Shown here piece after piece: positions 1 to 64,000 of a stretch of DNA of 64,000 bases. The stretch is taken from the NCBI RefSeq assembly GCF_000526215.1, contig NZ_JAFQ01000004.1, forward strand, positions 6,014,001 to 6,078,000, in the 5' to 3' direction. The stretch's first letter is position 1; every line of letters begins with the position of its first letter. Position numbers and translations under genes: made by a program. The notes under the pieces are model-generated. The model searched no databases. It was not told the origin of the DNA and saw nothing but the letters and a program-made list of their open reading frames with translations. The DNA is from Nocardia sp. BMG51109 (GTDB lineage: Bacteria > Actinomycetota > Actinomycetes > Mycobacteriales > Mycobacteriaceae).

Positions 1-74
1 CCTATGTCGGCCGCGCCGGTAGGTCGACAGATCGGTCTCGAACTCGGCCTGTCGGGACGGTCGGACCACGGAGA

Positions 75-398
75 TTACTTCGCCTTACCGGCCTCCTCGC
101 TGATGGACTTCTGGTAGATGTCGGCAAAGGTTCGGGAGTCCTTTATCAGGTCGTCGCAGAATGCCGCGACGTCGGTGCCGATGAGTTCCGTGACCCGGGT
201 GCCGGCCGCGACTCCCTCGTCGAAGAAATCGAGAAGGTCCGAGAGCAGGGTGCCGTCGACCAGGCCGACCGGACCGACCTTGAAGAAGTACTTTTGAATC
301 TCCTTGTAGACGATCTGGTAATCGGGCGGGAGTGCCTTGACGCGGGCCATGTGCGCCCGCCACTCTCGCTTACCTTCGATGATGTCGCGGATGCCCAC
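75..398 (-). CDS. DUF1048 family protein (distal copy)
   Basis: Small soluble helical protein of 107 residues. It reads as a DUF1048 protein, a family of unknown biochemical role usually encoded next to PadR regulators. It begins with GTG one base after the stop of the preceding DUF1048 gene, so it is the third gene of a PadR-DUF1048-DUF1048 operon. The two DUF1048 proteins share the pattern of an N-terminal basic helix followed by 'ALPxxY', an 'LxxLLDFFDEG' type helix and a C-terminal 'DDxxxFCDDL' segment, so they are diverged paralogues. No signal peptide or membrane segment is seen. The family call is from memory of the pattern; function is unknown. Confidence 0.75.
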   Translation of the reverse strand: MGIRDIIEGKREWRAHMARVKALPPDYQIVYKEIQKYFFKVGPVGLVDGTLLSDLLDFFDEGVAAGTRVTELIGTDVAAFCDDLIKDSRTFADIYQKSISEEAGKAK

Positions 399-399
399 G

Positions 400-756
400 C
401 TATGCTCCCAGCCGGCTCAGTTTCTTGGCCACGTTCCTGTTCAGCTGCTCACGCCACTTGTCGCGATAGCTCTTGGCTCCCTCTTCGCCCGCGATCGCCG
501 CGCAGAAGCCCTTGATGTCGTCGCCCACCGCCTCGTGCACGCTCTGACCATCGGATGCCGTTTCCTCGAGCAGCCCCAGGGCGCCGTCGAGGATCGGCAT
601 CAGGTTGCGACCCGTGAAGTCCCCGAAGGGGAAGAGATGAGCCTTGATCTCTTCCCACGCCGCTCGATACTCGGCCGGAAGGGCCTCGGCCCGGGCCTCG
701 AAGGCCTTGTATTCCCTGGTGAGATCGTTGCCTGTGATTTTCTCCCAGAAGTTCAC
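400..756 (-). CDS. DUF1048 family protein (proximal copy)
   Basis: A 118-residue helical protein of the DUF1048 type, paralogous to the gene just downstream. It starts with GTG overlapping the PadR stop by four bases (GTGA), so translation is very probably coupled to the regulator. The sequence has an aromatic N-terminus (MNFWEKITG), the 'ALPAEYRAAWEEIK' helix and 'DDIKGFCAAI' near the C-terminus. DUF1048 proteins have no established activity. Co-transcription with a PadR regulator, known in Firmicutes and actinobacteria for drug or stress responses, is the only hint about function. Confidence 0.75.
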   Translation of the reverse strand: MNFWEKITGNDLTREYKAFEARAEALPAEYRAAWEEIKAHLFPFGDFTGRNLMPILDGALGLLEETASDGQSVHEAVGDDIKGFCAAIAGEEGAKSYRDKWREQLNRNVAKKLSRLGA

Positions 757-1070
757 TTCTTGCTTTCCTTCAGCTCATTGATGCGTGCCGAGACGTATTC
801 CCATTTCACCCAGAACTCCGCGAGTTCTTTGCGTCCCGCGCTGTTGAGCGTGTAGAACTTGCGCGGCGGGCCGACCTCGGAAGGCCGCTTCGAAACATCG
901 ACCAGCCCGTTCTTCTCCAACCGCAGCAGGATGGCGTATACCGTCCCCTCGATGACATCGTCGAAACCGAGTTCGTTCAGCCGGCGCGTAATGGCGTAGC
1001 CATAGGTCTCCTCGCCGCCGATGATTTCGAGGACGCAGCCTTCGAGGGTGCCTTTCAGCATCTCCGTCAA
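753..1070 (-). CDS. PadR family transcriptional regulator
   Basis: A 105-residue winged-helix repressor of the short PadR (subfamily 2) type. The hallmark order is present: 'LKGTLEGCVLEII' helix 1, 'YGYAITRRL' (the YGYxI/L signature), 'GTVYAILLRLEKNGLV' recognition helix and turn, 'PPRKFYTLNSAGRKEL' wing, and a C-terminal dimerisation helix. Such regulators bind DNA and often aromatic or drug ligands in a dimer pore. It is the first gene of a three-gene operon with two DUF1048 genes and probably autoregulates through the inverted repeat upstream. Confidence 0.9.
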   Translation of the reverse strand: MTEMLKGTLEGCVLEIIGGEETYGYAITRRLNELGFDDVIEGTVYAILLRLEKNGLVDVSKRPSEVGPPRKFYTLNSAGRKELAEFWVKWEYVSARINELKESKK

Positions 1071-1123
1071 GTTGTCCGTGGCAGCCTTCCTTCGATCGGA
1101 ATCACTATTCGGTGGTACCGAGT

Positions 1124-1149
1124 ACTACTAGACTGTATCACAGAGTAGT
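1124..1149. promoter_or_regulatory. Candidate PadR operator upstream of the PadR-DUF1048 operon
   Basis: The 5' region of the PadR operon contains ACTACT (1124-1129) and AGTAGT (1144-1149), an inverted pair separated by 14 bases, with AT-rich sequence between. PadR-type repressors usually autoregulate from such sites. Assignment rests only on symmetry and position. Confidence 0.3.
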
Positions 1150-1240
1150 GGTCGAAACATCGCCACACTCGTCCCGGAGAGACCGCCCCGGAACGGCCGG
1201 GCGGACGAGCGGTTTCCGATCGGCACGACCTCGCCCCGGT

Positions 1241-1846
1241 TCAGCGAGTCGGTGTGCCTGGTGCCGCGCACGCCGCCAGGAAATCGTCGACGATGCGGAG
1301 GCAGTCGGTGCGGGTGGCGCAGCCCAGACCGCTGAGGCGGGTGAACACGATCGGGCCGAGGAGTTGCGGCAGTACGGAGTCGAGTTCGCGGTCGCCCAGG
1401 ATCGTGCGGGCCTCGTCGCAGTCGAACAGGTCGTCGAACGGGCGGCGGTAGTTCTCGACGAGATGGTGGCGCAGCGAGCCGGTGCGCGTGGCGTCCTCAG
1501 CGGTCGCCAGCCAGGCGAGGGTGGTCAGATGCAGCGGAACCTCGTTGATCACGTCGGCCCACCGGCCGAGCAGTTCGATCAGCCGCTCGCGCAGGGTGCC
1601 CTCGGTCGGGGATTCGACCACCGCCGGAAGCATCTGCTCCAGCGTCGCGGTGCGCAGGTGCACGACATTGTCGAAATGCCGGTACAGCGTCGTGCGGGCG
1701 ACATTGGACAGCCGGGTGACCGCGTCTATCGTGATCGCTTCCAGCCCACCGGATTGCAGGAGTTCGGTGGCCGCGTCGAGCAGCCGGGCGCGGGAGCGCA
1801 CCTTCCGTGGATCGAGATCGTGGGACCCGGCGCTGGTCGTGGTCAT
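1241..1846 (-). CDS. TetR family transcriptional regulator
   Basis: A 201-residue one-domain-plus-ligand-pocket repressor. The N-terminal HTH reads 'RARLLDAATELL ... ITIDAVTRLSNVARTTLYRHF', typical of TetR. An in-frame start lies 15 codons upstream, but ATG at 1846 is preferred because AGGAGG sits about 12 bases before it and the upstream extension is low in conservation features. The gene is divergent from an MFS efflux gene with a 118-base gap, the classic repressor/pump arrangement, so it probably represses that transporter and itself. The ligand is unknown. Confidence 0.88.
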   Translation of the reverse strand: MTTTSAGSHDLDPRKVRSRARLLDAATELLQSGGLEAITIDAVTRLSNVARTTLYRHFDNVVHLRTATLEQMLPAVVESPTEGTLRERLIELLGRWADVINEVPLHLTTLAWLATAEDATRTGSLRHHLVENYRRPFDDLFDCDEARTILGDRELDSVLPQLLGPIVFTRLSGLGCATRTDCLRIVDDFLAACAAPGTPTR

Positions 1847-1914
1847 GGACGAAGAATTCCTCCTCGGGATGCCTGCTGCGACGGGGCTCACAGTGCGAGT
1901 CGGCCTACTTATGA

Positions 1915-1925
1915 TACTCCTAGTA
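1915..1925. promoter_or_regulatory. Candidate operator between tetR and the MFS gene
   Basis: TACT-CCT-AGTA is a short inverted repeat in the AT-richer centre of the divergent promoter region (roughly 1900-1955). Its position suits a TetR operator controlling both genes. A longer imperfect symmetry could not be resolved by eye, so this is only a locator. Confidence 0.3.
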
Positions 1926-1964
1926 GCGTAGCGATACTTTTGGTTTCGTTTCTAGGGAGGTTTG

Positions 1965-3551
1965 GTGAGCACGACAGCGACGGCGTGGTCCACCCGGCTG
2001 CGATGGGTGGTGCTGGTTGCCTGCTCGGCCGTCGCGCTCGTCATCGCGTCCATGGCCGCGCTCTACACGGCACTGCCGGAGATCGCCTCCGAAACCGGTG
2101 CCACGCAAGCGCAGCTGACCTGGGTCGTGGACGGTTACACGCTCGCCCTCGCCTGCCTGGTGCTGCCCGCCGGTGCGCTCGGCGATCGGTTCGGGCGGCG
2201 GCTGATCCTCGTCGTCGGGCTCGTCGTGTTCGCGGTCTCGTCGGCCGTTCCGCTGTTCATGGGCGGCCCGATGTGGCTGATCGGCGCGCGCACCGCGGGT
2301 GGCGTCGGGGCCGCGCTCGTCATGCCGTCCACGCTGTCGATCCTCACCTCGAGCCTGCCGCGGGAGCGGCGCAACGTCGCCATCGGAATCTGGGCGGGGA
2401 CCGTCGGTGTCGGTGCCGTGCTGGGGATTCTGGGTTCCGGTGTGCTGATGGAATTCTGGTCGTGGGCGTCGATCTCCGTGGCGATGGCGATCTCCGGTGT
2501 CGTCCTGGCGGTCGCCGGATGCACGATTCCCGAATCGCTGGATGCGGCGCGTCCGGCCTTCGACCCGTGGGGCGCGGTCTCCGGGGCGGCCGCCGTCGGA
2601 CTGGTCGTGGTGGCGGCTCTCGAAGCGCCGCAACGCGGTTGGACGGATCCCGTGGTGCTCGCGGCCGCGATCGCGGGGGTGGCGGCCGGGGTGGCCTTCG
2701 CGCTGATCGAGTTGCGGGCGGAGCATCCGCTGTTGGACGTGCGATTGTTCGCGCTGCGCGGATTCGGTACGGGGACGGCGTCGGTCGCGATCCAGTTCCT
2801 CGTGTCGTTCGGCCTGTTCATGCTGATCGTGCAGTTCTTCCAGCTGATTCTCGGATACCGGCCGCTGATGTCGGCGCTGGCCATGGCGCCGATGATCGCT
2901 CCGATGGTGATCCTGTCGGTGATCGCGCCGTGGCTCGCCGAGCGGTACGGGCTGCGGCTGCCGACCGCGGCCGGATTGGCGACCGTCGGTGTGGCGCTGC
3001 TGCTGTTGTCGCGGCTGTCGACCGACAGCACCTTCACCGACATCCTGTGGCCGCTGCTGATCATGAGTGTGGGCCTGGGGCTTTCGGCCGCGCCCGCGAC
3101 GGCCGCGATCGTCGACGGCGCGCCCGAGGGCAAGGACGGCGTCGCGGCGGCCGTGAACGACGCGGCCCGCGAGGTGGGCGCCGCCATCGGCATCGCCCTG
3201 TCCGGCAGCATCCTCGCCGCCGGCTACAGCGAGCGCATCGACGAGGTGCTGCCGATGGTCCCCGAACAGATCCGCGGCCCGGTCTCCGGATCCCTCGCGG
3301 GTGCGCTGGAGGTCACCGAACACATTGGGCCCCAGGCGAAACCGCTGGCCGAAGTGGCAGAGGGCGCATTCATGCACGGACTGCACAACGCGTGCCTCCT
3401 GCTCGGCTCCGCGGTGCTGGTGCTCGCGGTCGTGCTGGGCCTGTGGGCACCGGGCCGCCGGGTGAACGGCCCGGTGGAGGCGGCCCCGGCCGATGACGCC
3501 CACGAACCGGACCGGACAGCGCTCGGAACCGGTTCGCGGACAGCGCCGTAG
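1965..3551 (+). CDS. MFS drug efflux transporter, DHA2 (14-TM, EmrB/QacA-like)
   Basis: A 528-residue major-facilitator protein of the length expected for 14-helix DHA2 exporters, which extrude lipophilic drugs by proton antiport. The first helix is followed by 'LPEIASETGATQAQLTWVVDGYTLALA', then the motif A region 'GALGDRFGRRL' between TM2 and TM3, and the motif C-like 'GVGAVLGILGSGVL' in TM5. GTG at 1965 is chosen because AGGGAGG (1954-1960) is four bases upstream; an in-frame TTG at 1962 would sit too close to it. It is transcribed divergently from the TetR gene, its likely repressor. Confidence 0.9.
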   Translation: MSTTATAWSTRLRWVVLVACSAVALVIASMAALYTALPEIASETGATQAQLTWVVDGYTLALACLVLPAGALGDRFGRRLILVVGLVVFAVSSAVPLFMGGPMWLIGARTAGGVGAALVMPSTLSILTSSLPRERRNVAIGIWAGTVGVGAVLGILGSGVLMEFWSWASISVAMAISGVVLAVAGCTIPESLDAARPAFDPWGAVSGAAAVGLVVVAALEAPQRGWTDPVVLAAAIAGVAAGVAFALIELRAEHPLLDVRLFALRGFGTGTASVAIQFLVSFGLFMLIVQFFQLILGYRPLMSALAMAPMIAPMVILSVIAPWLAERYGLRLPTAAGLATVGVALLLLSRLSTDSTFTDILWPLLIMSVGLGLSAAPATAAIVDGAPEGKDGVAAAVNDAAREVGAAIGIALSGSILAAGYSERIDEVLPMVPEQIRGPVSGSLAGALEVTEHIGPQAKPLAEVAEGAFMHGLHNACLLLGSAVLVLAVVLGLWAPGRRVNGPVEAAPADDAHEPDRTALGTGSRTAP

Positions 3552-3843
3552 GACCGCCCGGCTCGGCATGGCGGGCCTCCGGCCGGATCGCCGCCGTCGG
3601 TCGAACGCGTGCTCACTGTCGAGACCGGCCCGGCCGCCTGCGCCGGGACCTGCGGCGCGGCGACAGACGGAACCAGTGTGCGTCGGCGTGCCGACCCTGC
3701 TGCCCGGCTTCGGGTGCCCAGCCGGGGTGTCGCGGAATTCGTCTCGGCCTCCGGGACGCCGAGCAGGTCGGCCCCTCGTGCGGGTGTGCGCGGGCGGGTC
3801 CATGGTCACCGTGTGCTCGAACGCCTCGGTACTGTGACTTCGC
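3552..3843. other. Intergenic stretch without a recognisable gene
   Basis: About 290 bases between the MFS gene and the phosphotransferase gene. Several reading frames are open only because of the GC bias; none has a ribosome binding site or recognisable protein. No clear terminator hairpin or promoter was identified. Confidence 0.4.
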
Positions 3844-4734
3844 ATGACCGACACCGAGATCACCGCAGAGCTGGTCCGCGACCTGCTGCGGGAGCAACAT
3901 CCGGACCTTGCCGGGCTGGCGATCCGCGAGGTGGCGGGTGGCTGGGGCAACCAGATGTGGCGTCTCGGGGACGAGTTGGTCGTGCGCATGCAGCGCATGG
4001 ACCTGACCCCGGAACTCCAGTTCAAGGAGCGGCGGTGGCTGCCCGTGCTGGCTCCGCGCCTGCCGCTGCCGGTGCCGACCCCGGTGCGGTGCGGTGAACC
4101 GTCCGAACTCTTCCCCAAGCACTGGACCGTGATGACGTGGGTTCCCGGCGAGCCGCTGGACCACGGTTCGATCAGCCGAGGCGCGCACGCGGCCGATACG
4201 CTGGCGGGCTTCCTCCGGGCGCTCCATGTGGAGGCGCCCGCCGAGGCGCCGAGCGCCACGGACCGCGGCGCCCATCCGAGCGACTGCACGGACGGCTTCG
4301 AGGACTTCTTCCGGGCCGTTGCCCTCGACGACATCGCCACCGACGTCCGGTCCGTCTGGGACGACGCCGTCGCGGCCGGCGCGTGGGAGGGCCCGCCGGT
4401 GTGGGTGCACGGCGACCTGCATCCGGCGAACGTCGTCGTCTCGGACGGAACGCTCTCGGGCATCGTCGATTTCGGTGACATGTTCGCCGGCGATCCGGCG
4501 TGGGACCTCGCCGCCGCATGGGTGCTGCTCCCCGCGGGCACGGCCGCAGGGTTCTTCGACAGCTACGCGCACGCGGACGAGTCGGCGATCCGGCGCGCTC
4601 GCGGGCTGGCCGCCCTGAAGAGTCTGTTCCTGATTCTCATGGGGCAGAACGGAGATCGGGGCCTTCCCGGCGGCAAGCCGCACTGGGGGCCTGCGGGCCG
4701 GGCGGCACTCGATCGTGTTCTGCGGGGTCTTTGA
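3844..4734 (+). CDS. Phosphotransferase family protein (APH fold)
   Basis: A 296-residue kinase-fold protein of the aminoglycoside/macrolide phosphotransferase superfamily. Near residue 195 it has the catalytic loop 'WVHGDLHPANVV' (HGDxHxxN) and then 'GIVDFGDMFAGDPAWDLAAAW', supplying the metal-binding Asp. The N-terminal 'GGWGNQMWRL' nucleotide-binding strand and 'VVRMQR' follow the family order. Family members phosphorylate antibiotics or small metabolites. The lack of resistance-gene context makes a true resistance role uncertain. It stands alone between two unrelated units. Confidence 0.82.
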   Translation: MTDTEITAELVRDLLREQHPDLAGLAIREVAGGWGNQMWRLGDELVVRMQRMDLTPELQFKERRWLPVLAPRLPLPVPTPVRCGEPSELFPKHWTVMTWVPGEPLDHGSISRGAHAADTLAGFLRALHVEAPAEAPSATDRGAHPSDCTDGFEDFFRAVALDDIATDVRSVWDDAVAAGAWEGPPVWVHGDLHPANVVVSDGTLSGIVDFGDMFAGDPAWDLAAAWVLLPAGTAAGFFDSYAHADESAIRRARGLAALKSLFLILMGQNGDRGLPGGKPHWGPAGRAALDRVLRGL

Positions 4735-4878
4735 CGCGGGTCGCCGCCGGCCGGCCCACCGTCGATGGGCACACGCCCGGCATCCAGCAGTCGATACGGC
4801 TCGATGTGCTCACCGGCACTGGGCGAGTACGCCTTGCTGCCGGTCTCGGACGCGGTAGTGGCTCCGAGACGACGCGGT

Positions 4879-4893
4879 GGAAACGTTATTCTC
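4879..4893. promoter_or_regulatory. GAGAAT-N3-ATTCTC-type operator (degenerate) upstream of ligase 4927
   Basis: GGAAAC-GTT-ATTCTC. The right half is a perfect match to the cluster-wide inverted repeat and the spacer matches the perfect site at 41820; the left half is degenerate. It lies 33 bases before the start of the ligase gene, a position suiting a repressor site. Confidence 0.5.
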
Positions 4894-4926
4894 TCAAATG
4901 GGTAATGGGTATCTACACTGGGTGGG

Positions 4927-6480
4927 GTGTCGTCGTCAGTTGCCGAATCGTGCCCGACCGTTCCCGCGTTGCTGCGGCGCTGCGTCGCCGAGTTCGGGGG
5001 CGAGCGCTATGTGGTGACCCCGGATGGTGAGCTGACCTACGCGGCCGCCGAACGGCGTTCCGCCGAGATCGCGCGGCGGTTGCTGTATGCGCGGGTGGGG
5101 AAGGGGAGCCGGGTCGGGCTGTTCTTCACCAGTGGCAGCGAGTGGGTCGTCTGGTGGCTGGCCCTCTGCCGTATCGGCGCGGTGGCCGTTCCGCTGAGCA
5201 CGATGTATGCGCCGGGGGAGATCCGGAAGGTGTTGCGGCTGGCCGATATCGAGCTGTTGGTCGCGGCGGATGCGGTGCTCGGGACCGAGACCGGCGCGAT
5301 TCTCGAGGCCGCGCTTCCCGATCTCGCTCGGGCGTCGGCCGGGGGCTTGCAGCTGCCGGAGGCGCCGTATCTGCGTGAGATCGTCCTGACCGGAGAGGCC
5401 GCGCGCGGGTGGGCGAGCCGGTGGAGCAGTGACCTGACCGCCGTGTCGCCGGAGGTGCTGGCGTCTGTCGAAGACGAGGTGTCGCCGGCCGATCCGGCGA
5501 TCATGATCCACACCTCGGGGTCGACGGCCGACCCGAAAGGCGTCGTGCACACGCACGGCACGCTCGTCCGGCAGACGAGCACCTGGCCCGCCGCCATCCG
5601 CCACGCCACGGGAGTCGACGGAATACCGCGGGTACTGTGCGCGATGCCGCTGTTCTGGGTCGGCGGCATGCTCGCCGTGACGGGTGCGCTGCACGAACCG
5701 GCCACGCTGTTGCTGTTGCCGCGCCTGGATCCAGGCCCCGGGCTGGACCTGATGGAACGGGAGAAAGCCACCGGCGTGATCGGATGGCCGGCCTTCACCC
5801 AACGCCTCCGCGAGCACCCGACCTTCGCCGATCGGGACCTGTCGAGCGCACCCCTGCTGCGGGACGGACCACTGGATCTCGCGATGGTCGGCGTGCCCGG
5901 GCAGTACCCGGTGCACCGCAGCCTGACCGAAACCGCGGGCAGCTTCGCGCACACCGACATCCGGATCGCCGCCCCGGACGGCAGCGATGTTCCGGACGAG
6001 ACCGTCGGCGAACTGCTCATCCGCGGAATCGGCGTGATGGCCGGATACAACAAGCGCGAACGCTCGACGGTCTTCGACGCCGACGGCTGGTTCCACACCG
6101 GCGACCTCGTCTACCGGATCCCCCGCGACCCCCGCCTGTTCTATGTAGGCCGCACCAGCGAGCTGATCAAGCCGGCGGGCGCGAACGTGTCCCCGCGCGA
6201 GGTCGAAGCGGTGATCGAATCCTTCGACGAGGTCCTGCAATGCGTGGTGGTCGGCCTCGACCACCCGACCCGCGGCGAGGAGGTCTGCGCCGTGGTGATC
6301 CCCGCCGGCTCGGACCTCGACCTCGAATCCCTCACCGCCCGAACCCGTTCCGAACTCTCGGCCTACAAGGTCCCCACCCGCTGGGTGGTCACCACCAGCG
6401 CCCGCCTCCCGATCCTCCCCTCCGGCAAACTGGACCGCCGCCACCTGCGAACCCTCATCGCCGACGGCACCCTGAAGTAG
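4927..6480 (+). CDS. AMP-dependent acyl-CoA synthetase/ligase
   Basis: A 517-residue member of the ANL superfamily that would adenylate a carboxylate and transfer it to CoA. Visible motifs are 'MIHTSGSTADPKGVVHTHG' (A3 P-loop, about residues 193-211), 'GWFHTGDLVYRI' (A7), 'YVGRTSELIKPAGANVSPREVE' (A8 hinge) and 'LPILPSGKLDRRHL' with the catalytic Lys (A10). The A5 segment reads 'RSLTETAG', lacking the usual Y-G before TE. It starts with GTG at 4927 downstream of a cluster operator and converges on the ligase gene ending at 6534, which shares the 'GANVSPREV' hinge and is probably related. Substrate is unknown. Confidence 0.87.
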   Translation: MSSSVAESCPTVPALLRRCVAEFGGERYVVTPDGELTYAAAERRSAEIARRLLYARVGKGSRVGLFFTSGSEWVVWWLALCRIGAVAVPLSTMYAPGEIRKVLRLADIELLVAADAVLGTETGAILEAALPDLARASAGGLQLPEAPYLREIVLTGEAARGWASRWSSDLTAVSPEVLASVEDEVSPADPAIMIHTSGSTADPKGVVHTHGTLVRQTSTWPAAIRHATGVDGIPRVLCAMPLFWVGGMLAVTGALHEPATLLLLPRLDPGPGLDLMEREKATGVIGWPAFTQRLREHPTFADRDLSSAPLLRDGPLDLAMVGVPGQYPVHRSLTETAGSFAHTDIRIAAPDGSDVPDETVGELLIRGIGVMAGYNKRERSTVFDADGWFHTGDLVYRIPRDPRLFYVGRTSELIKPAGANVSPREVEAVIESFDEVLQCVVVGLDHPTRGEEVCAVVIPAGSDLDLESLTARTRSELSAYKVPTRWVVTTSARLPILPSGKLDRRHLRTLIADGTLK

Positions 6481-6533
6481 GGACGGCCGACAAGAGCAAA
6501 CCCTCGTACTGCTGCGCGAATCTGGGAGGCAGC

Positions 6534-8231
6534 TCAACCTGCCAGACGTTGCGTCGCCAGCTTGCGCAGGTCGCTGGATTTGATCTTGGCGCTGCCGGTG
6601 AGGGCGATGTCCTCCTCGCCGAAGAACAGGACCTGGCGGGGGACCTTGTAGCTGGCGAGGCGTTCGCGCAGGAAGGCGCGAATCTCCTCGGCGTCCAAAG
6701 TCTTTCCGGCATGCGGGACGACGCAGGCGACCACGACCTCGCCCAGGGTGTCGTGGGGTACGCCGACCGTGCGGGCCACCTTGACGCCCGGATACCGGAT
6801 CAGTTCCTCGTCCACCTCGCGTGGGGACACATTGGCGCCACCGGTCTTGATGATGTCGGTGAGGCGGCCCTCCCAGAACAGGCGGTCGTCGGCGTCGAGG
6901 TAGCCGCCGTCGCCGGTGTGGAAGTAGCCGTCCGGGTCCAGGGTCTCGTCCAGGGGCGTGCCGACGTAGCCGAGCATGAGAGTCGGTCCCTTGACGCAGA
7001 TTTCGCCGCGTTCGCCGCGGGCGAGCAGGTCGCCGGTGAGCGGGTCGACGATCTCGACCGTATTGCCCGGCAGCGGCAGACCGCTGCTTCCGGCGATCAC
7101 GTCTTCCGGGGTGTTGGCCTTGTAACACGTTGTGATGGTGAAGGTTTCGGTGTTGCCGTAGGCGTGGCCCGGTTCGGTGTAGGCGATCGAGGTGCGCGGG
7201 TGGCGCGCGGCGGGCGTCGACACGTCCACGAACCGCAGGCTGCTCAGATCCGTTGCCGCCCAGTTGGATGCGCCCTCCAGCTGGGCCCACTGGTGCGGCC
7301 AGGCGACGGGAAAGTTCACCCGCTCGGCCTCCATCAGGCGCAGCGCCTCGGCGGCGTCGAAGGTGGACTGCAATACCAGCGAGCCGCCGGCGGCCAGCGT
7401 CGCGCCCAGTGCCATGCCGAAATTCCCGGACCAGAAGAAGCCGTTGGCGGTCCAGCAGCGCACGTCGTCGTCCGGGCCGAAGTCGTACATGCGGCGGAAC
7501 CGCCACATCTGGATGGCGACGCCCCGATGGGCGCTGCGGATCCCCTTGGGCTTGCTGGTGGAGCCGGAGGAGAAGAAGATGACCGCGGTGTCGCTGGGGC
7601 GCACCGAGGCGGCGGCCGCATCGATCAGCTCCTGCGGTTCGCCGTCGCCGCGGGCCAGGAAATCCGCCCAGCTCTCGATGGCACCGGCCGCGGGCGCACC
7701 GACCACCGAAAGATGCCGCAGGAAGGGATATTTCGCGGATCGCACGGCTCCGGGCTCCGACTCGCCGATCAGCGGCTCCAGTTCGGTGAGCACGGCCGCG
7801 AAATCCTTACCGGCAACGGCACGTTCGAACAGCAGCACCGACACCCCGGAGATGTCGAGCAGATGATCCAGCTCCGCGGGAGTCGAGAAGGTGCTCAGCG
7901 TGACCGCGACCCCGCCGGCCAGCGCGGCGCCGAAGACGCCCGCGAGCCACTCGGGCCGGTTCGTCATCAGCACGCCCACCCGGCTGTCCTTGCCGACACC
8001 GCAGGCGCGCAGCGCACGGGCCACGGCGTTGGCCCGCTCCCACAACTCGGTGTAGGTCCAGCGGGTGTCGCCGAAGACGAGCGCCTCGCGGCCGCCGTAA
8101 CGCTCGGTCACCTCGCGCAGGAAACCGGGCAGGGTGAGCGGCCCGAGCGCCGGTTCCTCGGCGAGCGGCGGGCCGGACGCGATCGCCCGCGCGATTCCGG
8201 TATCGGTGGTGTCGTTGGCCCCGCTGGTCAC
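6534..8231 (-). CDS. AMP-dependent acyl-CoA synthetase/ligase
   Basis: A 565-residue ANL-superfamily ligase. Motifs in order: 'VIFFSSGSTSKPKGIRSAH' (P-loop), 'AYGNTETF' (A5), 'GYFHTGDGGYLDADDRLFWEGR' (A7/A8), 'GGANVSPREVDEEL' and the C-terminal 'LTGSAKIKSSDLRKL' with the catalytic Lys. The GTG at 8231 is chosen because GGAG lies six bases upstream and the hydratase gene ends only 26 bases before. It is the last gene of the acuI-maoC-ligase operon that starts at 10444. The presence of a hydratase and reductase upstream suggests it activates an acid that the same operon then processes. Confidence 0.88.
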   Translation of the reverse strand: MTSGANDTTDTGIARAIASGPPLAEEPALGPLTLPGFLREVTERYGGREALVFGDTRWTYTELWERANAVARALRACGVGKDSRVGVLMTNRPEWLAGVFGAALAGGVAVTLSTFSTPAELDHLLDISGVSVLLFERAVAGKDFAAVLTELEPLIGESEPGAVRSAKYPFLRHLSVVGAPAAGAIESWADFLARGDGEPQELIDAAAASVRPSDTAVIFFSSGSTSKPKGIRSAHRGVAIQMWRFRRMYDFGPDDDVRCWTANGFFWSGNFGMALGATLAAGGSLVLQSTFDAAEALRLMEAERVNFPVAWPHQWAQLEGASNWAATDLSSLRFVDVSTPAARHPRTSIAYTEPGHAYGNTETFTITTCYKANTPEDVIAGSSGLPLPGNTVEIVDPLTGDLLARGERGEICVKGPTLMLGYVGTPLDETLDPDGYFHTGDGGYLDADDRLFWEGRLTDIIKTGGANVSPREVDEELIRYPGVKVARTVGVPHDTLGEVVVACVVPHAGKTLDAEEIRAFLRERLASYKVPRQVLFFGEEDIALTGSAKIKSSDLRKLATQRLAG

Positions 8232-8257
8232 GGTCCGCTCCGTCCCTGTCCGCCGCG

Positions 8258-9448
8258 TCAGTACGGCAACTCGACTTCGGCGGTGCAGCTCACCAGCACA
8301 CCGCCGTCCTGATTGGTGAGCCGCAGCTTCACCTGCACCAGCGGCACACCCCACGCCGAATCCGCGTCCTTGCCGACGATCTCGGCGTCGAAATAGGTCA
8401 CGTCGCCCTCGAACGCGGGACCGCGGAAGTCGGCCTTGGTGTGGCGCACCATGCCGTCGAGGCCCGCCCAGTAGGCGAGATAGTCGGTGCACCAGGCGCC
8501 CATCGTGGCGCCGTACCCGTAGGCGCGCGCCATGCCGACCTCGCCGGCCTTGTCGGCGTCGATGTGCCCGCGCGAGGGGCCGACGTAGAGGCCGTCGCGC
8601 TTGCGCGGATCGATCCGGGCGCCCTCCTCGTCGAACCCGAAACCCTCTGTCCAGCCCGGATCCTGGTAGATCCACGGATCCTCGATGCCCGCGGGCGCGG
8701 TCCAGTGGAAGGTGCCCCAGATGTTGAACAGGAAGGCGCGGTACTCGGTGGTGAAGCTCGCGAGGGTGTGCGGCCCGATCACCCGGCGCGGCAGCTTGTC
8801 GCCGACCTTGACCTCGTCGAAATGCGGTGAGACACCGGCACGATTGGACAGCAGCCACTCGTGCCGCAGCTGGTCCACCGCGGCCAGTTCCTCCGCGGTC
8901 CAGCTCTTCACCGCGCCCAGCTGGTTCTCGTACATGCCGCGCTTGGTGGCCTCGGCGGCCAGATAGCGGATGGCCGTGGAGCGTTCGCGGGCCACCAGCG
9001 CGCCGTGCTGATTGCGGTGGGTGGTGTCGCCGCGCGAAAACATCGTCGGCCCGGCGAACTTCGTGTCCGTGACCTTGTAGTCGTGGAACCGCCGCTCCTG
9101 GAACAGCTGGTCGCCGGGGCGGACCGGGCAGCCGTAGAACCACCATTCCTCACCGCCGAAGATCAGGTGGCTCTCCGGGATGTGGCCCACGCAGGCAGGC
9201 TGGGCACCGTGCCCGTAATCCAGTGCGACGGCAATGGATTGGGGTGCGACGAGCCCGCCGTAGCGCGATTCGCGGGCGAACTCCTGATCCCAGTGCAGCG
9301 GGTTGGGATAGTCCATCGCCATCACCCAGCGGCGGATGTCCGAGGTGCTGCACGGATCCCACAGCTGGCCGCCGCCGACCGGTTTGCCGACCCGGTGGTC
9401 GACATCGCTCAGGTCGAGTTCGACGGTGGATTCGGTCTTGTCGGTCAT
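8258..9448 (-). CDS. MaoC-family double-hotdog enoyl-CoA hydratase/dehydratase
   Basis: A 396-residue protein with two hotdog halves. The N-terminal half carries the hydratase-2 signature 'MDYPNPLHWDQEF' (D-x-x-NPxH, Asp and His near residues 45-50). A second hotdog begins around residue 215 ('FDEVKVGDKLPRRVIGPHTL') and ends with a 'GATMGAWCTDYLAYWAG' helix. Family members add water to 2-enoyl-CoA in beta-oxidation of bulky substrates. An AGGAG sequence precedes the ATG by five bases. It sits between the AcuI reductase (12-base gap) and the ligase, in one operon. Confidence 0.85.
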   Translation of the reverse strand: MTDKTESTVELDLSDVDHRVGKPVGGGQLWDPCSTSDIRRWVMAMDYPNPLHWDQEFARESRYGGLVAPQSIAVALDYGHGAQPACVGHIPESHLIFGGEEWWFYGCPVRPGDQLFQERRFHDYKVTDTKFAGPTMFSRGDTTHRNQHGALVARERSTAIRYLAAEATKRGMYENQLGAVKSWTAEELAAVDQLRHEWLLSNRAGVSPHFDEVKVGDKLPRRVIGPHTLASFTTEYRAFLFNIWGTFHWTAPAGIEDPWIYQDPGWTEGFGFDEEGARIDPRKRDGLYVGPSRGHIDADKAGEVGMARAYGYGATMGAWCTDYLAYWAGLDGMVRHTKADFRGPAFEGDVTYFDAEIVGKDADSAWGVPLVQVKLRLTNQDGGVLVSCTAEVELPY

Positions 9449-9460
9449 GAATACTCCTGA

Positions 9461-10444
9461 TCACCGATTCACGTCGACGACGTAGCGCCCGCGGACGGTG
9501 CCGTCGATGAGCTTGTCCGCCGTCGGGATCGCCTCCGCCAGAGTGACTTCCCGGGCGATCGAGTCCAGCGCGGCCGGGTCGAGATCGCGGGCGAGCCGGC
9601 CCCAGGCGTCCAGGCGGCGCTGCTTGTCGGCCTTCACGCTGTCGACGCCCAGCAGCGTGACGCCGCGCAGGATGAAGGGTGCGACGGTACCGGGGAAGTC
9701 CATGCCCTGGGCGAGCCCGCAGGCCGCCACCGCACCGTTGTACCGGGTCTGCGCGCAGACGTTGGCGAGGGTGTGGCTGCCGACGGTGTCGATCGCGCCG
9801 GCCCAGCGCTCCTTCTGCAAGGGCTTGCCGCGCTCACCGAGTTCCGCGCGGTCCACCACGGTGCCCGCGCCGAGCTGCTGGAGATAGGCCGTCTCCGAGG
9901 ACTTTCCGGTGGCGGCGGCGACCGTGAACCCGGCCTTGGTGAGCAGCGCGATGGCAATGCTGCCGACGCCGCCGGTCGCACCCGTCACCAGGATCTCGCC
10001 CTGATCGGGCCGGATGCCGTGGCGCAGCAGGGCATCGACGCACAGGCTCGCGGTGTAACCGGCGGTGCCGATCGACATCGCCTGGCGGGCGGTGAACTCC
10101 GGGGGGAGCGGTACGAGCCAGTCGCCGTTCAGCCGGGCGCGCTGGGCCAGACCGCCCCAGTGTCCCTCGCCGACGCCCCAGCCGTTGAGGACCACCTGAT
10201 CGCCCGTGGACCAGTCCGGGTGGGTGCTGTCGGTGACGACCCCGGCGAGGTCGATGCCGGGCACCATCGGGAACGACCGGGCGATCGGCGAGCTCCCCGT
10301 GATGGCCAGGGCGTCTTTGTAGTTGAGGGTGGAGTAGGCGACGTCGACGGTGACGTCGCCCTCGGGGAGGTTCGCCTCGTCCACGTTCGTCAGCGTGACC
10401 TGCTGGCCCGCCTCGTTCTTGTCGATGAGCAATGCCGCAAACAT
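9461..10444 (-). CDS. acuI: AcuI/YhdH-type NADPH-dependent acrylyl-CoA reductase (MDR family)
   Basis: A 327-residue medium-chain dehydrogenase/reductase without the structural zinc lobe. The YhdH/AcuI pattern is clear: '[11 protein letters not shown]', '[13 protein letters not shown]', '[14 protein letters not shown]', the nucleotide-binding '[16 protein letters not shown]' and a C-terminal '[10 protein letters not shown]'. AcuI proteins reduce acryloyl-CoA to propionyl-CoA, detoxifying a reactive enoyl-CoA; here a related short or branched enoyl-CoA is plausible. First gene of the acuI-maoC-ligase operon, with two cluster operators just upstream. The symbol is given on family grounds. Confidence 0.83.
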
Positions 10445-10515
10445 TCGCCGGCGAGTCCTTTCTTCGCCCGTGGACGACGACGCTGTGCACGCTGTGCACT
10501 ACATGTGTCGATCAT

Positions 10516-10530
10516 GAGAATATAATTCTC
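10516..10530. promoter_or_regulatory. Perfect GAGAAT-N3-ATTCTC operator upstream of acuI operon
   Basis: GAGAAT-ATA-ATTCTC, a perfect 6-3-6 inverted repeat, 72 bases before the acuI start. With the sites at 41820 and 43440 it defines the consensus of the cluster. Confidence 0.75.
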
Positions 10531-10537
10531 CACTGTG

Positions 10538-10552
10538 GCGAATGGTATTTCC
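10538..10552. promoter_or_regulatory. Second operator of the pair upstream of acuI operon
   Basis: GCGAAT-GGT-ATTTCC, a 6-3-6 site matching 10 of 12 consensus half-site positions, seven bases beyond the perfect site at 10516. The 22-base centre-to-centre spacing is about two helical turns, allowing two dimers on one DNA face. The same spacing class recurs at 25299/25320. Confidence 0.6.
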
Positions 10553-10593
10553 ATTGGTGTGGGGTGTCAACCGGCGGTCGCCGGAAGTGCTGG

Positions 10594-11364
10594 TCAGCGC
10601 GCGGTCCAGCCACCGTCGACGACGATGGTCTGACCGGTCACGTAGCGGGCCGCGTCTCCGGCGAGCCAGACGATCGCGCCGGCGATGTCCTCGGCCTTCG
10701 CCTCGGTGGGGAGCGGAGTGTTGCGGCGCAGATATCTGGCACCGCGTTCGTCGTCGTAGAGGCTGTCGGTGATCTCGCTGCGAAAGAAGCCGGGCGCCAC
10801 CGTGTTCACCCGGATCGAGTGCCGCGCCCACTGCACGGCCAGTTCGGTCGTCAGGCCGGAGATGCCGGATTTGCTTGCCGCATAGGAAGCCTGGGGAATG
10901 CCGGGGATGCCGACCCGGCCGCTGATCGAGGAGACGTTGACGATCGAGCCCCGCCCGACGTCCCGCATATGCGGAAAGACCGCCTGGCACAGGCGGAACG
11001 GAGCCACCAGGTTGAGCGCCAGGGTCCGCTCGATCGCGTCCGGGGTTTCGGACTCCGCCGGATCCTCGCCGAAGCGGTTCCCGGCGGCGTTGATCAGGAT
11101 TTCCGGCGGCCCCAGCGCATCGGTCACCGAGGGAACCACCGCGTCGACCCCCTCGCCCAGATCGCAGGCCACCGGGTGGCCGTCGATCCGGGCGGCGAGT
11201 TCGGCCAGCCGGTCCGCGCGCCGGGCCACCACCGCGACCCGGGCGCCGAGCGCGGCGAGCGATTCCGCGACCACCTCGCCGAGCCCGGACGACGCGCCGG
11301 TGACGATCGCTACCCGGCCGTCGAGGCCGAAGAGGTGGGCGAGACGGTCCAGCGGCGTGCTCAC
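10594..11364 (-). CDS. SDR family NAD(P)-dependent oxidoreductase
   Basis: A 256-residue classical short-chain dehydrogenase. It has 'VAIVTGASSGLGEVVAESL' (TGxxxGxG), 'LINAAGN' (NAAG), the catalytic 'VNVSSISG ... ASYAASKSGI' (Ser, YxxxK) and 'VNTVAPGFFRSEI'. The family oxidises secondary alcohols or reduces ketones, often at the 3-hydroxyacyl-CoA stage. It starts with GTG overlapping the stop of the ligase gene by four bases, so the pair is translationally coupled. Confidence 0.9.
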   Translation of the reverse strand: MSTPLDRLAHLFGLDGRVAIVTGASSGLGEVVAESLAALGARVAVVARRADRLAELAARIDGHPVACDLGEGVDAVVPSVTDALGPPEILINAAGNRFGEDPAESETPDAIERTLALNLVAPFRLCQAVFPHMRDVGRGSIVNVSSISGRVGIPGIPQASYAASKSGISGLTTELAVQWARHSIRVNTVAPGFFRSEITDSLYDDERGARYLRRNTPLPTEAKAEDIAGAIVWLAGDAARYVTGQTIVVDGGWTAR

Positions 11365-12932
11365 GGCTGCCTCCCGGCCGGGGGTGCGACGAGTTCGGCG
11401 AGGCGGGTTCGTTCGATCTTGCCCATGGCGTTCATCGGCAGGGCGTCCACCCGGGTCCAGATCTCGGGCACCTTGTAGCCCGCCAGTTCGCGGCGGCACA
11501 GTGCGGCGAGTTCCTCGAAATCGACTGCGGAGCCGACGCTCTCGATGATCGCGGCGACCTTCTGCCCGAGCCGTTCGTCCGGCACCGCGCAGACCGCGGC
11601 CTTGGCGACGTCCGGGTGCGCGCCGAGGACGCGCTCCACCTCGAGCGGATAGACGTTGGCGCCGCCGCGGATGATCACCATCTTCTTGCGGTCCAGCACC
11701 GAGAGATTGCCCTCGGCGTCGACGGTGCCGATATCGCCGGTCGGGATCGGGGCGGGCGGGGCCGGGCGGACGCGGCCGCCCTCCCAGTAGCCGAGCAGCG
11801 GCGTCCAGAGCCCGGCCCACGGGCCGGTGCGAGTGCCCGCGAGCCGCAGTTCGCCAGGCTCTCCGGGGGGCAGCCGGTGGCCGTCGTCGTCGTAGGCGGC
11901 GACGTCGTACTGCGGCAGCAGCCGGCCGCTGCCGCCGGAGAGCCAGTCGCGGCCGGGCGGGTCGATCGAGACCACGGTCGGCGCCTCGGTCAGCCCGTAG
12001 GTGGCGCGGGGGACCGGTCCGTGCGCCTCGGCGAAGGCGGTGCGGACCGAGTCGGGGGTGTCGCTGGCGCCGCTCCAGACCTCCCGCAGCGATCCGAGAT
12101 CCAGATGCGGCTGTCGCGCCAGATCGTAGAGCTGGGCGGGTGCGCCGTTCCAGACCGTGACCCGGTGCGCGGCAATCCATTCCGCGACGCCGTCGACGTC
12201 GCGGCGATCCATGACCACCGCGCAGCCGCCCGCCTGGGCGGTGAGCAGGGTCGACAGCACCAGCATATTGAGCACGGTGAACGGGAAGCTGTCGCCCTTG
12301 CGCAGGTCCGGGCCCCAGCCGCGGGTGGCGACCAGGGCGGCGCCGGGCAGCATCAGGTTGCGCTGGCTGTGCACCACCGCCTTGGGCTGCCCGGATGTGC
12401 CGCTGGTGAAGGCGATTCCGGCCGGGGCGTCGATGTCGTGGTCGACGTGCGGTGCCTGCGAGCCGGCGCCCAGCAGCGACGCCCAGCGTTCGGGATCGAC
12501 GGTCGCCGGGGATTCCACCCGGCAGCGCGCGCCGGCGAGTACGACCGCCGGATCGATGAGGTCGGCGAGGTGCCGCTGTTCGCTCCCGGACAACGCCTCG
12601 CCGATACCCGCCCACACCGCGCCGATGCGCTGCGCACCGTGGAAGGCGGCCACGATGTCGAGATCGTTGGGCAGGCAGGCCGCCACCCGGTCGCCGGGCC
12701 GCGCGCCCAGCGACCACAGCGCACCGGCCGCACGCTCGGCCTGTTCGTCGAGTTCGGCGTAACTCCAAGCGCCCGAGGCGGCTTCGACGGCCGGGGCGTC
12801 GGGACGCGCGGCGAGGGCGGCGTCCAGCACCCGGGCGATCGGCCGCGGGGGACCCGGCGGGCCTCCGCCGTCGCCTTCCCGTGGGCCGTCGCCGTTGACA
12901 CCGCGTGGGCCGCCGCCATTGACACTGTCCAC
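11361..12932 (-). CDS. AMP-dependent acyl-CoA synthetase/ligase
   Basis: About 523 residues, ANL superfamily. Motifs: 'GIAFTSGTSGQPKAVVHSQ' (P-loop), 'RATYGLTEAPTVV' (A5), 'PTGDIGTVDAEGNLSVLDRKKM' (A7/A8), 'IIRGGANVYPLEVERVL' and 'ALPMNAMGKIERTRL' (catalytic Lys). An ATG at 12968 is also in frame but has no ribosome site; GTG at 12932 has AAGGA five bases before it and is preferred. Either way the N-terminus has a Gly/Pro-rich, probably disordered stretch before the first helix. It heads a ligase-SDR operon divergent from the CaiB operon. Confidence 0.85.
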   Translation of the reverse strand: MDSVNGGGPRGVNGDGPREGDGGGPPGPPRPIARVLDAALAARPDAPAVEAASGAWSYAELDEQAERAAGALWSLGARPGDRVAACLPNDLDIVAAFHGAQRIGAVWAGIGEALSGSEQRHLADLIDPAVVLAGARCRVESPATVDPERWASLLGAGSQAPHVDHDIDAPAGIAFTSGTSGQPKAVVHSQRNLMLPGAALVATRGWGPDLRKGDSFPFTVLNMLVLSTLLTAQAGGCAVVMDRRDVDGVAEWIAAHRVTVWNGAPAQLYDLARQPHLDLGSLREVWSGASDTPDSVRTAFAEAHGPVPRATYGLTEAPTVVSIDPPGRDWLSGGSGRLLPQYDVAAYDDDGHRLPPGEPGELRLAGTRTGPWAGLWTPLLGYWEGGRVRPAPPAPIPTGDIGTVDAEGNLSVLDRKKMVIIRGGANVYPLEVERVLGAHPDVAKAAVCAVPDERLGQKVAAIIESVGSAVDFEELAALCRRELAGYKVPEIWTRVDALPMNAMGKIERTRLAELVAPPAGRQP

Positions 12933-13042
12933 GCAGTCCTTGATATCACTATCCTTACAAAGATTCATCAGATAGACCGGAAAGCGCCGAGAGCGAGACC
13001 GATGTCCCCGGTGCCGGTGCGGTCGCGAACAAGGACGTGGCG

Positions 13043-14206
13043 ATGGAATATGCAGGTCCGCTGTCCGGTATCCGTGTCATCGACCTGACGGCGATGGTCA
13101 TGGGTCCGTACTGCACACAGATCATGGCCGATATGGGCGCGGAGGTCATCAAGATCGAGCCGCCCGCCGGGGACAACACCCGCTACATCTCGGTGGGTCC
13201 GGAGCGGGGGATGGCCGGTGTCTTCGTCAACGTGAACCGCGGCAAACGCAGTGTGGTGCTCGATCTGCGGAGCGCGGAAGGTGAAGCGGCACTGCGTGAT
13301 CTGATCGCCGGGAGCGACGTGTTCATCCACTCGATGCGCGCCGCGGCGGTCGAGCGGCTGGGCTTCGGGTACGACGCGGTGGCCGCCGTGAACCCGGCGA
13401 TCGTCTACACCAACTGTTACGGCTACGGCAGGCGCGGTCGCGATGCCGGTCGCACCGCCTACGACGACACCATCCAGGCGGAGTGCGGATTGCCGGACGT
13501 CCAGCGGCAACTCACCGGGAGTACCGGCTATGTCGGCACCATCATGGCCGACAAGATCGCCGGGCTGACCGCGCTGTACGCGACGACGATGGCGCTGTTC
13601 CATCGCGAACGCACGGGGGAGGGGCAGGAGGTCGAGGTCGCCATGTTCGAGACCATGGCCGCGTTCATGCTCGTGGAACACGCGAACGGGGCGATGTTCG
13701 ACCCGCCGCTGGGCAGTGCGGCCTACCCGCGCGCCGTGGCGCCCAACCGCAAGCCCTACCGCACCGCCGACGGCCACATCTCCGCGCTGGTCTACAACGA
13801 CAAGCAGTGGGCGGCGTTCGTGGAGGCGGTGCAACCGCCCTGGGCCGGACCGGAATTCGCGACCCTGGAACAGCGGGCGGCGCGGATCGACACGATCTAC
13901 GCCCGGCTCGGCGAGACCTTCGCCGAGCGGACCACCGACGAGTGGCTGGAACTCCTGCGCGCCCTGGATATTCCGGCCGCCCGCGTCAACTCGCTGGACG
14001 ACCTGTTCGAGAATCCGCATCTGCTCGACTCCGGATTCTTCGAGACCGTCGACAGCCCGAATGGCCCGGTGCGGTTTCCGGGGCCGCCGGCATGGTTCTC
14101 GCGCACGCCCGGGCGGGTCGCGGGACCGGCGCCGCGGCTGGGCGCCGATACCGCGCAGGTGGTGTCCGAGCTGCGGTCCGCCGAGACGAACGGCCGGGCG
14201 CGATGA
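13043..14206 (+). CDS. CaiB/BaiF family CoA-transferase (family III)
   Basis: A 387-residue family III CoA-transferase, which moves CoA between acyl-CoA and free acid through an aspartyl-CoA thioester. N-terminal 'LSGIRVIDLTAMVMGPYCTQIMADMGAEVIKIEPP' and 'VNRGKRSVVLDLRS' are diagnostic. The conserved catalytic Asp is probably the one in 'GTIMADKIAG' near residue 173. ATG 13043 is chosen: AAGGA lies seven bases upstream, whereas the in-frame GTG at 13037 would be only one base from it. It heads a three-gene operon with a second CoA-transferase (ATGA overlap) and a crotonase. Confidence 0.9.
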   Translation: MEYAGPLSGIRVIDLTAMVMGPYCTQIMADMGAEVIKIEPPAGDNTRYISVGPERGMAGVFVNVNRGKRSVVLDLRSAEGEAALRDLIAGSDVFIHSMRAAAVERLGFGYDAVAAVNPAIVYTNCYGYGRRGRDAGRTAYDDTIQAECGLPDVQRQLTGSTGYVGTIMADKIAGLTALYATTMALFHRERTGEGQEVEVAMFETMAAFMLVEHANGAMFDPPLGSAAYPRAVAPNRKPYRTADGHISALVYNDKQWAAFVEAVQPPWAGPEFATLEQRAARIDTIYARLGETFAERTTDEWLELLRALDIPAARVNSLDDLFENPHLLDSGFFETVDSPNGPVRFPGPPAWFSRTPGRVAGPAPRLGADTAQVVSELRSAETNGRAR

Positions 14207-15462
14207 CCCCCGACGAGCTGGACCTGCGGGAGATCCTGCGGCCGGGTGACCGGATCGTGGTCGGGCAGGCCTGCGGTGAGCCGCAGACGTTGGTCGAGGC
14301 GCTGATCGCGCAGGGCGGGGAGATCGGCGGGCTGTCGGCGTTCATCGCCACGAGCTTCTCCGGGCTGTTCACCCCGGCGGCCACCGAGTCGTTCGCGCTG
14401 TCCAGCATGGGGGCGATCGGGGCGCTGCGGGCGGTGGCGAAGGAGCACCGGCTGGCCGTCGTGCCGTGCCATGTCGGCCGGGTGGGTCCGTTGATCGAGG
14501 CCGGAATCCTCGGCTGCGACGTGGCTTTCGTTCAGGTGAGCCCCGCCGACGAGCGCGGGGAGCACAGCCTCGGACTGATCAGCGACTACGTGCGGGCGGC
14601 CGTCGCGGCGGCTCGCGTGGTGGTCGCGGAGGTCAACGATCAGGTTCCGCACACGTTCGGGGAGCGGCTGTCCGCGTCCGAGATCGACTACGCCGTCACG
14701 GTTTCCCGGACACCGGTGCGGGTGCCGCCCGCGCGGATCGGTCCGGTGGACGAGGCCATCGCCGCACATGCCGCCGCCTATATCGACGACGGCGCGGTGC
14801 TACAGACCGGTGTGGGCGCGGTGCCCGACGCCATACTGCGGCTGCTGCGCGACCGCACCGATCTCGGGGTGCACTCCGGGATGATCGGCGACGGCCTGGT
14901 CGACCTGGTGGAGGCGGGCGCTGTCACCAACGCGCGCAAGAAGATCGACCGCGGTGTCTCGATCACCGGTGCCCTCATCGGCACCGAGCGGCTGTACCGG
15001 TTCGCCGACCGCAATCCGGCCCTGCGGATGTGCACGACCGGCTACACGCACGACGCCGGTGTGCTGGCGCAGGTGGAGCGGCTGGTCACGGTGAACTCCG
15101 CGATGGAGGTCGATCTGACCGGTCAGGTGAACGCCGAGCAGAGCGGCGCGGCCTATGTCGGCGGCACCGGTGGTCAGGTGGATTTCGTTCGGGCCGGGGC
15201 GCGTTCGCCGGGCGGGCACGCGATCATCGCGCTCCCCGCGACCGCCAAGGGCGGCACGATCAGCCGCATCACCCCGGCACTGTCCGGGCCGGTGACAACG
15301 GCCCGCAGCGACGTCGACGTGATCGTCACCGAATTCGGCGCGGCGGAACTCGCCGGACAATCCCTCGCCGAGCGCACCCGCAGGCTGATCGCCGTGGCGC
15401 ACCCCGACTTTCGCGAAGAGCTCGAGCGAGAAGCGTACGTGATCCAGCAGAGAGGTTTCTGA
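14203..15462 (+). CDS. Acetyl-CoA hydrolase / 4-hydroxybutyrate-type CoA-transferase (family I)
   Basis: A 419-residue family I CoA-transferase of the acetyl-CoA hydrolase/4-hydroxybutyrate CoA-transferase group. It has the 'LQTGVGAVPDAIL' (GxGxxP) loop, 'GVHSGMIGDGLVDLVEAGAVTN', and 'VNSAMEVDLTGQVNAE' carrying the likely catalytic Glu. The C-terminal half has 'VDVIVTEFGAAEL'. It would transfer CoA from a donor such as acetyl-CoA. The start overlaps the upstream CaiB gene stop by ATGA and the end overlaps the crotonase start by one base. Two CoA-transferases of different families in one operon is unusual. Confidence 0.87.
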   Translation: MTPDELDLREILRPGDRIVVGQACGEPQTLVEALIAQGGEIGGLSAFIATSFSGLFTPAATESFALSSMGAIGALRAVAKEHRLAVVPCHVGRVGPLIEAGILGCDVAFVQVSPADERGEHSLGLISDYVRAAVAAARVVVAEVNDQVPHTFGERLSASEIDYAVTVSRTPVRVPPARIGPVDEAIAAHAAAYIDDGAVLQTGVGAVPDAILRLLRDRTDLGVHSGMIGDGLVDLVEAGAVTNARKKIDRGVSITGALIGTERLYRFADRNPALRMCTTGYTHDAGVLAQVERLVTVNSAMEVDLTGQVNAEQSGAAYVGGTGGQVDFVRAGARSPGGHAIIALPATAKGGTISRITPALSGPVTTARSDVDVIVTEFGAAELAGQSLAERTRRLIAVAHPDFREELEREAYVIQQRGF

Positions 15463-16289
15463 TGTCCGACGCCCCAGCATCGCCCGGCAATTCCGCATCC
15501 CGCGATGTTTCCGCCCAGGCCCCCTCCGAGGCAGTACTTTTCGAGGCGCGCCCGGACGGCATCGCGGTGATCACCCTGAACCGCCCGGAGCGGCGCAACT
15601 GCCTGGCGGCGGACGTGCGCGCCGGGCTGTTCGAGGCGTGGGACCGGTTCGAGCGCGATCCCGCACTGCGCGTGGCGATCCTGACCGGGGCGGGCCCGAA
15701 GGCATTCTGCGCGGGCGGCGACCTCGAGGAGATGGTGGCGACCGGAATGGGAGTGCCACCGCGCGAGATGTTCCCGCTGCCCTACGACACCCTCGAACTG
15801 TCCAAGCCCACCATCGCGGCCGTCAACGGCGCCGCCTTCGCCGGCGGCTGGATGATCGCCCAGGCCTGCGACCTGTGCGTCGCCAGCACCACCGCCACCT
15901 TCGCGATCACGGAGGTGAAGGTGGGCCGCAGCTCCCCGTGGGCCGCACCGCTGATCCACATGATCCCGCAGCGCATCATGATGGAACTGCTGCTGACCGG
16001 CAAGCCGATCAACGCCCGCCGCGCCTACGAGATCGGCTTGGTGAACCGGCTGGCGGAACCGGGCGAATTGCTGGATACCGCAGTGGAGTTGGCCGCCGAG
16101 GTGCTGGCAGGCGCCCCACTATCGGTGCGCGCGGCCCGCGATACGGTCATGCTCGCGACGGAGATGGGGCGTTCCGCGGCCTTGCAGGCGGCGCGGCACG
16201 CGTCGGTCGAGTGCTACACCAGCGAGGATGCGCAGGAAGGACCGAAAGCCTTTGCGGAGAAGCGTAGACCGCGGTGGAAGGGCCGGTGA
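15462..16289 (+). CDS. Enoyl-CoA hydratase/isomerase (crotonase) family protein
   Basis: A 275-residue crotonase. Oxyanion-hole segments are 'KAFCAGGDLEEM' and 'AAVNGAAFAGGWMIAQACD'. Both acidic positions used by classical enoyl-CoA hydratase seem kept: Glu in 'AITEVKVG' and Glu in 'MMELLLTGK'. 'VNRLAEPGELL' and the C-terminal 'EGPKAFAEKRRPRWKGR' follow family form. Hydration of a 2-enoyl-CoA is therefore plausible. Translationally coupled (TGATG) to the CoA-transferase upstream; last gene of its operon. Confidence 0.9.
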   Translation: MSDAPASPGNSASRDVSAQAPSEAVLFEARPDGIAVITLNRPERRNCLAADVRAGLFEAWDRFERDPALRVAILTGAGPKAFCAGGDLEEMVATGMGVPPREMFPLPYDTLELSKPTIAAVNGAAFAGGWMIAQACDLCVASTTATFAITEVKVGRSSPWAAPLIHMIPQRIMMELLLTGKPINARRAYEIGLVNRLAEPGELLDTAVELAAEVLAGAPLSVRAARDTVMLATEMGRSAALQAARHASVECYTSEDAQEGPKAFAEKRRPRWKGR

Positions 16290-16442
16290 CGCGGATGTGC
16301 CCGGTCCGCTGGATCCGGCCCGATCCGTCGGTGCCGGGGCATGATTTGTCGGTGTGGTGTTGCCGAAGTTGTGATAGGAGGCTGGATTTCGGCCCTGGTC
16401 CGGCGAGCCCGGTGCAAGAATTATCGCGTGGGTGGCACCCCC

Positions 16443-17417
16443 GTGAACACTGTCGTCGACATACGGTCGACGCCCGAGCTTGGGCCCAAGCAGGCGCTCG
16501 AGCAGTGGGAGGATGTGGTCTCCGGATCCGTTATTCCGATGGCGGTCGGTAATCCGCAGTTGGATCGGTTCCACGGCCGGATCAGGCTTGCTACCTACGA
16601 CACCGTAGGCATCGTATCGATCGAAGCCACACCACACCGGGAATACCGGGCGCGGCGACACACCGGCCAGCCGGACGATCCGGTTCTGACGGTGTGCTTT
16701 CAGACAGTCGGCCGGTCCCGGATGGACATATCCGGTCGAGTCGGCGCGATCGAGTCGAGCGGGATGTACATCTACGATAGCACTGACACAATAGACGCAT
16801 GCTATGAGAGTGCGTGGGGAGTGACCCTGGCGCTGGCGCCGATGTCCAGCATTGTGGAGCGGACCGGGTTGCCGATCGGTCGGCTACCCATCAATGCTCG
16901 GCTGCCCACCGTCAACGGCGCGGTCGGTGTGATCGAGCGGTTCTTCCGGGGGCTGCTGGCGGTGCAGCAGACCGACCCGGCGGCCGCGGCGGTGCTGGGC
17001 GCGCACGCTACCGACCTGATCGCCTCGGCGGTCCTGCTGACGTCCGGTACCCGGCTCACGGGGCTGCCGGCGGAGGCGCTGGCCCGGCAGCAGGTGCTGG
17101 CGTTCGTCCGGAATCATTACACCGAACCGGATCTCACGATGGACCGGATCGCGCAGGCGTGCGCGGTGTCGCGGCGCACTCTGTATCGGTTGTTCGAGGA
17201 TGTCGAGGGTGGTGTCGGTGCGATTGTGCGGCGGCGCCGTATCGGTACTGCGCAGGCTTGGCTTCGCGCGGACCGTGTTCGGTCGCTCGAGTCGGTCGCC
17301 GCGGGGTGCGGTTTCGCTTCGGATCGGCACTTCTATCGGGTCTTCAAGCAGCAGACGGGTATGACGCCCGGCGAGTACCGGGTGCTGCAGCACACGGCAC
17401 CGTTACCGGATGCGTAA
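16443..17417 (+). CDS. AraC family transcriptional regulator
   Basis: A regulator of about 324 residues with an N-terminal sensor region of the AraC-binding-like type and a C-terminal double HTH. The HTH reads 'DLTMDRIAQACAVSRRTLYRLFE' and 'SLESVAAGCGFASDRHFYRVFKQQTGMTPGEYR'. Two in-frame GTG codons lie close together (16428 and 16443); the second is preferred, but neither has a strong ribosome site. It follows the CoA-transferase/crotonase operon by about 150 bases and precedes the duplicated flavoprotein-like module. A copy of its 3' end recurs at 18672-18725. Confidence 0.85.
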   Translation: MNTVVDIRSTPELGPKQALEQWEDVVSGSVIPMAVGNPQLDRFHGRIRLATYDTVGIVSIEATPHREYRARRHTGQPDDPVLTVCFQTVGRSRMDISGRVGAIESSGMYIYDSTDTIDACYESAWGVTLALAPMSSIVERTGLPIGRLPINARLPTVNGAVGVIERFFRGLLAVQQTDPAAAAVLGAHATDLIASAVLLTSGTRLTGLPAEALARQQVLAFVRNHYTEPDLTMDRIAQACAVSRRTLYRLFEDVEGGVGAIVRRRRIGTAQAWLRADRVRSLESVAAGCGFASDRHFYRVFKQQTGMTPGEYRVLQHTAPLPDA

Positions 17418-17588
17418 CCCATTTCGTCGGTGTAGCGGCACGATTCGGCAGTGTGGTGGATCGTGTCGGCTGTGACAGTGAGAGGCACCCCGAGTTAGCC
17501 CACCGGTGGCGGATGTGCCGCTGGTGGGCACGATCGTAGATCGGTGGTGGCGATTCTACGGAATGCGAAGGGCCTGAAAGGGTATGGC

Positions 17589-17990
17589 ATGACCTCCAGC
17601 TTGTCCGTGTCTCATCTGCTGCCGCCCGACGAAGCCCTGCGGCGGCTGGGCACCGTCCGATTCGGTCGGATCGTCTACTCCCGTTACGCGCTGTTCACGG
17701 TGCACCCGGTTGATCATGTCGTGCACGACGGCGTGATCATCGTGCACGCCGACCCGGCGGTTCTCGTCATCAGCGGTGAGCGTCAAGCCGTCGCCTACGA
17801 GGCCGACACCATCGATCACGACACCCGGGCCGGCTGGCACGTCACCGTCGAAGGCGTCGCCGAGGAGGTCACCGACGTCGGTCACTACCGCGAGGTCTGG
17901 GGCCGCGCCGCGGAGGAGGACGGTCGGTTCCTCCAGATCCATCCCGAGGTCGTCACCGGCGCCGAATACCGCGGTGCGGCAACGGCCTGA
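17589..17990 (+). CDS. Pyridoxamine 5'-phosphate oxidase-like flavin-binding protein (copy 1)
   Basis: A 133-residue single split-barrel protein of the PPOX-like superfamily. The pattern 'EALRRLGTVRFGRIVYS ... HPVDHVVHDGVIIVHADPAV ... VAYEADTIDHDTRAGWHVTVEG' matches actinobacterial FMN/F420-binding members. Activity could be flavin-dependent reduction or simply cofactor binding. ATG 17589 is chosen, with AAAGGG upstream, because the paralogue at 18902 begins with the same 'MTS-LSVSHLLPPDEALRRL' sequence. It forms a two-gene module with the small helical protein downstream. Confidence 0.8.
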   Translation: MTSSLSVSHLLPPDEALRRLGTVRFGRIVYSRYALFTVHPVDHVVHDGVIIVHADPAVLVISGERQAVAYEADTIDHDTRAGWHVTVEGVAEEVTDVGHYREVWGRAAEEDGRFLQIHPEVVTGAEYRGAATA

Positions 17991-18167
17991 CCGCCGGAGT
18001 GGTCTGCCCGGACCCGATCGCACCAGGGCCGAAAGTCGTCTTCCGATGGGTATCCGACCGTGGCCCTAACGGGTAGGGTGCCAGCCGAAACGGCTTCGCT
18101 ACCTCACCCGGCGGGATCGAGGGTGGCACCAAGGCCGGAGCGTACTCCAGCGCAAGGCGGATCGGTG

Positions 18168-18482
18168 ATGCCCGAAGATTACCGTCGAATCGGCGAGAGC
18201 AAATCCGGCCGCCCCAACCCGGGTGTACCGAGGCGACCCGTCGGCGGGTGGTCGGTGCACGAGGTCGACGATTTCGTCGATTCCTGCGACCGGTTGGTTC
18301 GGCATCTGTTCGATGCCGGTCTGCGCCTGCACATTTTCCGCACCCGCACCACGGATACGTCGCCCGATGTCGCCGGCGAGCTGGACAACGTGCTGGACGA
18401 TCTGGACACCCTCATCCGTGATTCCGGTATGGCCATGCTCGCGCTGACGAGGGTGCGCCGGGACGATGGCGGCGGCCGGTGA
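18168..18482 (+). CDS. Small helical hypothetical protein (module copy 1)
   Basis: A 104-residue protein I do not recognise. After a basic, Pro-rich N-terminus come 'GGWSVHEVDDFVDSCDRLVRHLFDAGLRLHIF' and 'ELDNVLDDLDTLIRDSGMAMLALTRVR', two long amphipathic helices likely to form a helical hairpin or dimer. It has no membrane segment or catalytic motif. A close paralogue lies at 19508 behind the second PPOX-like gene, so the pair was duplicated together. ATG 18168 follows a GTG codon in the same frame; the paralogue has the identical GTGATGCCCG start context. Confidence 0.7.
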   Translation: MPEDYRRIGESKSGRPNPGVPRRPVGGWSVHEVDDFVDSCDRLVRHLFDAGLRLHIFRTRTTDTSPDVAGELDNVLDDLDTLIRDSGMAMLALTRVRRDDGGGR

Positions 18483-18517
18483 CCGCCCCGATCGCCGGCA
18501 CCGTCGAGGCCACAGGA

Positions 18518-18650
18518 TCATTGCTCGTCCCGTAGCAGGCGCAAAAGTGCGTGGTTCGCCCAGCCTCCCCGGGGGCTGGCGGAACCACCCCGACGACGCG
18601 TGGGTGCCGCCGTCGGGATGCAGTGTGGAGCCGGTGAGGCAGGCCGAGAG
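18518..18650 (-). pseudogene. Frameshifted 3' fragment of an SDR gene
   Basis: Read on the minus strand this encodes 'LSACLTGSTLHPDGGTHASS' and then, after a frame change, 'GWANHALLRLLRDEQ' followed by a stop. It corresponds to the last ~45 residues of the intact SDR at 21015-21860, which ends 'SSYLTGTTLHPDGGTHASS ... GWANHAPLRLLHNGG'. The rest of the SDR is absent and the reading frame is broken, so this is a gene relic. It lies between the two copies of the duplicated module. Confidence 0.7.
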
Positions 18651-18671
18651 CCGGCACCCGGCGCCGAGACC

Positions 18672-18725
18672 CAGGCAGGAATGACGCCCGGCGAGTATCG
18701 CGCGCTGTGCCACTCGGACATGTGA
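18672..18725 (+). pseudogene. 3' remnant of a duplicated AraC regulator gene
   Basis: In frame this reads 'QAGMTPGEYRALCHSDM' and stop, matching the C-terminus 'QTGMTPGEYRVLQHT' of the AraC gene ending at 17417. Sequence similarity continues past the stop into the spacer before the PPOX-like gene (around 18745-18765, compare with 17432-17452). The segment is therefore the tail of a second AraC copy whose 5' part has been lost. Confidence 0.7.
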
Positions 18726-18777
18726 CACACCTCGTCGGCACCGTGACACGATCCGGCAGTGTGGTGAGTGGTGGCGG

Positions 18778-18802
18778 CCGGGATAGTGAATAGCTATCCC
18801 GG
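18778..18802. promoter_or_regulatory. Perfect inverted repeat upstream of PPOX-like copy 2
   Basis: CCGGGATAG and CTATCCCGG (9-bp arms) flank a 7-base loop. It lies about 100 bases before the second PPOX-like gene, with no T-tract. It could be an operator or a hairpin in the leader. No equivalent perfect repeat was seen before copy 1. Confidence 0.35.
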
Positions 18803-18901
18803 TCGGGTCGCCTGTGGTACCCGCCGCACTACGGTGTGTGCGGATCGGCGGTCGATGGTGGTGGCATCCAGGAACGTAAGGTCCAGAAGGGGGCCGTTGC
18901 C

Positions 18902-19318
18902 ATGACATCCCGCCTGTCCGTATCTCATCTGTTGCCGCCCGACGAAGCCCTGCGGCGGCTGGCGACCGTCCGGTTCGGGCGCCTCGTCTACTCCCGGCGT
19001 GCCCTGTTGGCGGTGCATCCGGTGGACCACCTCGTCGACGACGGTGTGATCGTCGTGCACACCGACCCGGCGACGCTCACTCTCACCGGTCACCGCCAAG
19101 TCGTTGCCTACGAAGCGGATTCCATCGATAACGACACCCGCGTGGGCTGGCACGTCACCGTCGAGGGAGTCGTCGAAGAGGTCGGCGAGCCGGATCGGCT
19201 CCGGTGGTATCAAGAGGTCTGGCACCCTGCCGCCGTCGCCGGCCGGCTTCTGCGGATCCATCCCGAGATCGTCACGGGTGCCGAATATCGCGGTCCGGCA
19301 ACGATAATGACGGGATGA
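18902..19318 (+). CDS. Pyridoxamine 5'-phosphate oxidase-like flavin-binding protein (copy 2)
   Basis: A 138-residue paralogue of the protein at 17589, sharing most of its length including 'SVSHLLPPDEALRR', 'VRFGR-VYSR', 'HPVDH', 'VAYEAD' and 'GWHVTVEGV'. It has the same split-barrel flavin/F420-binding fold prediction. Differences cluster in the C-terminal third. It starts at ATG 18902, with the upstream AGAAGGGGG a suitable ribosome site. With the helical gene at 19508 it forms the second copy of the module. Confidence 0.8.
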   Translation: MTSRLSVSHLLPPDEALRRLATVRFGRLVYSRRALLAVHPVDHLVDDGVIVVHTDPATLTLTGHRQVVAYEADSIDNDTRVGWHVTVEGVVEEVGEPDRLRWYQEVWHPAAVAGRLLRIHPEIVTGAEYRGPATIMTG

Positions 19319-19507
19319 CCGCCCGAGCACCGCGACCGCCCGGGCCCGTCTGTCTCCGACGGACCTTCGGAGGACGCTCGTCTCGATGCTCGCCGAGGAG
19401 GTAGTGTGCCACCCCGATGGTGGCTCCGCTGCTTCTGTCGCTGAGCGGGAGTATTGATCGAATAGGGTGACGGGGCCGAGAGATGTTCCGACGCATGGCG
19501 GTCGGTG

Positions 19508-19843
19508 ATGCCCGAATACAAGCAGACATCAGGCTACGGTGAATCCGGCCGTCCCGGCCGGGGTGCGAGGAGACGGCCGCTCGGGGGATGGTCGGCGAGC
19601 GAGGTCGACCAGTTCGTGGACTCCTGTGACCGGTTGGTCCGCCATCTCTTCGATGCCGGCCTGCGCCTGCATATGTTCCGCGGCCGCGTCGACGGCATGC
19701 CGCCCGAGGTCACCGACGAATTCGACGTCGTGCTCGATGATCTCGACACCCTCATCCGCGATTCCGGTATGGCCATGCTGACGCTCACCCGGGTACGCCG
19801 CGACGAGGGTGGCCGGCGCGGCTCCCGCCGGTCACCGAGCTGA
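19508..19843 (+). CDS. Small helical hypothetical protein (module copy 2)
   Basis: A 111-residue paralogue of the 18168 protein. The helical core 'DSCDRLVRHLFDAGLRLHMF' and 'LDDLDTLIRDSGMAMLTLTR' is nearly identical; the basic N- and C-termini diverge, and this copy ends with an extra Arg/Ser tail. Conservation of both genes as a pair suggests they act together, the helical protein perhaps being a partner of the flavin-binding barrel. That is inference; no function is assigned. Confidence 0.7.
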   Translation: MPEYKQTSGYGESGRPGRGARRRPLGGWSASEVDQFVDSCDRLVRHLFDAGLRLHMFRGRVDGMPPEVTDEFDVVLDDLDTLIRDSGMAMLTLTRVRRDEGGRRGSRRSPS

Positions 19844-19918
19844 GCACGGCCGAGCAGCGCAGTGCGCGGCGGCTCCGCCGGAATCGACGCCGGCCGGGGA
19901 TCGGCTGCCGCGGTGGAT

Positions 19919-20989
19919 TCATGCCGCGATGCGGGCGAGCGCGGCCGGGGTGTCCAGGTCGTCGTAGGCGGTTGCGTAGCGGTGGGCCAGGGCCACGGCG
20001 ATGTCGGGGCGTTGCCATTCGCCCGCGCTCGCGGTGCACAGCCACAGGGTGAGGCCGTGGGCCACCGAGGCGCGGTAGCGGAGCAGGATCTCGTCGAGGA
20101 CGGGTTTCTCGTCGATGGGGACGTCGAGGGCGTCGTGGTATTCGGCGAGGAGCGCCAGTTCGTGGTCGCGGCGGTCGGCGATGCTCAGCGCGCCCTGCAG
20201 GAAGTAGCCGAGGTCGAGGGACCAGTTGCCGTGGCGGACGACCTGCCAGTCGAGGAAGCCGACCCGGTCGCCGGGGAGCACGTAGGTGTTGCCGATGTGC
20301 GGGTCGCCGTGCAGGAGGGTTTGCGGTGTGGTGGTGAGGGTCCGGATGTAGGGCTTCCAGAGGTCGTCGATCAGCGCGTCCATGGTCAGCGCCGTGACCG
20401 CCGCGGGCGCCTTGTCGCCGAGCCGCGCGAACGCCCGCTCCACCGGCGCCGCGCGCATGCCGCGCCAGGGGCGGAAGGGCTCCAGCCAGTGCAGCTTTCG
20501 GTCCTGCAGCACCCGATCTTCCCAGAACCGGCCGTGCAGGGCGGCCAGCGCGCGGACGCCGTCGGCGGCCTGCTCGACCGACAGCGGCCGGGTGGCGTCG
20601 CGCATATCGGCTCCCCGCGCGGCCAGGTCCTCCATCACCAGGCAGAAGGTCTCGTTCGCCGTGTCGATGAGCGCGGCGTAGACGGCGGGGCATTCGATCG
20701 GCAGAGCGACGCCGCTGTCGAACAGGCGCGGTTCGTGGAACAGGCCGCTGGTGAGCTTGTGGATCGCGTTGTGCGACGGATCGGTGGCCTTCGCGAAAAT
20801 CGTTGCGGGGCCGGAACCTTTCGCATAGCTCAGGCCGAGGCGGGCGCGCCGGTTCGTTCCGTCGTCGCGCATGCGCACCGTGACATCGGAGACCTCGGCG
20901 CCGGGGTGGCGGTGACCGATCGCGGCCGTCATCCACTCCGGCGTGATGTCGTCCCAGTCCGCCGGCACCGTCAGGTCCGCACGCTTCAT
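19919..20989 (-). CDS. Phosphotransferase-fold kinase (APH/EcK-like) in acyl-CoA dehydrogenase operon
   Basis: A 356-residue kinase-fold protein. The catalytic loop 'LLHGDPHIGNTYVL' (HGDxHxGN, near residue 230) and 'VGFLDWQVVRHGNWSLDLGYFLQ' give the expected Asp residues; 'TFCLVMEDLAARG' is the hinge. It is the last gene of an operon with SDR, LLM oxidoreductase and two acyl-CoA dehydrogenases. In established systems (LvaA of levulinate catabolism, the kinase domain of ACAD10/ACAD11) this fold phosphorylates 4-hydroxyacyl-CoA beside an acyl-CoA dehydrogenase. The same role is a reasonable inference here, not shown. Confidence 0.8.
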   Translation of the reverse strand: MKRADLTVPADWDDITPEWMTAAIGHRHPGAEVSDVTVRMRDDGTNRRARLGLSYAKGSGPATIFAKATDPSHNAIHKLTSGLFHEPRLFDSGVALPIECPAVYAALIDTANETFCLVMEDLAARGADMRDATRPLSVEQAADGVRALAALHGRFWEDRVLQDRKLHWLEPFRPWRGMRAAPVERAFARLGDKAPAAVTALTMDALIDDLWKPYIRTLTTTPQTLLHGDPHIGNTYVLPGDRVGFLDWQVVRHGNWSLDLGYFLQGALSIADRRDHELALLAEYHDALDVPIDEKPVLDEILLRYRASVAHGLTLWLCTASAGEWQRPDIAVALAHRYATAYDDLDTPAALARIAA

Positions 20990-21014
20990 CAGCGAATTCC
21001 CTTCCCTCGGAGAC

Positions 21015-21860
21015 TTATCCGCCGTTGTGGAGCAGGCGCAGCGGGGCGTGGTTCGCCCACCCTTCCTCCGGCCAGTGGAACCAGCCCGACGAGGCGTGCG
21101 TGCCGCCGTCGGGGTGCAGGGTCGTGCCGGTGAGGTACGAGGAGAGCCGGGAGGCCAGGAATACCACGCAGTTCGAGACGTCGGTGGGGTCGCCGACGCG
21201 GCCCATCGGAATGGCGACCCGCACGCCCACCGGATCGTGCAGCGGGTTGTCGGTGTGCGGGATGCCGGCCAGGCCGGGGGTCGGGACATAGTCCGGCGCA
21301 ACGTTGTTCACCCGGATGGCGTCCGGGGCCACCTCCACCGCCAGGGTGCGGGCGAACTGTTCGACCGCCGCCTTGGCGCCCGAGTACACCGCGAATCCCG
21401 GTGCGGCGCGGTGTGCCTCGATCGTGGTGATATTGACGATGCTGCCGCCGCGTCCGCCCGCTCGCATCCGGGGGACGGCCAGGGAGCAGGCGTGCAGCAC
21501 GGTGCTCAGGTTGGCGCGGATCAGCGCGTCCCAGCCCTTCGCGTTCGTCTCGGTGAACGGGGCGCGGAAGGTGCCGCCGACCACGTTGACCAGGGTGTCC
21601 AGCCGGCCCCAACGCGCATCCACCGCGTCGAGGAACGCCCCGAGAGTCTCCGGCTCGCGAGCGTCGCCGACCTGCACCAGCCCGTCCTCGCCCAGCTGCT
21701 GCCGCAGCGCGCCGGCCGCCTCGGAATCCCTGTCCAGCACCGCGATTCGCACGCCGTTGGCCGCCAGATCGGCGACGATCGCCGATCCCAGGCCGCCCGC
21801 GCCGCCGACGACCACGGCGACCGTGCCGTCCAGCCCGGCCCGCCGTTCGAACCAGCTCAT
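21015..21860 (-). CDS. SDR family oxidoreductase
   Basis: A 281-residue short-chain dehydrogenase. Seen are 'VAVVVGGAGGLGSAIVADL' (a Gly-rich loop with VGGAGGLG instead of TGxxxGIG), 'LVNVVGG' in place of NNAG, 'IVNITTIEA ... FAVYSGAKAAVEQF' (the usual Ser is Thr, YxxxK kept) and an unusual C-terminal tail after 'LHPDGGTHASSGWF'. The Thr at the catalytic Ser position and altered NAG motif mark a distinct SDR subgroup. It overlaps the upstream LLM gene by ATGA. A broken copy of its 3' end lies at 18518-18650. Confidence 0.87.
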   Translation of the reverse strand: MSWFERRAGLDGTVAVVVGGAGGLGSAIVADLAANGVRIAVLDRDSEAAGALRQQLGEDGLVQVGDAREPETLGAFLDAVDARWGRLDTLVNVVGGTFRAPFTETNAKGWDALIRANLSTVLHACSLAVPRMRAGGRGGSIVNITTIEAHRAAPGFAVYSGAKAAVEQFARTLAVEVAPDAIRVNNVAPDYVPTPGLAGIPHTDNPLHDPVGVRVAIPMGRVGDPTDVSNCVVFLASRLSSYLTGTTLHPDGGTHASSGWFHWPEEGWANHAPLRLLHNGG

Positions 21861-22807
21861 CGCGCCGCCCGGTCGAGATAGGTATCGCCGAAGGCCGCGA
21901 GGAAGTCCAGGGTGGCCCGATGGTCGCTGCCGCGGTTGGAGACCACGACCCAGTCCACGCCCGCCTCGGTCAGCTCCGTCAACGCGGCGCGATGCCGGTC
22001 GGCGTCGGCGGCCGGGGTGGTGATGCCTTCGCCCTGATAGGAGTACACGAGGTCGATGTGGTCGGCGCGCCCGGCCGCCCGGGCCTCGGCGCGAACCTTC
22101 GCGATGGCTCGGCCCACATCGGCCACGGTGCCCAGGGCCGGCGTGCGGGCCGTGGCGTTCAGCTCCGCACCCCCGGTCATCGGGATCCAGCCCTGCGCGC
22201 GAGTGCTGACGCGCCGGCGGCTCAGGGCGGAATTGCCGCCGATCCAGATCGGGATCGGCTGCTGCACCGGTCGCGGCCGCGCCACCACGTCGCGGGCGCT
22301 GAAATGGCGGCCCGTGTAGCTGAACGGCTCGCCGCGCCAATGCTGCGGCAGCACCTCCAGTGCCTCGTCGAACAGCGCGTTGCGTTCGTCGAAATCGACT
22401 CCCAGGGCATGGAATTCGCTCTTCTGGTACCCGGCGCCGAGGCCCAGGATCGCCCGCCCGCCGGACAGCTTGTCCAGGGTGGCGACCGCCTTGGCCAGCA
22501 GCATCGGGTTGCGGTACGGCGCGACCGACAGATAGGTGAGCAGCCGCAGCCGCTCGGTCGCGGCCGCCGCGAAGGCGAGGGCGACGAACGGATCCAGGGT
22601 CTGGTGCCCGCCGGCGCCGAGCCACCGGGCGCCGGGGGCGGGATGCTCGCTCAGCGAGATCGCGTCGAAGCCGTGCCGCTCGGCCGCCGCGGCGATCTCG
22701 GGCAGCGGGCCCGCGTCGAGCAGGTCGCCCTCGTAGCCCGACAGCTCGGGGTAGTGAAAGATGAAACGCACGGCCCGCGAGCCTCTCTCGTGTTCTGCCG
22801 CGGTCAC
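21857..22807 (-). CDS. LLM-class flavin (probably F420)-dependent oxidoreductase
   Basis: A 316-residue TIM-barrel protein of the luciferase-like monooxygenase superfamily. Typical pieces are 'AAAAERHGFDAISLSEHP', 'LDPFVALAFAAAATERLRLLTYLSVAPYRNPMLLAKAVATLDKLSGGRAILGLGAGY', and 'PIPIWIGGNS'. Actinobacterial members like this usually use F420 or FMN, so it would be a reductase or dehydrogenase on an acyl-CoA intermediate or ketone. GTG start overlaps the acyl-CoA dehydrogenase stop (GTGA), and its own stop overlaps the SDR start. Confidence 0.85.
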   Translation of the reverse strand: MTAAEHERGSRAVRFIFHYPELSGYEGDLLDAGPLPEIAAAAERHGFDAISLSEHPAPGARWLGAGGHQTLDPFVALAFAAAATERLRLLTYLSVAPYRNPMLLAKAVATLDKLSGGRAILGLGAGYQKSEFHALGVDFDERNALFDEALEVLPQHWRGEPFSYTGRHFSARDVVARPRPVQQPIPIWIGGNSALSRRRVSTRAQGWIPMTGGAELNATARTPALGTVADVGRAIAKVRAEARAAGRADHIDLVYSYQGEGITTPAADADRHRAALTELTEAGVDWVVVSNRGSDHRATLDFLAAFGDTYLDRAAR

Positions 22808-24054
22808 CGGCGACCCTTCTCGACCTGGTTGAACGGCACGTCCCGATCGGCGGCGTACTCGCGCGGCATGCCGAGCACGCGCTCGCTGATGACGTTGCGG
22901 GCCATCTCGGTGCTGCCGCCCGCCAGGCTCCAGGCCGCCCGGAACAGGTAGTCGAGGCCGACCTTCTCGGTATCGGCCGGATCACCCGGGGTGTACGTGG
23001 CTCCGGAGGGTCCGGCGATGCGCATCGCCATATCCGTTTGCAGCCAGGCGTTCTCGGCGCTGAACAGCCGGGTGATGGAGCCCGCCGACGGGGGTAGCGC
23101 GCCGCTGGCGATGGCCGCCGTGACGTGGTCGATGAGCTGGTCGCGCACGACATTCATGGCATGTGCCTCACCGATGTCCTCGCGGGTGCGCGGATCGCCG
23201 AGCTGCCCCGTGGCGCGGGCGAGCTTCAGCAGCTGGTCCGCCTCGCCGCCCAGATGCGGTCGCGCGCCGCTGGTGTAGGGCGAGATGCCGCCGAGTGTGG
23301 CCCGCTCGTGGTTGAGCAGCCGCGAGGCGGCGTCCCAGCCCGCGTCGACCTCGCCGAGCAGCGCGTCGTCGGGCAGTGCGACGTCGTCGAAGAACTCCTG
23401 GCAGAACTCGGTCGATCCGGTCACCTGCTTGATCCGCTGCACCGTCACGCCCTCGGCGTGCACCGGCACCAGGAACATGGTGAGCCCGCGGTGCTTGGGC
23501 ACCTCCCAGTTGGTGCGGGCCAGGCACAGCCCGTAGTCGGCGGCGTACGCGCCGGAACTCCAGATCTTGGAGCCGTTGAGAATCCAGCGGTCGCCGTCGC
23601 GTTCGGCGCGGGTGGTGAGCCCGGCCAGGTCCGATCCGCCCTGCGGTTCGGACAGGAACTGCACCAGGATCTCGTCGCCGCGCAGGACGGCCGGCAGGTG
23701 CGCGCGCTTCTGCTCCTCGGTGCCCAGGTCGAGCAGGCTGGCCGCGCAGATGGCCAGCGTCGGCACGTTCAGCAGCACCGGCATCTCGTAGGGGGCGGAT
23801 TCCTCGGTGAAGGCCCGCTGGTGCGCGGGAGTCAGTCCGCGCCCGCCGTATTCGACGGGGAAGCAGATTCCGGCGAAGCCGCCGTCGTACAGGATGCGTT
23901 GCAGCCGGCGGGCCCGGTTCCATGCCTCCTCGCTGTAGGAGTCGCCCTCCGGAGGGGGAGCGGGCGGCAGGTTGTCCCGCAGCCAGATCCGGGCGCGCTC
24001 GCGGAATTCGGCGACGGGCTCCAGGTCGGTGGCGGGCTCCGCTTCGGTGGTCAT
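22804..24054 (-). CDS. Acyl-CoA dehydrogenase (subunit-like, FadE family)
   Basis: A 416-residue acyl-CoA dehydrogenase. It shows 'FPVEYGGRGLTPAHQRAFTEE', the flavin-binding 'QFLSEPQGGSDLAGL', 'WILNGSKIWSSGAYAADYGLCLART', 'NHERATLGG' and the C-terminal 'SLAGGSTEMARNVISERVLGMPR'. ATG 24054 has GAGGAAGG upstream; an in-frame start 28 codons earlier is less likely. Together with the next gene upstream it resembles the two-gene heteromeric dehydrogenases of actinobacterial steroid catabolism (FadE26/27, FadE28/29 type), where two unlike subunits make one FAD site. Confidence 0.88.
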   Translation of the reverse strand: MTTEAEPATDLEPVAEFRERARIWLRDNLPPAPPPEGDSYSEEAWNRARRLQRILYDGGFAGICFPVEYGGRGLTPAHQRAFTEESAPYEMPVLLNVPTLAICAASLLDLGTEEQKRAHLPAVLRGDEILVQFLSEPQGGSDLAGLTTRAERDGDRWILNGSKIWSSGAYAADYGLCLARTNWEVPKHRGLTMFLVPVHAEGVTVQRIKQVTGSTEFCQEFFDDVALPDDALLGEVDAGWDAASRLLNHERATLGGISPYTSGARPHLGGEADQLLKLARATGQLGDPRTREDIGEAHAMNVVRDQLIDHVTAAIASGALPPSAGSITRLFSAENAWLQTDMAMRIAGPSGATYTPGDPADTEKVGLDYLFRAAWSLAGGSTEMARNVISERVLGMPREYAADRDVPFNQVEKGRR

Positions 24055-24121
24055 GGCGACGGCGCCTTCCTCGTGTTGCGGTGTGACCCGGCGGTTTCGG
24101 GCCCCGGGGGTGCGGTGCGGC

Positions 24122-25261
24122 TCAGGCGGCCGCGGCATCGAGCAGGTCGGTGATGTGACGGCGGTGTTCCTCGGGCGTGCCGTACAGGGCCCGGCCCAAG
24201 GTGATCCGGCGCAGGGACAGATGCAGATCGTGCTCCCAGGTGACGCCGATGCCGCCGTGCAGCTGCACGCAGTCCTGGGCGATCACCGGGGCCTTCGCGC
24301 CCACATAGGATTTCGCGATGCTCACGTCCTCGTCGGCGTTCGGCGCGTCCTCGTCGCAGGACGCCGCGGCCGCGGTCGCGGTGGCCCGGCAGGCCTCCAG
24401 CCAGGTCTTGTTGTCCGCCATGCGGTGCTTGAGCGCCTGGTAGGAGGCGAGCGGGCGGCCGAAGGTGTAGCGGTCGGACAGCCAGGACAATGTGGCGTCC
24501 AGGGCCCGATCGGTCGCGCCGACCACCTCCGCGGCGGTGAGCGTGGCCGCCGTGCGCGCCTGTGCGTGCACGGCTTGCACCGCCGCCGGGCCGGTGTGTG
24601 CCACCGCGTCGGCGGGCACGGCGACATTGTCGAACGACACCTGCGCGGTGCGCCGGACCAGGTCCAGGGTCCATGCCGGAGTCACCCTCACGCCCGGGGC
24701 GTCGGCGGGCACCAGCAGCTGGACCGGGCCGTCCGGGCCGGCGGCGGTGACCAGGAACAGGTCCGCCTGATCGCCGGCCTCGACCCGATCCTTCACGCCC
24801 GTCAGCCGGTAGCCGTCGCCGTCGGGTTCGGCGCGGGTGCCGGGGGTGGCATCGCTCAGTACCTCGAACCCGCGGCCGGGTTCGTATACCGCCCAGGTCG
24901 CGACCCGCTCGCCGGTGAGCACCGCCGTGATGACGTCGGCCCGGCGATCCGGATCGGAGACCAGCCCCGCCAGCACGGCATTGGTGGTGACGAACGGCCC
25001 GGGCGCGCAGGCCCGGCCCAGCTCCGTGGCGACCAGCGCGAGCTCTGTCATCGGCCGGCCGGAGATCGTTCCGCCGCCGAGGCTTTCGGGGACGAGCATG
25101 GCCGTCCAGCCCAGCTCTGCGGCGCGCCGCCACCACTGCCGGTCGAATCCGGTGCCCGCGTCGCCGAGGGCGCGGACGGTCTGCACCGGGACGGTGCCGG
25201 TGAGGAAATCTCGGGTGGTCGCCTGGAACAACCGCTGGTCCGCGGTGGGGTCTTGGGGCAT
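24122..25261 (-). CDS. Acyl-CoA dehydrogenase (partner subunit, FadE family)
   Basis: A 379-residue acyl-CoA dehydrogenase-like protein with a degenerate flavin region ('ATWAVYEPGRGFEVL' where QxxTEPxAGSD is usual) but a conserved C-terminal 'DCVQLHGGIGVTWEHDLHLSLRR', the segment that contacts FAD pyrophosphate across the dimer. This asymmetry fits the second subunit of an alpha2beta2 dehydrogenase with the 22804 gene. It is the first gene of a five-gene operon (two dehydrogenases, LLM, SDR, kinase) and lies divergent from a P450 with two cluster operators between. Confidence 0.86.
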   Translation of the reverse strand: MPQDPTADQRLFQATTRDFLTGTVPVQTVRALGDAGTGFDRQWWRRAAELGWTAMLVPESLGGGTISGRPMTELALVATELGRACAPGPFVTTNAVLAGLVSDPDRRADVITAVLTGERVATWAVYEPGRGFEVLSDATPGTRAEPDGDGYRLTGVKDRVEAGDQADLFLVTAAGPDGPVQLLVPADAPGVRVTPAWTLDLVRRTAQVSFDNVAVPADAVAHTGPAAVQAVHAQARTAATLTAAEVVGATDRALDATLSWLSDRYTFGRPLASYQALKHRMADNKTWLEACRATATAAAASCDEDAPNADEDVSIAKSYVGAKAPVIAQDCVQLHGGIGVTWEHDLHLSLRRITLGRALYGTPEEHRRHITDLLDAAAA

Positions 25262-25298
25262 GGTGCCGGTCCTCTGGTTGACGCGGAGCTACAGATGT

Positions 25299-25313
25299 GG
25301 AAATCTCATACTC
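25299..25313. promoter_or_regulatory. Cluster operator (imperfect), divergent acyl-CoA dehydrogenase/P450 promoter, site 1
   Basis: GGAAAT-CTC-ATACTC, a 6-3-6 site nine of twelve consensus half-site positions, in the gap between the dehydrogenase operon and the P450-ferredoxin operon. It pairs with the site at 25320 with a 21-base centre spacing. Confidence 0.55.
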
Positions 25314-25319
25314 ACAGAT

Positions 25320-25334
25320 GAGAGGCATATTCTC
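25320..25334. promoter_or_regulatory. Cluster operator, divergent acyl-CoA dehydrogenase/P450 promoter, site 2
   Basis: GAGAGG-CAT-ATTCTC, with flanking T and A extending the symmetry. The right half is perfect. With the 25299 site it forms a double operator that could control both divergent operons. Confidence 0.65.
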
Positions 25335-25424
25335 AATCTCGGAAGTGAACTGGCAGAGTGGGCCGCGCGGTGTGCCGACCGCGGCATCCGTGCTGTTCCG
25401 AGTGTCGAAGGGAACCGGCGAGTC

Positions 25425-26720
25425 GTGAAAAACTTCGAAGATCTGGACTTCTTCCTCGGGCGGGAATTGGTCGACGATCCCTACCCGTATTTCGATTCGC
25501 TGCGTGCGCAGTGCCCGGTGGCCCGGGAGAAACACCACGACGTGATGATGGTGACCGGATACGACGAGGCCCTCGAGGTCTACAACGACGTCGAGCGGTT
25601 CTCCTCGTGCATCTCGGTGACCGGGCCGTTCCCGGGTTTCCCGGTGCCGCTGACGGAGGAGTCCGACGTCGATGCGCTGATCGCCGAACACCGCGACAGC
25701 CTGCCGATGAGCGACCAGCTGCCCACCTTGGATCCGCCGGTGCACACCGCGCACCGCGCCCTGCTGATGCGGCTGATCACCCCGAAGCGCCTGAAGGAGA
25801 ACGAGGAGGCGATGTGGTCCATCGCCGACCGGCTGCTGGACGACTTCCTGGGTTCCGGTGGCGGCGACTGTATCCGGGACTTCGCCGGGCCCTTCACGCT
25901 GTATGTGATCGCCGACCTGCTGGGCGTGCCGGAGGCCGACCAGGAGGAGTTCCTGCAGGCGCTGCAACGTGATCCGCACCGCGAGGGCTCCAGCGTCGGC
26001 AGCACCGACGGGGAGGGCATGTCGCACAACCCGATCGAGTTCCTGTACGCCAAGTTCTCGGCCTTCGTCGAGGACCGGCGCGCCAACCCGGGCAACGACG
26101 TACTCACGAGCATGGCCACCGCGACCTTCCCGGACGGCAGTCAGCCCGAGGTGATCGATGTGGTGCGGGTGGCGGCGAACCTGTTCTCCGCCGGCCAGGA
26201 GACCACCGTCCGGCTGCTCAGCTCCGCGCTGAAGCTGCTGGCCGAGCGCCCCGACATCCAGCGGTACCTGCGCGAGGACCCCAGCCGGATCCAGAACTTC
26301 ATCGAGGAGTCGCTGCGGATGGAGAGCCCGGTGAAGGGCGATTTCCGGCTGGCGAAGGTGCCGACCACCGTCGGCGAGACCGAGGTGCCGGTGGGCACGG
26401 TCCTGATGGTGGTCAACGGCGCCGCGAACCGCGACCCGCGCCGCTTCGAGGATCCCACCACGTTCGAGGCCGGGCGCTCGAATGCCCGCTCGCACTTGGC
26501 CTTCGGCCGCGGCGTGCACACCTGCCCGGGTGCCCCGCTGGCCCGCGCCGAGGCCCGGGTGGCCATCGAGCGGCTGCTGGCGCGCACCAGCGACATCCGC
26601 ATCGACGAGAGCGTGCACGGCCCCGCCGACGCCCGCAAGTTCCACTACCTGCCGACGTTCATCCTGCGCGGCCTGACCTCTCTGCACCTGACCTTCGATG
26701 TCGAGGAGGCCACTCGATGA
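25425..26720 (+). CDS. Cytochrome P450
   Basis: A 431-residue soluble bacterial P450. The I-helix oxygen-activation motif is 'FSAGQETTVRLL' (near residue 256), the ExxR is 'EESLR' (near 294), and the haem loop is 'FGRGVHTCPGAPLARAEA' with Cys near 367. GTG 25425 is chosen because alignment with the second P450 of the window begins here (VKNFEDLDFF against MADFDSVDYF). It hydroxylates an unknown hydrophobic substrate. Its stop overlaps the ferredoxin start (ATGA), so its electron donor is encoded with it. No ferredoxin reductase is in the window. Confidence 0.93.
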   Translation: MKNFEDLDFFLGRELVDDPYPYFDSLRAQCPVAREKHHDVMMVTGYDEALEVYNDVERFSSCISVTGPFPGFPVPLTEESDVDALIAEHRDSLPMSDQLPTLDPPVHTAHRALLMRLITPKRLKENEEAMWSIADRLLDDFLGSGGGDCIRDFAGPFTLYVIADLLGVPEADQEEFLQALQRDPHREGSSVGSTDGEGMSHNPIEFLYAKFSAFVEDRRANPGNDVLTSMATATFPDGSQPEVIDVVRVAANLFSAGQETTVRLLSSALKLLAERPDIQRYLREDPSRIQNFIEESLRMESPVKGDFRLAKVPTTVGETEVPVGTVLMVVNGAANRDPRRFEDPTTFEAGRSNARSHLAFGRGVHTCPGAPLARAEARVAIERLLARTSDIRIDESVHGPADARKFHYLPTFILRGLTSLHLTFDVEEATR

Positions 26721-26905
26721 AAGCCACGGTCGACGACGACCGCTGCCGCGGCCACGGCGTCTGCCTGGGCCTGTGCCCCGAGGTCTTCAACCTGACCGAC
26801 GACGGCTACGCCGAGGTGCTCGTGGAGGACGTCCCGCCGGAGTACGAGGCCGCGGCCCGGGAGGCGGAACAGAACTGCCCGGAGCGCGCCATCGTCCTCG
26901 AGTGA
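26717..26905 (+). CDS. P450-associated ferredoxin ([3Fe-4S] type, with an extra Cys)
   Basis: A 62-residue ferredoxin. It has 'CRGHGVCLGLCPEVF' and the distal 'NCPERAI', giving Cys at about 10, 16, 20 and 54, with His at the position of the second cluster Cys of a 4Fe ferredoxin. [3Fe-4S] ferredoxins of this type need only three Cys; here the residue usually Ala in 'xxAPxxF' is Cys, so a fourth Cys is available. It probably passes electrons to the P450 encoded immediately upstream. Confidence 0.9.
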   Translation: MKATVDDDRCRGHGVCLGLCPEVFNLTDDGYAEVLVEDVPPEYEAAAREAEQNCPERAIVLE

Positions 26906-26962
26906 GCGAGATTCCGGCCGGACGTCCCGGAGTTCCCCGCCGGTGACGCCGGACGCCGGTCG

Positions 26963-27199
26963 CTATCGGCCGGGGGCGAGGCGGCAGGTGTGTTCTGGAA
27001 CGAGGAGGCCATCCTCGTGCGCCGTGCGCGCCTGCTGCTCGGCGAGGCACTCCTCATACCGCAGCCATCGTTCCTGCTCATGGTGCTGCTGCGGCGCGGT
27101 GAGGATCGCGACGATGTGCGCGGACAGCACCACGATGCCCGCGCACACCGTGGCGACCATGCGCCGTGTGGTGGTTGGCCTGTCGGCTGGTTCGATCAT
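26963..27199 (-). CDS. Small single-pass membrane protein, hypothetical
   Basis: A possible 78-residue protein with one hydrophobic segment, 'MVATVCAGIVVLSAHIVAIL' (about residues 14-33), followed by a charged, Gln/His-rich cytoplasmic or external tail. It lies downstream of the long minus-strand operon and convergent with the P450-ferredoxin operon. The ribosome site is weak (CGGGGC), and no homologous family is recognised. Codon use is consistent with coding, but it may not be real. Confidence 0.45.
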   Translation of the reverse strand: MIEPADRPTTTRRMVATVCAGIVVLSAHIVAILTAPQQHHEQERWLRYEECLAEQQARTAHEDGLLVPEHTCRLAPGR

Positions 27200-27244
27200 G
27201 CCCCGAGAATCGCGGACAACAGTTGGAGCGAAGTAAAAAAAGCC

Positions 27245-28072
27245 TTACCGGCCACCGGATTCCGGTAGCCCCGCGTCGATGGCGGTGTTCAGGATTCCGA
27301 GGTCGGCATCCAGTTCGGTGGCCAGGCGGCGGGCCACTGTCACGTCCTTGGTCAGGAATTCGCCCACGGAGGCTCGGAAGGCATCGACCGCGCCCTTGCT
27401 CGCGATGCTGGTGAGGGCGCGGCCGCTGCTGCTGGCGTGGGGGAGGGCGGTGAGCAGGGCCGATTCGTCCAGGCCCAGTTGGGTGCCGAATCGCACCGCG
27501 TCGGCGACCAAGCCGATCTGGGCGGCGAACAGGGCGTTGTTGACGAGCTTGACGCGCTGGCCGGAACCCGGCGGGCCGACGTGCAGGATCGGATCGGCGT
27601 AGGCGGACAGCGCCTTTCGCGCTCGACCGACGGCTTCCTCGGTGCCGCCGGCGAATACGGTCAGCTCGCCCGCGGCGATATTGTGCGGCCCGCCGCTGAC
27701 CGGCGCGTCGACCACCTCGACGCCGTACGAGCGTGCCGCGGCGGCGATTTCGGTTGTCGTATCCGGGCTGCCGGTGGTGTGCACGACGAGTACCGCACCG
27801 CGCGGCAGGCCGGTCAGCAGCGGGCCGTCCAGACAGATCTCGCGCACTTGGTCGTCGGTGAAGACGCAGACCACGAAGGCCATTGCGCCCGTGGCGGCCG
27901 CACCCACGGACTCGACCGGTTCGGCACCGATTTCGCCCAGGGCACTACGGGTTTCGGCCGACCGCCCCACCGCCCGGACGGTGTGCCCGGCCCGCACCAG
28001 ACGTTCGATCATCGGGCGGCCCATGCGCCCGGCACCCACGAACCCGATCCGCACGGCGGTCTCCTTCGGCAC
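27245..28072 (-). CDS. NAD(P)-dependent beta-hydroxyacid dehydrogenase (3-hydroxyisobutyrate dehydrogenase family)
   Basis: A 275-residue enzyme with N-terminal Rossmann motif 'RIGFVGAGRMGRPMIERL' (GxGxMGxxM), substrate-binding 'VVDAPVSGGPHNIAAGELTVFAGG' and the helix with catalytic Lys, 'SGQRVKLVNNALF'. Family members oxidise beta-hydroxyacids or reduce semialdehydes or imines. Two in-frame GTG codons (28072, 28054) each have AAGGAG-like sites; the longer is listed. It is the last member of the long operon that begins at 33385, paralogous to the next gene upstream. Confidence 0.85.
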   Translation of the reverse strand: MPKETAVRIGFVGAGRMGRPMIERLVRAGHTVRAVGRSAETRSALGEIGAEPVESVGAAATGAMAFVVCVFTDDQVREICLDGPLLTGLPRGAVLVVHTTGSPDTTTEIAAAARSYGVEVVDAPVSGGPHNIAAGELTVFAGGTEEAVGRARKALSAYADPILHVGPPGSGQRVKLVNNALFAAQIGLVADAVRFGTQLGLDESALLTALPHASSSGRALTSIASKGAVDAFRASVGEFLTKDVTVARRLATELDADLGILNTAIDAGLPESGGR

Positions 28073-28224
28073 CGATTCCTCCTTCAGCGCGGCTCGCCGA
28101 TCGGACGGGGTCGCGACGGCGAACCTCGACGCTGCCCATCAGGTCGAGGGCCGTGACGGCGTGCGGCATGTCGCCTGCCGCGAAACCCGTCGGCACGGTG
28201 GCCTTCTCGGCGCCGACGCTCCCG

Positions 28225-29043
28225 TCAGCGCTGCTTGCCCATCAGATCGAGAGTCGCATCGGCGGCGCCGAGCACGATGCCCGGCCGCACGTCCGCCGCG
28301 GTGGCCAGGTCGGCGATCAGCCCCACGTCCTTGCGGAGCAGATCACCGGCGTGCAGGGCGAGGCGGTCCAGAGTGCCTCCCGCGGAGGTGATCCGGCCGA
28401 GGGCGAAGCTGTTCGCGGTGCCGTTCGAGATCACCTCGCCGAGGCGGTCGGGGCTGACGCCGAGCGCCTCGCCCAGGGCGAGGGTGCTCTGGGCGGTGGC
28501 CAGATTCGCGGTGAACAACAGGTTGTTCAGCAGCTTCGTGGTCTGCCCGGAACCGATGTCGCCGAGATGCACGATGGGGTCGGCGTAGGTCGCGAACACC
28601 GGGCGGCTGCGTTCGACGGCCTCGGCGTCGCCGCCGACCATGACCAGCAGCCGGCCCGCCTCGGCGGCCATCCCGCCCCCGCTCACGGGCGCGTCGATCA
28701 GCGAAACCTGTTGCTTGGCAGCCACTTCCGCCAACTCCCGGCAGGTGTCGGGGTGCACGGTCGAATGTACGGCGACGATCGACCCGGGTGCGAGCCCGGC
28801 CAGCACGCCGTTGTCGCCGGTCAGCACCTCGCGCACGTCGGCGTCGCCGACCACGCACAGACACACCAGGTCACACTGCGCCGCCAGCGCCGAGGGGGAG
28901 TCCGCGGTCTTCGCCGGGGTGTCGGCGAAGGGCTCCAGCGAGGCGGCCCGCCGCGCCCACAGCGTGGTCTCGTACCCGCCCTCGGCGATCCGGCGCGCCA
29001 TGGGCCCGCCTTGGCTGCCGAGCCCGATGAATCCGACGCGCAT
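28225..29043 (-). CDS. NAD(P)-dependent beta-hydroxyacid dehydrogenase (3-hydroxyisobutyrate dehydrogenase family)
   Basis: A 272-residue enzyme of the same family as the downstream gene: 'RVGFIGLGSQGGPMARRI' Rossmann loop (Gln where Met is usual), 'LIDAPVSGGGMAAEAGRLLVMVGG' and 'SGQTTKLLNNLLF' with the catalytic Lys. ATG 29043 overlaps the DoxX stop (TGATG), so translation is coupled. Two paralogues side by side suggest two different hydroxyacid or semialdehyde substrates, or a heteromer. Confidence 0.86.
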   Translation of the reverse strand: MRVGFIGLGSQGGPMARRIAEGGYETTLWARRAASLEPFADTPAKTADSPSALAAQCDLVCLCVVGDADVREVLTGDNGVLAGLAPGSIVAVHSTVHPDTCRELAEVAAKQQVSLIDAPVSGGGMAAEAGRLLVMVGGDAEAVERSRPVFATYADPIVHLGDIGSGQTTKLLNNLLFTANLATAQSTLALGEALGVSPDRLGEVISNGTANSFALGRITSAGGTLDRLALHAGDLLRKDVGLIADLATAADVRPGIVLGAADATLDLMGKQR

Positions 29044-29558
29044 CACGCCACCTCACTCTTCTGCGTAGCGGGCGCCGGGCGATAGAACACCGCCAGCAGC
29101 CCGGCCGTGGCGGCGATGCCCAGAATCAGCGCGATACCGCCACCGGCCCACCCGGTGATCTCGATACCCGCGGCGTGATCCACCGACAGCCATCCCGGCC
29201 CGAGCAGGCCCATCACGACCGATACGGTCGCCAGCACGAGCACGTACTCCCAGCCGTCCTTCATGACGAAGAACCCGTTGCGCCGGTGCGCCAGCAGCGC
29301 GGCCACCAGCATCACCGAGACGACGGCCGCCGCGGCGAACGGTGTGAGCAGCCCGAGCACCAGCAGCGCCCCGGCGCCGACCTCGGTGAGCACGCTCAGC
29401 CACGCTTGCAGCACGCCGTTGCGCAGCCCGAGCGAGCTGAACCAGCCGGCCGTGCCCTTGATCTTGCCGCCGCCGATCCAGTGGTTGACGCCGTGCGCGA
29501 TCATGGTTCCGCCCACCACCAGCCGCAGCAGCAGTAGCGCGAGATCAGCGACCTCCAT
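29043..29558 (-). CDS. DoxX family membrane protein
   Basis: A 171-residue four-helix membrane protein. The DoxX pattern is 'LLLLRLVVGGTMIAHGVNHW', 'GWFSSLGLRNGVLQAWLSVLTEVGAGALLVLGLLTPFAAAAV', then two further hydrophobic helices ending 'LILGIAATAGLLAVF'. ATG 29558 follows AGGAGGTGAGGGCA and overlaps the upstream hydrolase gene by 14 bases. DoxX proteins often sit with oxidoreductases and may serve redox or thiol homeostasis at the membrane. Its role in the catabolic operon is unknown. Confidence 0.85.
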   Translation of the reverse strand: MEVADLALLLLRLVVGGTMIAHGVNHWIGGGKIKGTAGWFSSLGLRNGVLQAWLSVLTEVGAGALLVLGLLTPFAAAAVVSVMLVAALLAHRRNGFFVMKDGWEYVLVLATVSVVMGLLGPGWLSVDHAAGIEITGWAGGGIALILGIAATAGLLAVFYRPAPATQKSEVA

Positions 29559-30522
29559 TGCCCTCACCTCCTGGTGGCGCCTGCGCGCCGCCGTCGAATT
29601 GTCTTGCGGGACCGGAGAATTCACCGGTCGCGGCGGCCACGATGCATTCCTCCGCGAAGGCGAGCACCTTCAGGTGGTAGGCCGCCGCGGTATTGCCGAG
29701 GCTGATGTTGTGGCCCGTGTCAGGTTGGACGTTGACCACGACTCGCGGTGCCGCGGTGAACATGTCGGCGACGTCGACCAGGGCCTCCGGCTCGTTGCGC
29801 CACACCGTCTCGTGGTCACCGGCGGTGTAGCGCACCGGGATCCGCACCCGGGCGGCCATGCGCGGCAGGTCGCGGTCGGCCCAGTTGGTGATGGCCGTGA
29901 CCTCCAGCTGCGGGCCGGGCACGGCGATGGATGCCCCGCCCACGAGCTCGGGCGGATACAACCGGTGGGGCCGCCACAGCAGCGCACCCAGCCCGACGGG
30001 CCGCCGCCCCTCGGGCCGCGGCCTCGACAGGATCTCCTGTGCCACCGGATGATGCGTGCGCCCGGTGCCCGCGAGTTCGAGGCCGAGCAGATCGCGCCCG
30101 CGCGTATCGCCGGCCATCCGCAGCGCGAGCTCGCAACCGGCCGAATGGGCCATCAGGAACACGCCCGCGCCCCGCGGCCGGTCGGCGAGATGGGCCGCCA
30201 CCGCCCCGTACATCAGATCCACCCGGTTCTGCGGCTGCGTCAGCCGGTCGGCGTACGGCCCCGAACTCCCGTAACCGGGACGATCCAGCGCCAGCGCGGT
30301 GAACCCGAGCCGCTGGGCGAGCCGCAACAGCGAGAGTTCCGGATGCCCGGGACAGTCGAAATAGGCGGAGGTGGTGGCGCCCCCGTGCAACGCGACGACC
30401 ACGGCCCGCGGCGACGGCGCCTCGGCCAGCAACCCCGACACCGGAATGCCGTCGACATCGGCCACCACGGCCACCGGTCCGGCATCGTCCACCGGGGAGA
30501 AGTCGGTTTCCGTGAGTGTCAT
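29545..30522 (-). CDS. Alpha/beta hydrolase
   Basis: A 325-residue alpha/beta hydrolase. It has the oxyanion 'VVALHGGATTSAYFD', the nucleophile elbow 'FLMAHSAGCELAL' (AHSAG, Ser near residue 126), an acid loop 'YTAGDHETVWRNEP' and 'VQPDTGHNISLG' with the catalytic His. It could hydrolyse an ester, lactone or C-C bond of a beta-diketone-like ring product, or act as a thioesterase. The context (thiolase fusion upstream, hydroxyacid dehydrogenases downstream) favours a mid-pathway step. Confidence 0.85.
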   Translation of the reverse strand: MTLTETDFSPVDDAGPVAVVADVDGIPVSGLLAEAPSPRAVVVALHGGATTSAYFDCPGHPELSLLRLAQRLGFTALALDRPGYGSSGPYADRLTQPQNRVDLMYGAVAAHLADRPRGAGVFLMAHSAGCELALRMAGDTRGRDLLGLELAGTGRTHHPVAQEILSRPRPEGRRPVGLGALLWRPHRLYPPELVGGASIAVPGPQLEVTAITNWADRDLPRMAARVRIPVRYTAGDHETVWRNEPEALVDVADMFTAAPRVVVNVQPDTGHNISLGNTAAAYHLKVLAFAEECIVAAATGEFSGPARQFDGGAQAPPGGEGNGGR

Positions 30523-30559
30523 GTTCCGCCCAATCCGAGCCGGCCCGCCGCGTTCGTCG

Positions 30560-32323
30560 TCACGAGTCGCTACGCAGCAGCATCACGCCGCTGGGAGTCA
30601 ACCCGCCGCTCGACACTACCGCGACTCGCGCGTCGGTGACCTGCCGTGCCCCGGCCGCCCCGCGCAGCTGCGTCACCGCCTCGTGCACCAGCCCCATTCC
30701 GTGCGTGCGGCCGTGCGAGAGCTGCCCGCCGTGCGTGTTGAGCGGAATGGTGCCGTCGCGGGCGATCGCCTTGCCGCCGTCCAGGAAGTCCCCGGCCTCG
30801 CCGATCCCGCAGAAGCCGAGCGCCTCGATCCAGGACAGGCAGTTGAAGGTGAATCCGTCGTAGAGCTCGGCCACATCGACGTCCTCGGGCCGCAGGCCGG
30901 TGCGCGTCCACAGGTGCGCGGCGGGCCCGAGCACCTGCGGTTCGTGGGTCAGCGTGCTCTGATCCCATTCGATGCGTTCGACGATCTGGGTGCCGACGGC
31001 GTCCACCAGCACCGGCTTGTTCGGCATGTCGCGGGCCGCGTCCACGGCCGAGACGATCACCGCGATCGAGCCGTCGCACGGCACGTCGCAGTCGTAGAGC
31101 CCGAACGGGGTGGTGATCGGGCGGGCGCCGAGATAGTCGTCCATCGTCATCGGATCGCGGTACACCGCGGTCGGATTCAGCTCGGCGTTGGCGCGCTGGT
31201 TGAGCGCGATCCAGCCGAGCGTCTCGCGCGTGGTGCCGTAGCGCTGGAAGTGCCGCTGCGCGTTCTGCGCCAGCGTATGCGCGGCCGAGGTGGCGCCGAA
31301 CGGCATCATCCAGCTGGTGGTGCGCCCGCCCGACGGCGTGATCGTGCCGGCCTTCATCAGCTCGTTGAAGGTCGCCTCCCAGACCGTCCGGAAGCACAGC
31401 ACGTGCCGGGCCAGCCCGGCCGCCACCGCCGTCATCGCGGCGATCACCGAGCCGCCCGGACCGAAGGTTTCGATGCCGCCGTTGTGCCAGGTGGGCCGCA
31501 GGCCGAGCGCCGACTCCAGCGCGGTGATCCCGCCCTCGCCGAAGCCGCCGAGGTTGCCGCCGCCGGGATAGGTTGCGAGCCCGTCGATCTCGTCGAAGGT
31601 GAGCCCGGCGTCGGCGACGGCCCGCTCGCACGCCTCGATCGTCAGCTCCAGCGGCGGCGCCATGAGTCGGCGGCCCAAGCGGGACATGCCGATTCCGGTG
31701 AGCGCCACCTTGTCCTCGAACTTCTCCTGCCGGATCATCGGGCGCACATGGTCGCCGAAGCGTTCCGGCTCGATCTCGTCCACGGGCAGCGGCGCGGGCC
31801 CGGACTGGTCGGCCGCGGGCCGGAACAGCGGCAGCCAGACGTCGCCGTCCTGCCGGAACACCACCTCCAGCCGCATACCCAGGGTCAGCTCGTCCGGGTC
31901 GGCGTCGATGATGTTGGTGGTCAACCGGACCCGCGGATCCTCGACCAGCGCCACCTGGGCGATCACGTAGGGCGGCGACAGCCCGGGCACCGCGAACCGG
32001 TGGTTCACCGTGAAGCTCGACAGCACCGCCACGCCGGAGACCGCGCGCACCCCGAGGTCGTGGCCGCGGCAGTACCGGCAGACGGGCTGCGGCGGGTGGA
32101 TCAGCGCGGCGCACGACCGGCATTCGGTGATGCGCAGCGTGCCGTCGGCGCCCGAGGTCCAGAAGAACGCGACGTCGGGGGTCAGCAGCGGCAGCGGCCG
32201 TCCCGATGCTCCGCCCTGCGCTGCCGGTGTCCGCTCCGCGCCCTGCGCTGCCGGTGTCCGCTCCGCGCCCTGCGCTGCCGGTGTCCGCTCCGCGCCCTGT
32301 GCTGCCGGTGTCCGCTCTGCCAC
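30560..32323 (-). CDS. Fusion of zinc-ribbon/OB-fold (DUF35) domain and SCP-x/lipid-transfer thiolase
   Basis: A 587-residue fusion. After a repeat-rich leader (four copies of AERTPAAQG, residues 2-37) comes a DUF35 domain with a four-Cys rubredoxin-like knuckle, 'CRSC' and 'CRYC' (about residues 65-85), and the OB-fold 'FTVNHRF ... YVIAQVALVEDP'. From about residue 200 a non-decarboxylating SCP-x-type thiolase follows. Where thiolases carry the active-site Cys this one has 'GGIETFGPGGSV', so the Cys is absent; 'AELYDGFTFN' and 'SHGRTHGMG' are the later active-site loops. In steroid catabolism Ltp2-type proteins with DUF35 partners are retro-aldolases. GTG 32323 follows AGGAGGCGCC. Confidence 0.85.
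   Translation of the reverse strand: MAERTPAAQGAERTPAAQGAERTPAAQGAERTPAAQGGASGRPLPLLTPDVAFFWTSGADGTLRITECRSCAALIHPPQPVCRYCRGHDLGVRAVSGVAVLSSFTVNHRFAVPGLSPPYVIAQVALVEDPRVRLTTNIIDADPDELTLGMRLEVVFRQDGDVWLPLFRPAADQSGPAPLPVDEIEPERFGDHVRPMIRQEKFEDKVALTGIGMSRLGRRLMAPPLELTIEACERAVADAGLTFDEIDGLATYPGGGNLGGFGEGGITALESALGLRPTWHNGGIETFGPGGSVIAAMTAVAAGLARHVLCFRTVWEATFNELMKAGTITPSGGRTTSWMMPFGATSAAHTLAQNAQRHFQRYGTTRETLGWIALNQRANAELNPTAVYRDPMTMDDYLGARPITTPFGLYDCDVPCDGSIAVIVSAVDAARDMPNKPVLVDAVGTQIVERIEWDQSTLTHEPQVLGPAAHLWTRTGLRPEDVDVAELYDGFTFNCLSWIEALGFCGIGEAGDFLDGGKAIARDGTIPLNTHGGQLSHGRTHGMGLVHEAVTQLRGAAGARQVTDARVAVVSSGGLTPSGVMLLRSDS
32213..32320 (-). repeat. 27-bp in-frame tandem repeat, four copies
   Basis: Four consecutive 27-base units encode AERTPAAQG four times at the very N-terminus of the DUF35-thiolase fusion. 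Units are almost identical at DNA level, the terminal copies differing by a few bases. The period is a multiple of three, so unit loss or gain would keep the frame. This looks like a recent slippage expansion of a disordered leader. Confidence 0.85.
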
Positions 32324-32414
32324 GGCGCCTCCTCGTGCTGTCACGGACGGCCGCCCGGATCCGGCGGCCGTCGATGGTCGGCGGCAACGGGTTTCGCTGC
32401 CGCGGCGGCTCGCC

Positions 32415-32609
32415 CTACTCGGTGATCGAGATGGCGCGCTCGGGGCAGGAGTGCACCGCCTCGCGCACCTGCTCCTCCTGGTCGACGGGCACCGTCTCCT
32501 CGACCGGCGACGAGTGGCCGTCGATCTCGCTGAGCTCGAACGACTTCGGGGCGATCATCGCGCACAGCGTGTGTCCTTGGCAGCGTTCCTGATCGACGTG
32601 GACCTTCAC
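32415..32609 (-). CDS. [3Fe-4S] ferredoxin
   Basis: A 64-residue ferredoxin with 'CQGHTLCAMIAPKSF' and 'SCPERAI', so three cluster Cys (about 10, 16, 54), His in place of the second 4Fe ligand and Ala at the position that is Cys in the 26717 ferredoxin. GTG 32609 follows AGAGGAAGTACACC. It is the second gene of the operon starting at 33385 and has no P450 next to it on this strand, so it may serve either P450 in the cluster. Confidence 0.9.
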   Translation of the reverse strand: MKVHVDQERCQGHTLCAMIAPKSFELSEIDGHSSPVEETVPVDQEEQVREAVHSCPERAISITE

Positions 32610-32677
32610 GGTGTACTTCCTCTCGGATCTGAAAACCGTACGACGGCGGGGGCTGTTCCGTCGCCGCAAGGGCGGGC

Positions 32678-33385
32678 TCAGGTGTTGCGGCCGCCGTTGA
32701 CGCCGAGGATCTGCCCGGTGATGTAGCCGGCCTCCTCGGAGATGAGGAACGAACAGGCCGCGGCGATGTCCTCGGGCCTGCCCACCCGGCGGACCGGGGT
32801 GCGCTGAATGTGGTCCTCGACGGATCCACCGAGCAGGCGCGCCTCCTCGGACCGGCGCAGCATCGGGGTGTCGATGAAGCCGGGCGGCACCGCGTTGACC
32901 GTGATGCCGGACGGGCCGAGCTCCAGCGCCAGCGCCTTGGTGAGCCCGTTGACCGCCGATTTCGCCGACACGTAGTGCGTCATGAACGGCTGGCCCGAAT
33001 GCGTGCTCGACGAGGAGATGTTGACGATGCGCCCCCAGCCGGCGGCCAGCATGTCGGGCAGCACCGCCTGTACGCAGTGGAAGACGCCGTGCAGGTTGAC
33101 CTCGATGACCTTCTGCCATTCGGCGAACGAGATGTTCTGGAAGCGCTTGAATCCGTCCAGGCCCGCCGAGTTCACCAGGACGGTCACCGGGCCCAGCCGT
33201 TCGCGCACGGCGGTGAGCGCCGCGGCGAGCGCCTCGGGGTCGGTAACGTCGGCCTGGTAGGCGAATTCGTCGTCGTCGGGCGGGTTGAGATCCAGTGTCG
33301 CGACACTCAGGCCGTCGCTGCGCAACCGCTGGGCGATGCCGAGACCGATGCCGGAGGCGCCGCCGGTGACCACTGCCGTCTTCAC
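32678..33385 (-). CDS. SDR family NAD(P)-dependent oxidoreductase
   Basis: A compact 235-residue short-chain dehydrogenase. 'AVVTGGASGIGLGIAQRL' (TGxxxGIG), 'LVNSAG', 'IVNISSSSTHSGQPFMTHYVSAKSAVNGL' (Ser, YxxxK) and 'VNAVPPGFIDTPML' are all present; 'ITGQILGVNGGRNT' ends the protein. GTG 33385 has GAGAGGGG upstream. It is the first gene of a long minus-strand operon (SDR, ferredoxin, DUF35-thiolase, hydrolase, DoxX, two hydroxyacid dehydrogenases) under the operator at 33466. Confidence 0.9.
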   Translation of the reverse strand: MKTAVVTGGASGIGLGIAQRLRSDGLSVATLDLNPPDDDEFAYQADVTDPEALAAALTAVRERLGPVTVLVNSAGLDGFKRFQNISFAEWQKVIEVNLHGVFHCVQAVLPDMLAAGWGRIVNISSSSTHSGQPFMTHYVSAKSAVNGLTKALALELGPSGITVNAVPPGFIDTPMLRRSEEARLLGGSVEDHIQRTPVRRVGRPEDIAAACSFLISEEAGYITGQILGVNGGRNT

Positions 33386-33465
33386 GCTGTGCGCCCCTCT
33401 CCGGTGCTCTCGATGCTCGCCGGTGTCCGTGTTATACCCAGCACAAGAATATCCCTTTCAAGTAT

Positions 33466-33480
33466 GAGAACCGTACTCTC
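33466..33480. promoter_or_regulatory. Cluster operator upstream of the SDR-ferredoxin-thiolase operon
   Basis: GAGAAC-CGT-ACTCTC, 10 of 12 consensus half-site positions, 81 bases before the SDR start. The gap to the divergent aldehyde dehydrogenase operon holds this site and the weaker one at 33624. Confidence 0.65.
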
Positions 33481-33623
33481 GTCATGATCGCGTCCGCAAG
33501 GGTTCCCGGTCCACCCGAACGGTGGTGGACGGACGGCCGGCGGGCCGGAAAGCCGGGTTGTCGCAGCGATTGTGAAAAGAGTTGCTCCGGTCTACGTCTA
33601 CGAATGTTACATTCTCTGATATC

Positions 33624-33638
33624 GAGAATGAAGTTTCC
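33624..33638. promoter_or_regulatory. Weak cluster operator upstream of the aldehyde dehydrogenase operon
   Basis: GAGAAT-GAA-GTTTCC: perfect left half, degenerate right half, 21 bases before the aldehyde dehydrogenase start. A perfect ATTCTC half lies at 33611-33616 in opposite orientation, so an overlapping or everted arrangement is possible. Confidence 0.45.
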
Positions 33639-33658
33639 ACGATCCGCGAGGAGACGGA

Positions 33659-35128
33659 ATGTCAACGCAGGAACAGGCGGTCGCGGTGGCCCGGCGGCTG
33701 CTGATCGACGGGCAGCTGGTCGAGACCGGGCGCACGCTCGCCTCGCTCGACCCCTCCACCGGTGAGGTGTACGCGCACGCGCCGGAGGCGGGGGTGGCCG
33801 AGGTGGACGCCGCCGTCGCCGCGGCCCGGCGCGCGTTCGACACCACCGACTGGCCGACCAACCACGAGTTCCGGGCGCGCTGCCTGAACCAGCTGTACCA
33901 GGCCCTGCGCGATAACGTCGAGGAACTGCGCGAGCTGACCATCGCGGAGGTCGGCGCGACGCGCATGTCGACCGCCGGCAACCAGCTCGAGACGCCGTTC
34001 GAGATCGTGCGCTACTACGCCGGGCTGATCGAGAACTACCCGTGGTCCGAGGATCTGGGCAATGTCGAGATCCGCGGCCAGCAGCACCGCCGCTGGACGG
34101 AGAAGGAGTCGGCGGGCGTGGTCTCGGCCATCGCCGCCTACAACTATCCGCATCAGCTGGCGATGGCCAAGCTGGCGCCGTCGCTGGCCGCCGGGTGCAC
34201 GGTCGTGCTCAAGGGCGCGCCGGACACGCCGCTGGCCACCCTGGCCCTGGGCGAGATCATCGCCAACCACACCGACATCCCCGCGGGCGTGGTGAACGTG
34301 CTCGCCTCCTCGGACGTCGAGGTCGGCAAGCGGATGACCACCCACCCCGACGTCGACGTGGTCACCTTCACCGGGTCGACGCCGGTGGGCCGCCAGATCA
34401 TGGCCGCCGCCAGCTCGACGCTCAAGAAGGTCTTCCTGGAGCTGGGCGGCAAGTCGGCGCAGATCCTGCTCGACGACGCCGACTACAACATGGCCGCGGT
34501 GTTCGCGGCGTTCAGCATCGCCAGCCACGCCGGCCAGGGCTGCGCGCTGACCACCCGCGTGCTGGTCCCGCGCCAGGACCACGACAAGGTGGCCGAGCTG
34601 ATCGCCGGCATGATGGGCAACATCAGCTACGGCGACCCGAACGACCCGAAAACCTATATGGGCCCGCTGATCAGCGAGCGCCAGCGCGACAAGGTCGACG
34701 GCATGGTGCAGCGCGCGATCGCCGCCGGCGCGACCCTCGTGACCGGCGGCGAGAAGGTCGACCCCGGCTACTTCTACAAGCCCACCCTGCTGTCGAACGT
34801 CGATCCGGACAGCGAGATCGCGCAGGAGGAGGTGTTCGGCCCGGTGCTGGCGCTGATCCCGTACTCGGGCGGCGACGAGGAGGCGGTCCGCATCGCGAAC
34901 AACTCCATCTACGGGCTGTCCGGCGCGGTGAACAGCGCCGACGCCGACCGCGCGAAGGCGGTCGCGCGGCGCATCCGCACCGGCACGATGAGCATCAACG
35001 GCGGCAACTACTTCCACCCCGACGCGCCCTTCGGCGGCTACAAGCAGTCGGGGATCGGCCGCGAGATGGGCCGGCAGGGCCTGGAGGAGTTCCTGGAGAA
35101 CAAGACCTTGGCGGAGGTGCTGTCGTGA
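33659..35128 (+). CDS. Aldehyde dehydrogenase (NAD(P)+)
   Basis: A 489-residue ALDH. The catalytic Glu is in 'FLELGGKSAQI' (near 260) and the nucleophile Cys in 'HAGQGCALTTRVLVP' (near 294). The cofactor loop reads 'AAYNYPHQLAMAKLAPSLAAGCTVVLKGA' with Tyr-Asn in place of the usual Trp-Asn, and 'FTGSTPVG' follows. AGGAG lies before ATG 33659. It would oxidise an aldehyde produced from a P450 alcohol to the acid that is then loaded on CoA. Its stop overlaps the CaiB start by GTGA, so the aldehyde-to-acid-to-CoA order is encoded in gene order. Confidence 0.92.
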   Translation: MSTQEQAVAVARRLLIDGQLVETGRTLASLDPSTGEVYAHAPEAGVAEVDAAVAAARRAFDTTDWPTNHEFRARCLNQLYQALRDNVEELRELTIAEVGATRMSTAGNQLETPFEIVRYYAGLIENYPWSEDLGNVEIRGQQHRRWTEKESAGVVSAIAAYNYPHQLAMAKLAPSLAAGCTVVLKGAPDTPLATLALGEIIANHTDIPAGVVNVLASSDVEVGKRMTTHPDVDVVTFTGSTPVGRQIMAAASSTLKKVFLELGGKSAQILLDDADYNMAAVFAAFSIASHAGQGCALTTRVLVPRQDHDKVAELIAGMMGNISYGDPNDPKTYMGPLISERQRDKVDGMVQRAIAAGATLVTGGEKVDPGYFYKPTLLSNVDPDSEIAQEEVFGPVLALIPYSGGDEEAVRIANNSIYGLSGAVNSADADRAKAVARRIRTGTMSINGGNYFHPDAPFGGYKQSGIGREMGRQGLEEFLENKTLAEVLS

Positions 35129-36333
35129 GCAAGCCACTGGAGGGCATCCGGGTGCTCGAGGTCGCGATGTACGGGTTCGTCCCGTCGGCGGGCGCGGTGC
35201 TGTCGGACTGGGGCGCGGATGTCGTGAAGGTCGAGCACGCCGTGACCGGCGACCCGCAGCGCGGGCTGCGCCGGGTGGGCGCGTTCTCGGTCGAGGGCGA
35301 CCCGAATCCCAATGTGGAGCATGCCAATCGGGGCAAGCGCAGCATCGGCGTCGACATGTCGGTCGCCGAGGGCCGCGAGGTGATCTACGACCTGGCCCGC
35401 CGCGCGGACGTGTTCCTCACCAGCTTCCTGCCGCAGGCGCGCACCAAGTTCGGCATCGACGTGGACGACATCCGCGCGGTGAACCCGGCCATCGTGTATG
35501 CGCGCGGCAGTGCGCTGGGCCCGCGCGGCGTCGAGGCGGACCGGGGCGGCTACGACATGACCGCGTTCTGGTGCCGCGGCGGCGTCGCGGGCACCGTCAC
35601 CCCGCCCGGCACCGAGGGCATGATCTCGCCGCCCGGACCGGCCTTCGGCGACACCATCTCCGGCACCAACCTGGCCGGCGGCATCGCGGCCGCGCTGGTG
35701 AAGCGGGAGCGGACCGGGGAGCCGTCGATCGTGGACGTCTCGCTGCTGGGCAGCGGCGTGTGGTCGATCGGGCACTCGGTCGCGCTGTCGGCCCAGCAGG
35801 GCATGCCGATGACGGCGCCGGTGCCGGGAGCCCATGGGGCGCCGACCAATCCGCTGTCGGGGCTGTACGCCACCGCCGACGATCGCTACCTGTCGTTCGT
35901 GATGTTGCAGCCGGCCAAGTTCTGGGCCGACGTGTGCCGCCACATCGATCGGCCGGAGCTGGCCGACGATCCGCGCTTCGCCGACGCCGCGAAGATCGCC
36001 GAGAACACCGCCGAGGCGGTGGCCGTCCTGCGCGAGGTGATCAAGAAGCGCACACTGGCCGAATGGACCGAACGCTTCGCGACCCTCGCCGGGCCGTGGG
36101 CGCCGGTGCAGGACTCGCAGCAGTTGCTCGCCGACGCCCAGATCCGGGCGAACGAATACCTGTTGCGCGCGGGCGAACTGGAGCTGGTCTCCAGTCCGGT
36201 GCAGTTCGACGTCGGCGCGCCGGAACTGCGGCCCGGACCGGAGTTCGCCGCGCAGACCGAGGAGGTCCTGCTCGAGCTCGGGCTGGACTGGGACCGCATC
36301 ATTGCGCTCAAGACCGCCGGCGCGGTCTCCTAG
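35125..36333 (+). CDS. CaiB/BaiF family CoA-transferase (family III)
   Basis: A 402-residue family III CoA-transferase. Typical segments are 'LEGIRVLEVAMYGFVPSAGAVLSDWGADVVKVEH', 'HANRGKRSIGVDMS', 'VNPAIVYARGSALGPRG' and 'GPAFGDTISGTNLAGGIAAAL', where the Asp is the likely thioester nucleophile (about residue 176). It starts at GTG 35125 inside the ALDH stop. The gene order suggests it activates the acid made by the ALDH. It is a distant paralogue of the CaiB at 13043. Confidence 0.9.
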   Translation: MSKPLEGIRVLEVAMYGFVPSAGAVLSDWGADVVKVEHAVTGDPQRGLRRVGAFSVEGDPNPNVEHANRGKRSIGVDMSVAEGREVIYDLARRADVFLTSFLPQARTKFGIDVDDIRAVNPAIVYARGSALGPRGVEADRGGYDMTAFWCRGGVAGTVTPPGTEGMISPPGPAFGDTISGTNLAGGIAAALVKRERTGEPSIVDVSLLGSGVWSIGHSVALSAQQGMPMTAPVPGAHGAPTNPLSGLYATADDRYLSFVMLQPAKFWADVCRHIDRPELADDPRFADAAKIAENTAEAVAVLREVIKKRTLAEWTERFATLAGPWAPVQDSQQLLADAQIRANEYLLRAGELELVSSPVQFDVGAPELRPGPEFAAQTEEVLLELGLDWDRIIALKTAGAVS

Positions 36334-36362
36334 AGCCCGGAGCACGCAGAAAGGGGCTGACC

Positions 36363-37532
36363 ATGCCGTACGTCGCGTCGATGGGGACGTATCTGCCCTG
36401 CTGGGGCGGCCCGCACAGCCGAGTCCTCGGCGACGACGAGGACGCCGTGACGCTCGCCGTGGAGGCGGGGCGGGCCGCCCTGGCCGGCGGCTCGCCGGTG
36501 GAACGGGTGGTGCTGGTCAGCCGCGATCTGCCGCTGGTGGACGGCAGTAATGCCGCGGTGCTGCTGGCCGGTCTGGGGCTGGATCCGGAGCTGGAGGTGA
36601 TCGAGCGGCTCGGCGGTGCGCCGGCGGCGCTCGACGCGCTGAGTTCGGCCCGGCCCCGCACCCTGGTCATCGGCGTCGACACCGAGCCGGCCGGCGCGGC
36701 CGCGGCGTGTGTGTCCGAACGCGACGGGTTGCAGGTGCGCATCGCCTCCCGGGTGGCGCGCAGCCTCCCGGCGCGGACGCGCAACGCGGTCGGCACCGTG
36801 CACGACTACGGCGATCCGCGGCTGCTGCACGAGCGGGGCCTGGTGGCGTCGCTGTCGGCGGCGTGGCTGGATACGCCCGTGGCGGTGGCCGGTGTCGAGC
36901 ACAAGCAGGCGTCGGCGCTGTGCCTGGATCCGCCCCGATTGTCCACCGCCGGTGCGAGTTCCGGGTTGTTCGGGCTGGCGTGGATGGCCGAGCACGACGC
37001 CGCCGGGCTGCTGGTCGGGGTCGAGCAGGCGAATCTGTCCGGGGTGACGGTGGTGCCCGGCCCGACCGCGGTGCGGCGCACCGAACCGCCCGCCCGGTCG
37101 CTGCCCGAGGGGGAGTACCTGCCCGGCGGCGACCTGCCGATCTCGCTGGCCGCCTACGAGCGGGCGTTCGAGGCCAAGGTGCGCTGGGAGGCCGGCCGCC
37201 ACGAGGGCAGCGCGGAACTGGACTTCCCGCCGCGCTACCGCGTGGGCCCCGACGGCGCCCTGGACACCGACTACACGCTGGTCCCGTTGCCCCGCACCGG
37301 AACCGTCTACTCCGAGACGACGGTGCGAATCCCCGTGCCCGGCTCGCGCAGCCCGTACTCGCTGGTGATCGTCGACCTCGACGACGTCGGCGTGCGCGCC
37401 CTGGCGAAGGTGACCGGCGCGGACCCCGGCACCGTCGACATCGGCGACCGCGGCCGCATGGTGCTGCGCCGGGTCGCGGTGCGTTCGGGGGTGCCGGACT
37501 ACGGGTACGCCTTCGAGCCGGAGGCGGCATGA
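36363..37532 (+). CDS. HMG-CoA synthase-like / OB-fold (DUF35-type) protein
   Basis: A 389-residue protein with an N-terminal thiolase-like fold and a C-terminal OB-fold. 'YVASMGTYLPCWGG' and 'DEDAVTLAVEAGRAAL' resemble the start of HMG-CoA-synthase-like proteins. The tail from about residue 300, 'TDYTLVPLPRTGTVYSETTVRIP ... YSLVIVDLDDVGVRALAKVTG', is DUF35 OB. No Cys pairs precede the OB, so the zinc ribbon is missing or degenerate. It lies just before a thiolase and is probably its partner. AAAGG precedes ATG 36363. Its stop coincides with the first ATG of the 75-bp repeat array. Confidence 0.78.
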   Translation: MPYVASMGTYLPCWGGPHSRVLGDDEDAVTLAVEAGRAALAGGSPVERVVLVSRDLPLVDGSNAAVLLAGLGLDPELEVIERLGGAPAALDALSSARPRTLVIGVDTEPAGAAAACVSERDGLQVRIASRVARSLPARTRNAVGTVHDYGDPRLLHERGLVASLSAAWLDTPVAVAGVEHKQASALCLDPPRLSTAGASSGLFGLAWMAEHDAAGLLVGVEQANLSGVTVVPGPTAVRRTEPPARSLPEGEYLPGGDLPISLAAYERAFEAKVRWEAGRHEGSAELDFPPRYRVGPDGALDTDYTLVPLPRTGTVYSETTVRIPVPGSRSPYSLVIVDLDDVGVRALAKVTGADPGTVDIGDRGRMVLRRVAVRSGVPDYGYAFEPEAA

Positions 37533-37828
37533 GCGGTCAGGCCCGGAGGCGGCAGCGGAGCGTAACCACGGAGGGCCCCGCTCGTGCCGTCGGTGGATAC
37601 AGCATGAGCGGTCAGGCCCGGAGGCGGCAGCGGAGCGTGACCACGGAGGGCCCCGCTCGTGCCGTCGGTGGATACAGCATGAGCGGTCAGGCCCGGAGGC
37701 GGCAGCGGAGCGTGACCACGGAGGGCCCCGCTCGTGCCGTCGGTGGATACAGCATGAGCGGTCAGGCCCGGAGGCGGCAGCGGAGCGTGACCACGGAGGG
37801 CCCCGCTCGTGCCGTCGGTGGATACAGC
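37529..37828 (+). repeat. 75-bp tandem repeat, four near-perfect copies
   Basis: Units start at 37529, 37604, 37679 and 37754, each 75 bases. Units 2-4 look identical; unit 1 differs by one base (GTAACC for GTGACC). Each begins ATGAGC and is open in one frame, giving a basic 25-residue unit (MSGQARRRQRSVTTEG..., ending GGYS) four times, then a stop at 37876. The first ATG overlaps the stop of the OB-fold gene (ATGA). It may be a translated small repeat protein or an expanded intergenic element. It separates the OB-fold and thiolase genes. Confidence 0.9.
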
Positions 37829-37868
37829 GTGAGCGGCATGGGAATCGTTGCGGGACAAAGGAGCCGAC

Positions 37869-39020
37869 ATGCGTAAGGTTGCTGTCGTCGGCGCGGGAAT
37901 GACACCGTTCGCCGAACATTTCGCCCTGGGGATCAAGGATCTGCTGCCGATGGCGTTCGCCGAGTGCGCGGCCTCGGTCGACAAGGGGCTGCGCACGGCG
38001 GATCTGCAGGCCGCCTGGTTCGGTGCCATGGGCACCACCGACGGCCCGCCGTCGGGCGTGCTCGGCGATGCGCTGAACCTGCCCGATCTCCCCACGACGC
38101 ATATCGAGAACTCCTGTGCCACAGGCAATGACGCGGTTCGCAACGCGCTGTTCGCCATCGCGTCCGGCGCCGTCGACGTGGCGCTGGTGATCGGCGCGGA
38201 CAAACTGCGCGAGACGGCGCAGAAGGACCTGCTCGGCGAGTGGGGTTCGCTGACGCGCGACCAGGCATGGGACTATCAGCTCGGCCTGTTCGGCCCGGCC
38301 GCCTTCGCCCTGCACGTCAGCCGCTACCTGTACGAGTCGCCGGCGACCCGCGAGCACCTGGCCATGGTGGCGGTGAAGAACCACCGGCACGGTGCGCGAA
38401 ATCCGAAGGCGCGCCTGCGTTTCGAGATCAGCCTGGAACAGGCGCTGCAGGCCCCGATCGTGACCGACCCGCTCGGCGTCTACGACTGCGTCCCGCAGAG
38501 CGACGGCGCCGCCGCCCTCGTGCTGGCCGCCGAGGACGTCGTGGACCGCTACACCGATCGCCCGGTATGGGTGCGCGGCGTCGGCCTGGGCCTGGACTCG
38601 GTGACCCACCAGTACCAGCGCGACATGACCTCGTTCCCGGCGACGGCCCGGGCGGCCCGCGCGGCCTACGCGATGGCGGGCCTGAGCCCCGCCGATATCG
38701 ACGTCGCCGAGGTACACGACTTCTTCACCGGCATCGAGCTGATGAGCTACGAGGACCTCGGCTTCGCGGACCGCTTCGAGGCGCACAAGCTGGTGGAAGC
38801 GGGCGTCACCACCCTCGGCGGCGCCCTGCCGGTGAACCCGAGCGGCGGCCTGAAGTCGAAGGGGCATCCTCCGGGCGCGACCGGCGTGGCCCAGTGCGTG
38901 GAACTGTTCGAGCAACTGCGCGGCAGCGCGGTCAATCAGGTGGACGGCGCCCGAATCGGCCTGGCGCACAACCTCGGTGGCCCGACGGCGGTGTCGGCGG
39001 TGACGATCCTGGGGGTGTGA
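37869..39020 (+). CDS. SCP-x/lipid-transfer-type thiolase (acetyl-CoA acetyltransferase family)
   Basis: A 383-residue thiolase. The acylated Cys is in 'IENSCATGNDAVRNAL' (Cys 83), 'VHDFFTGIELMSYEDLG' is the HDxF loop, and 'NPSGGLKSKGHPPGATG' supplies the catalytic His (about 332). The second Cys of classical thiolases is missing ('HNLGGPTAV'), as in SCP-x/Ltp proteins. It could thiolyse a 3-ketoacyl-CoA or act as a retro-aldolase with the OB-fold protein upstream. ATG 37869 has AAAGGAG five bases before it. It is the last gene of the ALDH-CaiB-OB-thiolase operon. Confidence 0.88.
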   Translation: MRKVAVVGAGMTPFAEHFALGIKDLLPMAFAECAASVDKGLRTADLQAAWFGAMGTTDGPPSGVLGDALNLPDLPTTHIENSCATGNDAVRNALFAIASGAVDVALVIGADKLRETAQKDLLGEWGSLTRDQAWDYQLGLFGPAAFALHVSRYLYESPATREHLAMVAVKNHRHGARNPKARLRFEISLEQALQAPIVTDPLGVYDCVPQSDGAAALVLAAEDVVDRYTDRPVWVRGVGLGLDSVTHQYQRDMTSFPATARAARAAYAMAGLSPADIDVAEVHDFFTGIELMSYEDLGFADRFEAHKLVEAGVTTLGGALPVNPSGGLKSKGHPPGATGVAQCVELFEQLRGSAVNQVDGARIGLAHNLGGPTAVSAVTILGV

Positions 39021-39179
39021 CCCTGTCACGGTGCCGGGGGTGCGACCCTGTCACGGGGCGCGCCGGCGGCCGCGGGCAGCACCGGCCGGGCCCGCTCGAA
39101 CAGGTGGTCGTAGCCGAGGACGAAGGTGTTGTCGGCGGATACCGGGGGCCGTGGGTTGCCGACCGGCATCCGCCTCGAA

Positions 39180-40607
39180 CTATCGCAGCTGGTCCTTCAT
39201 CACCTTGCCGGTGGCGTTGAGGGGGAGCTCGTCGAGGAAGCGGACCGAGCGGGGAACCTTGAAGCCGGCCATGCGTTCCCGGCTCCAGGCGATCAGCTCG
39301 TCCTCGGTGAGCGGTTCCCGGGGCACGACGTAGGCGCGGCCGACCTGGCCGAGCCGTTCGTCGGGGACGCCTATCACGGCCGCCTGCAACACCTTCGGAT
39401 GCTCCAGCAGGAACCCTTCGATCTCGGCGGGATAGGCGTTGAAGCCCCCGACGATGAACATGTCCTTCTTGCGGCCGGTGATGCGCAACCGGCCGTCGGG
39501 GTCGAGGGTGCCCAAATCCCCTGTGTGCAGCCACCCTTCGGCGTCGATCGCCTCGGCGGTGGCCTTCGGATCGTCGAGGTAGCCCTGCATGACGCTGTAG
39601 CCGCGCACCAGCACCTCGCCGTCGTCGGCGATGCTCACCTCGACGCCGTCGCACGCCTGCCCGGCGGTGGTGGCGATCTGCTCGAAGGTGTCGCCGCGGC
39701 GGGACGCGGTGGCGGTGCCGGCCTCGGTGAGCCCGTAGCCGGTCATGATCGACTGGAACGGAAGCTCCTCGTGCACACGGCGAATGAGTTCGACCGGGAT
39801 GTCGGCCGCTCCCGTGACCGCGGCCCGCAGCGACGACAGGTCGTGGTCGCCCGCCGCCGCCAGCAGCGAATGGTAGAGCGTGGGCGGGCCGGGCAGCATC
39901 GTGATGCGTTCGCGGGAAACAAGTTCCAGTACCCGGTCCACATCGAATACGGGTACCGGGAGGATCGTCGCGCCGCGAATGAACGACGAGACCAGCCCGG
40001 CCTTGTAGCCGAAGGTGTGGAAGAACGGATTGACGATCAGGTAGCGATCGCCCTCCCGCAGATCCGCGAGATCGCACCACTCGGCATACAGCCGCAGTGT
40101 CTGCAGGTGGTTCATCATGACGCCCTTGGGGCGCCCGGTGGTCCCGGAGGTGTACACCACGTCCGCGATATCGGTGCCGGCCACATTCCGCTCGAACGGC
40201 CTTCCGCTGCCGAGGAACTCGCCCTTCAGGTCGATCGTCGGCACGCCGGCGGCCGCGGCGTAGTCGTTGCCGAGGAAGCCCTGCTGGACCAGGACCTTCT
40301 TGGCGCCGCTGCGGCGGATGATGTCCCCGGCCTCGCCGGGTTTCAGGCGGGTGTTCACCGGCACCAGCACCCCGCCCGCGGTGAGCAGGCCGAAGGCCGC
40401 GACGATCCACTCCGCCGAGTTGGGCGCCCAGATCGCGACCCGGTCACCCGCGCCGACCCCGGCGTCGGCGAAGGCTCCGGCCGCACGGCGTATCCGGTCG
40501 ACCAGCTCGATGTAGGTCAACCGGAGTTCGCCGTCGACGACGGCCTCGGCATCGCCGAAGCGGTCGGCCGTGGACAGGACCATCTCCGGGATGGTCTGCC
40601 AGGTCAT
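39180..40607 (-). CDS. FadD3-like acyl-CoA ligase
   Basis: A 475-residue ANL ligase close in form to the FadD3 group (FadD3 activates the steroid C/D-ring propionate HIP). Motifs: 'VVYTSGTTGRPKGVMMNH' (P-loop), 'MTGYGLTEAGTAT' (A5), 'GWLHTGDLGTLDPDGRLRITGRKKDMFIVGGFNAYPAEIE' and 'LPLNATGKVMKDQLR' (catalytic Lys at the end). ATG 40607 overlaps the amidohydrolase stop (ATGA), so the two are coupled. The FadD3-like resemblance is by eye; the substrate may be a different cyclic or branched acid. Confidence 0.87.
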   Translation of the reverse strand: MTWQTIPEMVLSTADRFGDAEAVVDGELRLTYIELVDRIRRAAGAFADAGVGAGDRVAIWAPNSAEWIVAAFGLLTAGGVLVPVNTRLKPGEAGDIIRRSGAKKVLVQQGFLGNDYAAAAGVPTIDLKGEFLGSGRPFERNVAGTDIADVVYTSGTTGRPKGVMMNHLQTLRLYAEWCDLADLREGDRYLIVNPFFHTFGYKAGLVSSFIRGATILPVPVFDVDRVLELVSRERITMLPGPPTLYHSLLAAAGDHDLSSLRAAVTGAADIPVELIRRVHEELPFQSIMTGYGLTEAGTATASRRGDTFEQIATTAGQACDGVEVSIADDGEVLVRGYSVMQGYLDDPKATAEAIDAEGWLHTGDLGTLDPDGRLRITGRKKDMFIVGGFNAYPAEIEGFLLEHPKVLQAAVIGVPDERLGQVGRAYVVPREPLTEDELIAWSRERMAGFKVPRSVRFLDELPLNATGKVMKDQLR

Positions 40608-41797
40608 ACTTTCAGCAACCGGGCCAGGTTGCCGCCCATGATCTTGGCCTGATCGTCCTGCGGCATGTCCTTGATCTCGTGGATGTAGCGAGCCGGCTCG
40701 GCCAGGCCCTCCGGGTGTGGCCAGTCGGAGCCGAACAGGACGTGATCGGCGCCGATGATGCTCGACAGCCGGTCCAGGTCCTCCTCCCAGAACGGGCTGA
40801 CGTAGAGGCTCTGCTTGAGCGCCTCGATCGGGTCCTGGAAGCCGAAGCCCTCCGGCGCCTTCTTGTAGACGTCCTTCAACTGCTGCAGCAGCGGCTCGAG
40901 CCAGGCGCTGCCGTTCTCGATGACGGCGATCTTCAGTTCCGGGAAGCGGTACAGCGCACCGTGGCACACCCAGGACGCGACCGCGTCGGCGACCGGCCGC
41001 CACTGGTTGACCATCTGGAAGGCGTTGGTCTTGAACGGCAGCATCTCCGCGTTGGCGCCGTCCCACTCGGCATCGAATCGCGAGTAGCCGCTGTCGGAGG
41101 AGTGCATGGTGACCAGGACGTCGTGCTCGACGACCCGCTTCCAGAAGGGGTCGAACTCCGGCAGTGCATACGACCGCATACCCCGCAGGCCGGGCACGGG
41201 AGCCGGGCGCACCAGGATGGCCTTGGCGCCGTGCTCGACGACCCAGTCCAGTTCCTCGATCGCCTTGTCGACGAACGGCAGGGTGACCACGGGGATGGTG
41301 AAGATCCGGCCGGAGTGCACGAAATTGCCGTCCTGGCCCCAGTCGTCGAGCATCCACCGGTTCAGCGAGTGGATCACCGCGTGGATCAGATCCGGGTGAT
41401 GCCGCATGCGCTCCTCGACCAGGCTGGCCAGGGTGGGGAACATCAGCGCGCGTTCCAGCTGCAGCTCGTCCATGACCTTCAGGCGTTCCACCGGATCGCG
41501 GAAGGCCGGAATCGCCGACATCGGCTTGCCGAAGATCTCCCGCTTGCTCTTGCCCTCGGGATTGCCGTTCTTGAAGTAATCCTCCATGGCACCGGGCCGG
41601 GCCACGACATCGAAGGTGGGGTTGGGGATGTACTCGCTGATCTGGCCGAGCACCGCGATCTTCGTGCGGCCGTTGACCTCTACGTACTTGATGGCGCCCT
41701 CGTACTGCTTGGGCAGGTACCGGGTGAGGGCGTCTTTGGTCTCGTAGAGGTGATTGTCGGCATCGAAGAGCTGGTAGGGCAGCTCGAGCTTGGTCAT
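40604..41797 (-). CDS. Amidohydrolase family protein (amidohydrolase 2, ACMSD-like)
   Basis: A 397-residue TIM-barrel metal-dependent hydrolase or decarboxylase. 'LFDADNHLYE' gives a DxxH-type metal site at the N-terminus, 'VTMHSSDSG' a barrel His, and 'VLFGSDWPHPEG' the C-terminal catalytic Asp and a His. Members hydrolyse or decarboxylate carboxylic acids (ACMSD, 2,3-dihydroxybenzoate decarboxylase types); those beside acyl-CoA genes may open rings or cleave esters. AAGGAGGG precedes ATG 41797. First gene of a two-gene operon with the FadD3-like ligase, under a perfect operator at 41820. Confidence 0.85.
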   Translation of the reverse strand: MTKLELPYQLFDADNHLYETKDALTRYLPKQYEGAIKYVEVNGRTKIAVLGQISEYIPNPTFDVVARPGAMEDYFKNGNPEGKSKREIFGKPMSAIPAFRDPVERLKVMDELQLERALMFPTLASLVEERMRHHPDLIHAVIHSLNRWMLDDWGQDGNFVHSGRIFTIPVVTLPFVDKAIEELDWVVEHGAKAILVRPAPVPGLRGMRSYALPEFDPFWKRVVEHDVLVTMHSSDSGYSRFDAEWDGANAEMLPFKTNAFQMVNQWRPVADAVASWVCHGALYRFPELKIAVIENGSAWLEPLLQQLKDVYKKAPEGFGFQDPIEALKQSLYVSPFWEEDLDRLSSIIGADHVLFGSDWPHPEGLAEPARYIHEIKDMPQDDQAKIMGGNLARLLKV

Positions 41798-41819
41798 GGA
41801 ACCCTCCTTATCTAATAAT

Positions 41820-41834
41820 GAGAATGTTATTCTC
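41820..41834. promoter_or_regulatory. Perfect GAGAAT-N3-ATTCTC operator upstream of the amidohydrolase-ligase operon
   Basis: GAGAAT-GTT-ATTCTC, a perfect 6-3-6 repeat, 23 bases before the amidohydrolase ATG. It overlaps the last codons of the upstream ligase gene on the same strand, whose TAA lies at 41827-41829, so the operator is partly coding. Confidence 0.78.
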
Positions 41835-43383
41835 TTCCGGGATGCATCGCAACGCCTTCGTCGCGCGCGGCCGCGAGCTCCCTGCGGACCACGAACTTCT
41901 GGATCTTTCCGCTGGGAGTGCGGGGGAAGTCGGCGACGACGTGCACCTCCTCGGGCCATTTCTGTTTGGCCAGCCCGGCGGCGCCGAAGTGCGTGCGCAA
42001 CTCGTCCAGATCCGGTGCGGCACCGCCCGGTTGGAGCCGCAGCACGGCGGCGGTGCGTTCGCCGAAGCGGGGATCGGGCACGGCCACCGCCACCGCCTCG
42101 GCCACGCCGGGCAGGGTCAGCAGCACCTCCTCGACCTCCAGGGCGCTGATGTTCTCGCCGCCGCGAATGATCATGTCGGACTTGCGATCCGTGATCGTCA
42201 GATAGCCGTCCGCGTCCAGGGTGCCGATATCGCCCGTGTGGTACCAGCCCTCCTCGTCGAAGGCGTGCGCGGTGAGTTCCGGGTCGGTGTAGCCGAGGCA
42301 GAGATCCGGTCCGCGACTGAGGATCTCGCCGTCCTCGGCCAGTCGCACCTCGACGCCCGGTAGCGCGCGGCCGTCGGTGAACAGCCGTTTCGGCTCCGGG
42401 GCCGTGTGCAGCGAGCCCGTGATCGACGGATGCTCGGTACTGCCGTAGGAGCGGTAGACGACGATGCCGAGCCGCGACAGGCGAGTCGTCACCGCCGCGG
42501 GCACCGGTGCGCCGCCGAGTCCGGCGTAGCGCAGATAGGGGAGGTGCTCGGGGGTGTAGTCGGGGTGGTCGAGCAGGCTGGTGACGTAGTAGGGCACCCC
42601 GCCGCCGACGGTCAGCTGGTCGGAGGTCATCAGGCCGAGGATCGCGCCCGGATCCCAGACGTCCATCAGGTTGATCGGCACCCGGTCCAGCACCGGGATC
42701 AGCAGCGCGTTGATCATGCCGATGAAGTGCCCGACGGGTGCCGCGGTGAGCTGGTTGCCGCGGTCGGCCGGGTACATGCCGGCCAGTTGCCGGGTCTCGT
42801 ACGCGAGCGTGCGGTGGCTGTGGATCACGCCCTTCGGCGCGCGGGTGGTGCCGGAGGTGTAGGCGGTCAGCGCCGGGCCGGCGGGGTCCGTGCGCAGTGT
42901 GCCCGGCATCGGCTCGGGGTCGAGCAGCTCCTCGAAGTCGCGGCCGACCACCGCGACGACGGGGATGCGGTCGCGCAGCTCGGTGACGTCCGTGCGCTCG
43001 GTGGTCACGAAGACCTTCGGCCGGGCCGCCCCGAGGATGTAGGTGAGTTCCCGGTGGCCGTAGAAGTGCACGATCGGGACCACGACCGAGCCCAGGAACG
43101 CCGAGGCCCAGAACACGGCCGCGGCCTCCATCCAGTTGGGCAGCTGGAAGGCGATCGTGTCACCCGGTCCGACGCCGCGCCGGCGCAGCCCGGCGGCCAG
43201 CCGCCGGGCGACCTGCTCGACCTCGCCGAACGTGCCCGCCCACGGCCGCTGCGCGGAGTGGATGCGGAACTCGGTATCGGGCGCCGCGGTCAGGCCGCCC
43301 GCCAGCAGGTCGCCGATCGTCTCGTCGGTCCACCACCCCTCCGCCTGGTAACGACGGACCAGATCGGGGGGAACCGTGCGCAT
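41827..43383 (-). CDS. AMP-dependent acyl-CoA ligase (cyclohexanecarboxylate-CoA ligase-like)
   Basis: A 518-residue ANL ligase. 'LTAYTSGTTRAPKGVIHSH' (P-loop), 'VYRSYGSTEHPSITGS' (A5, SYGSTE), 'GWYHTGDIGTLDADGYLTITDRKSDMIIRGGENISALEVEEVL' and 'FPRTPSGKIQKFVVRREL' (catalytic Lys) are clear. The N-terminus 'LVRRYQAEGWWTDETIGDLL' is typical of the AliA/cyclohexanecarboxylate-CoA ligase group, though substrate cannot be read. It is divergent from the crotonase at 43472, sharing the operator at 43440. Confidence 0.88.
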   Translation of the reverse strand: MRTVPPDLVRRYQAEGWWTDETIGDLLAGGLTAAPDTEFRIHSAQRPWAGTFGEVEQVARRLAAGLRRRGVGPGDTIAFQLPNWMEAAAVFWASAFLGSVVVPIVHFYGHRELTYILGAARPKVFVTTERTDVTELRDRIPVVAVVGRDFEELLDPEPMPGTLRTDPAGPALTAYTSGTTRAPKGVIHSHRTLAYETRQLAGMYPADRGNQLTAAPVGHFIGMINALLIPVLDRVPINLMDVWDPGAILGLMTSDQLTVGGGVPYYVTSLLDHPDYTPEHLPYLRYAGLGGAPVPAAVTTRLSRLGIVVYRSYGSTEHPSITGSLHTAPEPKRLFTDGRALPGVEVRLAEDGEILSRGPDLCLGYTDPELTAHAFDEEGWYHTGDIGTLDADGYLTITDRKSDMIIRGGENISALEVEEVLLTLPGVAEAVAVAVPDPRFGERTAAVLRLQPGGAAPDLDELRTHFGAAGLAKQKWPEEVHVVADFPRTPSGKIQKFVVRRELAAARDEGVAMHPGRE

Positions 43384-43439
43384 CGTCGAACTCCCGTCGG
43401 CCGTGGGGCATCACGCCAGTTACGATATTCTCCCGATAA

Positions 43440-43454
43440 GAGAATCATATTTCC
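43440..43454. promoter_or_regulatory. Cluster operator between ligase and crotonase genes
   Basis: GAGAAT-CAT-ATTTCC, perfect left half and 11 of 12 half-site positions overall, in the 88-base divergent gap. Single ATTCTC (43427) and GAGAA (43461) half-sites flank it, so several overlapping dimers may bind. Confidence 0.68.
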
Positions 43455-43471
43455 CGACGAGAGAACAAGAC

Positions 43472-44188
43472 ATGATAGAGCTCGAGTCGGCCGACGGATT
43501 GGCCGTGATCACGATCAACCGCCCGCAGGCCCGCAACGCCATCGGGCTGGACACGATGGACGAGTTGGAGAAGGCGATCGACAAGGCCGCCGGCGCCCGG
43601 GCGCTCGCGCTCACCGGGGCCGGCGACCGGGCCTTCGTCTCGGGCGGTGACCTCAAGGAGCTCGCGGCCCTGCGGACCGAGGAGCAGGCGGCGACGATGG
43701 CCCGCCGGATGCGCGGAATCTGCGATCGGCTGGCGGCCTTCCCGGGCCCGGTGATCGCGGCGCTGAACGGGCATGCGCTCGGCGGCGGGGCGGAGGTGGC
43801 GGTGGCCGCCGACATCCGGATCGCGGCGGACGACATCAAGATCGGGTTCAATCAGGTGTCGCTGGCGATCATGCCCGCGTGGGGCGGCGCCGAGCGGCTG
43901 GCCCGCCTCGTCGGCCCCGGCCGCGCGCTGATGCTGGCCGGTTCCGGGGAGGTCCTCGACGCCGCCGCGGCCGAGCGGGTCGGCCTGCTGGACCGGGTGC
44001 TGCCGCGGGCCGAGTTCGACGCGGGCTGGCGTGCCGCGGCGCGGTCGCTGGCCACGGCGCCCGCGGGTGAGGTCAAGCGGGTGATCGGCGGCGTGACCGC
44101 CGAGGAGGCCGTCTCGGCGTTCGCGCGACTGTGGGTCGCCGACGAGCACTGGGTCGCCGCCGACCGGGTGATGAACAGGGGCAAGTGA
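43472..44188 (+). CDS. Crotonase-family protein lacking both classical hydratase Glu residues
   Basis: A 238-residue crotonase. Oxyanion segments 'RAFVSGGDLKEL' and 'AALNGHALGGGAEVAVAADIR' are intact. The position of the first catalytic Glu is Gln ('GFNQVSLAIMPAWGGAERL'), and that of the second falls on a hydrophobic residue ('GRALMLAGSG'). Classical hydration is therefore unlikely; isomerase, hydrolase or C-C bond chemistry known in the superfamily is possible. ATG 43472 is 18 bases from the operator and nearly leaderless. Confidence 0.85.
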   Translation: MIELESADGLAVITINRPQARNAIGLDTMDELEKAIDKAAGARALALTGAGDRAFVSGGDLKELAALRTEEQAATMARRMRGICDRLAAFPGPVIAALNGHALGGGAEVAVAADIRIAADDIKIGFNQVSLAIMPAWGGAERLARLVGPGRALMLAGSGEVLDAAAAERVGLLDRVLPRAEFDAGWRAAARSLATAPAGEVKRVIGGVTAEEAVSAFARLWVADEHWVAADRVMNRGK

Positions 44189-44256
44189 TTTGGCGGAAGC
44201 CGGGCGGTTGCCCGTTTGCTGAGTGACAACCGGCGTGTTAACGCAAGGGTTATTTT

Positions 44257-44272
44257 AGTGATGTAGATCACA
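44257..44272. promoter_or_regulatory. CRP/GlxR-type binding site
   Basis: AGTGATGTAGATCACA fits the CRP-family consensus TGTGA-N6-TCACA (GTGA and TCAC both exact). It lies in the 340-base gap 44189-44528, about 257 bases before the hypothetical gene. A second inverted pair, ATCAC-AGGA-GTGAT, is at 44296-44309. No other gene-like sequence is seen in this gap. Confidence 0.55.
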
Positions 44273-44528
44273 TAAACCTCTCGAGTGAGGTGGGCATCAC
44301 AGGAGTGATAACCGAGTTACTGTGTGGTCGGTAGATTTCCCGGAAGGGCGGCACGGTATTGGTCACCAGCCCTGACTCGCCGTTCGTCCTCCGGATCGAT
44401 CGCCGGCGCAGCGCAGGGCCGTCGTTTCGGCCGGTGCCTTGCCGATCCGACCGGTCGGCGGGTTGCCGAGTGCTCGCGTTGACGTCCGGCAGTCGACCTA
44501 CCGCGATCTTCAGATTTCGAGAAGCGGG

Positions 44529-45137
44529 ATGGAAACCATGGCTGCACAATCCGTCGATCCCATCAACCGAAACGTTCGCAATCTTCATTCGGTTGCCCGC
44601 TGGCGAGCCCACGCCCGCCGGCACCCGCTGCGCTACCGATTGGCGGTCGTCGCCCCGAACGCCGACGATGTCATCCGGCACGCGGGTGGCTGGCTGTTCG
44701 ACCGGACGACGGCCGGCTGGGAGGTGACGGTGCTGGTTTCCGACTGCGCGAACGTGCGTCCCCTCGGAATTCTCGGCGCGACGGTGCTCGATCTCGAGGA
44801 GTCCCTGTCCGCTCCCGTGCACGACACCTGGCCGCACGCCATCGCGGTGGCCTCGTCGACCTATCTGGCCGACGAGCGAGTGCGCTCCGGCGTGCTCGAA
44901 TGCCTGGACCGCGGGCTGACCGAGATCGCCCTGTGGGGCGACGAGGTGCCGATCGAACTGGCCCGGCGCGTCCAGCCGGTGCAGCGCCGGGTGAGTGCGG
45001 CGGCCCGGGCCTTCAAGGCGTGCGCGCTGGACGCGGCGGGCTACCCCGCGGAGGCGGTCGGCGCGACGGAGGCGTTCCGCGCCGCCGAACTTCCGCGGAA
45101 CCGCCGCTTCGACGCCGCTCTCGCGTCGGTGCAGTAG
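44529..45137 (+). CDS. Hypothetical protein, possibly PIG-L-like
   Basis: A 202-residue protein with N-terminal 'RYRLAVVAPNADDVIRHAGGWLFDRTTAGWEVTVLVSD', which recalls the start of the PIG-L/LmbE deacetylase fold, where the motif is PHPDDE. Here the His and Glu ligands are replaced (APNADDV), so zinc-dependent activity is unlikely. The remaining sequence shows alternating strands and helices without recognised motifs. ATG codons at 44529 and 44538 are both possible. A CRP-like site lies upstream and a strong terminator downstream, so it is probably a single-gene unit. Confidence 0.6.
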   Translation: METMAAQSVDPINRNVRNLHSVARWRAHARRHPLRYRLAVVAPNADDVIRHAGGWLFDRTTAGWEVTVLVSDCANVRPLGILGATVLDLEESLSAPVHDTWPHAIAVASSTYLADERVRSGVLECLDRGLTEIALWGDEVPIELARRVQPVQRRVSAAARAFKACALDAAGYPAEAVGATEAFRAAELPRNRRFDAALASVQ

Positions 45138-45151
45138 TTCACCGAGTGGTC

Positions 45152-45180
45152 CACCCCGGCCGGTGCTACCGGCCGGGGTG
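45152..45180. terminator. Strong GC-rich hairpin after the hypothetical gene
   Basis: Perfect 12-bp arms CACCCCGGCCGG and CCGGCCGGGGTG around a 5-base loop (TGCTA), beginning 14 bases after the stop codon. There is no long T-run, as usual in high-GC actinobacteria. It ends the 44529 gene before the P450 promoter. Confidence 0.7.
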
Positions 45181-45252
45181 TTCGCCGGTGGGTAGCCGGT
45201 CCGGTGCCGGACCCGGTCCACGCTTGCATCGAATACTTCGTTAGGCCAGTAT

Positions 45253-45267
45253 GAGAATGGCATTCGC
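45253..45267. promoter_or_regulatory. Cluster operator upstream of the P450-mycofactocin SDR operon
   Basis: GAGAAT-GGC-ATTCGC with flanking T and A, 11 of 12 half-site positions, 63 bases before the P450 ATG. It is the most rightward copy found. Confidence 0.7.
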
Positions 45268-45329
45268 ATTGGCGAGTAACCTTGTTACCGTGCATGGTGG
45301 TTGCCCAGACCTGTTCAGGAGTTTTCCGC

Positions 45330-46607
45330 ATGGCTGATTTCGATTCGGTCGACTACTTCACCGATCCCTCGCTAGTTCCCGATCCGCATCCGTACTTCGA
45401 CCACATGCGGGCGAAATGCCCGGTGGCGCAGGAGTCGCACCACGGGGTGTACGCGGTCACCGGGTACGAGGAGGCGGCGGAGGTGTTGAAGGATGCCGAC
45501 CTGTTCTCCTCGCTGATCGCGGTGGGCGGCCCGTTCCCGCCGCTGCCGTTCGCGATCGAGGGCGACGACATCCGGGGCTTGATCGATGAGCACCGCACCG
45601 AGGTGCCGATGTTCGAGCACATGGTGACGATGGACCCGCCGCAGCACACCTACGCCCGGTCGGTGCTGAGCCGACTGCTGACGCCGGCCCGGCTGAAGGA
45701 GAACGAGGATTTCATGTGGCGGCTGGCCGACAGCCAGCTCGACGAATTCCTGGACCAGGGCAAGTCCGAGTTCCTCGCCGACTACGCCAAGCCGTTCTCG
45801 CTGCTGGTGGTGGCGGACATGCTCGGCGTCCCGGAGGAGGATCACCAGCAGTTCCGGGTCGTGCTGGGCGCCGCGCGGGAGGGCGCGCGGGTCGGTGCGC
45901 TGGACGACGACGTGCTGGCGTCGAATCCGCTGGCGTGGCTGGACGACAAGTTCGTCTCCTACATCAGCGACCGGCGCGAGAATCCGCGCGACGACGTGCT
46001 GACCTCGCTGGCGCTGGCCAAGTATCCGGACGGGTCCACCCCCGAGGTGATCGACGTGGTGCGTTCGGCCACATTCCTTTTCGCCGCCGGGCAGGAGACC
46101 ACGGCCAAGCTGCTGAGCGCGGCGCTGCGGGTACTGGGCGACCGCCCCGACCTGCAGGAGCAGCTGCGGGCCGACCGCAGCAAGATTCCGGTGTTCGTCG
46201 AGGAGACGCTGCGGATGGACGCCCCGGTCAAGAGTGGTTTCCGGCTGGCGACCCGGGCGACGTCGGTCGGCGACGTCGAGGTTCCGGTGGGTTCGATGAT
46301 GATGTTCTGTCCCGGTGCCGCCAACCGGGATCCGCGCCGGTTCGAGAACCCGCACGAATTCCGCCTGGACCGCAAGAACTTCCGCGAGCACATGGCGTTC
46401 GGACGGGGCGTGCACACCTGCCCCGGCAGCCCGCTGGCCCGCGCGGAGGGCCGCATCTCGATCGAGCGGATCCTGGACCGGATGCTCGACATCCGCATCG
46501 ACGAGGAACATCACGGCCCGGCCGCGGACCGCCGCTACAACTACGAGCCCACCTACATCCTGCGCGGCCTGACCGACTTGCACATCACCTTCACACCCAA
46601 CCCCTGA
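45330..46607 (+). CDS. Cytochrome P450
   Basis: A 425-residue P450 paralogous to the one at 25425. I-helix 'FAAGQETTAKLL', 'EETLR' (ExxR) and the haem loop 'FGRGVHTCPGSPLARAEG' with Cys near 364 are all present, as is the N-terminal 'PDPHPYFDHMRAKCPVA'. AGGAG lies eight bases before ATG 45330. The next gene is a mycofactocin-coupled SDR, suggesting hydroxylation followed by oxidation of the alcohol. It has no ferredoxin of its own and may share those at 26717 or 32415. Confidence 0.93.
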   Translation: MADFDSVDYFTDPSLVPDPHPYFDHMRAKCPVAQESHHGVYAVTGYEEAAEVLKDADLFSSLIAVGGPFPPLPFAIEGDDIRGLIDEHRTEVPMFEHMVTMDPPQHTYARSVLSRLLTPARLKENEDFMWRLADSQLDEFLDQGKSEFLADYAKPFSLLVVADMLGVPEEDHQQFRVVLGAAREGARVGALDDDVLASNPLAWLDDKFVSYISDRRENPRDDVLTSLALAKYPDGSTPEVIDVVRSATFLFAAGQETTAKLLSAALRVLGDRPDLQEQLRADRSKIPVFVEETLRMDAPVKSGFRLATRATSVGDVEVPVGSMMMFCPGAANRDPRRFENPHEFRLDRKNFREHMAFGRGVHTCPGSPLARAEGRISIERILDRMLDIRIDEEHHGPAADRRYNYEPTYILRGLTDLHITFTPNP

Positions 46608-46683
46608 GTGCGCGGCCCATCCCGTCGCGCCGAGGGCGTACGAGAGCGGAGCCGTTGCGGCGCAACAACGAATCGAGGAAATC

Positions 46684-47520
46684 ATGACCGGACGGGTCGA
46701 GGGCAAGGTCGCCTTCATCACGGGTGCCGCGCGCGGCCAGGGCCGCAGCCACGCGGTGCGGCTGGCGCAGGAGGGCGCCGACATCATCGCGGTCGACGTC
46801 TGCAAGCCGGTCAGCGGTACCGACCTGATCCCGGCGTCCACGCCGGACGATCTGGCCGAGACCGCCGACCTGGTGAAGAGCACCGGCCGCCGCATCGTGA
46901 CGGCCGAGGTCGACGTGCGCGACTTCGAGCCGCTGAAGGCCGCCGTGGACAGCGGCGTGGAGCAGCTGGGCCGGCTGGATGTCATCGTGGCCAACGCCGG
47001 CATCGGCAACGGCGGCGAGACCCTGGACAAGCTCGGTGAGCAGGACTGGGAGACCATGATCGGGATCAACCTGGCCGGCGTCTGGAAGTCGGTGAAGGCC
47101 GCTGTGCCGCACCTGATTTCGGCCGGTTCGGGCTCGATCGTGCTGACCAGTTCGGTGGGTGGCCTGAAGGCGTACCCGAACACCGGCCACTACGTCGCGG
47201 CCAAACACGGTGTGGTGGGCCTGATGCGGGCCTTCGCGGTGGAACTGGGCGAGCACTCCATCCGGGTCAACTCGGTACACCCCACGAACGTGAACACGCC
47301 GATGTTCATGAACGAGGGGACGATGAAGCTGTTCCGGCCGGACCTGGAGAACCCGGGCCCCGCCGACTTCGAGCCGGTCGCGAAGTTCATGCACGTGCTG
47401 CCGGTCGGCTGGGTCGAGCCGGTGGACATCAGCAACGCCGTGCTGTTCCTGGCGTCGGACGAGTCGCGCTACATCACCGGCGTACCGCTGCCCGTGGACG
47501 CGGGGAGCACCCTCAAGTAG
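46684..47520 (+). CDS. Mycofactocin-coupled SDR family oxidoreductase
   Basis: A 278-residue SDR whose N-terminus, 'GKVAFITGAARGQGRSHAVRLAQEGADIIAVDVC', is the signature of mycofactocin-coupled SDRs, in which NAD stays bound and electrons leave through mycofactocin. 'VANAGIGNGGETLDKLGEQDWETMIGINLAGVW', 'IVLTSSVGG ... GHYVAAKHGVVGL' (Ser, YxxxK) complete it. GAGGAA lies before ATG 46684. It follows the P450 by 76 bases and probably oxidises its alcohol product. It implies mycofactocin biosynthesis genes elsewhere in the genome. Confidence 0.9.
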   Translation: MTGRVEGKVAFITGAARGQGRSHAVRLAQEGADIIAVDVCKPVSGTDLIPASTPDDLAETADLVKSTGRRIVTAEVDVRDFEPLKAAVDSGVEQLGRLDVIVANAGIGNGGETLDKLGEQDWETMIGINLAGVWKSVKAAVPHLISAGSGSIVLTSSVGGLKAYPNTGHYVAAKHGVVGLMRAFAVELGEHSIRVNSVHPTNVNTPMFMNEGTMKLFRPDLENPGPADFEPVAKFMHVLPVGWVEPVDISNAVLFLASDESRYITGVPLPVDAGSTLK

Positions 47521-47533
47521 TCGAGGGGTCCTC

Positions 47534-47561
47534 GGGAGCCCGGGTGGTGTTCCGGGCTCCC
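47534..47561. terminator. Strong hairpin terminator after the mycofactocin SDR
   Basis: Perfect 10-bp arms GGGAGCCCGG and CCGGGCTCCC around an 8-base loop, 14 bases after the SDR stop. Just beyond it (47564-47632) the phrase GGTTTCGAGCA and variants recur about three times, also found as GCTCGAAAACGGTTGC, giving a small repeat-rich spacer. It marks the right edge of the catabolic region. Confidence 0.75.
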
Positions 47562-47692
47562 GCTGCTCGAAAACGGTTGCTCCGCATCAGGTTTCGAGCA
47601 GCGGTTTCGAGTTACGGGTTTCGAGCAACGACGGAGACGCCCGGTCGGATCTTCCGACCGGGCGTTCCGGCATTCGGGGAGTGCCCGCCGCG

Positions 47693-49021
47693 TCAGTCGA
47701 CGGTGCAGCCGGGCACGGGTTTGTCGCCGAGCCGGTCGACCAGGTAGCCGATCGCGTTGTTGGTGCCGTATCCGTCGATGATCTCGGGCCCGAAGTGGCC
47801 GGGGAGCACGGTGCCGGGCGCGATCGGGGGCAGCGGGTTGCTGCGGAAGGTGACCGTGGCGCCGGTCGCGCACCAGTCGTCGGCCAGCTGCCGGGCCTGC
47901 TGATAGGGGACGGTGTCGTCGTTGATGCCGCTGGTGACCAGCACCGGGCTGGTGGGGGTGAGATTCCCGATGCGCTGCTCGCGGACGATCCGGTCGGCCT
48001 CCGGGAGCTCGCGCAGGTGGTCGAGGAGCGGCCGGCGATCGGCGGTGAACTCCGTGGTGCGCGCGAACGGGTGCTTGAAGATGACGTCGGCGATGCACTC
48101 GTCCTGGAGCTGGCCGAGCAGCGCCCGGCCGCCGGGGGACACCCGGGTGTCGAGCTCGTCGCGCATCTGCGGATTCCGGTCGACCAGGCCGTTGATGGCG
48201 AACCCGATGGCCGCGGAGATCAGGTTGCCGTCGATGCGCCCGATGACGGCGGCAAGGTCGGCCGTCGGGGCACCGGCCCAGGTGCCCTTCAGGTTCAGTT
48301 CGGGCGCGTAGCCGGGCTGCATCTCGGCGGCCGAGGCGGTGGCCCCGCCGCCCTGCGAGTAACCCCACAGCGCCAGCGGCGTCTCGGGGCCGGTGCCGGC
48401 GAGGTTGTCCGCGGCGCGGGCGGCGTCGAGGACGGCGTGCCCCTGTTCGACGCGGTTGACGTAGGTGTGGATGCCGGGGGTGCCCATGCCGATGTAGTCG
48501 GTGAGGAAGACGCGGGCGCCGAGGGAGTTCCAGGCCAGCGCCGACAACGCCTCCTGGTTCGCCGACATGCTGAGCCGCCCCGGGTCGGCGTAGAGGCCGG
48601 TGGAGATCGCCTTGGACACCGCGCACTGGTCACCCTGCCCGACGGTGCCCGGGGCGATGACGACGGTGGGGCGCGGCCCCGAACCGTGCCACGGGCCGGT
48701 GGCGTCGATGAAGACACCGGAGACGGCGACGGGGCTGTCGTCCTGGGTGCGCGAGGTGTACAGGACACGCTGCGCGGGCAGCGGCCACCCCTTCGAGCCC
48801 GGCGGTGCGAGGTAGACCGGTATCGGTTCGGTCTTGATGACCGAGCCGGGCTCGGGGGCGAATTGAGCAGGGGGAGTGTAGAACTCGTCCGGCGGGGCCG
48901 CGGCGGCCGGGCTTGCGGTGAGGCAGCCCGCGGCGGTGGCGGTACACGCGGCCAGTGCCAGCGCGAAGGGTGTCCGGCTGCCCGGGCCGATGCGCGGCCG
49001 GAAGCGACGGTATGACGGCAT
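47693..49021 (-). CDS. Secreted lipase (LIP family, triacylglycerol lipase-like)
   Basis: A 442-residue exported esterase/lipase of the actinobacterial secretory LIP family. A signal peptide covers about residues 1-42 ('RRFRPRIG ... FALALAACTATAAGCLTASPAAAAPP'). The nucleophile elbow is 'ALWGYSQGGGAT' (GYSQG), the Asp is in 'VTSGINDDTVPY', and 'PGHFGPEI' supplies a likely catalytic His. It would hydrolyse lipid esters outside the cell. ATG 49021 has AGAAGGAAG just upstream; a TTG 18 bases earlier is less likely. A single gene outside the catabolic operons. Confidence 0.88.
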   Translation of the reverse strand: MPSYRRFRPRIGPGSRTPFALALAACTATAAGCLTASPAAAAPPDEFYTPPAQFAPEPGSVIKTEPIPVYLAPPGSKGWPLPAQRVLYTSRTQDDSPVAVSGVFIDATGPWHGSGPRPTVVIAPGTVGQGDQCAVSKAISTGLYADPGRLSMSANQEALSALAWNSLGARVFLTDYIGMGTPGIHTYVNRVEQGHAVLDAARAADNLAGTGPETPLALWGYSQGGGATASAAEMQPGYAPELNLKGTWAGAPTADLAAVIGRIDGNLISAAIGFAINGLVDRNPQMRDELDTRVSPGGRALLGQLQDECIADVIFKHPFARTTEFTADRRPLLDHLRELPEADRIVREQRIGNLTPTSPVLVTSGINDDTVPYQQARQLADDWCATGATVTFRSNPLPPIAPGTVLPGHFGPEIIDGYGTNNAIGYLVDRLGDKPVPGCTVD

Positions 49022-49144
49022 TGTCTTCCTTCTCTGCAATTTCGGTGGCCGCCGGTGCTCCGTGCGGACGCCGAGCAGGCCAGAAGGGACGGTAACACGG
49101 TTACCGGGGGGTGCCCGCCGGGCCCGGCGAGACCCCGTGAGATG

Positions 49145-49825
49145 TCACAGCGTTGCGGCGCCGCCCGCTGTGCCCGAATCCGGGTCGTAGGGCGAGACGA
49201 ACGACGGCCGCAGCACCAGCGTCTGCGGGCTGCCCGGGCGCCGGTGCGGCGGCGCGGCCAGGTGCTCGTTGTTCGCGGTCAACCGGTAGACGATCCGCTC
49301 CAGCGCGGGCAGGACCTCGGTGATCTCCAGGCTGTCGTCGGCGAAGCGGCCGATCAGCGCGTAGGTCATATTGGTCAGCACGAGGCCGACATCGGCGACG
49401 TAGTCGGAGTCGAGGTCGGCGAGCAGCACCCCGGCCGCCGGGAGGATGGCATCGAATCCCTGCTTGTCCAGCCGCCGGGCGCCGCGCACGGAGGAGCGCG
49501 CCAGATAGAAGGCCTTGAGCATCCGGGGATGGCGTTCCCACGGCTCGAACACCGAGCGCAGCAGCCGCAGCAGCCCGTCGCGCAGGCATTCGTCCGCGGT
49601 CGGCTCGGGCAGCGGGGCGTAGGCGTTGGCGGCCATCCACCGCTCGACGGCGGCGAGGATCAGATCGTCCCGGGTCGGGTACAGCTTGTAGACCGTCGTC
49701 AGCGACACCCGCGCGCGGCGGGCGACCTCGCGTAACTGGACCGCCTCGTAGCCGTCCGATTCCAGCAGCTCCAGCACGGTGTCGATGATCTTCGTCGGCG
49801 AATCGCGGTCGTCTGTCCTGCCCAC
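49145..49825 (-). CDS. TetR family transcriptional regulator
   Basis: A 226-residue TetR protein. The HTH is 'IIDTVLELLESDGYEAVQLREVARRARVSLTTVYKLYPTRDDLI', close in style to KstR-type regulators of lipid catabolism. A ligand-binding helical domain follows, ending in a Pro-rich tail. GTG start at 49825. Its own promoter carries GTAA-N5-TTAC rather than the cluster repeat, so control of the catabolic region is not indicated. It could regulate the neighbouring lipase. Confidence 0.85.
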   Translation of the reverse strand: MGRTDDRDSPTKIIDTVLELLESDGYEAVQLREVARRARVSLTTVYKLYPTRDDLILAAVERWMAANAYAPLPEPTADECLRDGLLRLLRSVFEPWERHPRMLKAFYLARSSVRGARRLDKQGFDAILPAAGVLLADLDSDYVADVGLVLTNMTYALIGRFADDSLEITEVLPALERIVYRLTANNEHLAAPPHRRPGSPQTLVLRPSFVSPYDPDSGTAGGAATL

Positions 49826-49849
49826 CCGCTAACGATAGCGAGCCGGGCA

Positions 49850-49862
49850 GTAATCGAGTTAC
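49850..49862. promoter_or_regulatory. Candidate TetR operator in the 49826-50148 gap
   Basis: GTAA-TCGAG-TTAC is an inverted repeat 25 bases before the TetR start and the only symmetry that stands out in this 320-base divergent gap. The rest of the gap (49863-50148) shows no gene or other motif to my eye. Confidence 0.45.
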
Positions 49863-50148
49863 ACCGGTCGACCCCGGCGCGGAGACGGGGGCCCGGACCG
49901 GCTCGGAGGCCGAGCCGATCTCCCCTCCATCGTCCCCCGCGCTCCCGCCGAGGCCCCGTCCGGCCCGACCACCACGTCGACCGGCATTCCGCCGGGCAGC
50001 CGTCGCCGATTCCGGTTGTCCTTGCTGTCCCGGATCCGGTGTGGTAGGCGTACGGTCACTTGAAAGGCTAGGTCTGCGTTGATGTTCGGTGCGGCCGGAT
50101 CCGCGCAGGTTTCGGGCCGGATTCGCGCACGAGAGAGGGGGGCATCCG

Positions 50149-51117
50149 GTGGCCGGCACGCACTACCAGCCGATGCAGGTCTCCACGCTGGAGGTGTCGA
50201 AGTCGGATCGAACCGACTTCTGGGTGGGGCACGTCTGCGGCAATCAGGGCGCCGTGGGCTGCGCTTTCCGAGCCACCCGGGAGTTTCGCGGGGCGACGCG
50301 GGTGCAGCGGCTCGAGGATTTCCGGCTCGGCGACTTCCAGCTGGTCGATTTCGCGTCCACGGGCATCCGGTACGAACGGACCGCGCGGGACGTCCGCGCG
50401 GACGATATCCGCACCGCCCGGCTGGTGATCCCGATCGAGGGGCCGATGGGGCTGTCGCAGGCTGGCGATGCGGTCCGGCTCGATCCGGGGGATATGGGCG
50501 TGATCACCTGGACCCGCCCGATGGCGCTGGAACACGACGACTACGGGCGGGGGTGGATTCTCACCATCCCCGCGGACGACCTGCCCCAACTGCGCGGAGA
50601 CCGCCCGCCGCTGACTCTGGACCCGCGGCGGGCCCTGCCGGCGACCGTCCAGGCGATGATCCGGGAACTGGCCGCGCACCGAGAGACCTTGTCCGCGTGG
50701 GAGTTCGCGCAGATCAGTTCCCGGATCGTCGAACTGCTGGGCGCGTCGCTGGACGACGAGCGCGCCGCCGCGGCGGACCGGCTCGCGGCCATCGCGCGCG
50801 ATGCCCGCACCTACATCGAGAAGTACTCCGACGACCCCACGGTGACGGCGGCGTCGGTCGCCGAGCATCTGGGCTGTTCGCGCCGCGGCCTCGAGCTCGC
50901 CCTGCGGTCCGCGCAGAGCAGCCCGGCGCAGCTGCTGCGGACCGTCCGGTTGCGGCGGGCCCGGCAGCGGCTGCGGGACCGGTTCAACACCGACACCATC
51001 AGCACCATCGCCTTCGACTCCGGGTTCGGCTCGATGTCGGCGTTCAAGGAGGCGTTTCTGCGGGAGTACGGCGTCACCCCGGGGCAGCTGCGCCGCGACG
51101 GGCGGCACGAGCGCTGA
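50149..51117 (+). CDS. AraC family transcriptional regulator
   Basis: A 322-residue regulator with a C-terminal AraC HTH pair: 'VTAASVAEHLGCSRRGLELALR' and 'DTISTIAFDSGFGSMSAFKEAFLREYGVTPGQLR'. The N-terminal part is an AraC-binding-like cupin sensor. GTG 50149 is chosen because GAGAGGGG lies six bases upstream; an earlier in-frame start gives a poorly supported extension. It precedes the GH3 gene by 111 bases on the same strand and may regulate it. Confidence 0.85.
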   Translation: MAGTHYQPMQVSTLEVSKSDRTDFWVGHVCGNQGAVGCAFRATREFRGATRVQRLEDFRLGDFQLVDFASTGIRYERTARDVRADDIRTARLVIPIEGPMGLSQAGDAVRLDPGDMGVITWTRPMALEHDDYGRGWILTIPADDLPQLRGDRPPLTLDPRRALPATVQAMIRELAAHRETLSAWEFAQISSRIVELLGASLDDERAAAADRLAAIARDARTYIEKYSDDPTVTAASVAEHLGCSRRGLELALRSAQSSPAQLLRTVRLRRARQRLRDRFNTDTISTIAFDSGFGSMSAFKEAFLREYGVTPGQLRRDGRHER

Positions 51118-51228
51118 CGGTCGCGACCGGCCGGACGACGCGAGGCCGACCCGTGTCGCCCAGCGTGTCGCGGCGTCGGCTCGGGTAGCTTCGGGCCGGA
51201 GACGCAATCGATACGGACGGGGCAGCGG

Positions 51229-53622
51229 ATGGACGATCGGATCGAGCAGTTGTCGGCGAAGCTGGATCTGGCGGCGAAATTGCGGCTCGTCTCGGGGGCC
51301 GGGATGTTCCGGATGGCGGGTGATCCGGCGCTCGGGCTGGCCGAGATGCCGGTGTCGGACGGGCCGTCCGGGGTGCGCGGCGAGAACTGGGACGAGCGCG
51401 ATCCGTCGGTCAGCCTGCCGTCGGGTACCGCGCTGGCCGCCACCTGGGACCGCGAACTGCTCGACGAGATCGGCGCCCTGATCGCCGCCGAGGCCCGCCG
51501 CAAGAACGTCTACGCGGTCCTGGGCCCGACGGTCAACCTGCACCGGACGCCGTTGGGCGGCAGGCATTTCGAATGCTTCTCCGAGGATCCGATGCTGAGC
51601 GCCGAGATCGCCGCCGCCTACGTGCGCGCCGTGCAGCGGCACGGGGTGAGCGCGTGCCCGAAACATTACGTGGCCAACGACTCCGAGACCGATCGCTTCA
51701 CCGTCGACGTCCGCGCCTCCGAGCGCGCGCTGCGCGAGCTGTACCTGTACCCGTTCGAGCGCAGCGTGCGCGCCGGGGCGTGGATGGTGATGGCGGCGTA
51801 CAACTCGGTCGACGGCCGCACCATGACCGAGAACCCGCTGCTGGACGAGCCGCTCAAGGGCAGTTGGGGTTTCGACGGCGTGGTGGTCTCGGACTGGACC
51901 GCGGTGCGGACCACCGAGGGCGCGGCGCAGGGCACCGACCTGTGCATGCCCGGCCCGCCGATGCTGTGGGGTGAGCCGCTCGCGCAGGCCGTCCGCGCGG
52001 GGACGGTGCCGGAGTCGGCGATCGACGAGAAGGTCCGGCGCATCCTGCGTTTCGCGACACGGGTCGGCGCGCTGGACGGGTCGCCCGCTCCCGCACCGGA
52101 TTTCACCGACGAGCGAGCGCGGCGGCTGGTGCGCCGGGCGGCCGCCGAGGCGATGGTGCTGGTGCGCAACGACGACGTGCTGCCGCTGCGCCCCGGCGGC
52201 ACGGTCGCGCTGCTGGGCCCGTCGGCGGCCGAACCGCGGTTGATGGGCGGCGGCAGCGCCACGGTGATCCCCGCGCACGTCACGACGCCCGTGCAGGGCC
52301 TGGAAACCGTTGTGCCGGTGACGCACACGCCGGGCGTATGGCTGTCGGACGCGTTGTCCCCGATCCCCCTGGAGCTGATCACCGATCCCGAGACCGGCAC
52401 GCCCGGGCTGAGCCTGCGCTACCTGGACGGGGAGACCGTCCTGGACACCCAGCACCGCGGCGCCGCCACTCTGGTGCTGCTCGGTGATACGACGGTGGAG
52501 CGGGCGTCGGCGGTCGAACTGCGCGCCCGGCTGCGGGCCGACGTGGCCGGCGAGTGGCGGCTCGGCGTGGGCGCGCTGGGCCAGGTGCGACTGGAGATCG
52601 ACGGCGAGACCGTCGCGGCGGGGGCGGCCTCGCTGGAGGGCTCCGATCCCATCGGGGCGCTGCTGGATCCGCCGCAGCAGGCCGTCACCCGCACGCTGGC
52701 CGAGGGCCGGGAGGTCGACATCCGGGTCACGGTGAGCGATCTGACCGCCATACCGGGGCTGGGCGTCTTCCTGGGCGTGACGTTCGGCGCCACCCGGCCG
52801 CGGCGGTCGCCGGAGGAGGAGTTCGCGGCCGCCGTGGAGGCGGCGCGGGCGGCCGACACCGCGGTCGTGGTCGTCGGCACCACCGAGCGGATCGAGAGCG
52901 AGGGCGTGGACCGCACCGATCTGCGCCTGCCCGGCCGCCAGGACGACCTCGTCGCCGCGGTGGCGGCGGCGAACCCCCGCACCGTCGTGGTGGTGAATTC
53001 CGGTGCGCCCGTGGAGATGCCGTGGCGCGACGACGTGGCGGCCGTGCTGCTGTCCTGGTTCCCGGGCCAGGAGTTCGGCGCGGCGCTGGCCGATGTGCTG
53101 ACCGGCGCGGCCGAGCCGGGCGGTCGGCTGCCCACCACCTGGCCCAAGACGATGGCCGATGTCCCGGTGCTGAACACCACCCCGGACGAGGACGGTCGGC
53201 TGGCCTACGCGGAGGGCCTGCACGTCGGGTACCGGGCCTGGCTGCGCGCCGGCGTGGAGCCGGCCTACCCCTTCGGGCACGGACTCGGCTACACCACCTG
53301 GGAACTGCGCAATCTGGACGTATCAGGCCGTACGGCCACGGTCACCGTCACCAATATCGGCGAGCGCGCGGGCAAGCAGGTCGTGCAGGCGTACCTGTCC
53401 CGCGAACAGACCGCGATCGAGCGCCCGGTGCGCTGGCTGGCCGCGTTCGAGACCGTCACGCTGGAACCGGGGGAGTCGCGGCGGGTCGAGATCGCGCTGC
53501 CGCAGCGGGTGTTCGAACACTGGACCGAGGACGGCTGGAAGGTCGAGCCCGGCGCCTTCGCCCTGCAGGTCGGGACCTCGGTGATCGCCCTGCCGCTGGC
53601 GGCGGAGATCGTCGTCGCGTGA
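51229..53622 (+). CDS. Glycoside hydrolase family 3 beta-glucosidase-like protein
   Basis: A 797-residue GH3 enzyme. The first barrel contains 'VSDGPSGVRGENWDERDPSVSLPSG', 'LGPTVNLHRTPLGGRHFECFSEDP' and 'KHYVANDSETDR'; the catalytic nucleophile Asp is in 'GVVVSDWTAVR' (near residue 223). The C-terminal alpha/beta sandwich is interrupted by an insertion (about 390-540), as in PA14-containing members, and a fibronectin-III-like domain with 'VTVTNIGERAGKQVVQAY' ends it. No signal peptide is seen, so it should act in the cytoplasm on imported glycosides. Confidence 0.9.
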   Translation: MDDRIEQLSAKLDLAAKLRLVSGAGMFRMAGDPALGLAEMPVSDGPSGVRGENWDERDPSVSLPSGTALAATWDRELLDEIGALIAAEARRKNVYAVLGPTVNLHRTPLGGRHFECFSEDPMLSAEIAAAYVRAVQRHGVSACPKHYVANDSETDRFTVDVRASERALRELYLYPFERSVRAGAWMVMAAYNSVDGRTMTENPLLDEPLKGSWGFDGVVVSDWTAVRTTEGAAQGTDLCMPGPPMLWGEPLAQAVRAGTVPESAIDEKVRRILRFATRVGALDGSPAPAPDFTDERARRLVRRAAAEAMVLVRNDDVLPLRPGGTVALLGPSAAEPRLMGGGSATVIPAHVTTPVQGLETVVPVTHTPGVWLSDALSPIPLELITDPETGTPGLSLRYLDGETVLDTQHRGAATLVLLGDTTVERASAVELRARLRADVAGEWRLGVGALGQVRLEIDGETVAAGAASLEGSDPIGALLDPPQQAVTRTLAEGREVDIRVTVSDLTAIPGLGVFLGVTFGATRPRRSPEEEFAAAVEAARAADTAVVVVGTTERIESEGVDRTDLRLPGRQDDLVAAVAAANPRTVVVVNSGAPVEMPWRDDVAAVLLSWFPGQEFGAALADVLTGAAEPGGRLPTTWPKTMADVPVLNTTPDEDGRLAYAEGLHVGYRAWLRAGVEPAYPFGHGLGYTTWELRNLDVSGRTATVTVTNIGERAGKQVVQAYLSREQTAIERPVRWLAAFETVTLEPGESRRVEIALPQRVFEHWTEDGWKVEPGAFALQVGTSVIALPLAAEIVVA

Positions 53623-53796
53623 GCGCCGGCCGCGTGGTTGGATCTGCTGAGGCACCCGCCGGAGTGACGCAGCGGTAGCTGGCTGGACGGTTGTTCAGTA
53701 CTGTTCGCCGATACGGAACACCCGGCGCGGCGACGGATGCGCTACCGGCGGGTGGGCCACGTGGCACGCACGCGGCACGGATGTGAAGGAGTCGGT

Positions 53797-55863
53797 GTGA
53801 CGGTTTCCCGGCGGTCGATGCTGGCCGGCGGCGCCGCGGCGGTGGCGGCCGGAGTCTCGGGTCTCGCCGCGAACCCGGCGGGCGCGCAACCGGTTCCGGG
53901 TGCGGACGGGCAGCCCTATCTGGTCGGGTGCGGCATCGCCGATGTGACCGGCGCGGTCGCCGGGCAGGGCATGATGGGCTACTCGGAGCTGGACCAGGTG
54001 GCCACCGGCCTGCTCACCCGGTGCTGGGCGCGGGCCTACATCGTCGTGGACCGGGCGACCGGCGACCGGGTGGTGTTCGTCAACGCGGATATCGCCTGCC
54101 TGTTCCAGTCGGTGCATCTGGCGGTGCTGCGGCGGCTGGCGGCGCGCTTCGGCGACCTGTACACCGAGCGCAACGTCAACCTGAACGCCACGCACAACCA
54201 CAACTCCTGCGGCGGCACCGCGCGCGAGTACGCGTATTCGCTGGCCGCCTACGGTTTTCAGCAGAACTCGCACGAGGCCGAGGTGAACGGCATCGTCGCG
54301 GCCGTCGCCGCCGCACACGAGCGGCTGGCGCCCGGCACGGTACTGCTGGGACACGGCGAACTGCACGACGCCAGCGTCAATCGTTCCCGCGCGGCCTTCG
54401 AGGCCAACCCGCCCGAGGACAAGGCGGAACTGCCCGGCGGCATCGACCCGAAGGTGACCGTGCTGCGATTTCGCCAGGGCGGCACGGATATCGGGGCGAT
54501 CACCTGGTTCGCCACCCACGGCACCTCGCTGACCGACGCCAACACGTTGATCTCGGTCGACAACAAGGGCTATGCCAGCTACCGCTGGGAGCACGACGAG
54601 AGGGGCGTGCGCCACCTGGACGGCCCGCCCGGCTTCGTCGCGGCGTTCGCGCAGACCAACGCCGGCGACATGACACCGAACCTGAACCTCATCGCGTGGC
54701 ACCCGTCCGGCCCGACCGAGGACAACCGCGCCAACTGCGCGCTCATCGGCGAACGCCAATATCGGGCCGGCCGTGCGGCTTTCGCGGCGGCGCGGCCGAT
54801 GGGCGCCGGCGGTGTCGACGCGGTGCTGCGGTATGTGGACATGGCCGACACCGCGATCGACGGCGCCTACACCCCGGACGGCAGGCCGGCGCGCACCGCG
54901 CCGGCGATGATGGGCGCGGCGGCCGCGGCGACCAGTTCCGAGGACAACTGGAAGACCCAGCTGGCGTTCCTGCGCGAAGGCGATGCCAACCCGGTGGTGG
55001 CCGCGCTCGGCGGCGTGGACGCGCCGGTGGCGCAGTGGATGCGAGATGTGCAGGCGCCCAAGCTGATCGCGGCGCCGCTGGGCATGCTGCCGCCGCGGCC
55101 GTGGGTGCCCGGTGTGGTGCCGATCCAGATCGTGCGCATCGGCGATCTGGTACTCGCGTCCGGGCCCGCCGAATACACGGTGGTGTCGGGGCTGCGGATC
55201 CGGCGGGTGGTGGCCCGCGCGCTGGCGGTGCCGGTGGAGAACGTGCTGCTGCAGGGCTACGCCAACGGCTACAGCGGGTACGTCACCACGCCCGAGGAAT
55301 ACGTGTCCCAGCAGTACGAGGGCGGGGAGACCCTCTACGGCCGGTGGACGCTGCCGGCCTACCTGCAGGAATTCGACCGGCTGGCCAGCGCCGTGGCGGT
55401 CCGCGCAGACCTCGGCCGCGGTCCCGCGCCGCTGGACTGGTCCTCGGGCGCGCAGCCGAATCTGCTGCCCGCAGTGCCGCCGGACGTGCCCGCGGCGGGG
55501 CACGCGTTCGGTGACGTCCTGACCCAGCCGCAGCCGGGATACCATGCGGCGCAGACGGTTTCGGTGGAGTTCGTGGGCGCCCATCCGAACAACGACTTCC
55601 GTACCGGTGCAACCTACTTCGCGGTGCAGCGCGCCGACGGCGACCGGTGGGCGCGGGCCTACGACGACAACGACTGGTGCACCGAACTGCACTGGTCGCG
55701 CCCGGACGGCCAGCCCGCGGCCTCGGTCATCGAGATCCGCTGGACGATCCCCGACACCGCCGAATCCGGCCGCTACCGCATCGAATACAGCGGCGACAGC
55801 CGGGACGCCGGGGGAGCGACAACACCCTTCACCGGCACCTCGGCCGAGTTCACCGTCGGCTGA
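53797..55863 (+). CDS. Neutral/alkaline ceramidase family protein, Tat-exported
   Basis: A 688-residue neutral ceramidase-like hydrolase. The N-terminus 'VSRRSMLAGGAAAVAAGVSG' followed by 'NPAGAQP' is a twin-arginine signal peptide. 'GCGIADVTGAVAGQGMMGYS' and 'FVNADIACLFQSVHLAV' are typical of the family, and 'NATHNHNSCGG' is the zinc/active-site segment. In described ceramidases it is usually THTHSGPGG, so the Ser position is Asn here with Ser one place later. GTG 53797 follows AAGGAG. It would cleave N-acyl sphingosines or related N-acyl lipids outside the cell. Confidence 0.85.
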   Translation: MTVSRRSMLAGGAAAVAAGVSGLAANPAGAQPVPGADGQPYLVGCGIADVTGAVAGQGMMGYSELDQVATGLLTRCWARAYIVVDRATGDRVVFVNADIACLFQSVHLAVLRRLAARFGDLYTERNVNLNATHNHNSCGGTAREYAYSLAAYGFQQNSHEAEVNGIVAAVAAAHERLAPGTVLLGHGELHDASVNRSRAAFEANPPEDKAELPGGIDPKVTVLRFRQGGTDIGAITWFATHGTSLTDANTLISVDNKGYASYRWEHDERGVRHLDGPPGFVAAFAQTNAGDMTPNLNLIAWHPSGPTEDNRANCALIGERQYRAGRAAFAAARPMGAGGVDAVLRYVDMADTAIDGAYTPDGRPARTAPAMMGAAAAATSSEDNWKTQLAFLREGDANPVVAALGGVDAPVAQWMRDVQAPKLIAAPLGMLPPRPWVPGVVPIQIVRIGDLVLASGPAEYTVVSGLRIRRVVARALAVPVENVLLQGYANGYSGYVTTPEEYVSQQYEGGETLYGRWTLPAYLQEFDRLASAVAVRADLGRGPAPLDWSSGAQPNLLPAVPPDVPAAGHAFGDVLTQPQPGYHAAQTVSVEFVGAHPNNDFRTGATYFAVQRADGDRWARAYDDNDWCTELHWSRPDGQPAASVIEIRWTIPDTAESGRYRIEYSGDSRDAGGATTPFTGTSAEFTVG

Positions 55864-55872
55864 GGGCGGCGT

Positions 55873-56463
55873 TCACCGTGGGGCGAGTGCGGCGCCGAGG
55901 TGGGTGGCCAGGGTGCGCCCGGCCGCGCGGAGGGGGTCGGCCGAACGCAGGGTGCGACTCAGGATGAACGCCCCTTCCAAGGCGCTCAGCATGGCGAGAG
56001 TGAATTCGCGGGCGGGCTCGGGGCGCAGGCCGCGGCGCACGAAGTAGTCCGTGCCCCGGTCGATCCAACCGGCGATGACCTCCGCGGCCACCTCGCGCAG
56101 CCCCGGCTCGCTGTCGGCGATCTCGCCGGCGACCGTGCCGACCGGGCACATGTTCATCCAGCCGGACTGCTCCATCTGCTCGGCCGCCGCGTCGAATGCG
56201 GCGGGAACGGCCTCGCGCAGGTCCTCGTACGGATCCATCAGCAACGGCAGCAGCTGGATGTAGGCGGCTCCGCTGGTGCGCAGCGCCTCGGCGGCGATCT
56301 GTTGCTTGCCCTCGGGGAAGTGGTGATACAGCGAACCGATCGGGGCGCCGGCCGCCGCGGTGAGCTGTTTGACGCTGGTGGCGCCGTAGCCCTGGCGGCG
56401 CATCAACTCGCTCGCTGCGGTCAGGATGCGGGTCCGGGTGCTGGTTGACATCTTCTCCGCCAT
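55873..56463 (-). CDS. TetR family transcriptional regulator (LmrA/YxaF-like)
   Basis: A 196-residue TetR protein with HTH 'RILTAASELMRRQGYGATSVKQLTAAAGAPIGSLYHHFPEGKQQI' and a C-terminal domain with 'GCxVG'-like 'NMCPVGTVAGEIAD', as in the LmrA/YxaF group. It is divergent from the alpha/beta hydrolase at 56520 and separated by 56 bases holding two overlapping palindromes, so it very probably represses that gene and itself. Confidence 0.88.
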   Translation of the reverse strand: MAEKMSTSTRTRILTAASELMRRQGYGATSVKQLTAAAGAPIGSLYHHFPEGKQQIAAEALRTSGAAYIQLLPLLMDPYEDLREAVPAAFDAAAEQMEQSGWMNMCPVGTVAGEIADSEPGLREVAAEVIAGWIDRGTDYFVRRGLRPEPAREFTLAMLSALEGAFILSRTLRSADPLRAAGRTLATHLGAALAPR

Positions 56464-56472
56464 ACCACCACA

Positions 56473-56504
56473 CTAGAGCACATGCTCTAGAGCGGCTGTT
56501 CTAG
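56473..56504. promoter_or_regulatory. Two overlapping TetR operators
   Basis: CTAGAGCA-CA-TGCTCTAG (56473-56490) is a perfect 8-2-8 palindrome. CTAGAGCG-GC-TGTTCTAG (56487-56504) is a near-perfect second one that shares the CTAG at 56487-56490. Together they fill most of the short divergent gap, a strong sign of cooperative repressor binding. Confidence 0.75.
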
Positions 56505-56519
56505 TGGAAGGACTTTTCC

Positions 56520-57362
56520 ATGCCTGTTGTCGACGTCCCCGCGGGCCCCGTGCACTACGTCGAGCACGGCGACGGCCCGCCGGTGGTGCTGCTGCACGGA
56601 TTGCTGATGAACCACACGGTCTGGGACGCGGTGCTGGAGCTGCTGCCGAGCGGGTTCCGCTACATCCGTCCCGACCTGCCGCTGGGTTCGCATCCGGAGC
56701 CGATGCGCGACGAGGCCGACCTGTCCCTGCGCGGCCAGAATGTCCTGATCGCGGATTTCCTTGCGGCGCTGGACCTGCGGGATGTCACGCTGGTGCACAG
56801 CGACTGGGGCGGCGGGCTGTTCCTCACCGCCTACGGGCTCGACGAGCGGGTGTCGCGGCTGATCGTGCTGCCGTGCGAGGCCTTCGACAACTTCCCGCCC
56901 GGGTTCCCCGGCAAGATGGCCGTCCTGCTCCTGCGGGTCCCCGGCGCGCTGCCGATCGGGTTGCGGCAGTTGCGCATCGGCGCCCTGCGGAACTCGCCGC
57001 TGCTGTTCGGGCAGATGGCTCGCGCCCCGATCTCGGACGAGCTGGCGCACGCCTGGACCGCACCGGCCCTGCGCGATCCGCGGATCGGGCGCGACGTGCG
57101 CAAGTACGGCCGCGCGATGCCGGACAAGGCCGAACTCATCGCGAATACCGAAGCGCTGCGGACGTTTCCGGGCCCGGCGCTGGTGCTGTGGTCGTCGGCC
57201 GGCAAGGTGATGCCGCGCGCGCACGGGGCCCGGCTGGCCGAGTTGCTGCCGCACGGCCGCCTGGTCGAGATCGACGAGGCCTACGTGCTGTCGATGCTCG
57301 ATCAGCCCGCGGCGGTGGCGAAGGCGATGGCGGAATTCCTCGGAGCGCCGGACCACCGGTAG
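56520..57362 (+). CDS. Alpha/beta hydrolase-fold protein with altered catalytic triad
   Basis: A 280-residue alpha/beta hydrolase resembling haloalkane dehalogenase-type enzymes. 'VVLLHGLLMNHTVWD' is the oxyanion loop and 'LVHSDWGGGL' the nucleophile elbow with Asp. Where the acid should be the sequence is 'LWSSAGKVMP', and the usual GH motif before the C-terminus reads 'DEAYVLSMLDQP', with Tyr where His is expected. It may therefore be non-hydrolytic or use other residues. Controlled by the divergent TetR through the double operator. Confidence 0.8.
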   Translation: MPVVDVPAGPVHYVEHGDGPPVVLLHGLLMNHTVWDAVLELLPSGFRYIRPDLPLGSHPEPMRDEADLSLRGQNVLIADFLAALDLRDVTLVHSDWGGGLFLTAYGLDERVSRLIVLPCEAFDNFPPGFPGKMAVLLLRVPGALPIGLRQLRIGALRNSPLLFGQMARAPISDELAHAWTAPALRDPRIGRDVRKYGRAMPDKAELIANTEALRTFPGPALVLWSSAGKVMPRAHGARLAELLPHGRLVEIDEAYVLSMLDQPAAVAKAMAEFLGAPDHR

Positions 57363-57457
57363 GCGTGGCCCGGCCCTCGGCCATGGAGGGGATGGTCGAC
57401 AGCCCACGGTTACGGGCGGGCCACGCCTGCGAAACGACACGCCGATACGGTGAGGGA

Positions 57458-57937
57458 GTGCCCAGGAACCCACTGCCCGCCGTGGGCCGCGCCATCGCGC
57501 GCCGTCCCTCGGTCATGCGCGCCGCCCCTGTCGTTGCGGTCCTGGAGCGTGCCGTCCGGCGGCTGACCCGGGGGCGGCACGGGGTCCTCGATCTGGCCGG
57601 GCTGCCGTCGATGCAGCTGACCGTCACGGGGCGCAAGACCGGCCTGGCCCGCACGGTGTCCCTGCTCTACGTCCCGGGCGGCGACGGCACCTACCTGCTG
57701 ATCGGCTCCAATTGGGGCCGCCCCGCCCACCCGGCCTGGTCCGCCAACCTGGACGCCGCCGACCACGCCGAAATCCACAGCGACGGCGAACGTTTCAAGG
57801 TGAGGGTCCACCGCCTGACCGGCCCCGACCGCGACCGCGCCTGGCAGCGCGCCGTCGCCTACTGGCCCGGCTACACCATGGAGCAGCGCCTCGCCGGCCC
57901 CCGCATCTTCCGCATCTACGAACTCACCCGAATCTGA
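57458..57937 (+). CDS. Deazaflavin (F420)-dependent nitroreductase family protein (DDN-like)
   Basis: A 159-residue split-barrel protein of the DDN family. The hallmark is 'MQLTVTGRKTGLARTVSLLYV' followed by 'YLLIGSNWGRPAHPAWSANLDA', which binds F420. It would carry out F420H2-dependent reduction of quinones or other acceptors. GTG 57458 is listed; an in-frame ATG about 25 codons upstream is possible. Its 3' end overlaps the convergent DoxX-repeat gene by 14 bases. Confidence 0.82.
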   Translation: MPRNPLPAVGRAIARRPSVMRAAPVVAVLERAVRRLTRGRHGVLDLAGLPSMQLTVTGRKTGLARTVSLLYVPGGDGTYLLIGSNWGRPAHPAWSANLDAADHAEIHSDGERFKVRVHRLTGPDRDRAWQRAVAYWPGYTMEQRLAGPRIFRIYELTRI

Positions 57938-59216
57938 GCACGCCACGTTCGCGCGGGTTCCGCACGGCCGCCGCCGAACGTGCGGTGCGTGCCAGGGCGT
58001 TGCGGCGTTCCTTGGCCAGGTCGGCGTATTCGGCGCCCTGGTGGCGGGCCGTCTCCGCCAGGTGCGCGCCGCGGTATCGGGCGCGCTCGGCCAGTTCGGC
58101 GCCGCGATGTTCGGCGGTGTCGGCGAGTTCGGCACCGCGGTGGCGGGCCTGTTCGGCCCATTTCCGGCCGCGCCGCTGGGTCGTCTCGGCGAGTTCCGCG
58201 CCGCGGTCCTTGCCGCGCCGGGCCAGTTTCCCGCCGCGCCGCTGGGCCGCGCCGGTCAGGTCCGCACTCCGGTGCTTGGCGGTATCCGCCCAGTGCGGGC
58301 CCCGGTGTTCGGCGGTGTCGAGCAGTTCCGCGCCGCGGTGGCGGGCCTGCTCGGTCCATTGCCCGCCGCGTGTGCGGGCCGCCTCGGCGAGGTCGGCCGT
58401 GCGGTGCCTGGCCGCTTCGGCCCACTCGGGACCGCGGCGTTCGGCGGTCTCCTTCCACTCGGCGCCGCGATGTTCGGCGGTGTCGAGCAGCTCGGCGCCG
58501 CGGTGGCGGGCCTGCGCGGCCCACTTCTCGCCGCGCCGGCGGGCCGCTTCGGCCAGATCCGGGCCGCGGTCCTGGACCACGTCGGCGAGTTCGGCGCCGC
58601 GGTGCCTGGCCGTTTCGGCGAGGTCGCCGCCCCGGTCCTGGGCGGCCGCGGCCAGGACCACGCCCTTCTCGGCGGCGGTGTGCGCGAGGTCGCGGCCGTG
58701 AACCGCCTGCTGTTGCAGCCGGTCCCGCAGCGTGTCGCCGCCGGAGCCGAACGGCAGGGCGGTGGCGGCCCGGCGGGCGGCGCGGCGGCCGCGCCAGCCG
58801 ATCGACGGTTTGCCCTCGGTGTCGGCGGACGCGATCATCAGCCCGCCCAGCAGGCCGAGATCCTTCAGGAACGCGGTCTGCTTGGCCCGGCGGCGATCCG
58901 GGTCGGATTCGTTCCAGAAATCCTGTTCGGTGACGGTGGCGGGCACGACGGTGCCGGCCAGTACCAGCGCCGCCAGCCGCGGCACCCGGCCCACGGCGAG
59001 CAGTACGCCGGCCCCGACCTGGGCGGCGGCATTGACGCGCACGATCCGGCCCGGATCGGGCAGCTTGGCGGCCTGCTCCTGCGACAGACTTCGTTCGCCG
59101 CGCGCCACCAGGGTCGCCGCGGCCTTCGCGCGCGGCTCCGGATGCCGCAGCGTGTCGACCCCGTCGACGACGAAGACTGTGGCCAGCAGCGGCCGGGCAA
59201 GTCGGCGGATGATCAT
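57924..59216 (-). CDS. DoxX family membrane protein with long 11-residue repeat tail
   Basis: A 430-residue protein. Residues 1-140 form a DoxX domain ('RRLARPLLATVFVVDGVDTLRHP', 'AAQVGAGVLLAVGRVPRLAALVLAGTVVPA', 'FLKDLGLLGGLMIASAD'). From about 180 to 410 come 21 uninterrupted 11-residue units of the form TAEHRGAELAE / QARHRGAELLD, giving an amphipathic, highly charged helix like LEA or apolipoprotein 11-mers. The tail would lie along a membrane surface or form a long coil. ATG 59216 follows GAGGGAAAGGG. It is next to a universal stress gene, hinting at a stress role. Confidence 0.82.
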   Translation of the reverse strand: MIIRRLARPLLATVFVVDGVDTLRHPEPRAKAAATLVARGERSLSQEQAAKLPDPGRIVRVNAAAQVGAGVLLAVGRVPRLAALVLAGTVVPATVTEQDFWNESDPDRRRAKQTAFLKDLGLLGGLMIASADTEGKPSIGWRGRRAARRAATALPFGSGGDTLRDRLQQQAVHGRDLAHTAAEKGVVLAAAAQDRGGDLAETARHRGAELADVVQDRGPDLAEAARRRGEKWAAQARHRGAELLDTAEHRGAEWKETAERRGPEWAEAARHRTADLAEAARTRGGQWTEQARHRGAELLDTAEHRGPHWADTAKHRSADLTGAAQRRGGKLARRGKDRGAELAETTQRRGRKWAEQARHRGAELADTAEHRGAELAERARYRGAHLAETARHQGAEYADLAKERRNALARTARSAAAVRNPRERGVLRFG

Positions 59217-59305
59217 GGTGAGACCCTTTCCCTCGACGACTGTCCCGGCGGGTTCCCGCGTACCGGTCGGCCAAACGCGCGGGTTCGGGGTACCGGGTTC
59301 AGGGC

Positions 59306-59791
59306 TCAGGGAACCACGGTCACCGGCCAGCGCCCCGCCTTGACCAGCCGCACCGCGACCGAGCCGACCAGCCGGTGCCCGGCCTTCTCCGACGCGCCCA
59401 CGACGACCGCGTCGGCCTTCAGCTCGTCGGCGGCCGCGGCCAGCTCGAAGTAGGGATCGCCGCGCCGGGTGAGGAACTTCCACCGGATCGCGTAGACGTC
59501 CTTGACCTGCTCGGCGTGCCGTTGGATCTCCCGCGCCAGATCGTCGGCCACCTCGGCGGTCACCGCCTGCACATCGGCCCCGTAGGCGCCCGCCATCGAC
59601 ATCCACTGCCGCACGTAAACCATTGCCAGCAGCGCGTTCTGGCGGCGGGCGAGCCCGGCGGCATAGGCGGCCGCCCGCCAGGCGGCATCGGATCCGTCGA
59701 TGCCGACCAGAATGACCTTCGGCCCGTCGGTGCCCAGTTCGAACCCGGACGCCGCGCCGGGCGCCCACTCGGGTGTCTTCTCCTCCGCCAC
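59306..59791 (-). CDS. Universal stress protein (UspA family)
   Basis: A 161-residue UspA-fold protein. 'VILVGIDGSDAAWRAAAYAAGLARR' begins the domain, and the ATP-binding pattern G-x2-G-x9-G(S) is seen as 'VVGASEKAGHRLVGSVAVRLVKAGRWPVTVV'. It binds ATP and supports survival under stress; in mycobacteria such proteins respond to hypoxia. GTG start at 59791. About 90 bases upstream of the DoxX-repeat gene on the same strand and possibly cotranscribed. Confidence 0.9.
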   Translation of the reverse strand: MAEEKTPEWAPGAASGFELGTDGPKVILVGIDGSDAAWRAAAYAAGLARRQNALLAMVYVRQWMSMAGAYGADVQAVTAEVADDLAREIQRHAEQVKDVYAIRWKFLTRRGDPYFELAAAADELKADAVVVGASEKAGHRLVGSVAVRLVKAGRWPVTVVP

Positions 59792-60098
59792 GTATCGAGC
59801 CTAGAACACGAAACCCTCTGCTCAGTCAGGCCGCACGGTCGAGCGATGGACGGTGACCGGGACGTCTCGGGTGCGGCAGGTCGGCCGTGGCACGCGGCGT
59901 CGGCCGATGTTCCGGGACGTGCTCGACGGCGCCGTACGGAGTTCGATCCGGGCAGCAGGTGACAGTCGGTGTGCTCGATCGCCCCCGCGGAGCGGCCTGC
60001 TCCGGCCCGTAACCTCGCGGCGTGGGCGGCAACTCGCGATGAGGACGTTTCACGATCCCCGGACCTCCGAGCAGGGGGCCGAGTTACCGGACACGCTG
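59792..60098. other. Gap without a recognisable gene
   Basis: Roughly 300 bases between the UspA gene and the tandem repeat at the MarR stop. Frames here are open only through base composition. No clear promoter, hairpin or homology was recognised. Confidence 0.35.
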
Positions 60099-60138
60099 TG
60101 TCAGTGTTCCAGTCTGCGTGTCAGTGTTCCAGTCTGCG
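60099..60138. repeat. 20-bp tandem duplication at the 3' end of the MarR gene
   Basis: TGTCAGTGTTCCAGTCTGCG occurs twice back to back (60099-60118 and 60119-60138). The duplicated segment carries the last codons and stop of the MarR gene, so a copy of the gene end follows the real stop. A recent slippage or repair product. Confidence 0.85.
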
Positions 60139-60570
60139 CAGTAGATCCCGGAGGACGGCCAGGTCGGCGGGGGAGAAGGCCGCCAGGGTGTCCGGGGCGG
60201 GGTCGGGGGTGGCGTAGGCGTCGGCGAGCAGGGCGAGGCCGGATTCGGTGGCCGACACCAGTTTCGACCGGCGGTCGGACGGGTCGGTGCGGCGCACCAC
60301 CAGGCCGCGCTGCTCGAGATCGTTGACGGTGACCGTGGTGGCCGGTGCGTCCATGGTGGTGGCGCGGGCGAGATCCTTGATCGTCATCGGCCCCTGGCGC
60401 AGCCGGCGCAGCACGCGAATCCGGCTGAACGCCATACCCGTTCGCTCGACGACCGCGCGCTTCCACTGATCGCGGGTGTCCATCACCACATGCGTGAGCA
60501 ACCGCCAGACCTCGTCGGGAGTCGGCGGATCCTCGGCCCGGGTTCCGGCGGGCGCGGCGCTATCGGACAC
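60121..60570 (-). CDS. MarR family transcriptional regulator
   Basis: A 149-residue winged-helix regulator with 'MAFSRIRVLRRLRQGPMTIKDLARATTMDAPATTVTVNDLEQRGLVVRRTDPSDRRSKLVSATESGLALL', the complete MarR HTH and wing (DxRxK/S). GTG 60570 is inferred; it overlaps the MFS gene by 11 bases, so the two are cotranscribed with the regulator second. It probably represses the operon through the palindrome at 61943. Confidence 0.88.
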   Translation of the reverse strand: MSDSAAPAGTRAEDPPTPDEVWRLLTHVVMDTRDQWKRAVVERTGMAFSRIRVLRRLRQGPMTIKDLARATTMDAPATTVTVNDLEQRGLVVRRTDPSDRRSKLVSATESGLALLADAYATPDPAPDTLAAFSPADLAVLRDLLRRLEH

Positions 60571-61936
60571 CGGTCGGGACCTTCTGTTCCAGCAGCGGCG
60601 CCACCCGGTCCAGGGATCGTCGCGCCCACCCGGTATCGGCGACCGCGCCGAGGACGATGATGACCACGGCGAGCGCGGCCACCACCCACCACAGGCTCGC
60701 ACCGGTCAGCAGGCCGCACAGCGCCACCCCGACGCTCACCCCGATCTGCCGGCTGGTGGACGCCAGGGCCGCCGCCGCACCGGCACGATCGTTGGGCATA
60801 CCGCTGACCGCGGACGTGGTGATGGGCGCGTTCACCGTGCCGAATCCGATGCCGAACATCGCGAACATGACGATAAGGTGCCACATCGGGGTGTCGGCCC
60901 GCAGCGTGGTGAGCAACGCGGCCGATACCGCCATGAACGCCCCGGCCACGAGCAGCGACGGCCGGGTGCCGTACCGGCCGACCAGCCGCCCCGACAGCGG
61001 CGAGCAGATCAGCACGCCCAGCGCCATCGGCAGATACAGCAGCCCGGTGTGCACGGCGGAGAAGTGCCGCGTCCCTTGCAGATACAGCGATGCGCTGAAC
61101 AGGAACGCGCCCAGTCCGGCGAAGGCGCAGACCGCGGTCACCGTGGCCGAGGTGAACGGGACGCTGCGGAAGAAGCGCAGATCGATGAACGGCGACACAT
61201 GCCGCCACTCGTGGAACAGGAACGCCGCCAACGCCACCGCGGTCACCGCGAACATCATCGGCTGCCGCTCGATCAGCCCGAACACCAGCGTGAACATCAC
61301 CACGACGGCCAGCGCCTGGCCGACCGCATCGATCCCGCGCGGCGTCAGCGACTTGGATTCGGGCACGTAGACGGTGGTGAGCACCAGCGCGACCGCGCAG
61401 ATCGGCAGATTGATCCAGAACACCGACTGCCAGCCCAGCGCGTCGATCAGCACGCCGCCCACCAGCGGCCCGAGCGCGGTCGAGATCCCGACCACCGCGC
61501 CCCAGACCCCGACGGCCCGGGCGCGCTCGACGCGGCCGGTGAAGACGGTGGTGATGATCGACATCGCCACCGGGTTGAGCATCGATCCGCCGAGGGCCTG
61601 CACGAACCGCGCCCCGATCAGCACGTCGATATTCGGCGCGAGGCTGCACAGCAGCGATCCGGCCGCGAAGGTGATCAGGCCGATGCGGAACACCCGCCGG
61701 CGCCCGAACCGGTCGGCCGCCGCGCCCGAGAGCATCAGCAGGCTGGCCAGGGTGAGGGTGTAGACGTCGATGATCCACTGCAGGCGCGACAGCGGCGCGT
61801 TCATATCCGAGCGGATCGTGGGTATCGCGACATTGACGATCGTCGCGTCCATGGACGAGATCAGCAGGCTCAGGCAGCACGTCACCAGAACGATCGTCTT
61901 CCGGCGTGCGGTCAGCCCCTCGACAGTGGCAGGCAC
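60560..61936 (-). CDS. MFS drug transporter, DHA2 (EmrB/QacA-like)
   Basis: A 458-residue MFS exporter. 'LLISSMDATIVNVAIPTIRSDMNAPLSRLQWIIDVYTLTLASLLMLSGAAADRFGRRRVFRIG' contains the TM1 Asp motif D1 and motif A; 'GALVGGVLIDALGWQSVFWINLPI' (as 'GPLVGGV') is motif C. It would export drugs or lipophilic acids. GTG 61936 is favoured over TTG 61939. The leader carries a MarR-type palindrome, and the MarR gene follows in the same operon. Confidence 0.9.
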   Translation of the reverse strand: MPATVEGLTARRKTIVLVTCCLSLLISSMDATIVNVAIPTIRSDMNAPLSRLQWIIDVYTLTLASLLMLSGAAADRFGRRRVFRIGLITFAAGSLLCSLAPNIDVLIGARFVQALGGSMLNPVAMSIITTVFTGRVERARAVGVWGAVVGISTALGPLVGGVLIDALGWQSVFWINLPICAVALVLTTVYVPESKSLTPRGIDAVGQALAVVVMFTLVFGLIERQPMMFAVTAVALAAFLFHEWRHVSPFIDLRFFRSVPFTSATVTAVCAFAGLGAFLFSASLYLQGTRHFSAVHTGLLYLPMALGVLICSPLSGRLVGRYGTRPSLLVAGAFMAVSAALLTTLRADTPMWHLIVMFAMFGIGFGTVNAPITTSAVSGMPNDRAGAAAALASTSRQIGVSVGVALCGLLTGASLWWVVAALAVVIIVLGAVADTGWARRSLDRVAPLLEQKVPTGVR

Positions 61937-61942
61937 CAAATT

Positions 61943-61958
61943 ATTGTGAATTCACAAT
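61943..61958. promoter_or_regulatory. MarR-type operator upstream of the MFS-marR operon
   Basis: ATTGTGAATTCACAAT, a perfect 16-bp palindrome, lies seven bases before the MFS start codon, a position that blocks transcription or translation initiation. It is AT-rich relative to its surroundings, typical of MarR operators. Confidence 0.72.
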
Positions 61959-62079
61959 TAACTCGGAGCAATCGATACCGCTGTGGGATGACTCACCGGC
62001 AGGCGCCGTGGCGACCGGGGTTGATCACGCACAACGCGGGTAGCTCCGGGGATGTCGGAACAAGCGAAGGGAGTCAGCC

Positions 62080-62553
62080 GTGGCACAGCCCATTACGACC
62101 ACTCTCGATCCCGAACAGCAGCGCATTGCCGGCGAGGCGCTGAGCGCGGCCGTCGTGGATCTGATCGATCTGTCGCTGATCGCGAAGCAGGCCCACTGGA
62201 ACGTGATCGGCCCCCGCTTCCGCACCCTGCACCAGGCCCTGGACGAACTGGTCACGGTCGCGCGGCAGTTCACCGATTCCACCGCCGAGCGTGCCACCGC
62301 GATCGGGGTGAGCCCGGACGGCCGGGCCCGCACCGTTGCCGACGAATCCGCGGCTCAGGGCTTTCCGGCCGGCTGGCAGCGCGACGACGACGTGATCGAC
62401 GCGATCACCGGCAACCTGGCCGCGATCATCGGCCGGATGCGCGCGCGCATCGACACCACCGACAAGGCCGACCCGGTAACCCAGGATCTGTTCCTGGACA
62501 TCACCGCGCGGCTGGAGCAGCTGCATTGGATGTGGGAGGCCCAGCAAAGCTGA
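62080..62553 (+). CDS. dps: Dps family ferritin-like DNA-protection protein
   Basis: A 157-residue Dps/ferritin-like protein. 'SLIAKQAHWNVIGPRFRTLHQALDELV' gives the inter-subunit ferroxidase His/Asp pattern of Dps, and the last helix ends 'FLDITARLEQLHWMWEAQ'. Members store iron and protect DNA from oxidative damage. GTG 62080 has GAAGGGAG about six bases upstream. Single gene, divergent from the MFS-marR operon. Confidence 0.88.
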   Translation: MAQPITTTLDPEQQRIAGEALSAAVVDLIDLSLIAKQAHWNVIGPRFRTLHQALDELVTVARQFTDSTAERATAIGVSPDGRARTVADESAAQGFPAGWQRDDDVIDAITGNLAAIIGRMRARIDTTDKADPVTQDLFLDITARLEQLHWMWEAQQS

Positions 62554-62610
62554 GAATTTGCTGAACGGTCGGCCGAGCGCCGCCGCGACCAGCGCGGTAG
62601 CGTGCCGATC

Positions 62611-64000
62611 ATGACGACCAACCCCACGGAGGCGCCCGGCGCGCCACCCCTCGCGTCCGCCGGCGAGGAAGGTTACAAGCGCGGGTTGAACCCGCGCACG
62701 ATTCAGATGATCGCGATCGGCGGCGCGATCGGCACCGGTTTGTTCTATGGTGCGGGTGGCGCCATCGAGCAGGCCGGTCCGGCGTTGATCCTGTGTTATC
62801 TGGCGGCCGGGCTGGCTATTTTCGTGATCATGCGGGCGCTGGGTGAGTTGCTGACCTATCGGCCGGTGTCGGGGAGTTTCGCCGAGTACGCCAACGAGTT
62901 CCTGGGCCGTTTCGCGGGTTTCGTGACCGGCTGGACGTACTGGGCGGTGTGGGTGGCTACCTGTATGGCCGAGATCACGGTCGCGGGCAAGTATGTGAAG
63001 TATTGGTTCGCGGTGCCGGAGTGGCTGACCGCGCTGGTGGTGCTCGGTATTTTGTTCGCGGCGAACCTGATCTCGGTGAAGCTGTTCGGTGAGGGCGAGT
63101 TCTGGTTCTCCGCGATCAAGATCGTCGCTATCGCGGGGATGATCCTGATCGGGCTGGGTGTGCTGATCTTCGGGTTCGGCAACACCGACCACTCCACGGT
63201 GACCAACCTGTGGGACGACGGGGGCGTGTTCCCGACCGGGTACGGGCAGGCGTTGCTGGCGTTGCAGATCGTGGTGTTCGCCTATGTCGGTGTGGAACTG
63301 GTGGGGGTGACCGCGGGTGAGGCGGCCGAGCCGCGCAAGACGCTGCGCAAGGCGATCAACACGCTGCCGCTGCGGATCGGCCTGTTCTATGTGGGTGCGC
63401 TGATCATCATCATGTCGGTGGTGAGCTGGACCCAGTTCGAGGACGGCACCAGCCCGTTCGTGGAGGTGTTCTCCCGCATCGGGATTCCGGGCGCGGCCGG
63501 TCTGATCAACTTCGTGCTGCTGACCGCGGCGCTGTCGTCGTGCAACTCGGGGATCTACTCGACCGGGCGGATGCTGCGCAGCCTGTCGCTGCGCGACGAG
63601 GCGCCGGCCGCACTGTCCGGGCTGAGTAGCCGGCAGGTGCCCTACGGCGGCATCGTGGTGTCGGCGGCGATGATGGTGATCGGTGTGGTCGTGAACGTGG
63701 TCTCGCCGGACAAGGCGTTCAGTTACATCACCTCCGTCAGCACCATGGGCATCATCTTCGTGTGGGGGATGATCCTGGTCTGCCACTTCCTGTACCGGGC
63801 CAAGGTGCGGCGCGGTGACCTGCCCGCCGCCGACTACCGGCTGCCCGGCGCCCCGCTCACCAGCACCCTCGCGCTGGCGTTCCTCGGGCTGGTCGTGGTG
63901 CTGCTGTTCTTCACCGACAGCGGCCGCACCGCCCTGATCGTCGGCCTCGTCTGGGGCGTACTCGTCTGCGCGGGATACCCACTGATGAACACCCTCGCCC
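62611..64000 (+). CDS. Amino acid permease (APC superfamily), 3' end beyond window
   Basis: The frame is open from ATG 62611 to the window edge (463 codons so far), with no stop, so the gene is cut by the window. The protein is an AAT/GABA-permease type transporter: 'GLNPRTIQMIAIGGAIGTGLFYGAGGAIEQAGPALIL' is the TM1 signature, 'VSGSFAEYANEFLGRFAGFVTGWTYW' TM3, and 'VFAYVGVELVGVTAGEAAEPRKTL' TM6. Ten or more hydrophobic segments are visible. It would import an amino acid with protons; D-Ser/Ala/Gly and GABA are typical for this group. Confidence 0.88.
   Translation, partial: MTTNPTEAPGAPPLASAGEEGYKRGLNPRTIQMIAIGGAIGTGLFYGAGGAIEQAGPALILCYLAAGLAIFVIMRALGELLTYRPVSGSFAEYANEFLGRFAGFVTGWTYWAVWVATCMAEITVAGKYVKYWFAVPEWLTALVVLGILFAANLISVKLFGEGEFWFSAIKIVAIAGMILIGLGVLIFGFGNTDHSTVTNLWDDGGVFPTGYGQALLALQIVVFAYVGVELVGVTAGEAAEPRKTLRKAINTLPLRIGLFYVGALIIIMSVVSWTQFEDGTSPFVEVFSRIGIPGAAGLINFVLLTAALSSCNSGIYSTGRMLRSLSLRDEAPAALSGLSSRQVPYGGIVVSAAMMVIGVVVNVVSPDKAFSYITSVSTMGIIFVWGMILVCHFLYRAKVRRGDLPAADYRLPGAPLTSTLALAFLGLVVVLLFFTDSGRTALIVGLVWGVLVCAGYPLMNTLA

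Follow-up and report, generated by a model that had tools for sequence, protein, structure and literature searches.

The 15-bp palindrome GAGAAT-N3-ATTCTC recurs over about 255 kb (C4:5.805-6.060 Mb) in Nocardia sp. BMG51109, and the window, by which we mean the whole stretch of 64,000 nucleotides presented above, contains the right end of this span. The best explanation for the whole, to which we assign a probability of roughly 0.8, is that the palindrome is the operator of a conserved TetR-family protein, hereafter type A, which would repress some thirty catabolic promoters and release them in response to an acyl-CoA.

Within the window there are 18 matches to GAGAAT-N3-ATTCTC with no more than 3 mismatches, versus a mean of 7.0 in shuffled sequences, and a count of 18 was reached in 0 of 100 shuffles, which bears out the shared operator proposed in the preliminary description of this DNA. 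The sites and the genes next to them are listed below; the matrix behind the bit scores was trained on 56 sites drawn from 16 loci in other genera, and the gene calls come from a hexamer script of our own rather than from a standard gene finder.

4879-4893: weak operator-like site, 11.7 bits, 3 mismatches, 76 bp from the start of 4969-6480
4969-6480: acyl-CoA ligase gene (NCBIfam)
6534-8231, 8258-9448 and 9461-10444, minus strand: genes behind the operator at 10516
9461-10444, minus strand: the first gene behind the operator at 10516, acrylyl-CoA reductase-like (AcuI), NF051456 541.8 bits with a cut-off of 440
10516-10530: perfect operator, 30.0 bits, 0 mismatches, 72 bp from the start
10538-10552: weaker tandem partner, 8.1 bits, 3 mismatches, 22 bp from 10516
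24122-25261, minus strand: acyl-CoA dehydrogenase behind the operator at 25320
25299-25313: weaker tandem partner, 11.6 bits, 3 mismatches, 21 bp from 25320
25320-25334: operator, 21.8 bits, 2 mismatches, between the divergent genes 24122-25261 and 25425-26720
25425-26720, plus strand: CYP150A-like cytochrome P450, 516.9 bits to PDB 6dcd (CYP150A6)
33466-33480: operator, 23.2 bits, 2 mismatches, 81 bp from the start of the SDR gene 32678-33385 (minus strand)
33602-33616: weak site, 11.4 bits, 3 mismatches, upstream of the aldehyde dehydrogenase gene 33659-35128
33624-33638: weaker tandem partner, 10.3 bits, 3 mismatches, 22 bp from 33602
33659-35128, plus strand: aldehyde dehydrogenase, Rv0768-family paralogue, TIGR04284 643.6 bits, below the cut-off of 775
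39180-40607 (AMP-binding ligase) and 40604-41797 (Amidohydro_2), minus strand: genes behind the operator at 41820
41820-41834: perfect operator, 32.7 bits, 0 mismatches, 23 bp upstream of the start of 40604-41797
41827-43383, minus strand (acyl-CoA ligase) and 43472-44188, plus strand (enoyl-CoA hydratase): genes flanking the operator at 43440
43440-43454: operator, 16.0 bits, 2 mismatches, between the divergent genes 41827-43383 and 43472-44188
45253-45267: operator, 23.8 bits, 1 mismatch, 63 bp from the start of the P450 gene 45330-46607
45330-46607: CYP150A-like P450, 692.3 bits to 6dcd

The two perfect copies are located exactly where the preliminary description placed them. Among the variants it named, those at 45253, 43440, 25320 and 33466 hold with one or two mismatches, whereas 10538, 4879, 25299 and 33624 are weak; its "possible" site at 12942-12956 has more than 3 mismatches and less than 8 bits and was therefore dropped, and the site at 33602-33616 had been missed. 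The 3-mismatch sites of the window are individually weak, since chance alone should give about 10 matches of 8 bits per 364 kb, and the sole coding match of at least 8 bits found in the window by the matrix scan is at 45699 (10.9 bits). The placement of the sites in short gaps at gene starts holds with the exception of 41820, which overlaps the last bases of the called gene 41827-43383 and so does not lie in a clean intergenic gap. The statement that most transcription units carry the operator was generous: there are seven promoter regions with sites, but no site of at least 8 bits was found before several units, namely 10594-12968, 13043-16289, 16428-19843 and 37869-39020 as delimited by our gene calls.

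The matrix scan was extended to a region of 364 kb with 317 called genes, 89 of which, picked for operator proximity or conservation, were annotated. It returned 35 sites of at least 14 bits, 34 of them noncoding, against 0.95 expected from shuffles, and no site of at least 10 bits in 220 kb of chromosome taken as a control. A weaker partner at exactly 21 or 22 bp accompanies 18 of the 34 strong sites, other offsets averaging 0.06. Most of the strong sites (28/34, compared with 14% of random places) lie no more than 150 bp upstream of a start codon, and for many the distance is under 50 bp; the other six are more than 150 bp away, three of them more than 390 bp and one nearly 10 kb. The site at C4:5780398 (25.4 bits) sits 49 bp within a called gene. 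The shuffle, reversed-sequence and control-region tests contradict the idea that the palindromes arise by chance or composition, or that their role is structural, for instance as terminators. Promoters are indeed lower in G+C than genes, which makes A/T-containing palindromes likelier by chance, but the sites are placed at divergent gene starts and have their counterparts at the orthologous promoters of a different genus, so that the probability of this explanation is negligible.

Such counterparts were followed in genome G281, where the gene corresponding to the P450 25425-26720 is likewise preceded by paired sites, that corresponding to 40604-41797 has a perfect operator at the same distance of 23 bp, and that corresponding to the hydratase 43472-44188 has a 13.0-bit site. 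The aldehyde dehydrogenase 33659-35128 has its reciprocal best match there (71%), with operators in front; the search for reciprocal best matches with G281 covered only the 317 genes called in the 364-kb region. No site of at least 11 bits precedes the G281 counterpart of the P450 45330-46607. The site at 33466 is also kept in three further loci (L194, L197 and L198). Overall, the sequence evidence supports the operator-linked genes forming one regulon with a single shared operator, as was suggested before. This regulon is larger than first described and continues well beyond the left edge of the window.

Neither of the TetR genes confirmed in the window, located at 49145-49825 and near 56287, has a noncoding site of at least 8 bits beside it. 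Type A, in turn, is a 217-aa TetR protein with three paralogues in this genome, all encoded outside the window, of which g028 (32.4 bits) and g167 (32.7 bits) contain the PF00440 (TetR_N) domain with a cut-off of 24, and g083 was assigned by similarity. The protein has the all-helical TetR fold according to the fold comparison, and its DNA-binding helices are nearly invariant in an alignment of 18 sequences. The type A genes at C4:5.806 Mb and C4:5.949 Mb (5949330-5949983) each have an operator ahead of them, the third, g083, has no site of at least 10 bits nearby, and a perfect operator is found ahead of another TetR gene at C4:7.342 Mb; an extra site of this kind before a tetR-type gene had been predicted.

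In 38 related genomes, all 45 type A genes, defined by 55% identity or more, have an operator with no more than 2 mismatches within 300 bp upstream, and it is perfect in 38 of the 45. For two-copy genomes among the first 20 loci, the copy nearer known sites or with the stronger match was taken; the remaining 25 loci comprise 19 perfect operators, three with one mismatch and three with two. Among the best 80 of 470 named type A loci, which overlap genomes already represented by the 45 copies, an upstream operator is present by the same criteria in 78. A second operator, with up to 2 mismatches and within 250 bp, was observed just downstream of type A in 60 of these best 80 of 470 loci. A conserved TA[CG]AGT hexamer occurs 65-75 bp downstream of the type A-gene operator in 21 of 21 loci, and in view of this position the operator may control the divergent gene to a greater degree than it controls type A. 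Inspection by eye also shows GTTCTC half-sites in a conserved block that surrounds TA[CG]AGT; an overly strict pattern for it matched 0 of 21 loci.

Type A and the operator co-occur across genomes. In the family, at least two perfect sites are present in 39/39 genomes with type A and in 0/16 genomes without it; in Mycobacterium, the respective numbers are 172/178 and 1/40, i.e. 172 of 218 genomes combine type A with at least two perfect sites. All these counts follow ancestry and do not represent independent events. Of 243 genomes from outside the family, 13 hold a perfect site, and one of these has two. There are several irregular cases: type A of G351 and G478 lacks an operator in the 1.5 kb examined, G374, G319, G346 and G455 have type A with near-consensus operators only, and in G425, whose assembly is 93% complete and 7% contaminated and consists of 700 contigs, 8 perfect sites were found but type A was not. 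Based on the gene neighbourhood and the co-occurrence across genomes, type A is the likely reader of the operator, which backs the earlier suggestion of a repressor encoded outside the window and possibly of the TetR type.

Another conserved TetR of the region could own the operator, with type A merely travelling along, the candidates being g132 (C4:5911249), g105 (5884445), g049 (5826426) and g039 (5815688, beside the Mce operon). The first three are present at more than 40% identity in 38, 35 and 38 of the 39 site-rich genomes, respectively, thereby almost matching type A, and operators precede g039 and g105 too. However, G234 possesses type A and 2 perfect sites without g132, g105 and g049, G254 lacks g105, and all 45 type A copies retain the adjacent operator, which makes this alternative improbable. 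The g039 protein, designated type B, was the first candidate because paired operators flank its gene, and was rejected, as relatives were found in only 23/55 genomes, mostly at 32-38% and in 19 of the 23 only below 40% identity.

As for the mechanism, with the sites, their placement, their tandem spacing and their tie to type A observed as above, a type A dimer would bind the GAGAAT-N3-ATTCTC palindrome, and at about half of the sites a second dimer would probably occupy the weaker copy 21 or 22 bp off, a distance of two helical turns placing both dimers on the same face. Type A would repress some thirty promoters over the ~255-kb catabolic region, which drive genes for P450s, SDRs, an aldehyde dehydrogenase, acyl-CoA ligases, acyl-CoA dehydrogenases, CoA transferases, thiolases, a Rieske oxygenase and KstD-like flavoenzymes, as well as a Mce-type import locus. 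The same regulator might instead switch these genes on, the sites being activator boxes. Some TetR proteins do act as activators, but a repressor is more usual at sites close upstream of start codons, where most of the strong sites are found, so activation appears unlikely.

An acyl-CoA formed as an intermediate in the pathway would probably relieve repression by type A. The choice of an acyl-CoA is a guess prompted by the weak similarity of type A to FadR of Bacillus and Thermus, which is one of the closest proteins of solved structure both in sequence (5gp9, E 2e-9) and in fold, at ~16-22% identity, and whose structures were solved with acyl-CoA bound, as stated in their titles; EthR2, Rv0078, YvdT and QacR match the type A fold equally well. 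The putative substrate is a steroid- or terpenoid-like alicyclic compound. The case is evenly balanced for a broader reading, namely that Nocardia, its close kin and most of the mycobacteria examined share a further master regulon of the KstR kind. In it, a TetR with no description in the literature covered, acting as two dimers spaced by two helical turns, would control some fifteen to thirty promoters of a conserved pathway, with Mce-type uptake of a polycyclic isoprenoid and its breakdown by P450, KstD-like and extradiol-dioxygenase steps.

A switch and its likely regulator are thus proposed for a large catabolic region common to Nocardia and most mycobacteria examined. The genes of such regions tend to be annotated one at a time ("acyl-CoA dehydrogenase", "P450"), with no substrate named. 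Once the operator and the regulator are known, the members of the regulon can be picked out in any related genome and the inducer, and then the substrate, traced.

No description of GAGAAT-N3-ATTCTC and its TetR was found in the open-licence literature, as far as its accessible text extends. KstR and KstR2, as described in the available text, resemble type A in being TetR-family regulators that read a short palindrome at many lipid-catabolism promoters and at the regulator gene, but their operators, TnnAACnnGTTnnA and AnCAAGnnCTTGnT, differ from GAGAAT-N3-ATTCTC. Neither has an exact match in the window or the 364 kb examined, so both were rejected as the regulator, in agreement with the preliminary description; type A and KstR2 share only ~20% identity in the fold comparison. 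Mce3R, suspected at first because of the Mce locus inside the regulon, is likewise a TetR-like repressor tied to a Mce operon and lipid catabolism. It was rejected, since it is described as a double TetR whose 25-bp binding sites are not palindromic and are separated by 53 bp (PMC11667970), whereas type A has a single TetR_N domain in 217 aa and a palindromic operator.

The present operator could also be a mere rediscovery of motif X of the Rv0767c orthologue. In the part of the source available, motif X is a palindrome found next to a TetR gene and before phytosterol-induced operons with P450s and dehydrogenases (PMC6593523), the tabulated gene order is Rv0767c, aldA (Rv0768) (PMC10470581), and the Rv0768-family gene of the window adjoins operators. 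At all ten mycobacterial true-aldA loci (TIGR04284 above the cut-off), however, type A had no match at E 1e-5, and an exact GGACA-N2-TGTCC is present upstream of aldA, with nothing within 3 mismatches of GAGAAT-N3-ATTCTC. The gene divergent from aldA encodes a TetR in both loci tested, and the Rv0767c ChIP sites are rich in GAC and GTC according to the accessible text (PMC10312376). As the Rv0767c-type loci differ in both TetR and palindrome, motif X was rejected as an earlier description of this operator; identity of the two is very unlikely, and the system is probably distinct from the published one, to the extent that the latter is described in the text available (PMC6593523). This sets the regulon proposed here for type A apart from those of KstR, KstR2, Mce3R and Rv0767c, for which it might be mistaken in sterol biotechnology.

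The 15-bp palindrome GAGAAT-N3-ATTCTC, described in preliminary form as the shared operator of one regulon with one repressor, has 18 matches in the window with no more than three mismatches, compared with 7.0 in shuffled sequences, none of 100 shuffles reaching 18; two copies, at 10516 and 41820, are perfect. In the 8.79-Mb genome of Nocardia sp. BMG51109, where the window spans C4:6014001-6078000, there are 118 sites with up to two mismatches versus 2 for a reversed control, and nine of the 11 perfect sites fall within C4:5.81-6.06 Mb, the other two being at C4:7.342 Mb and on contig C3. An independent 23-bp matrix, built from 56 noncoding sites at 16 loci of other genera and run over 364 kb around the window, produced 35 matches of at least 14 bits (34 noncoding); 20 Markov shuffles averaged 0.95 such matches, with a maximum of 2, and the reversed sequence had one. 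No site of at least 10 bits was detected in 220 kb of control chromosome. The operator proved to be real. A start codon is located within 150 bp downstream of 28 of the 34 strong sites (5.805-6.060 Mb) vs 14% of random places, and A and T are also favoured two bases beyond the palindrome. All the sites listed in the preliminary description score at least 8 bits except for the "possible" one at 12942, which falls below this value, and a site at 33602, absent from that list, also reaches it.

Three sites were observed outside the region. A perfect operator at C4:7342377-7342391 (L034:9977), 1.3 Mb away from the region, is followed after about 50 bp by a TetR gene, another at C3:34279-34293 (L033:9279), on a 227-kb contig, precedes an SDR gene and, after that, a gene related to the TetR gene g039, and a 29.5-bit site at C4:2819505-2819519 (L035:10005), far from the region, is situated between genes coding for an alpha/beta hydrolase and a pyridine nucleotide-disulphide oxidoreductase. 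The regulon is bordered on the left by a single ORF of about 23 kb (g026, C4:5782500-5805378).

Some operators in the window are doubled, with the copies 21 or 22 bp apart:

10516/10538, operator pair
25299/25320, operator pair
33602/33624, operator pair

A partner, defined as at least 8 of 12 matches, is present at exactly 21 or 22 bp for 18 of the 34 strong Nocardia sites (the other 86 offsets average 0.06 each), for 8 of 14 sites in the Mycobacterium genome G281 and for 31 of 76 in 19 further loci. Copies separated by two helical turns lie on the same side of the helix, and this suggests that two dimers may be bound side by side.

The predicted reader of the operator is a TetR protein, hereafter type A, encoded outside the window by three paralogues sharing 69-79% identity:

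C4:5805731-5806390, type A TetR gene g028
C4:5859365-5860072, type A TetR gene g083
C4:5949330-5949983, type A TetR gene g167

The closest named loci of the regulator gene belong to N. wallacei, N. transvalensis and N. mexicana (92%). The operator is found 121-123 bp from g028 and g167, unlike g083, near which the matrix scan of the 364 kb gave no site of at least 10 bits. Across 38 other genomes of the family there are 45 type A copies with at least 55% identity, examined as 20 loci and then the other 25, and an operator with at most two mismatches occurs within 300 bp upstream of all 45, being perfect in 38. Among the best 80 of 470 named type A loci (Nocardia, Mycobacterium, Rhodococcus triatomae, Williamsia, Aldersonia and metagenome bins, overlapping with the 38-genome set) it is present in 78, perfect in 71 and located at 120-123 bp in 55. 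A TA[CG]AGT hexamer is conserved 65-75 bp downstream of this operator in 21 of 21 loci (L068-L071, L073-L087, L027, L020), and therefore control of a divergent gene is predicted to be as likely as direct autorepression. In many of these loci GTTCTC/ATTCTC half-sites about 23 bp apart were seen by eye on the flanks of the hexamer.

The presence of type A coincides with that of the operator, in counts which are not independent events because the genomes share ancestry: at least two perfect sites were found in 39 of 39 family genomes with type A and zero or one in all 16 without it, and in 172 of 178 Mycobacterium genomes with type A vs 1 of 40 without. Of 243 genomes from outside the family, 13 contain a perfect site, one of these containing two. 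Among the six Mycobacterium type A genomes with fewer than two perfect sites, the gene has a near-consensus operator next to it in four and none within the 1.5 kb examined in the other two; the sole genome with sites in which no type A was found, G425, is a fragmented, partly contaminated assembly. Three other conserved TetRs of the catabolic region, g132, g105 and g049, were considered as readers. They co-occur with the sites almost as well, as joint inheritance of the region would lead one to expect; Nocardia genome G234, however, has type A (76% identity) and two perfect sites without any of the three. The fourth, g039, adjoining the Mce locus, has relatives in only 23 of 55 family genomes, mostly with 32-38% identity. 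A 17.1-bit site precedes g105, and the TetR at C4:7342460, 52% identical to g105, has a perfect operator before its gene, suggesting that type A stands above the other local regulators. The reading of type A as the predicted repressor of this catabolic regulon, to which we assign a probability of about 0.8, supports and extends the earlier idea of one regulon with one repressor, the regulator now being named by comparative evidence.

The operators in the window precede genes coding for acyl-CoA ligases, an AcuI-type reductase, an acyl-CoA dehydrogenase, two CYP150A-like P450s, an SDR, an Amidohydro_2 protein, an enoyl-CoA hydratase, and an aldehyde dehydrogenase followed by a CoA transferase. 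To the left of the window there are a Rieske oxygenase, thiolases, KstD-like flavoproteins and a gene run for a LigB dioxygenase, a luciferase-like monooxygenase and hydrolases. An MlaE/YrbE-like permease is encoded by the first gene of a Mce-type locus, the remaining Mce genes being named by position only. Many regulon genes have reciprocal best matches in G281, mostly with 60-84% identity, and operators precede the counterparts of the window genes 40604, 43472, 32678/33659 and 25425 there; the counterpart of 45330 has no site of at least 11 bits in front. The ORF at 30560-32323 codes for a fusion of an OB_ChsH2_C domain and a thiolase C-terminal domain (81% identical in G281), and that at 46684-47520 for an SDR of the mycofactocin-coupled subfamily (TIGR03971, above cut-off), whose mycobacterial counterpart comes after type A and a P450.

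Type A possesses a TetR_N domain and matches the TetR fold, which, together with sites near start codons, makes it most likely a repressor; it would act at these operators until an inducer lifts the repression. By analogy with FadR, which is among its nearest relatives in sequence and fold and whose structures were solved with acyl-CoA, the inducer might equally well be an acyl-CoA or something else, a guess only, since EthR2, Rv0078, YvdT and QacR match the fold as well as FadR.

No mention of the operator motif was found in a library of open-licence papers, which is weak evidence of absence, and a TetR catabolic regulon is of a kind already known. The gene set is alike in kind to that of steroid catabolism, but the KstD-like protein scores below curated cut-offs, so no substrate is assigned; a polycyclic or alicyclic isoprenoid may be suggested. 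As the aldehyde dehydrogenase in the window belongs to the Rv0768 (aldA) family, identity with the Rv0767c system had to be checked. A palindromic "motif X" upstream of phytosterol-induced operons was assigned to the Rv0767c orthologue in a 2019 transcriptome paper that gives its letters only in a figure (PMC6593523), and Rv0767c ChIP sites were reported to be GAC- and GTC-rich (PMC10312376). The window enzyme is a paralogue of aldA, and operators are kept between its mycobacterial counterparts and a divergent SDR (L194, L197, L198). True aldA orthologues (TIGR04284 above cut-off) are located elsewhere in the source genome and in 10 of 11 other genomes searched. In ten mycobacterial loci of this kind (L179-L188) type A has no match at E 1e-5 and the space upstream of aldA contains nothing within three mismatches of GAGAAT-N3-ATTCTC; in all ten, an exact GGACA-N2-TGTCC lies in the interval between aldA and its divergent neighbour, which encodes a TetR in both loci checked. 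This palindrome is a likely candidate operator of the Rv0767c-type TetR, which the reported ChIP sites fit. As far as could be tested, our regulon is probably not the published Rv0767c system: Rv0767c-type loci carry GGACA-N2-TGTCC, whereas the type A regulon carries GAGAAT-N3-ATTCTC.
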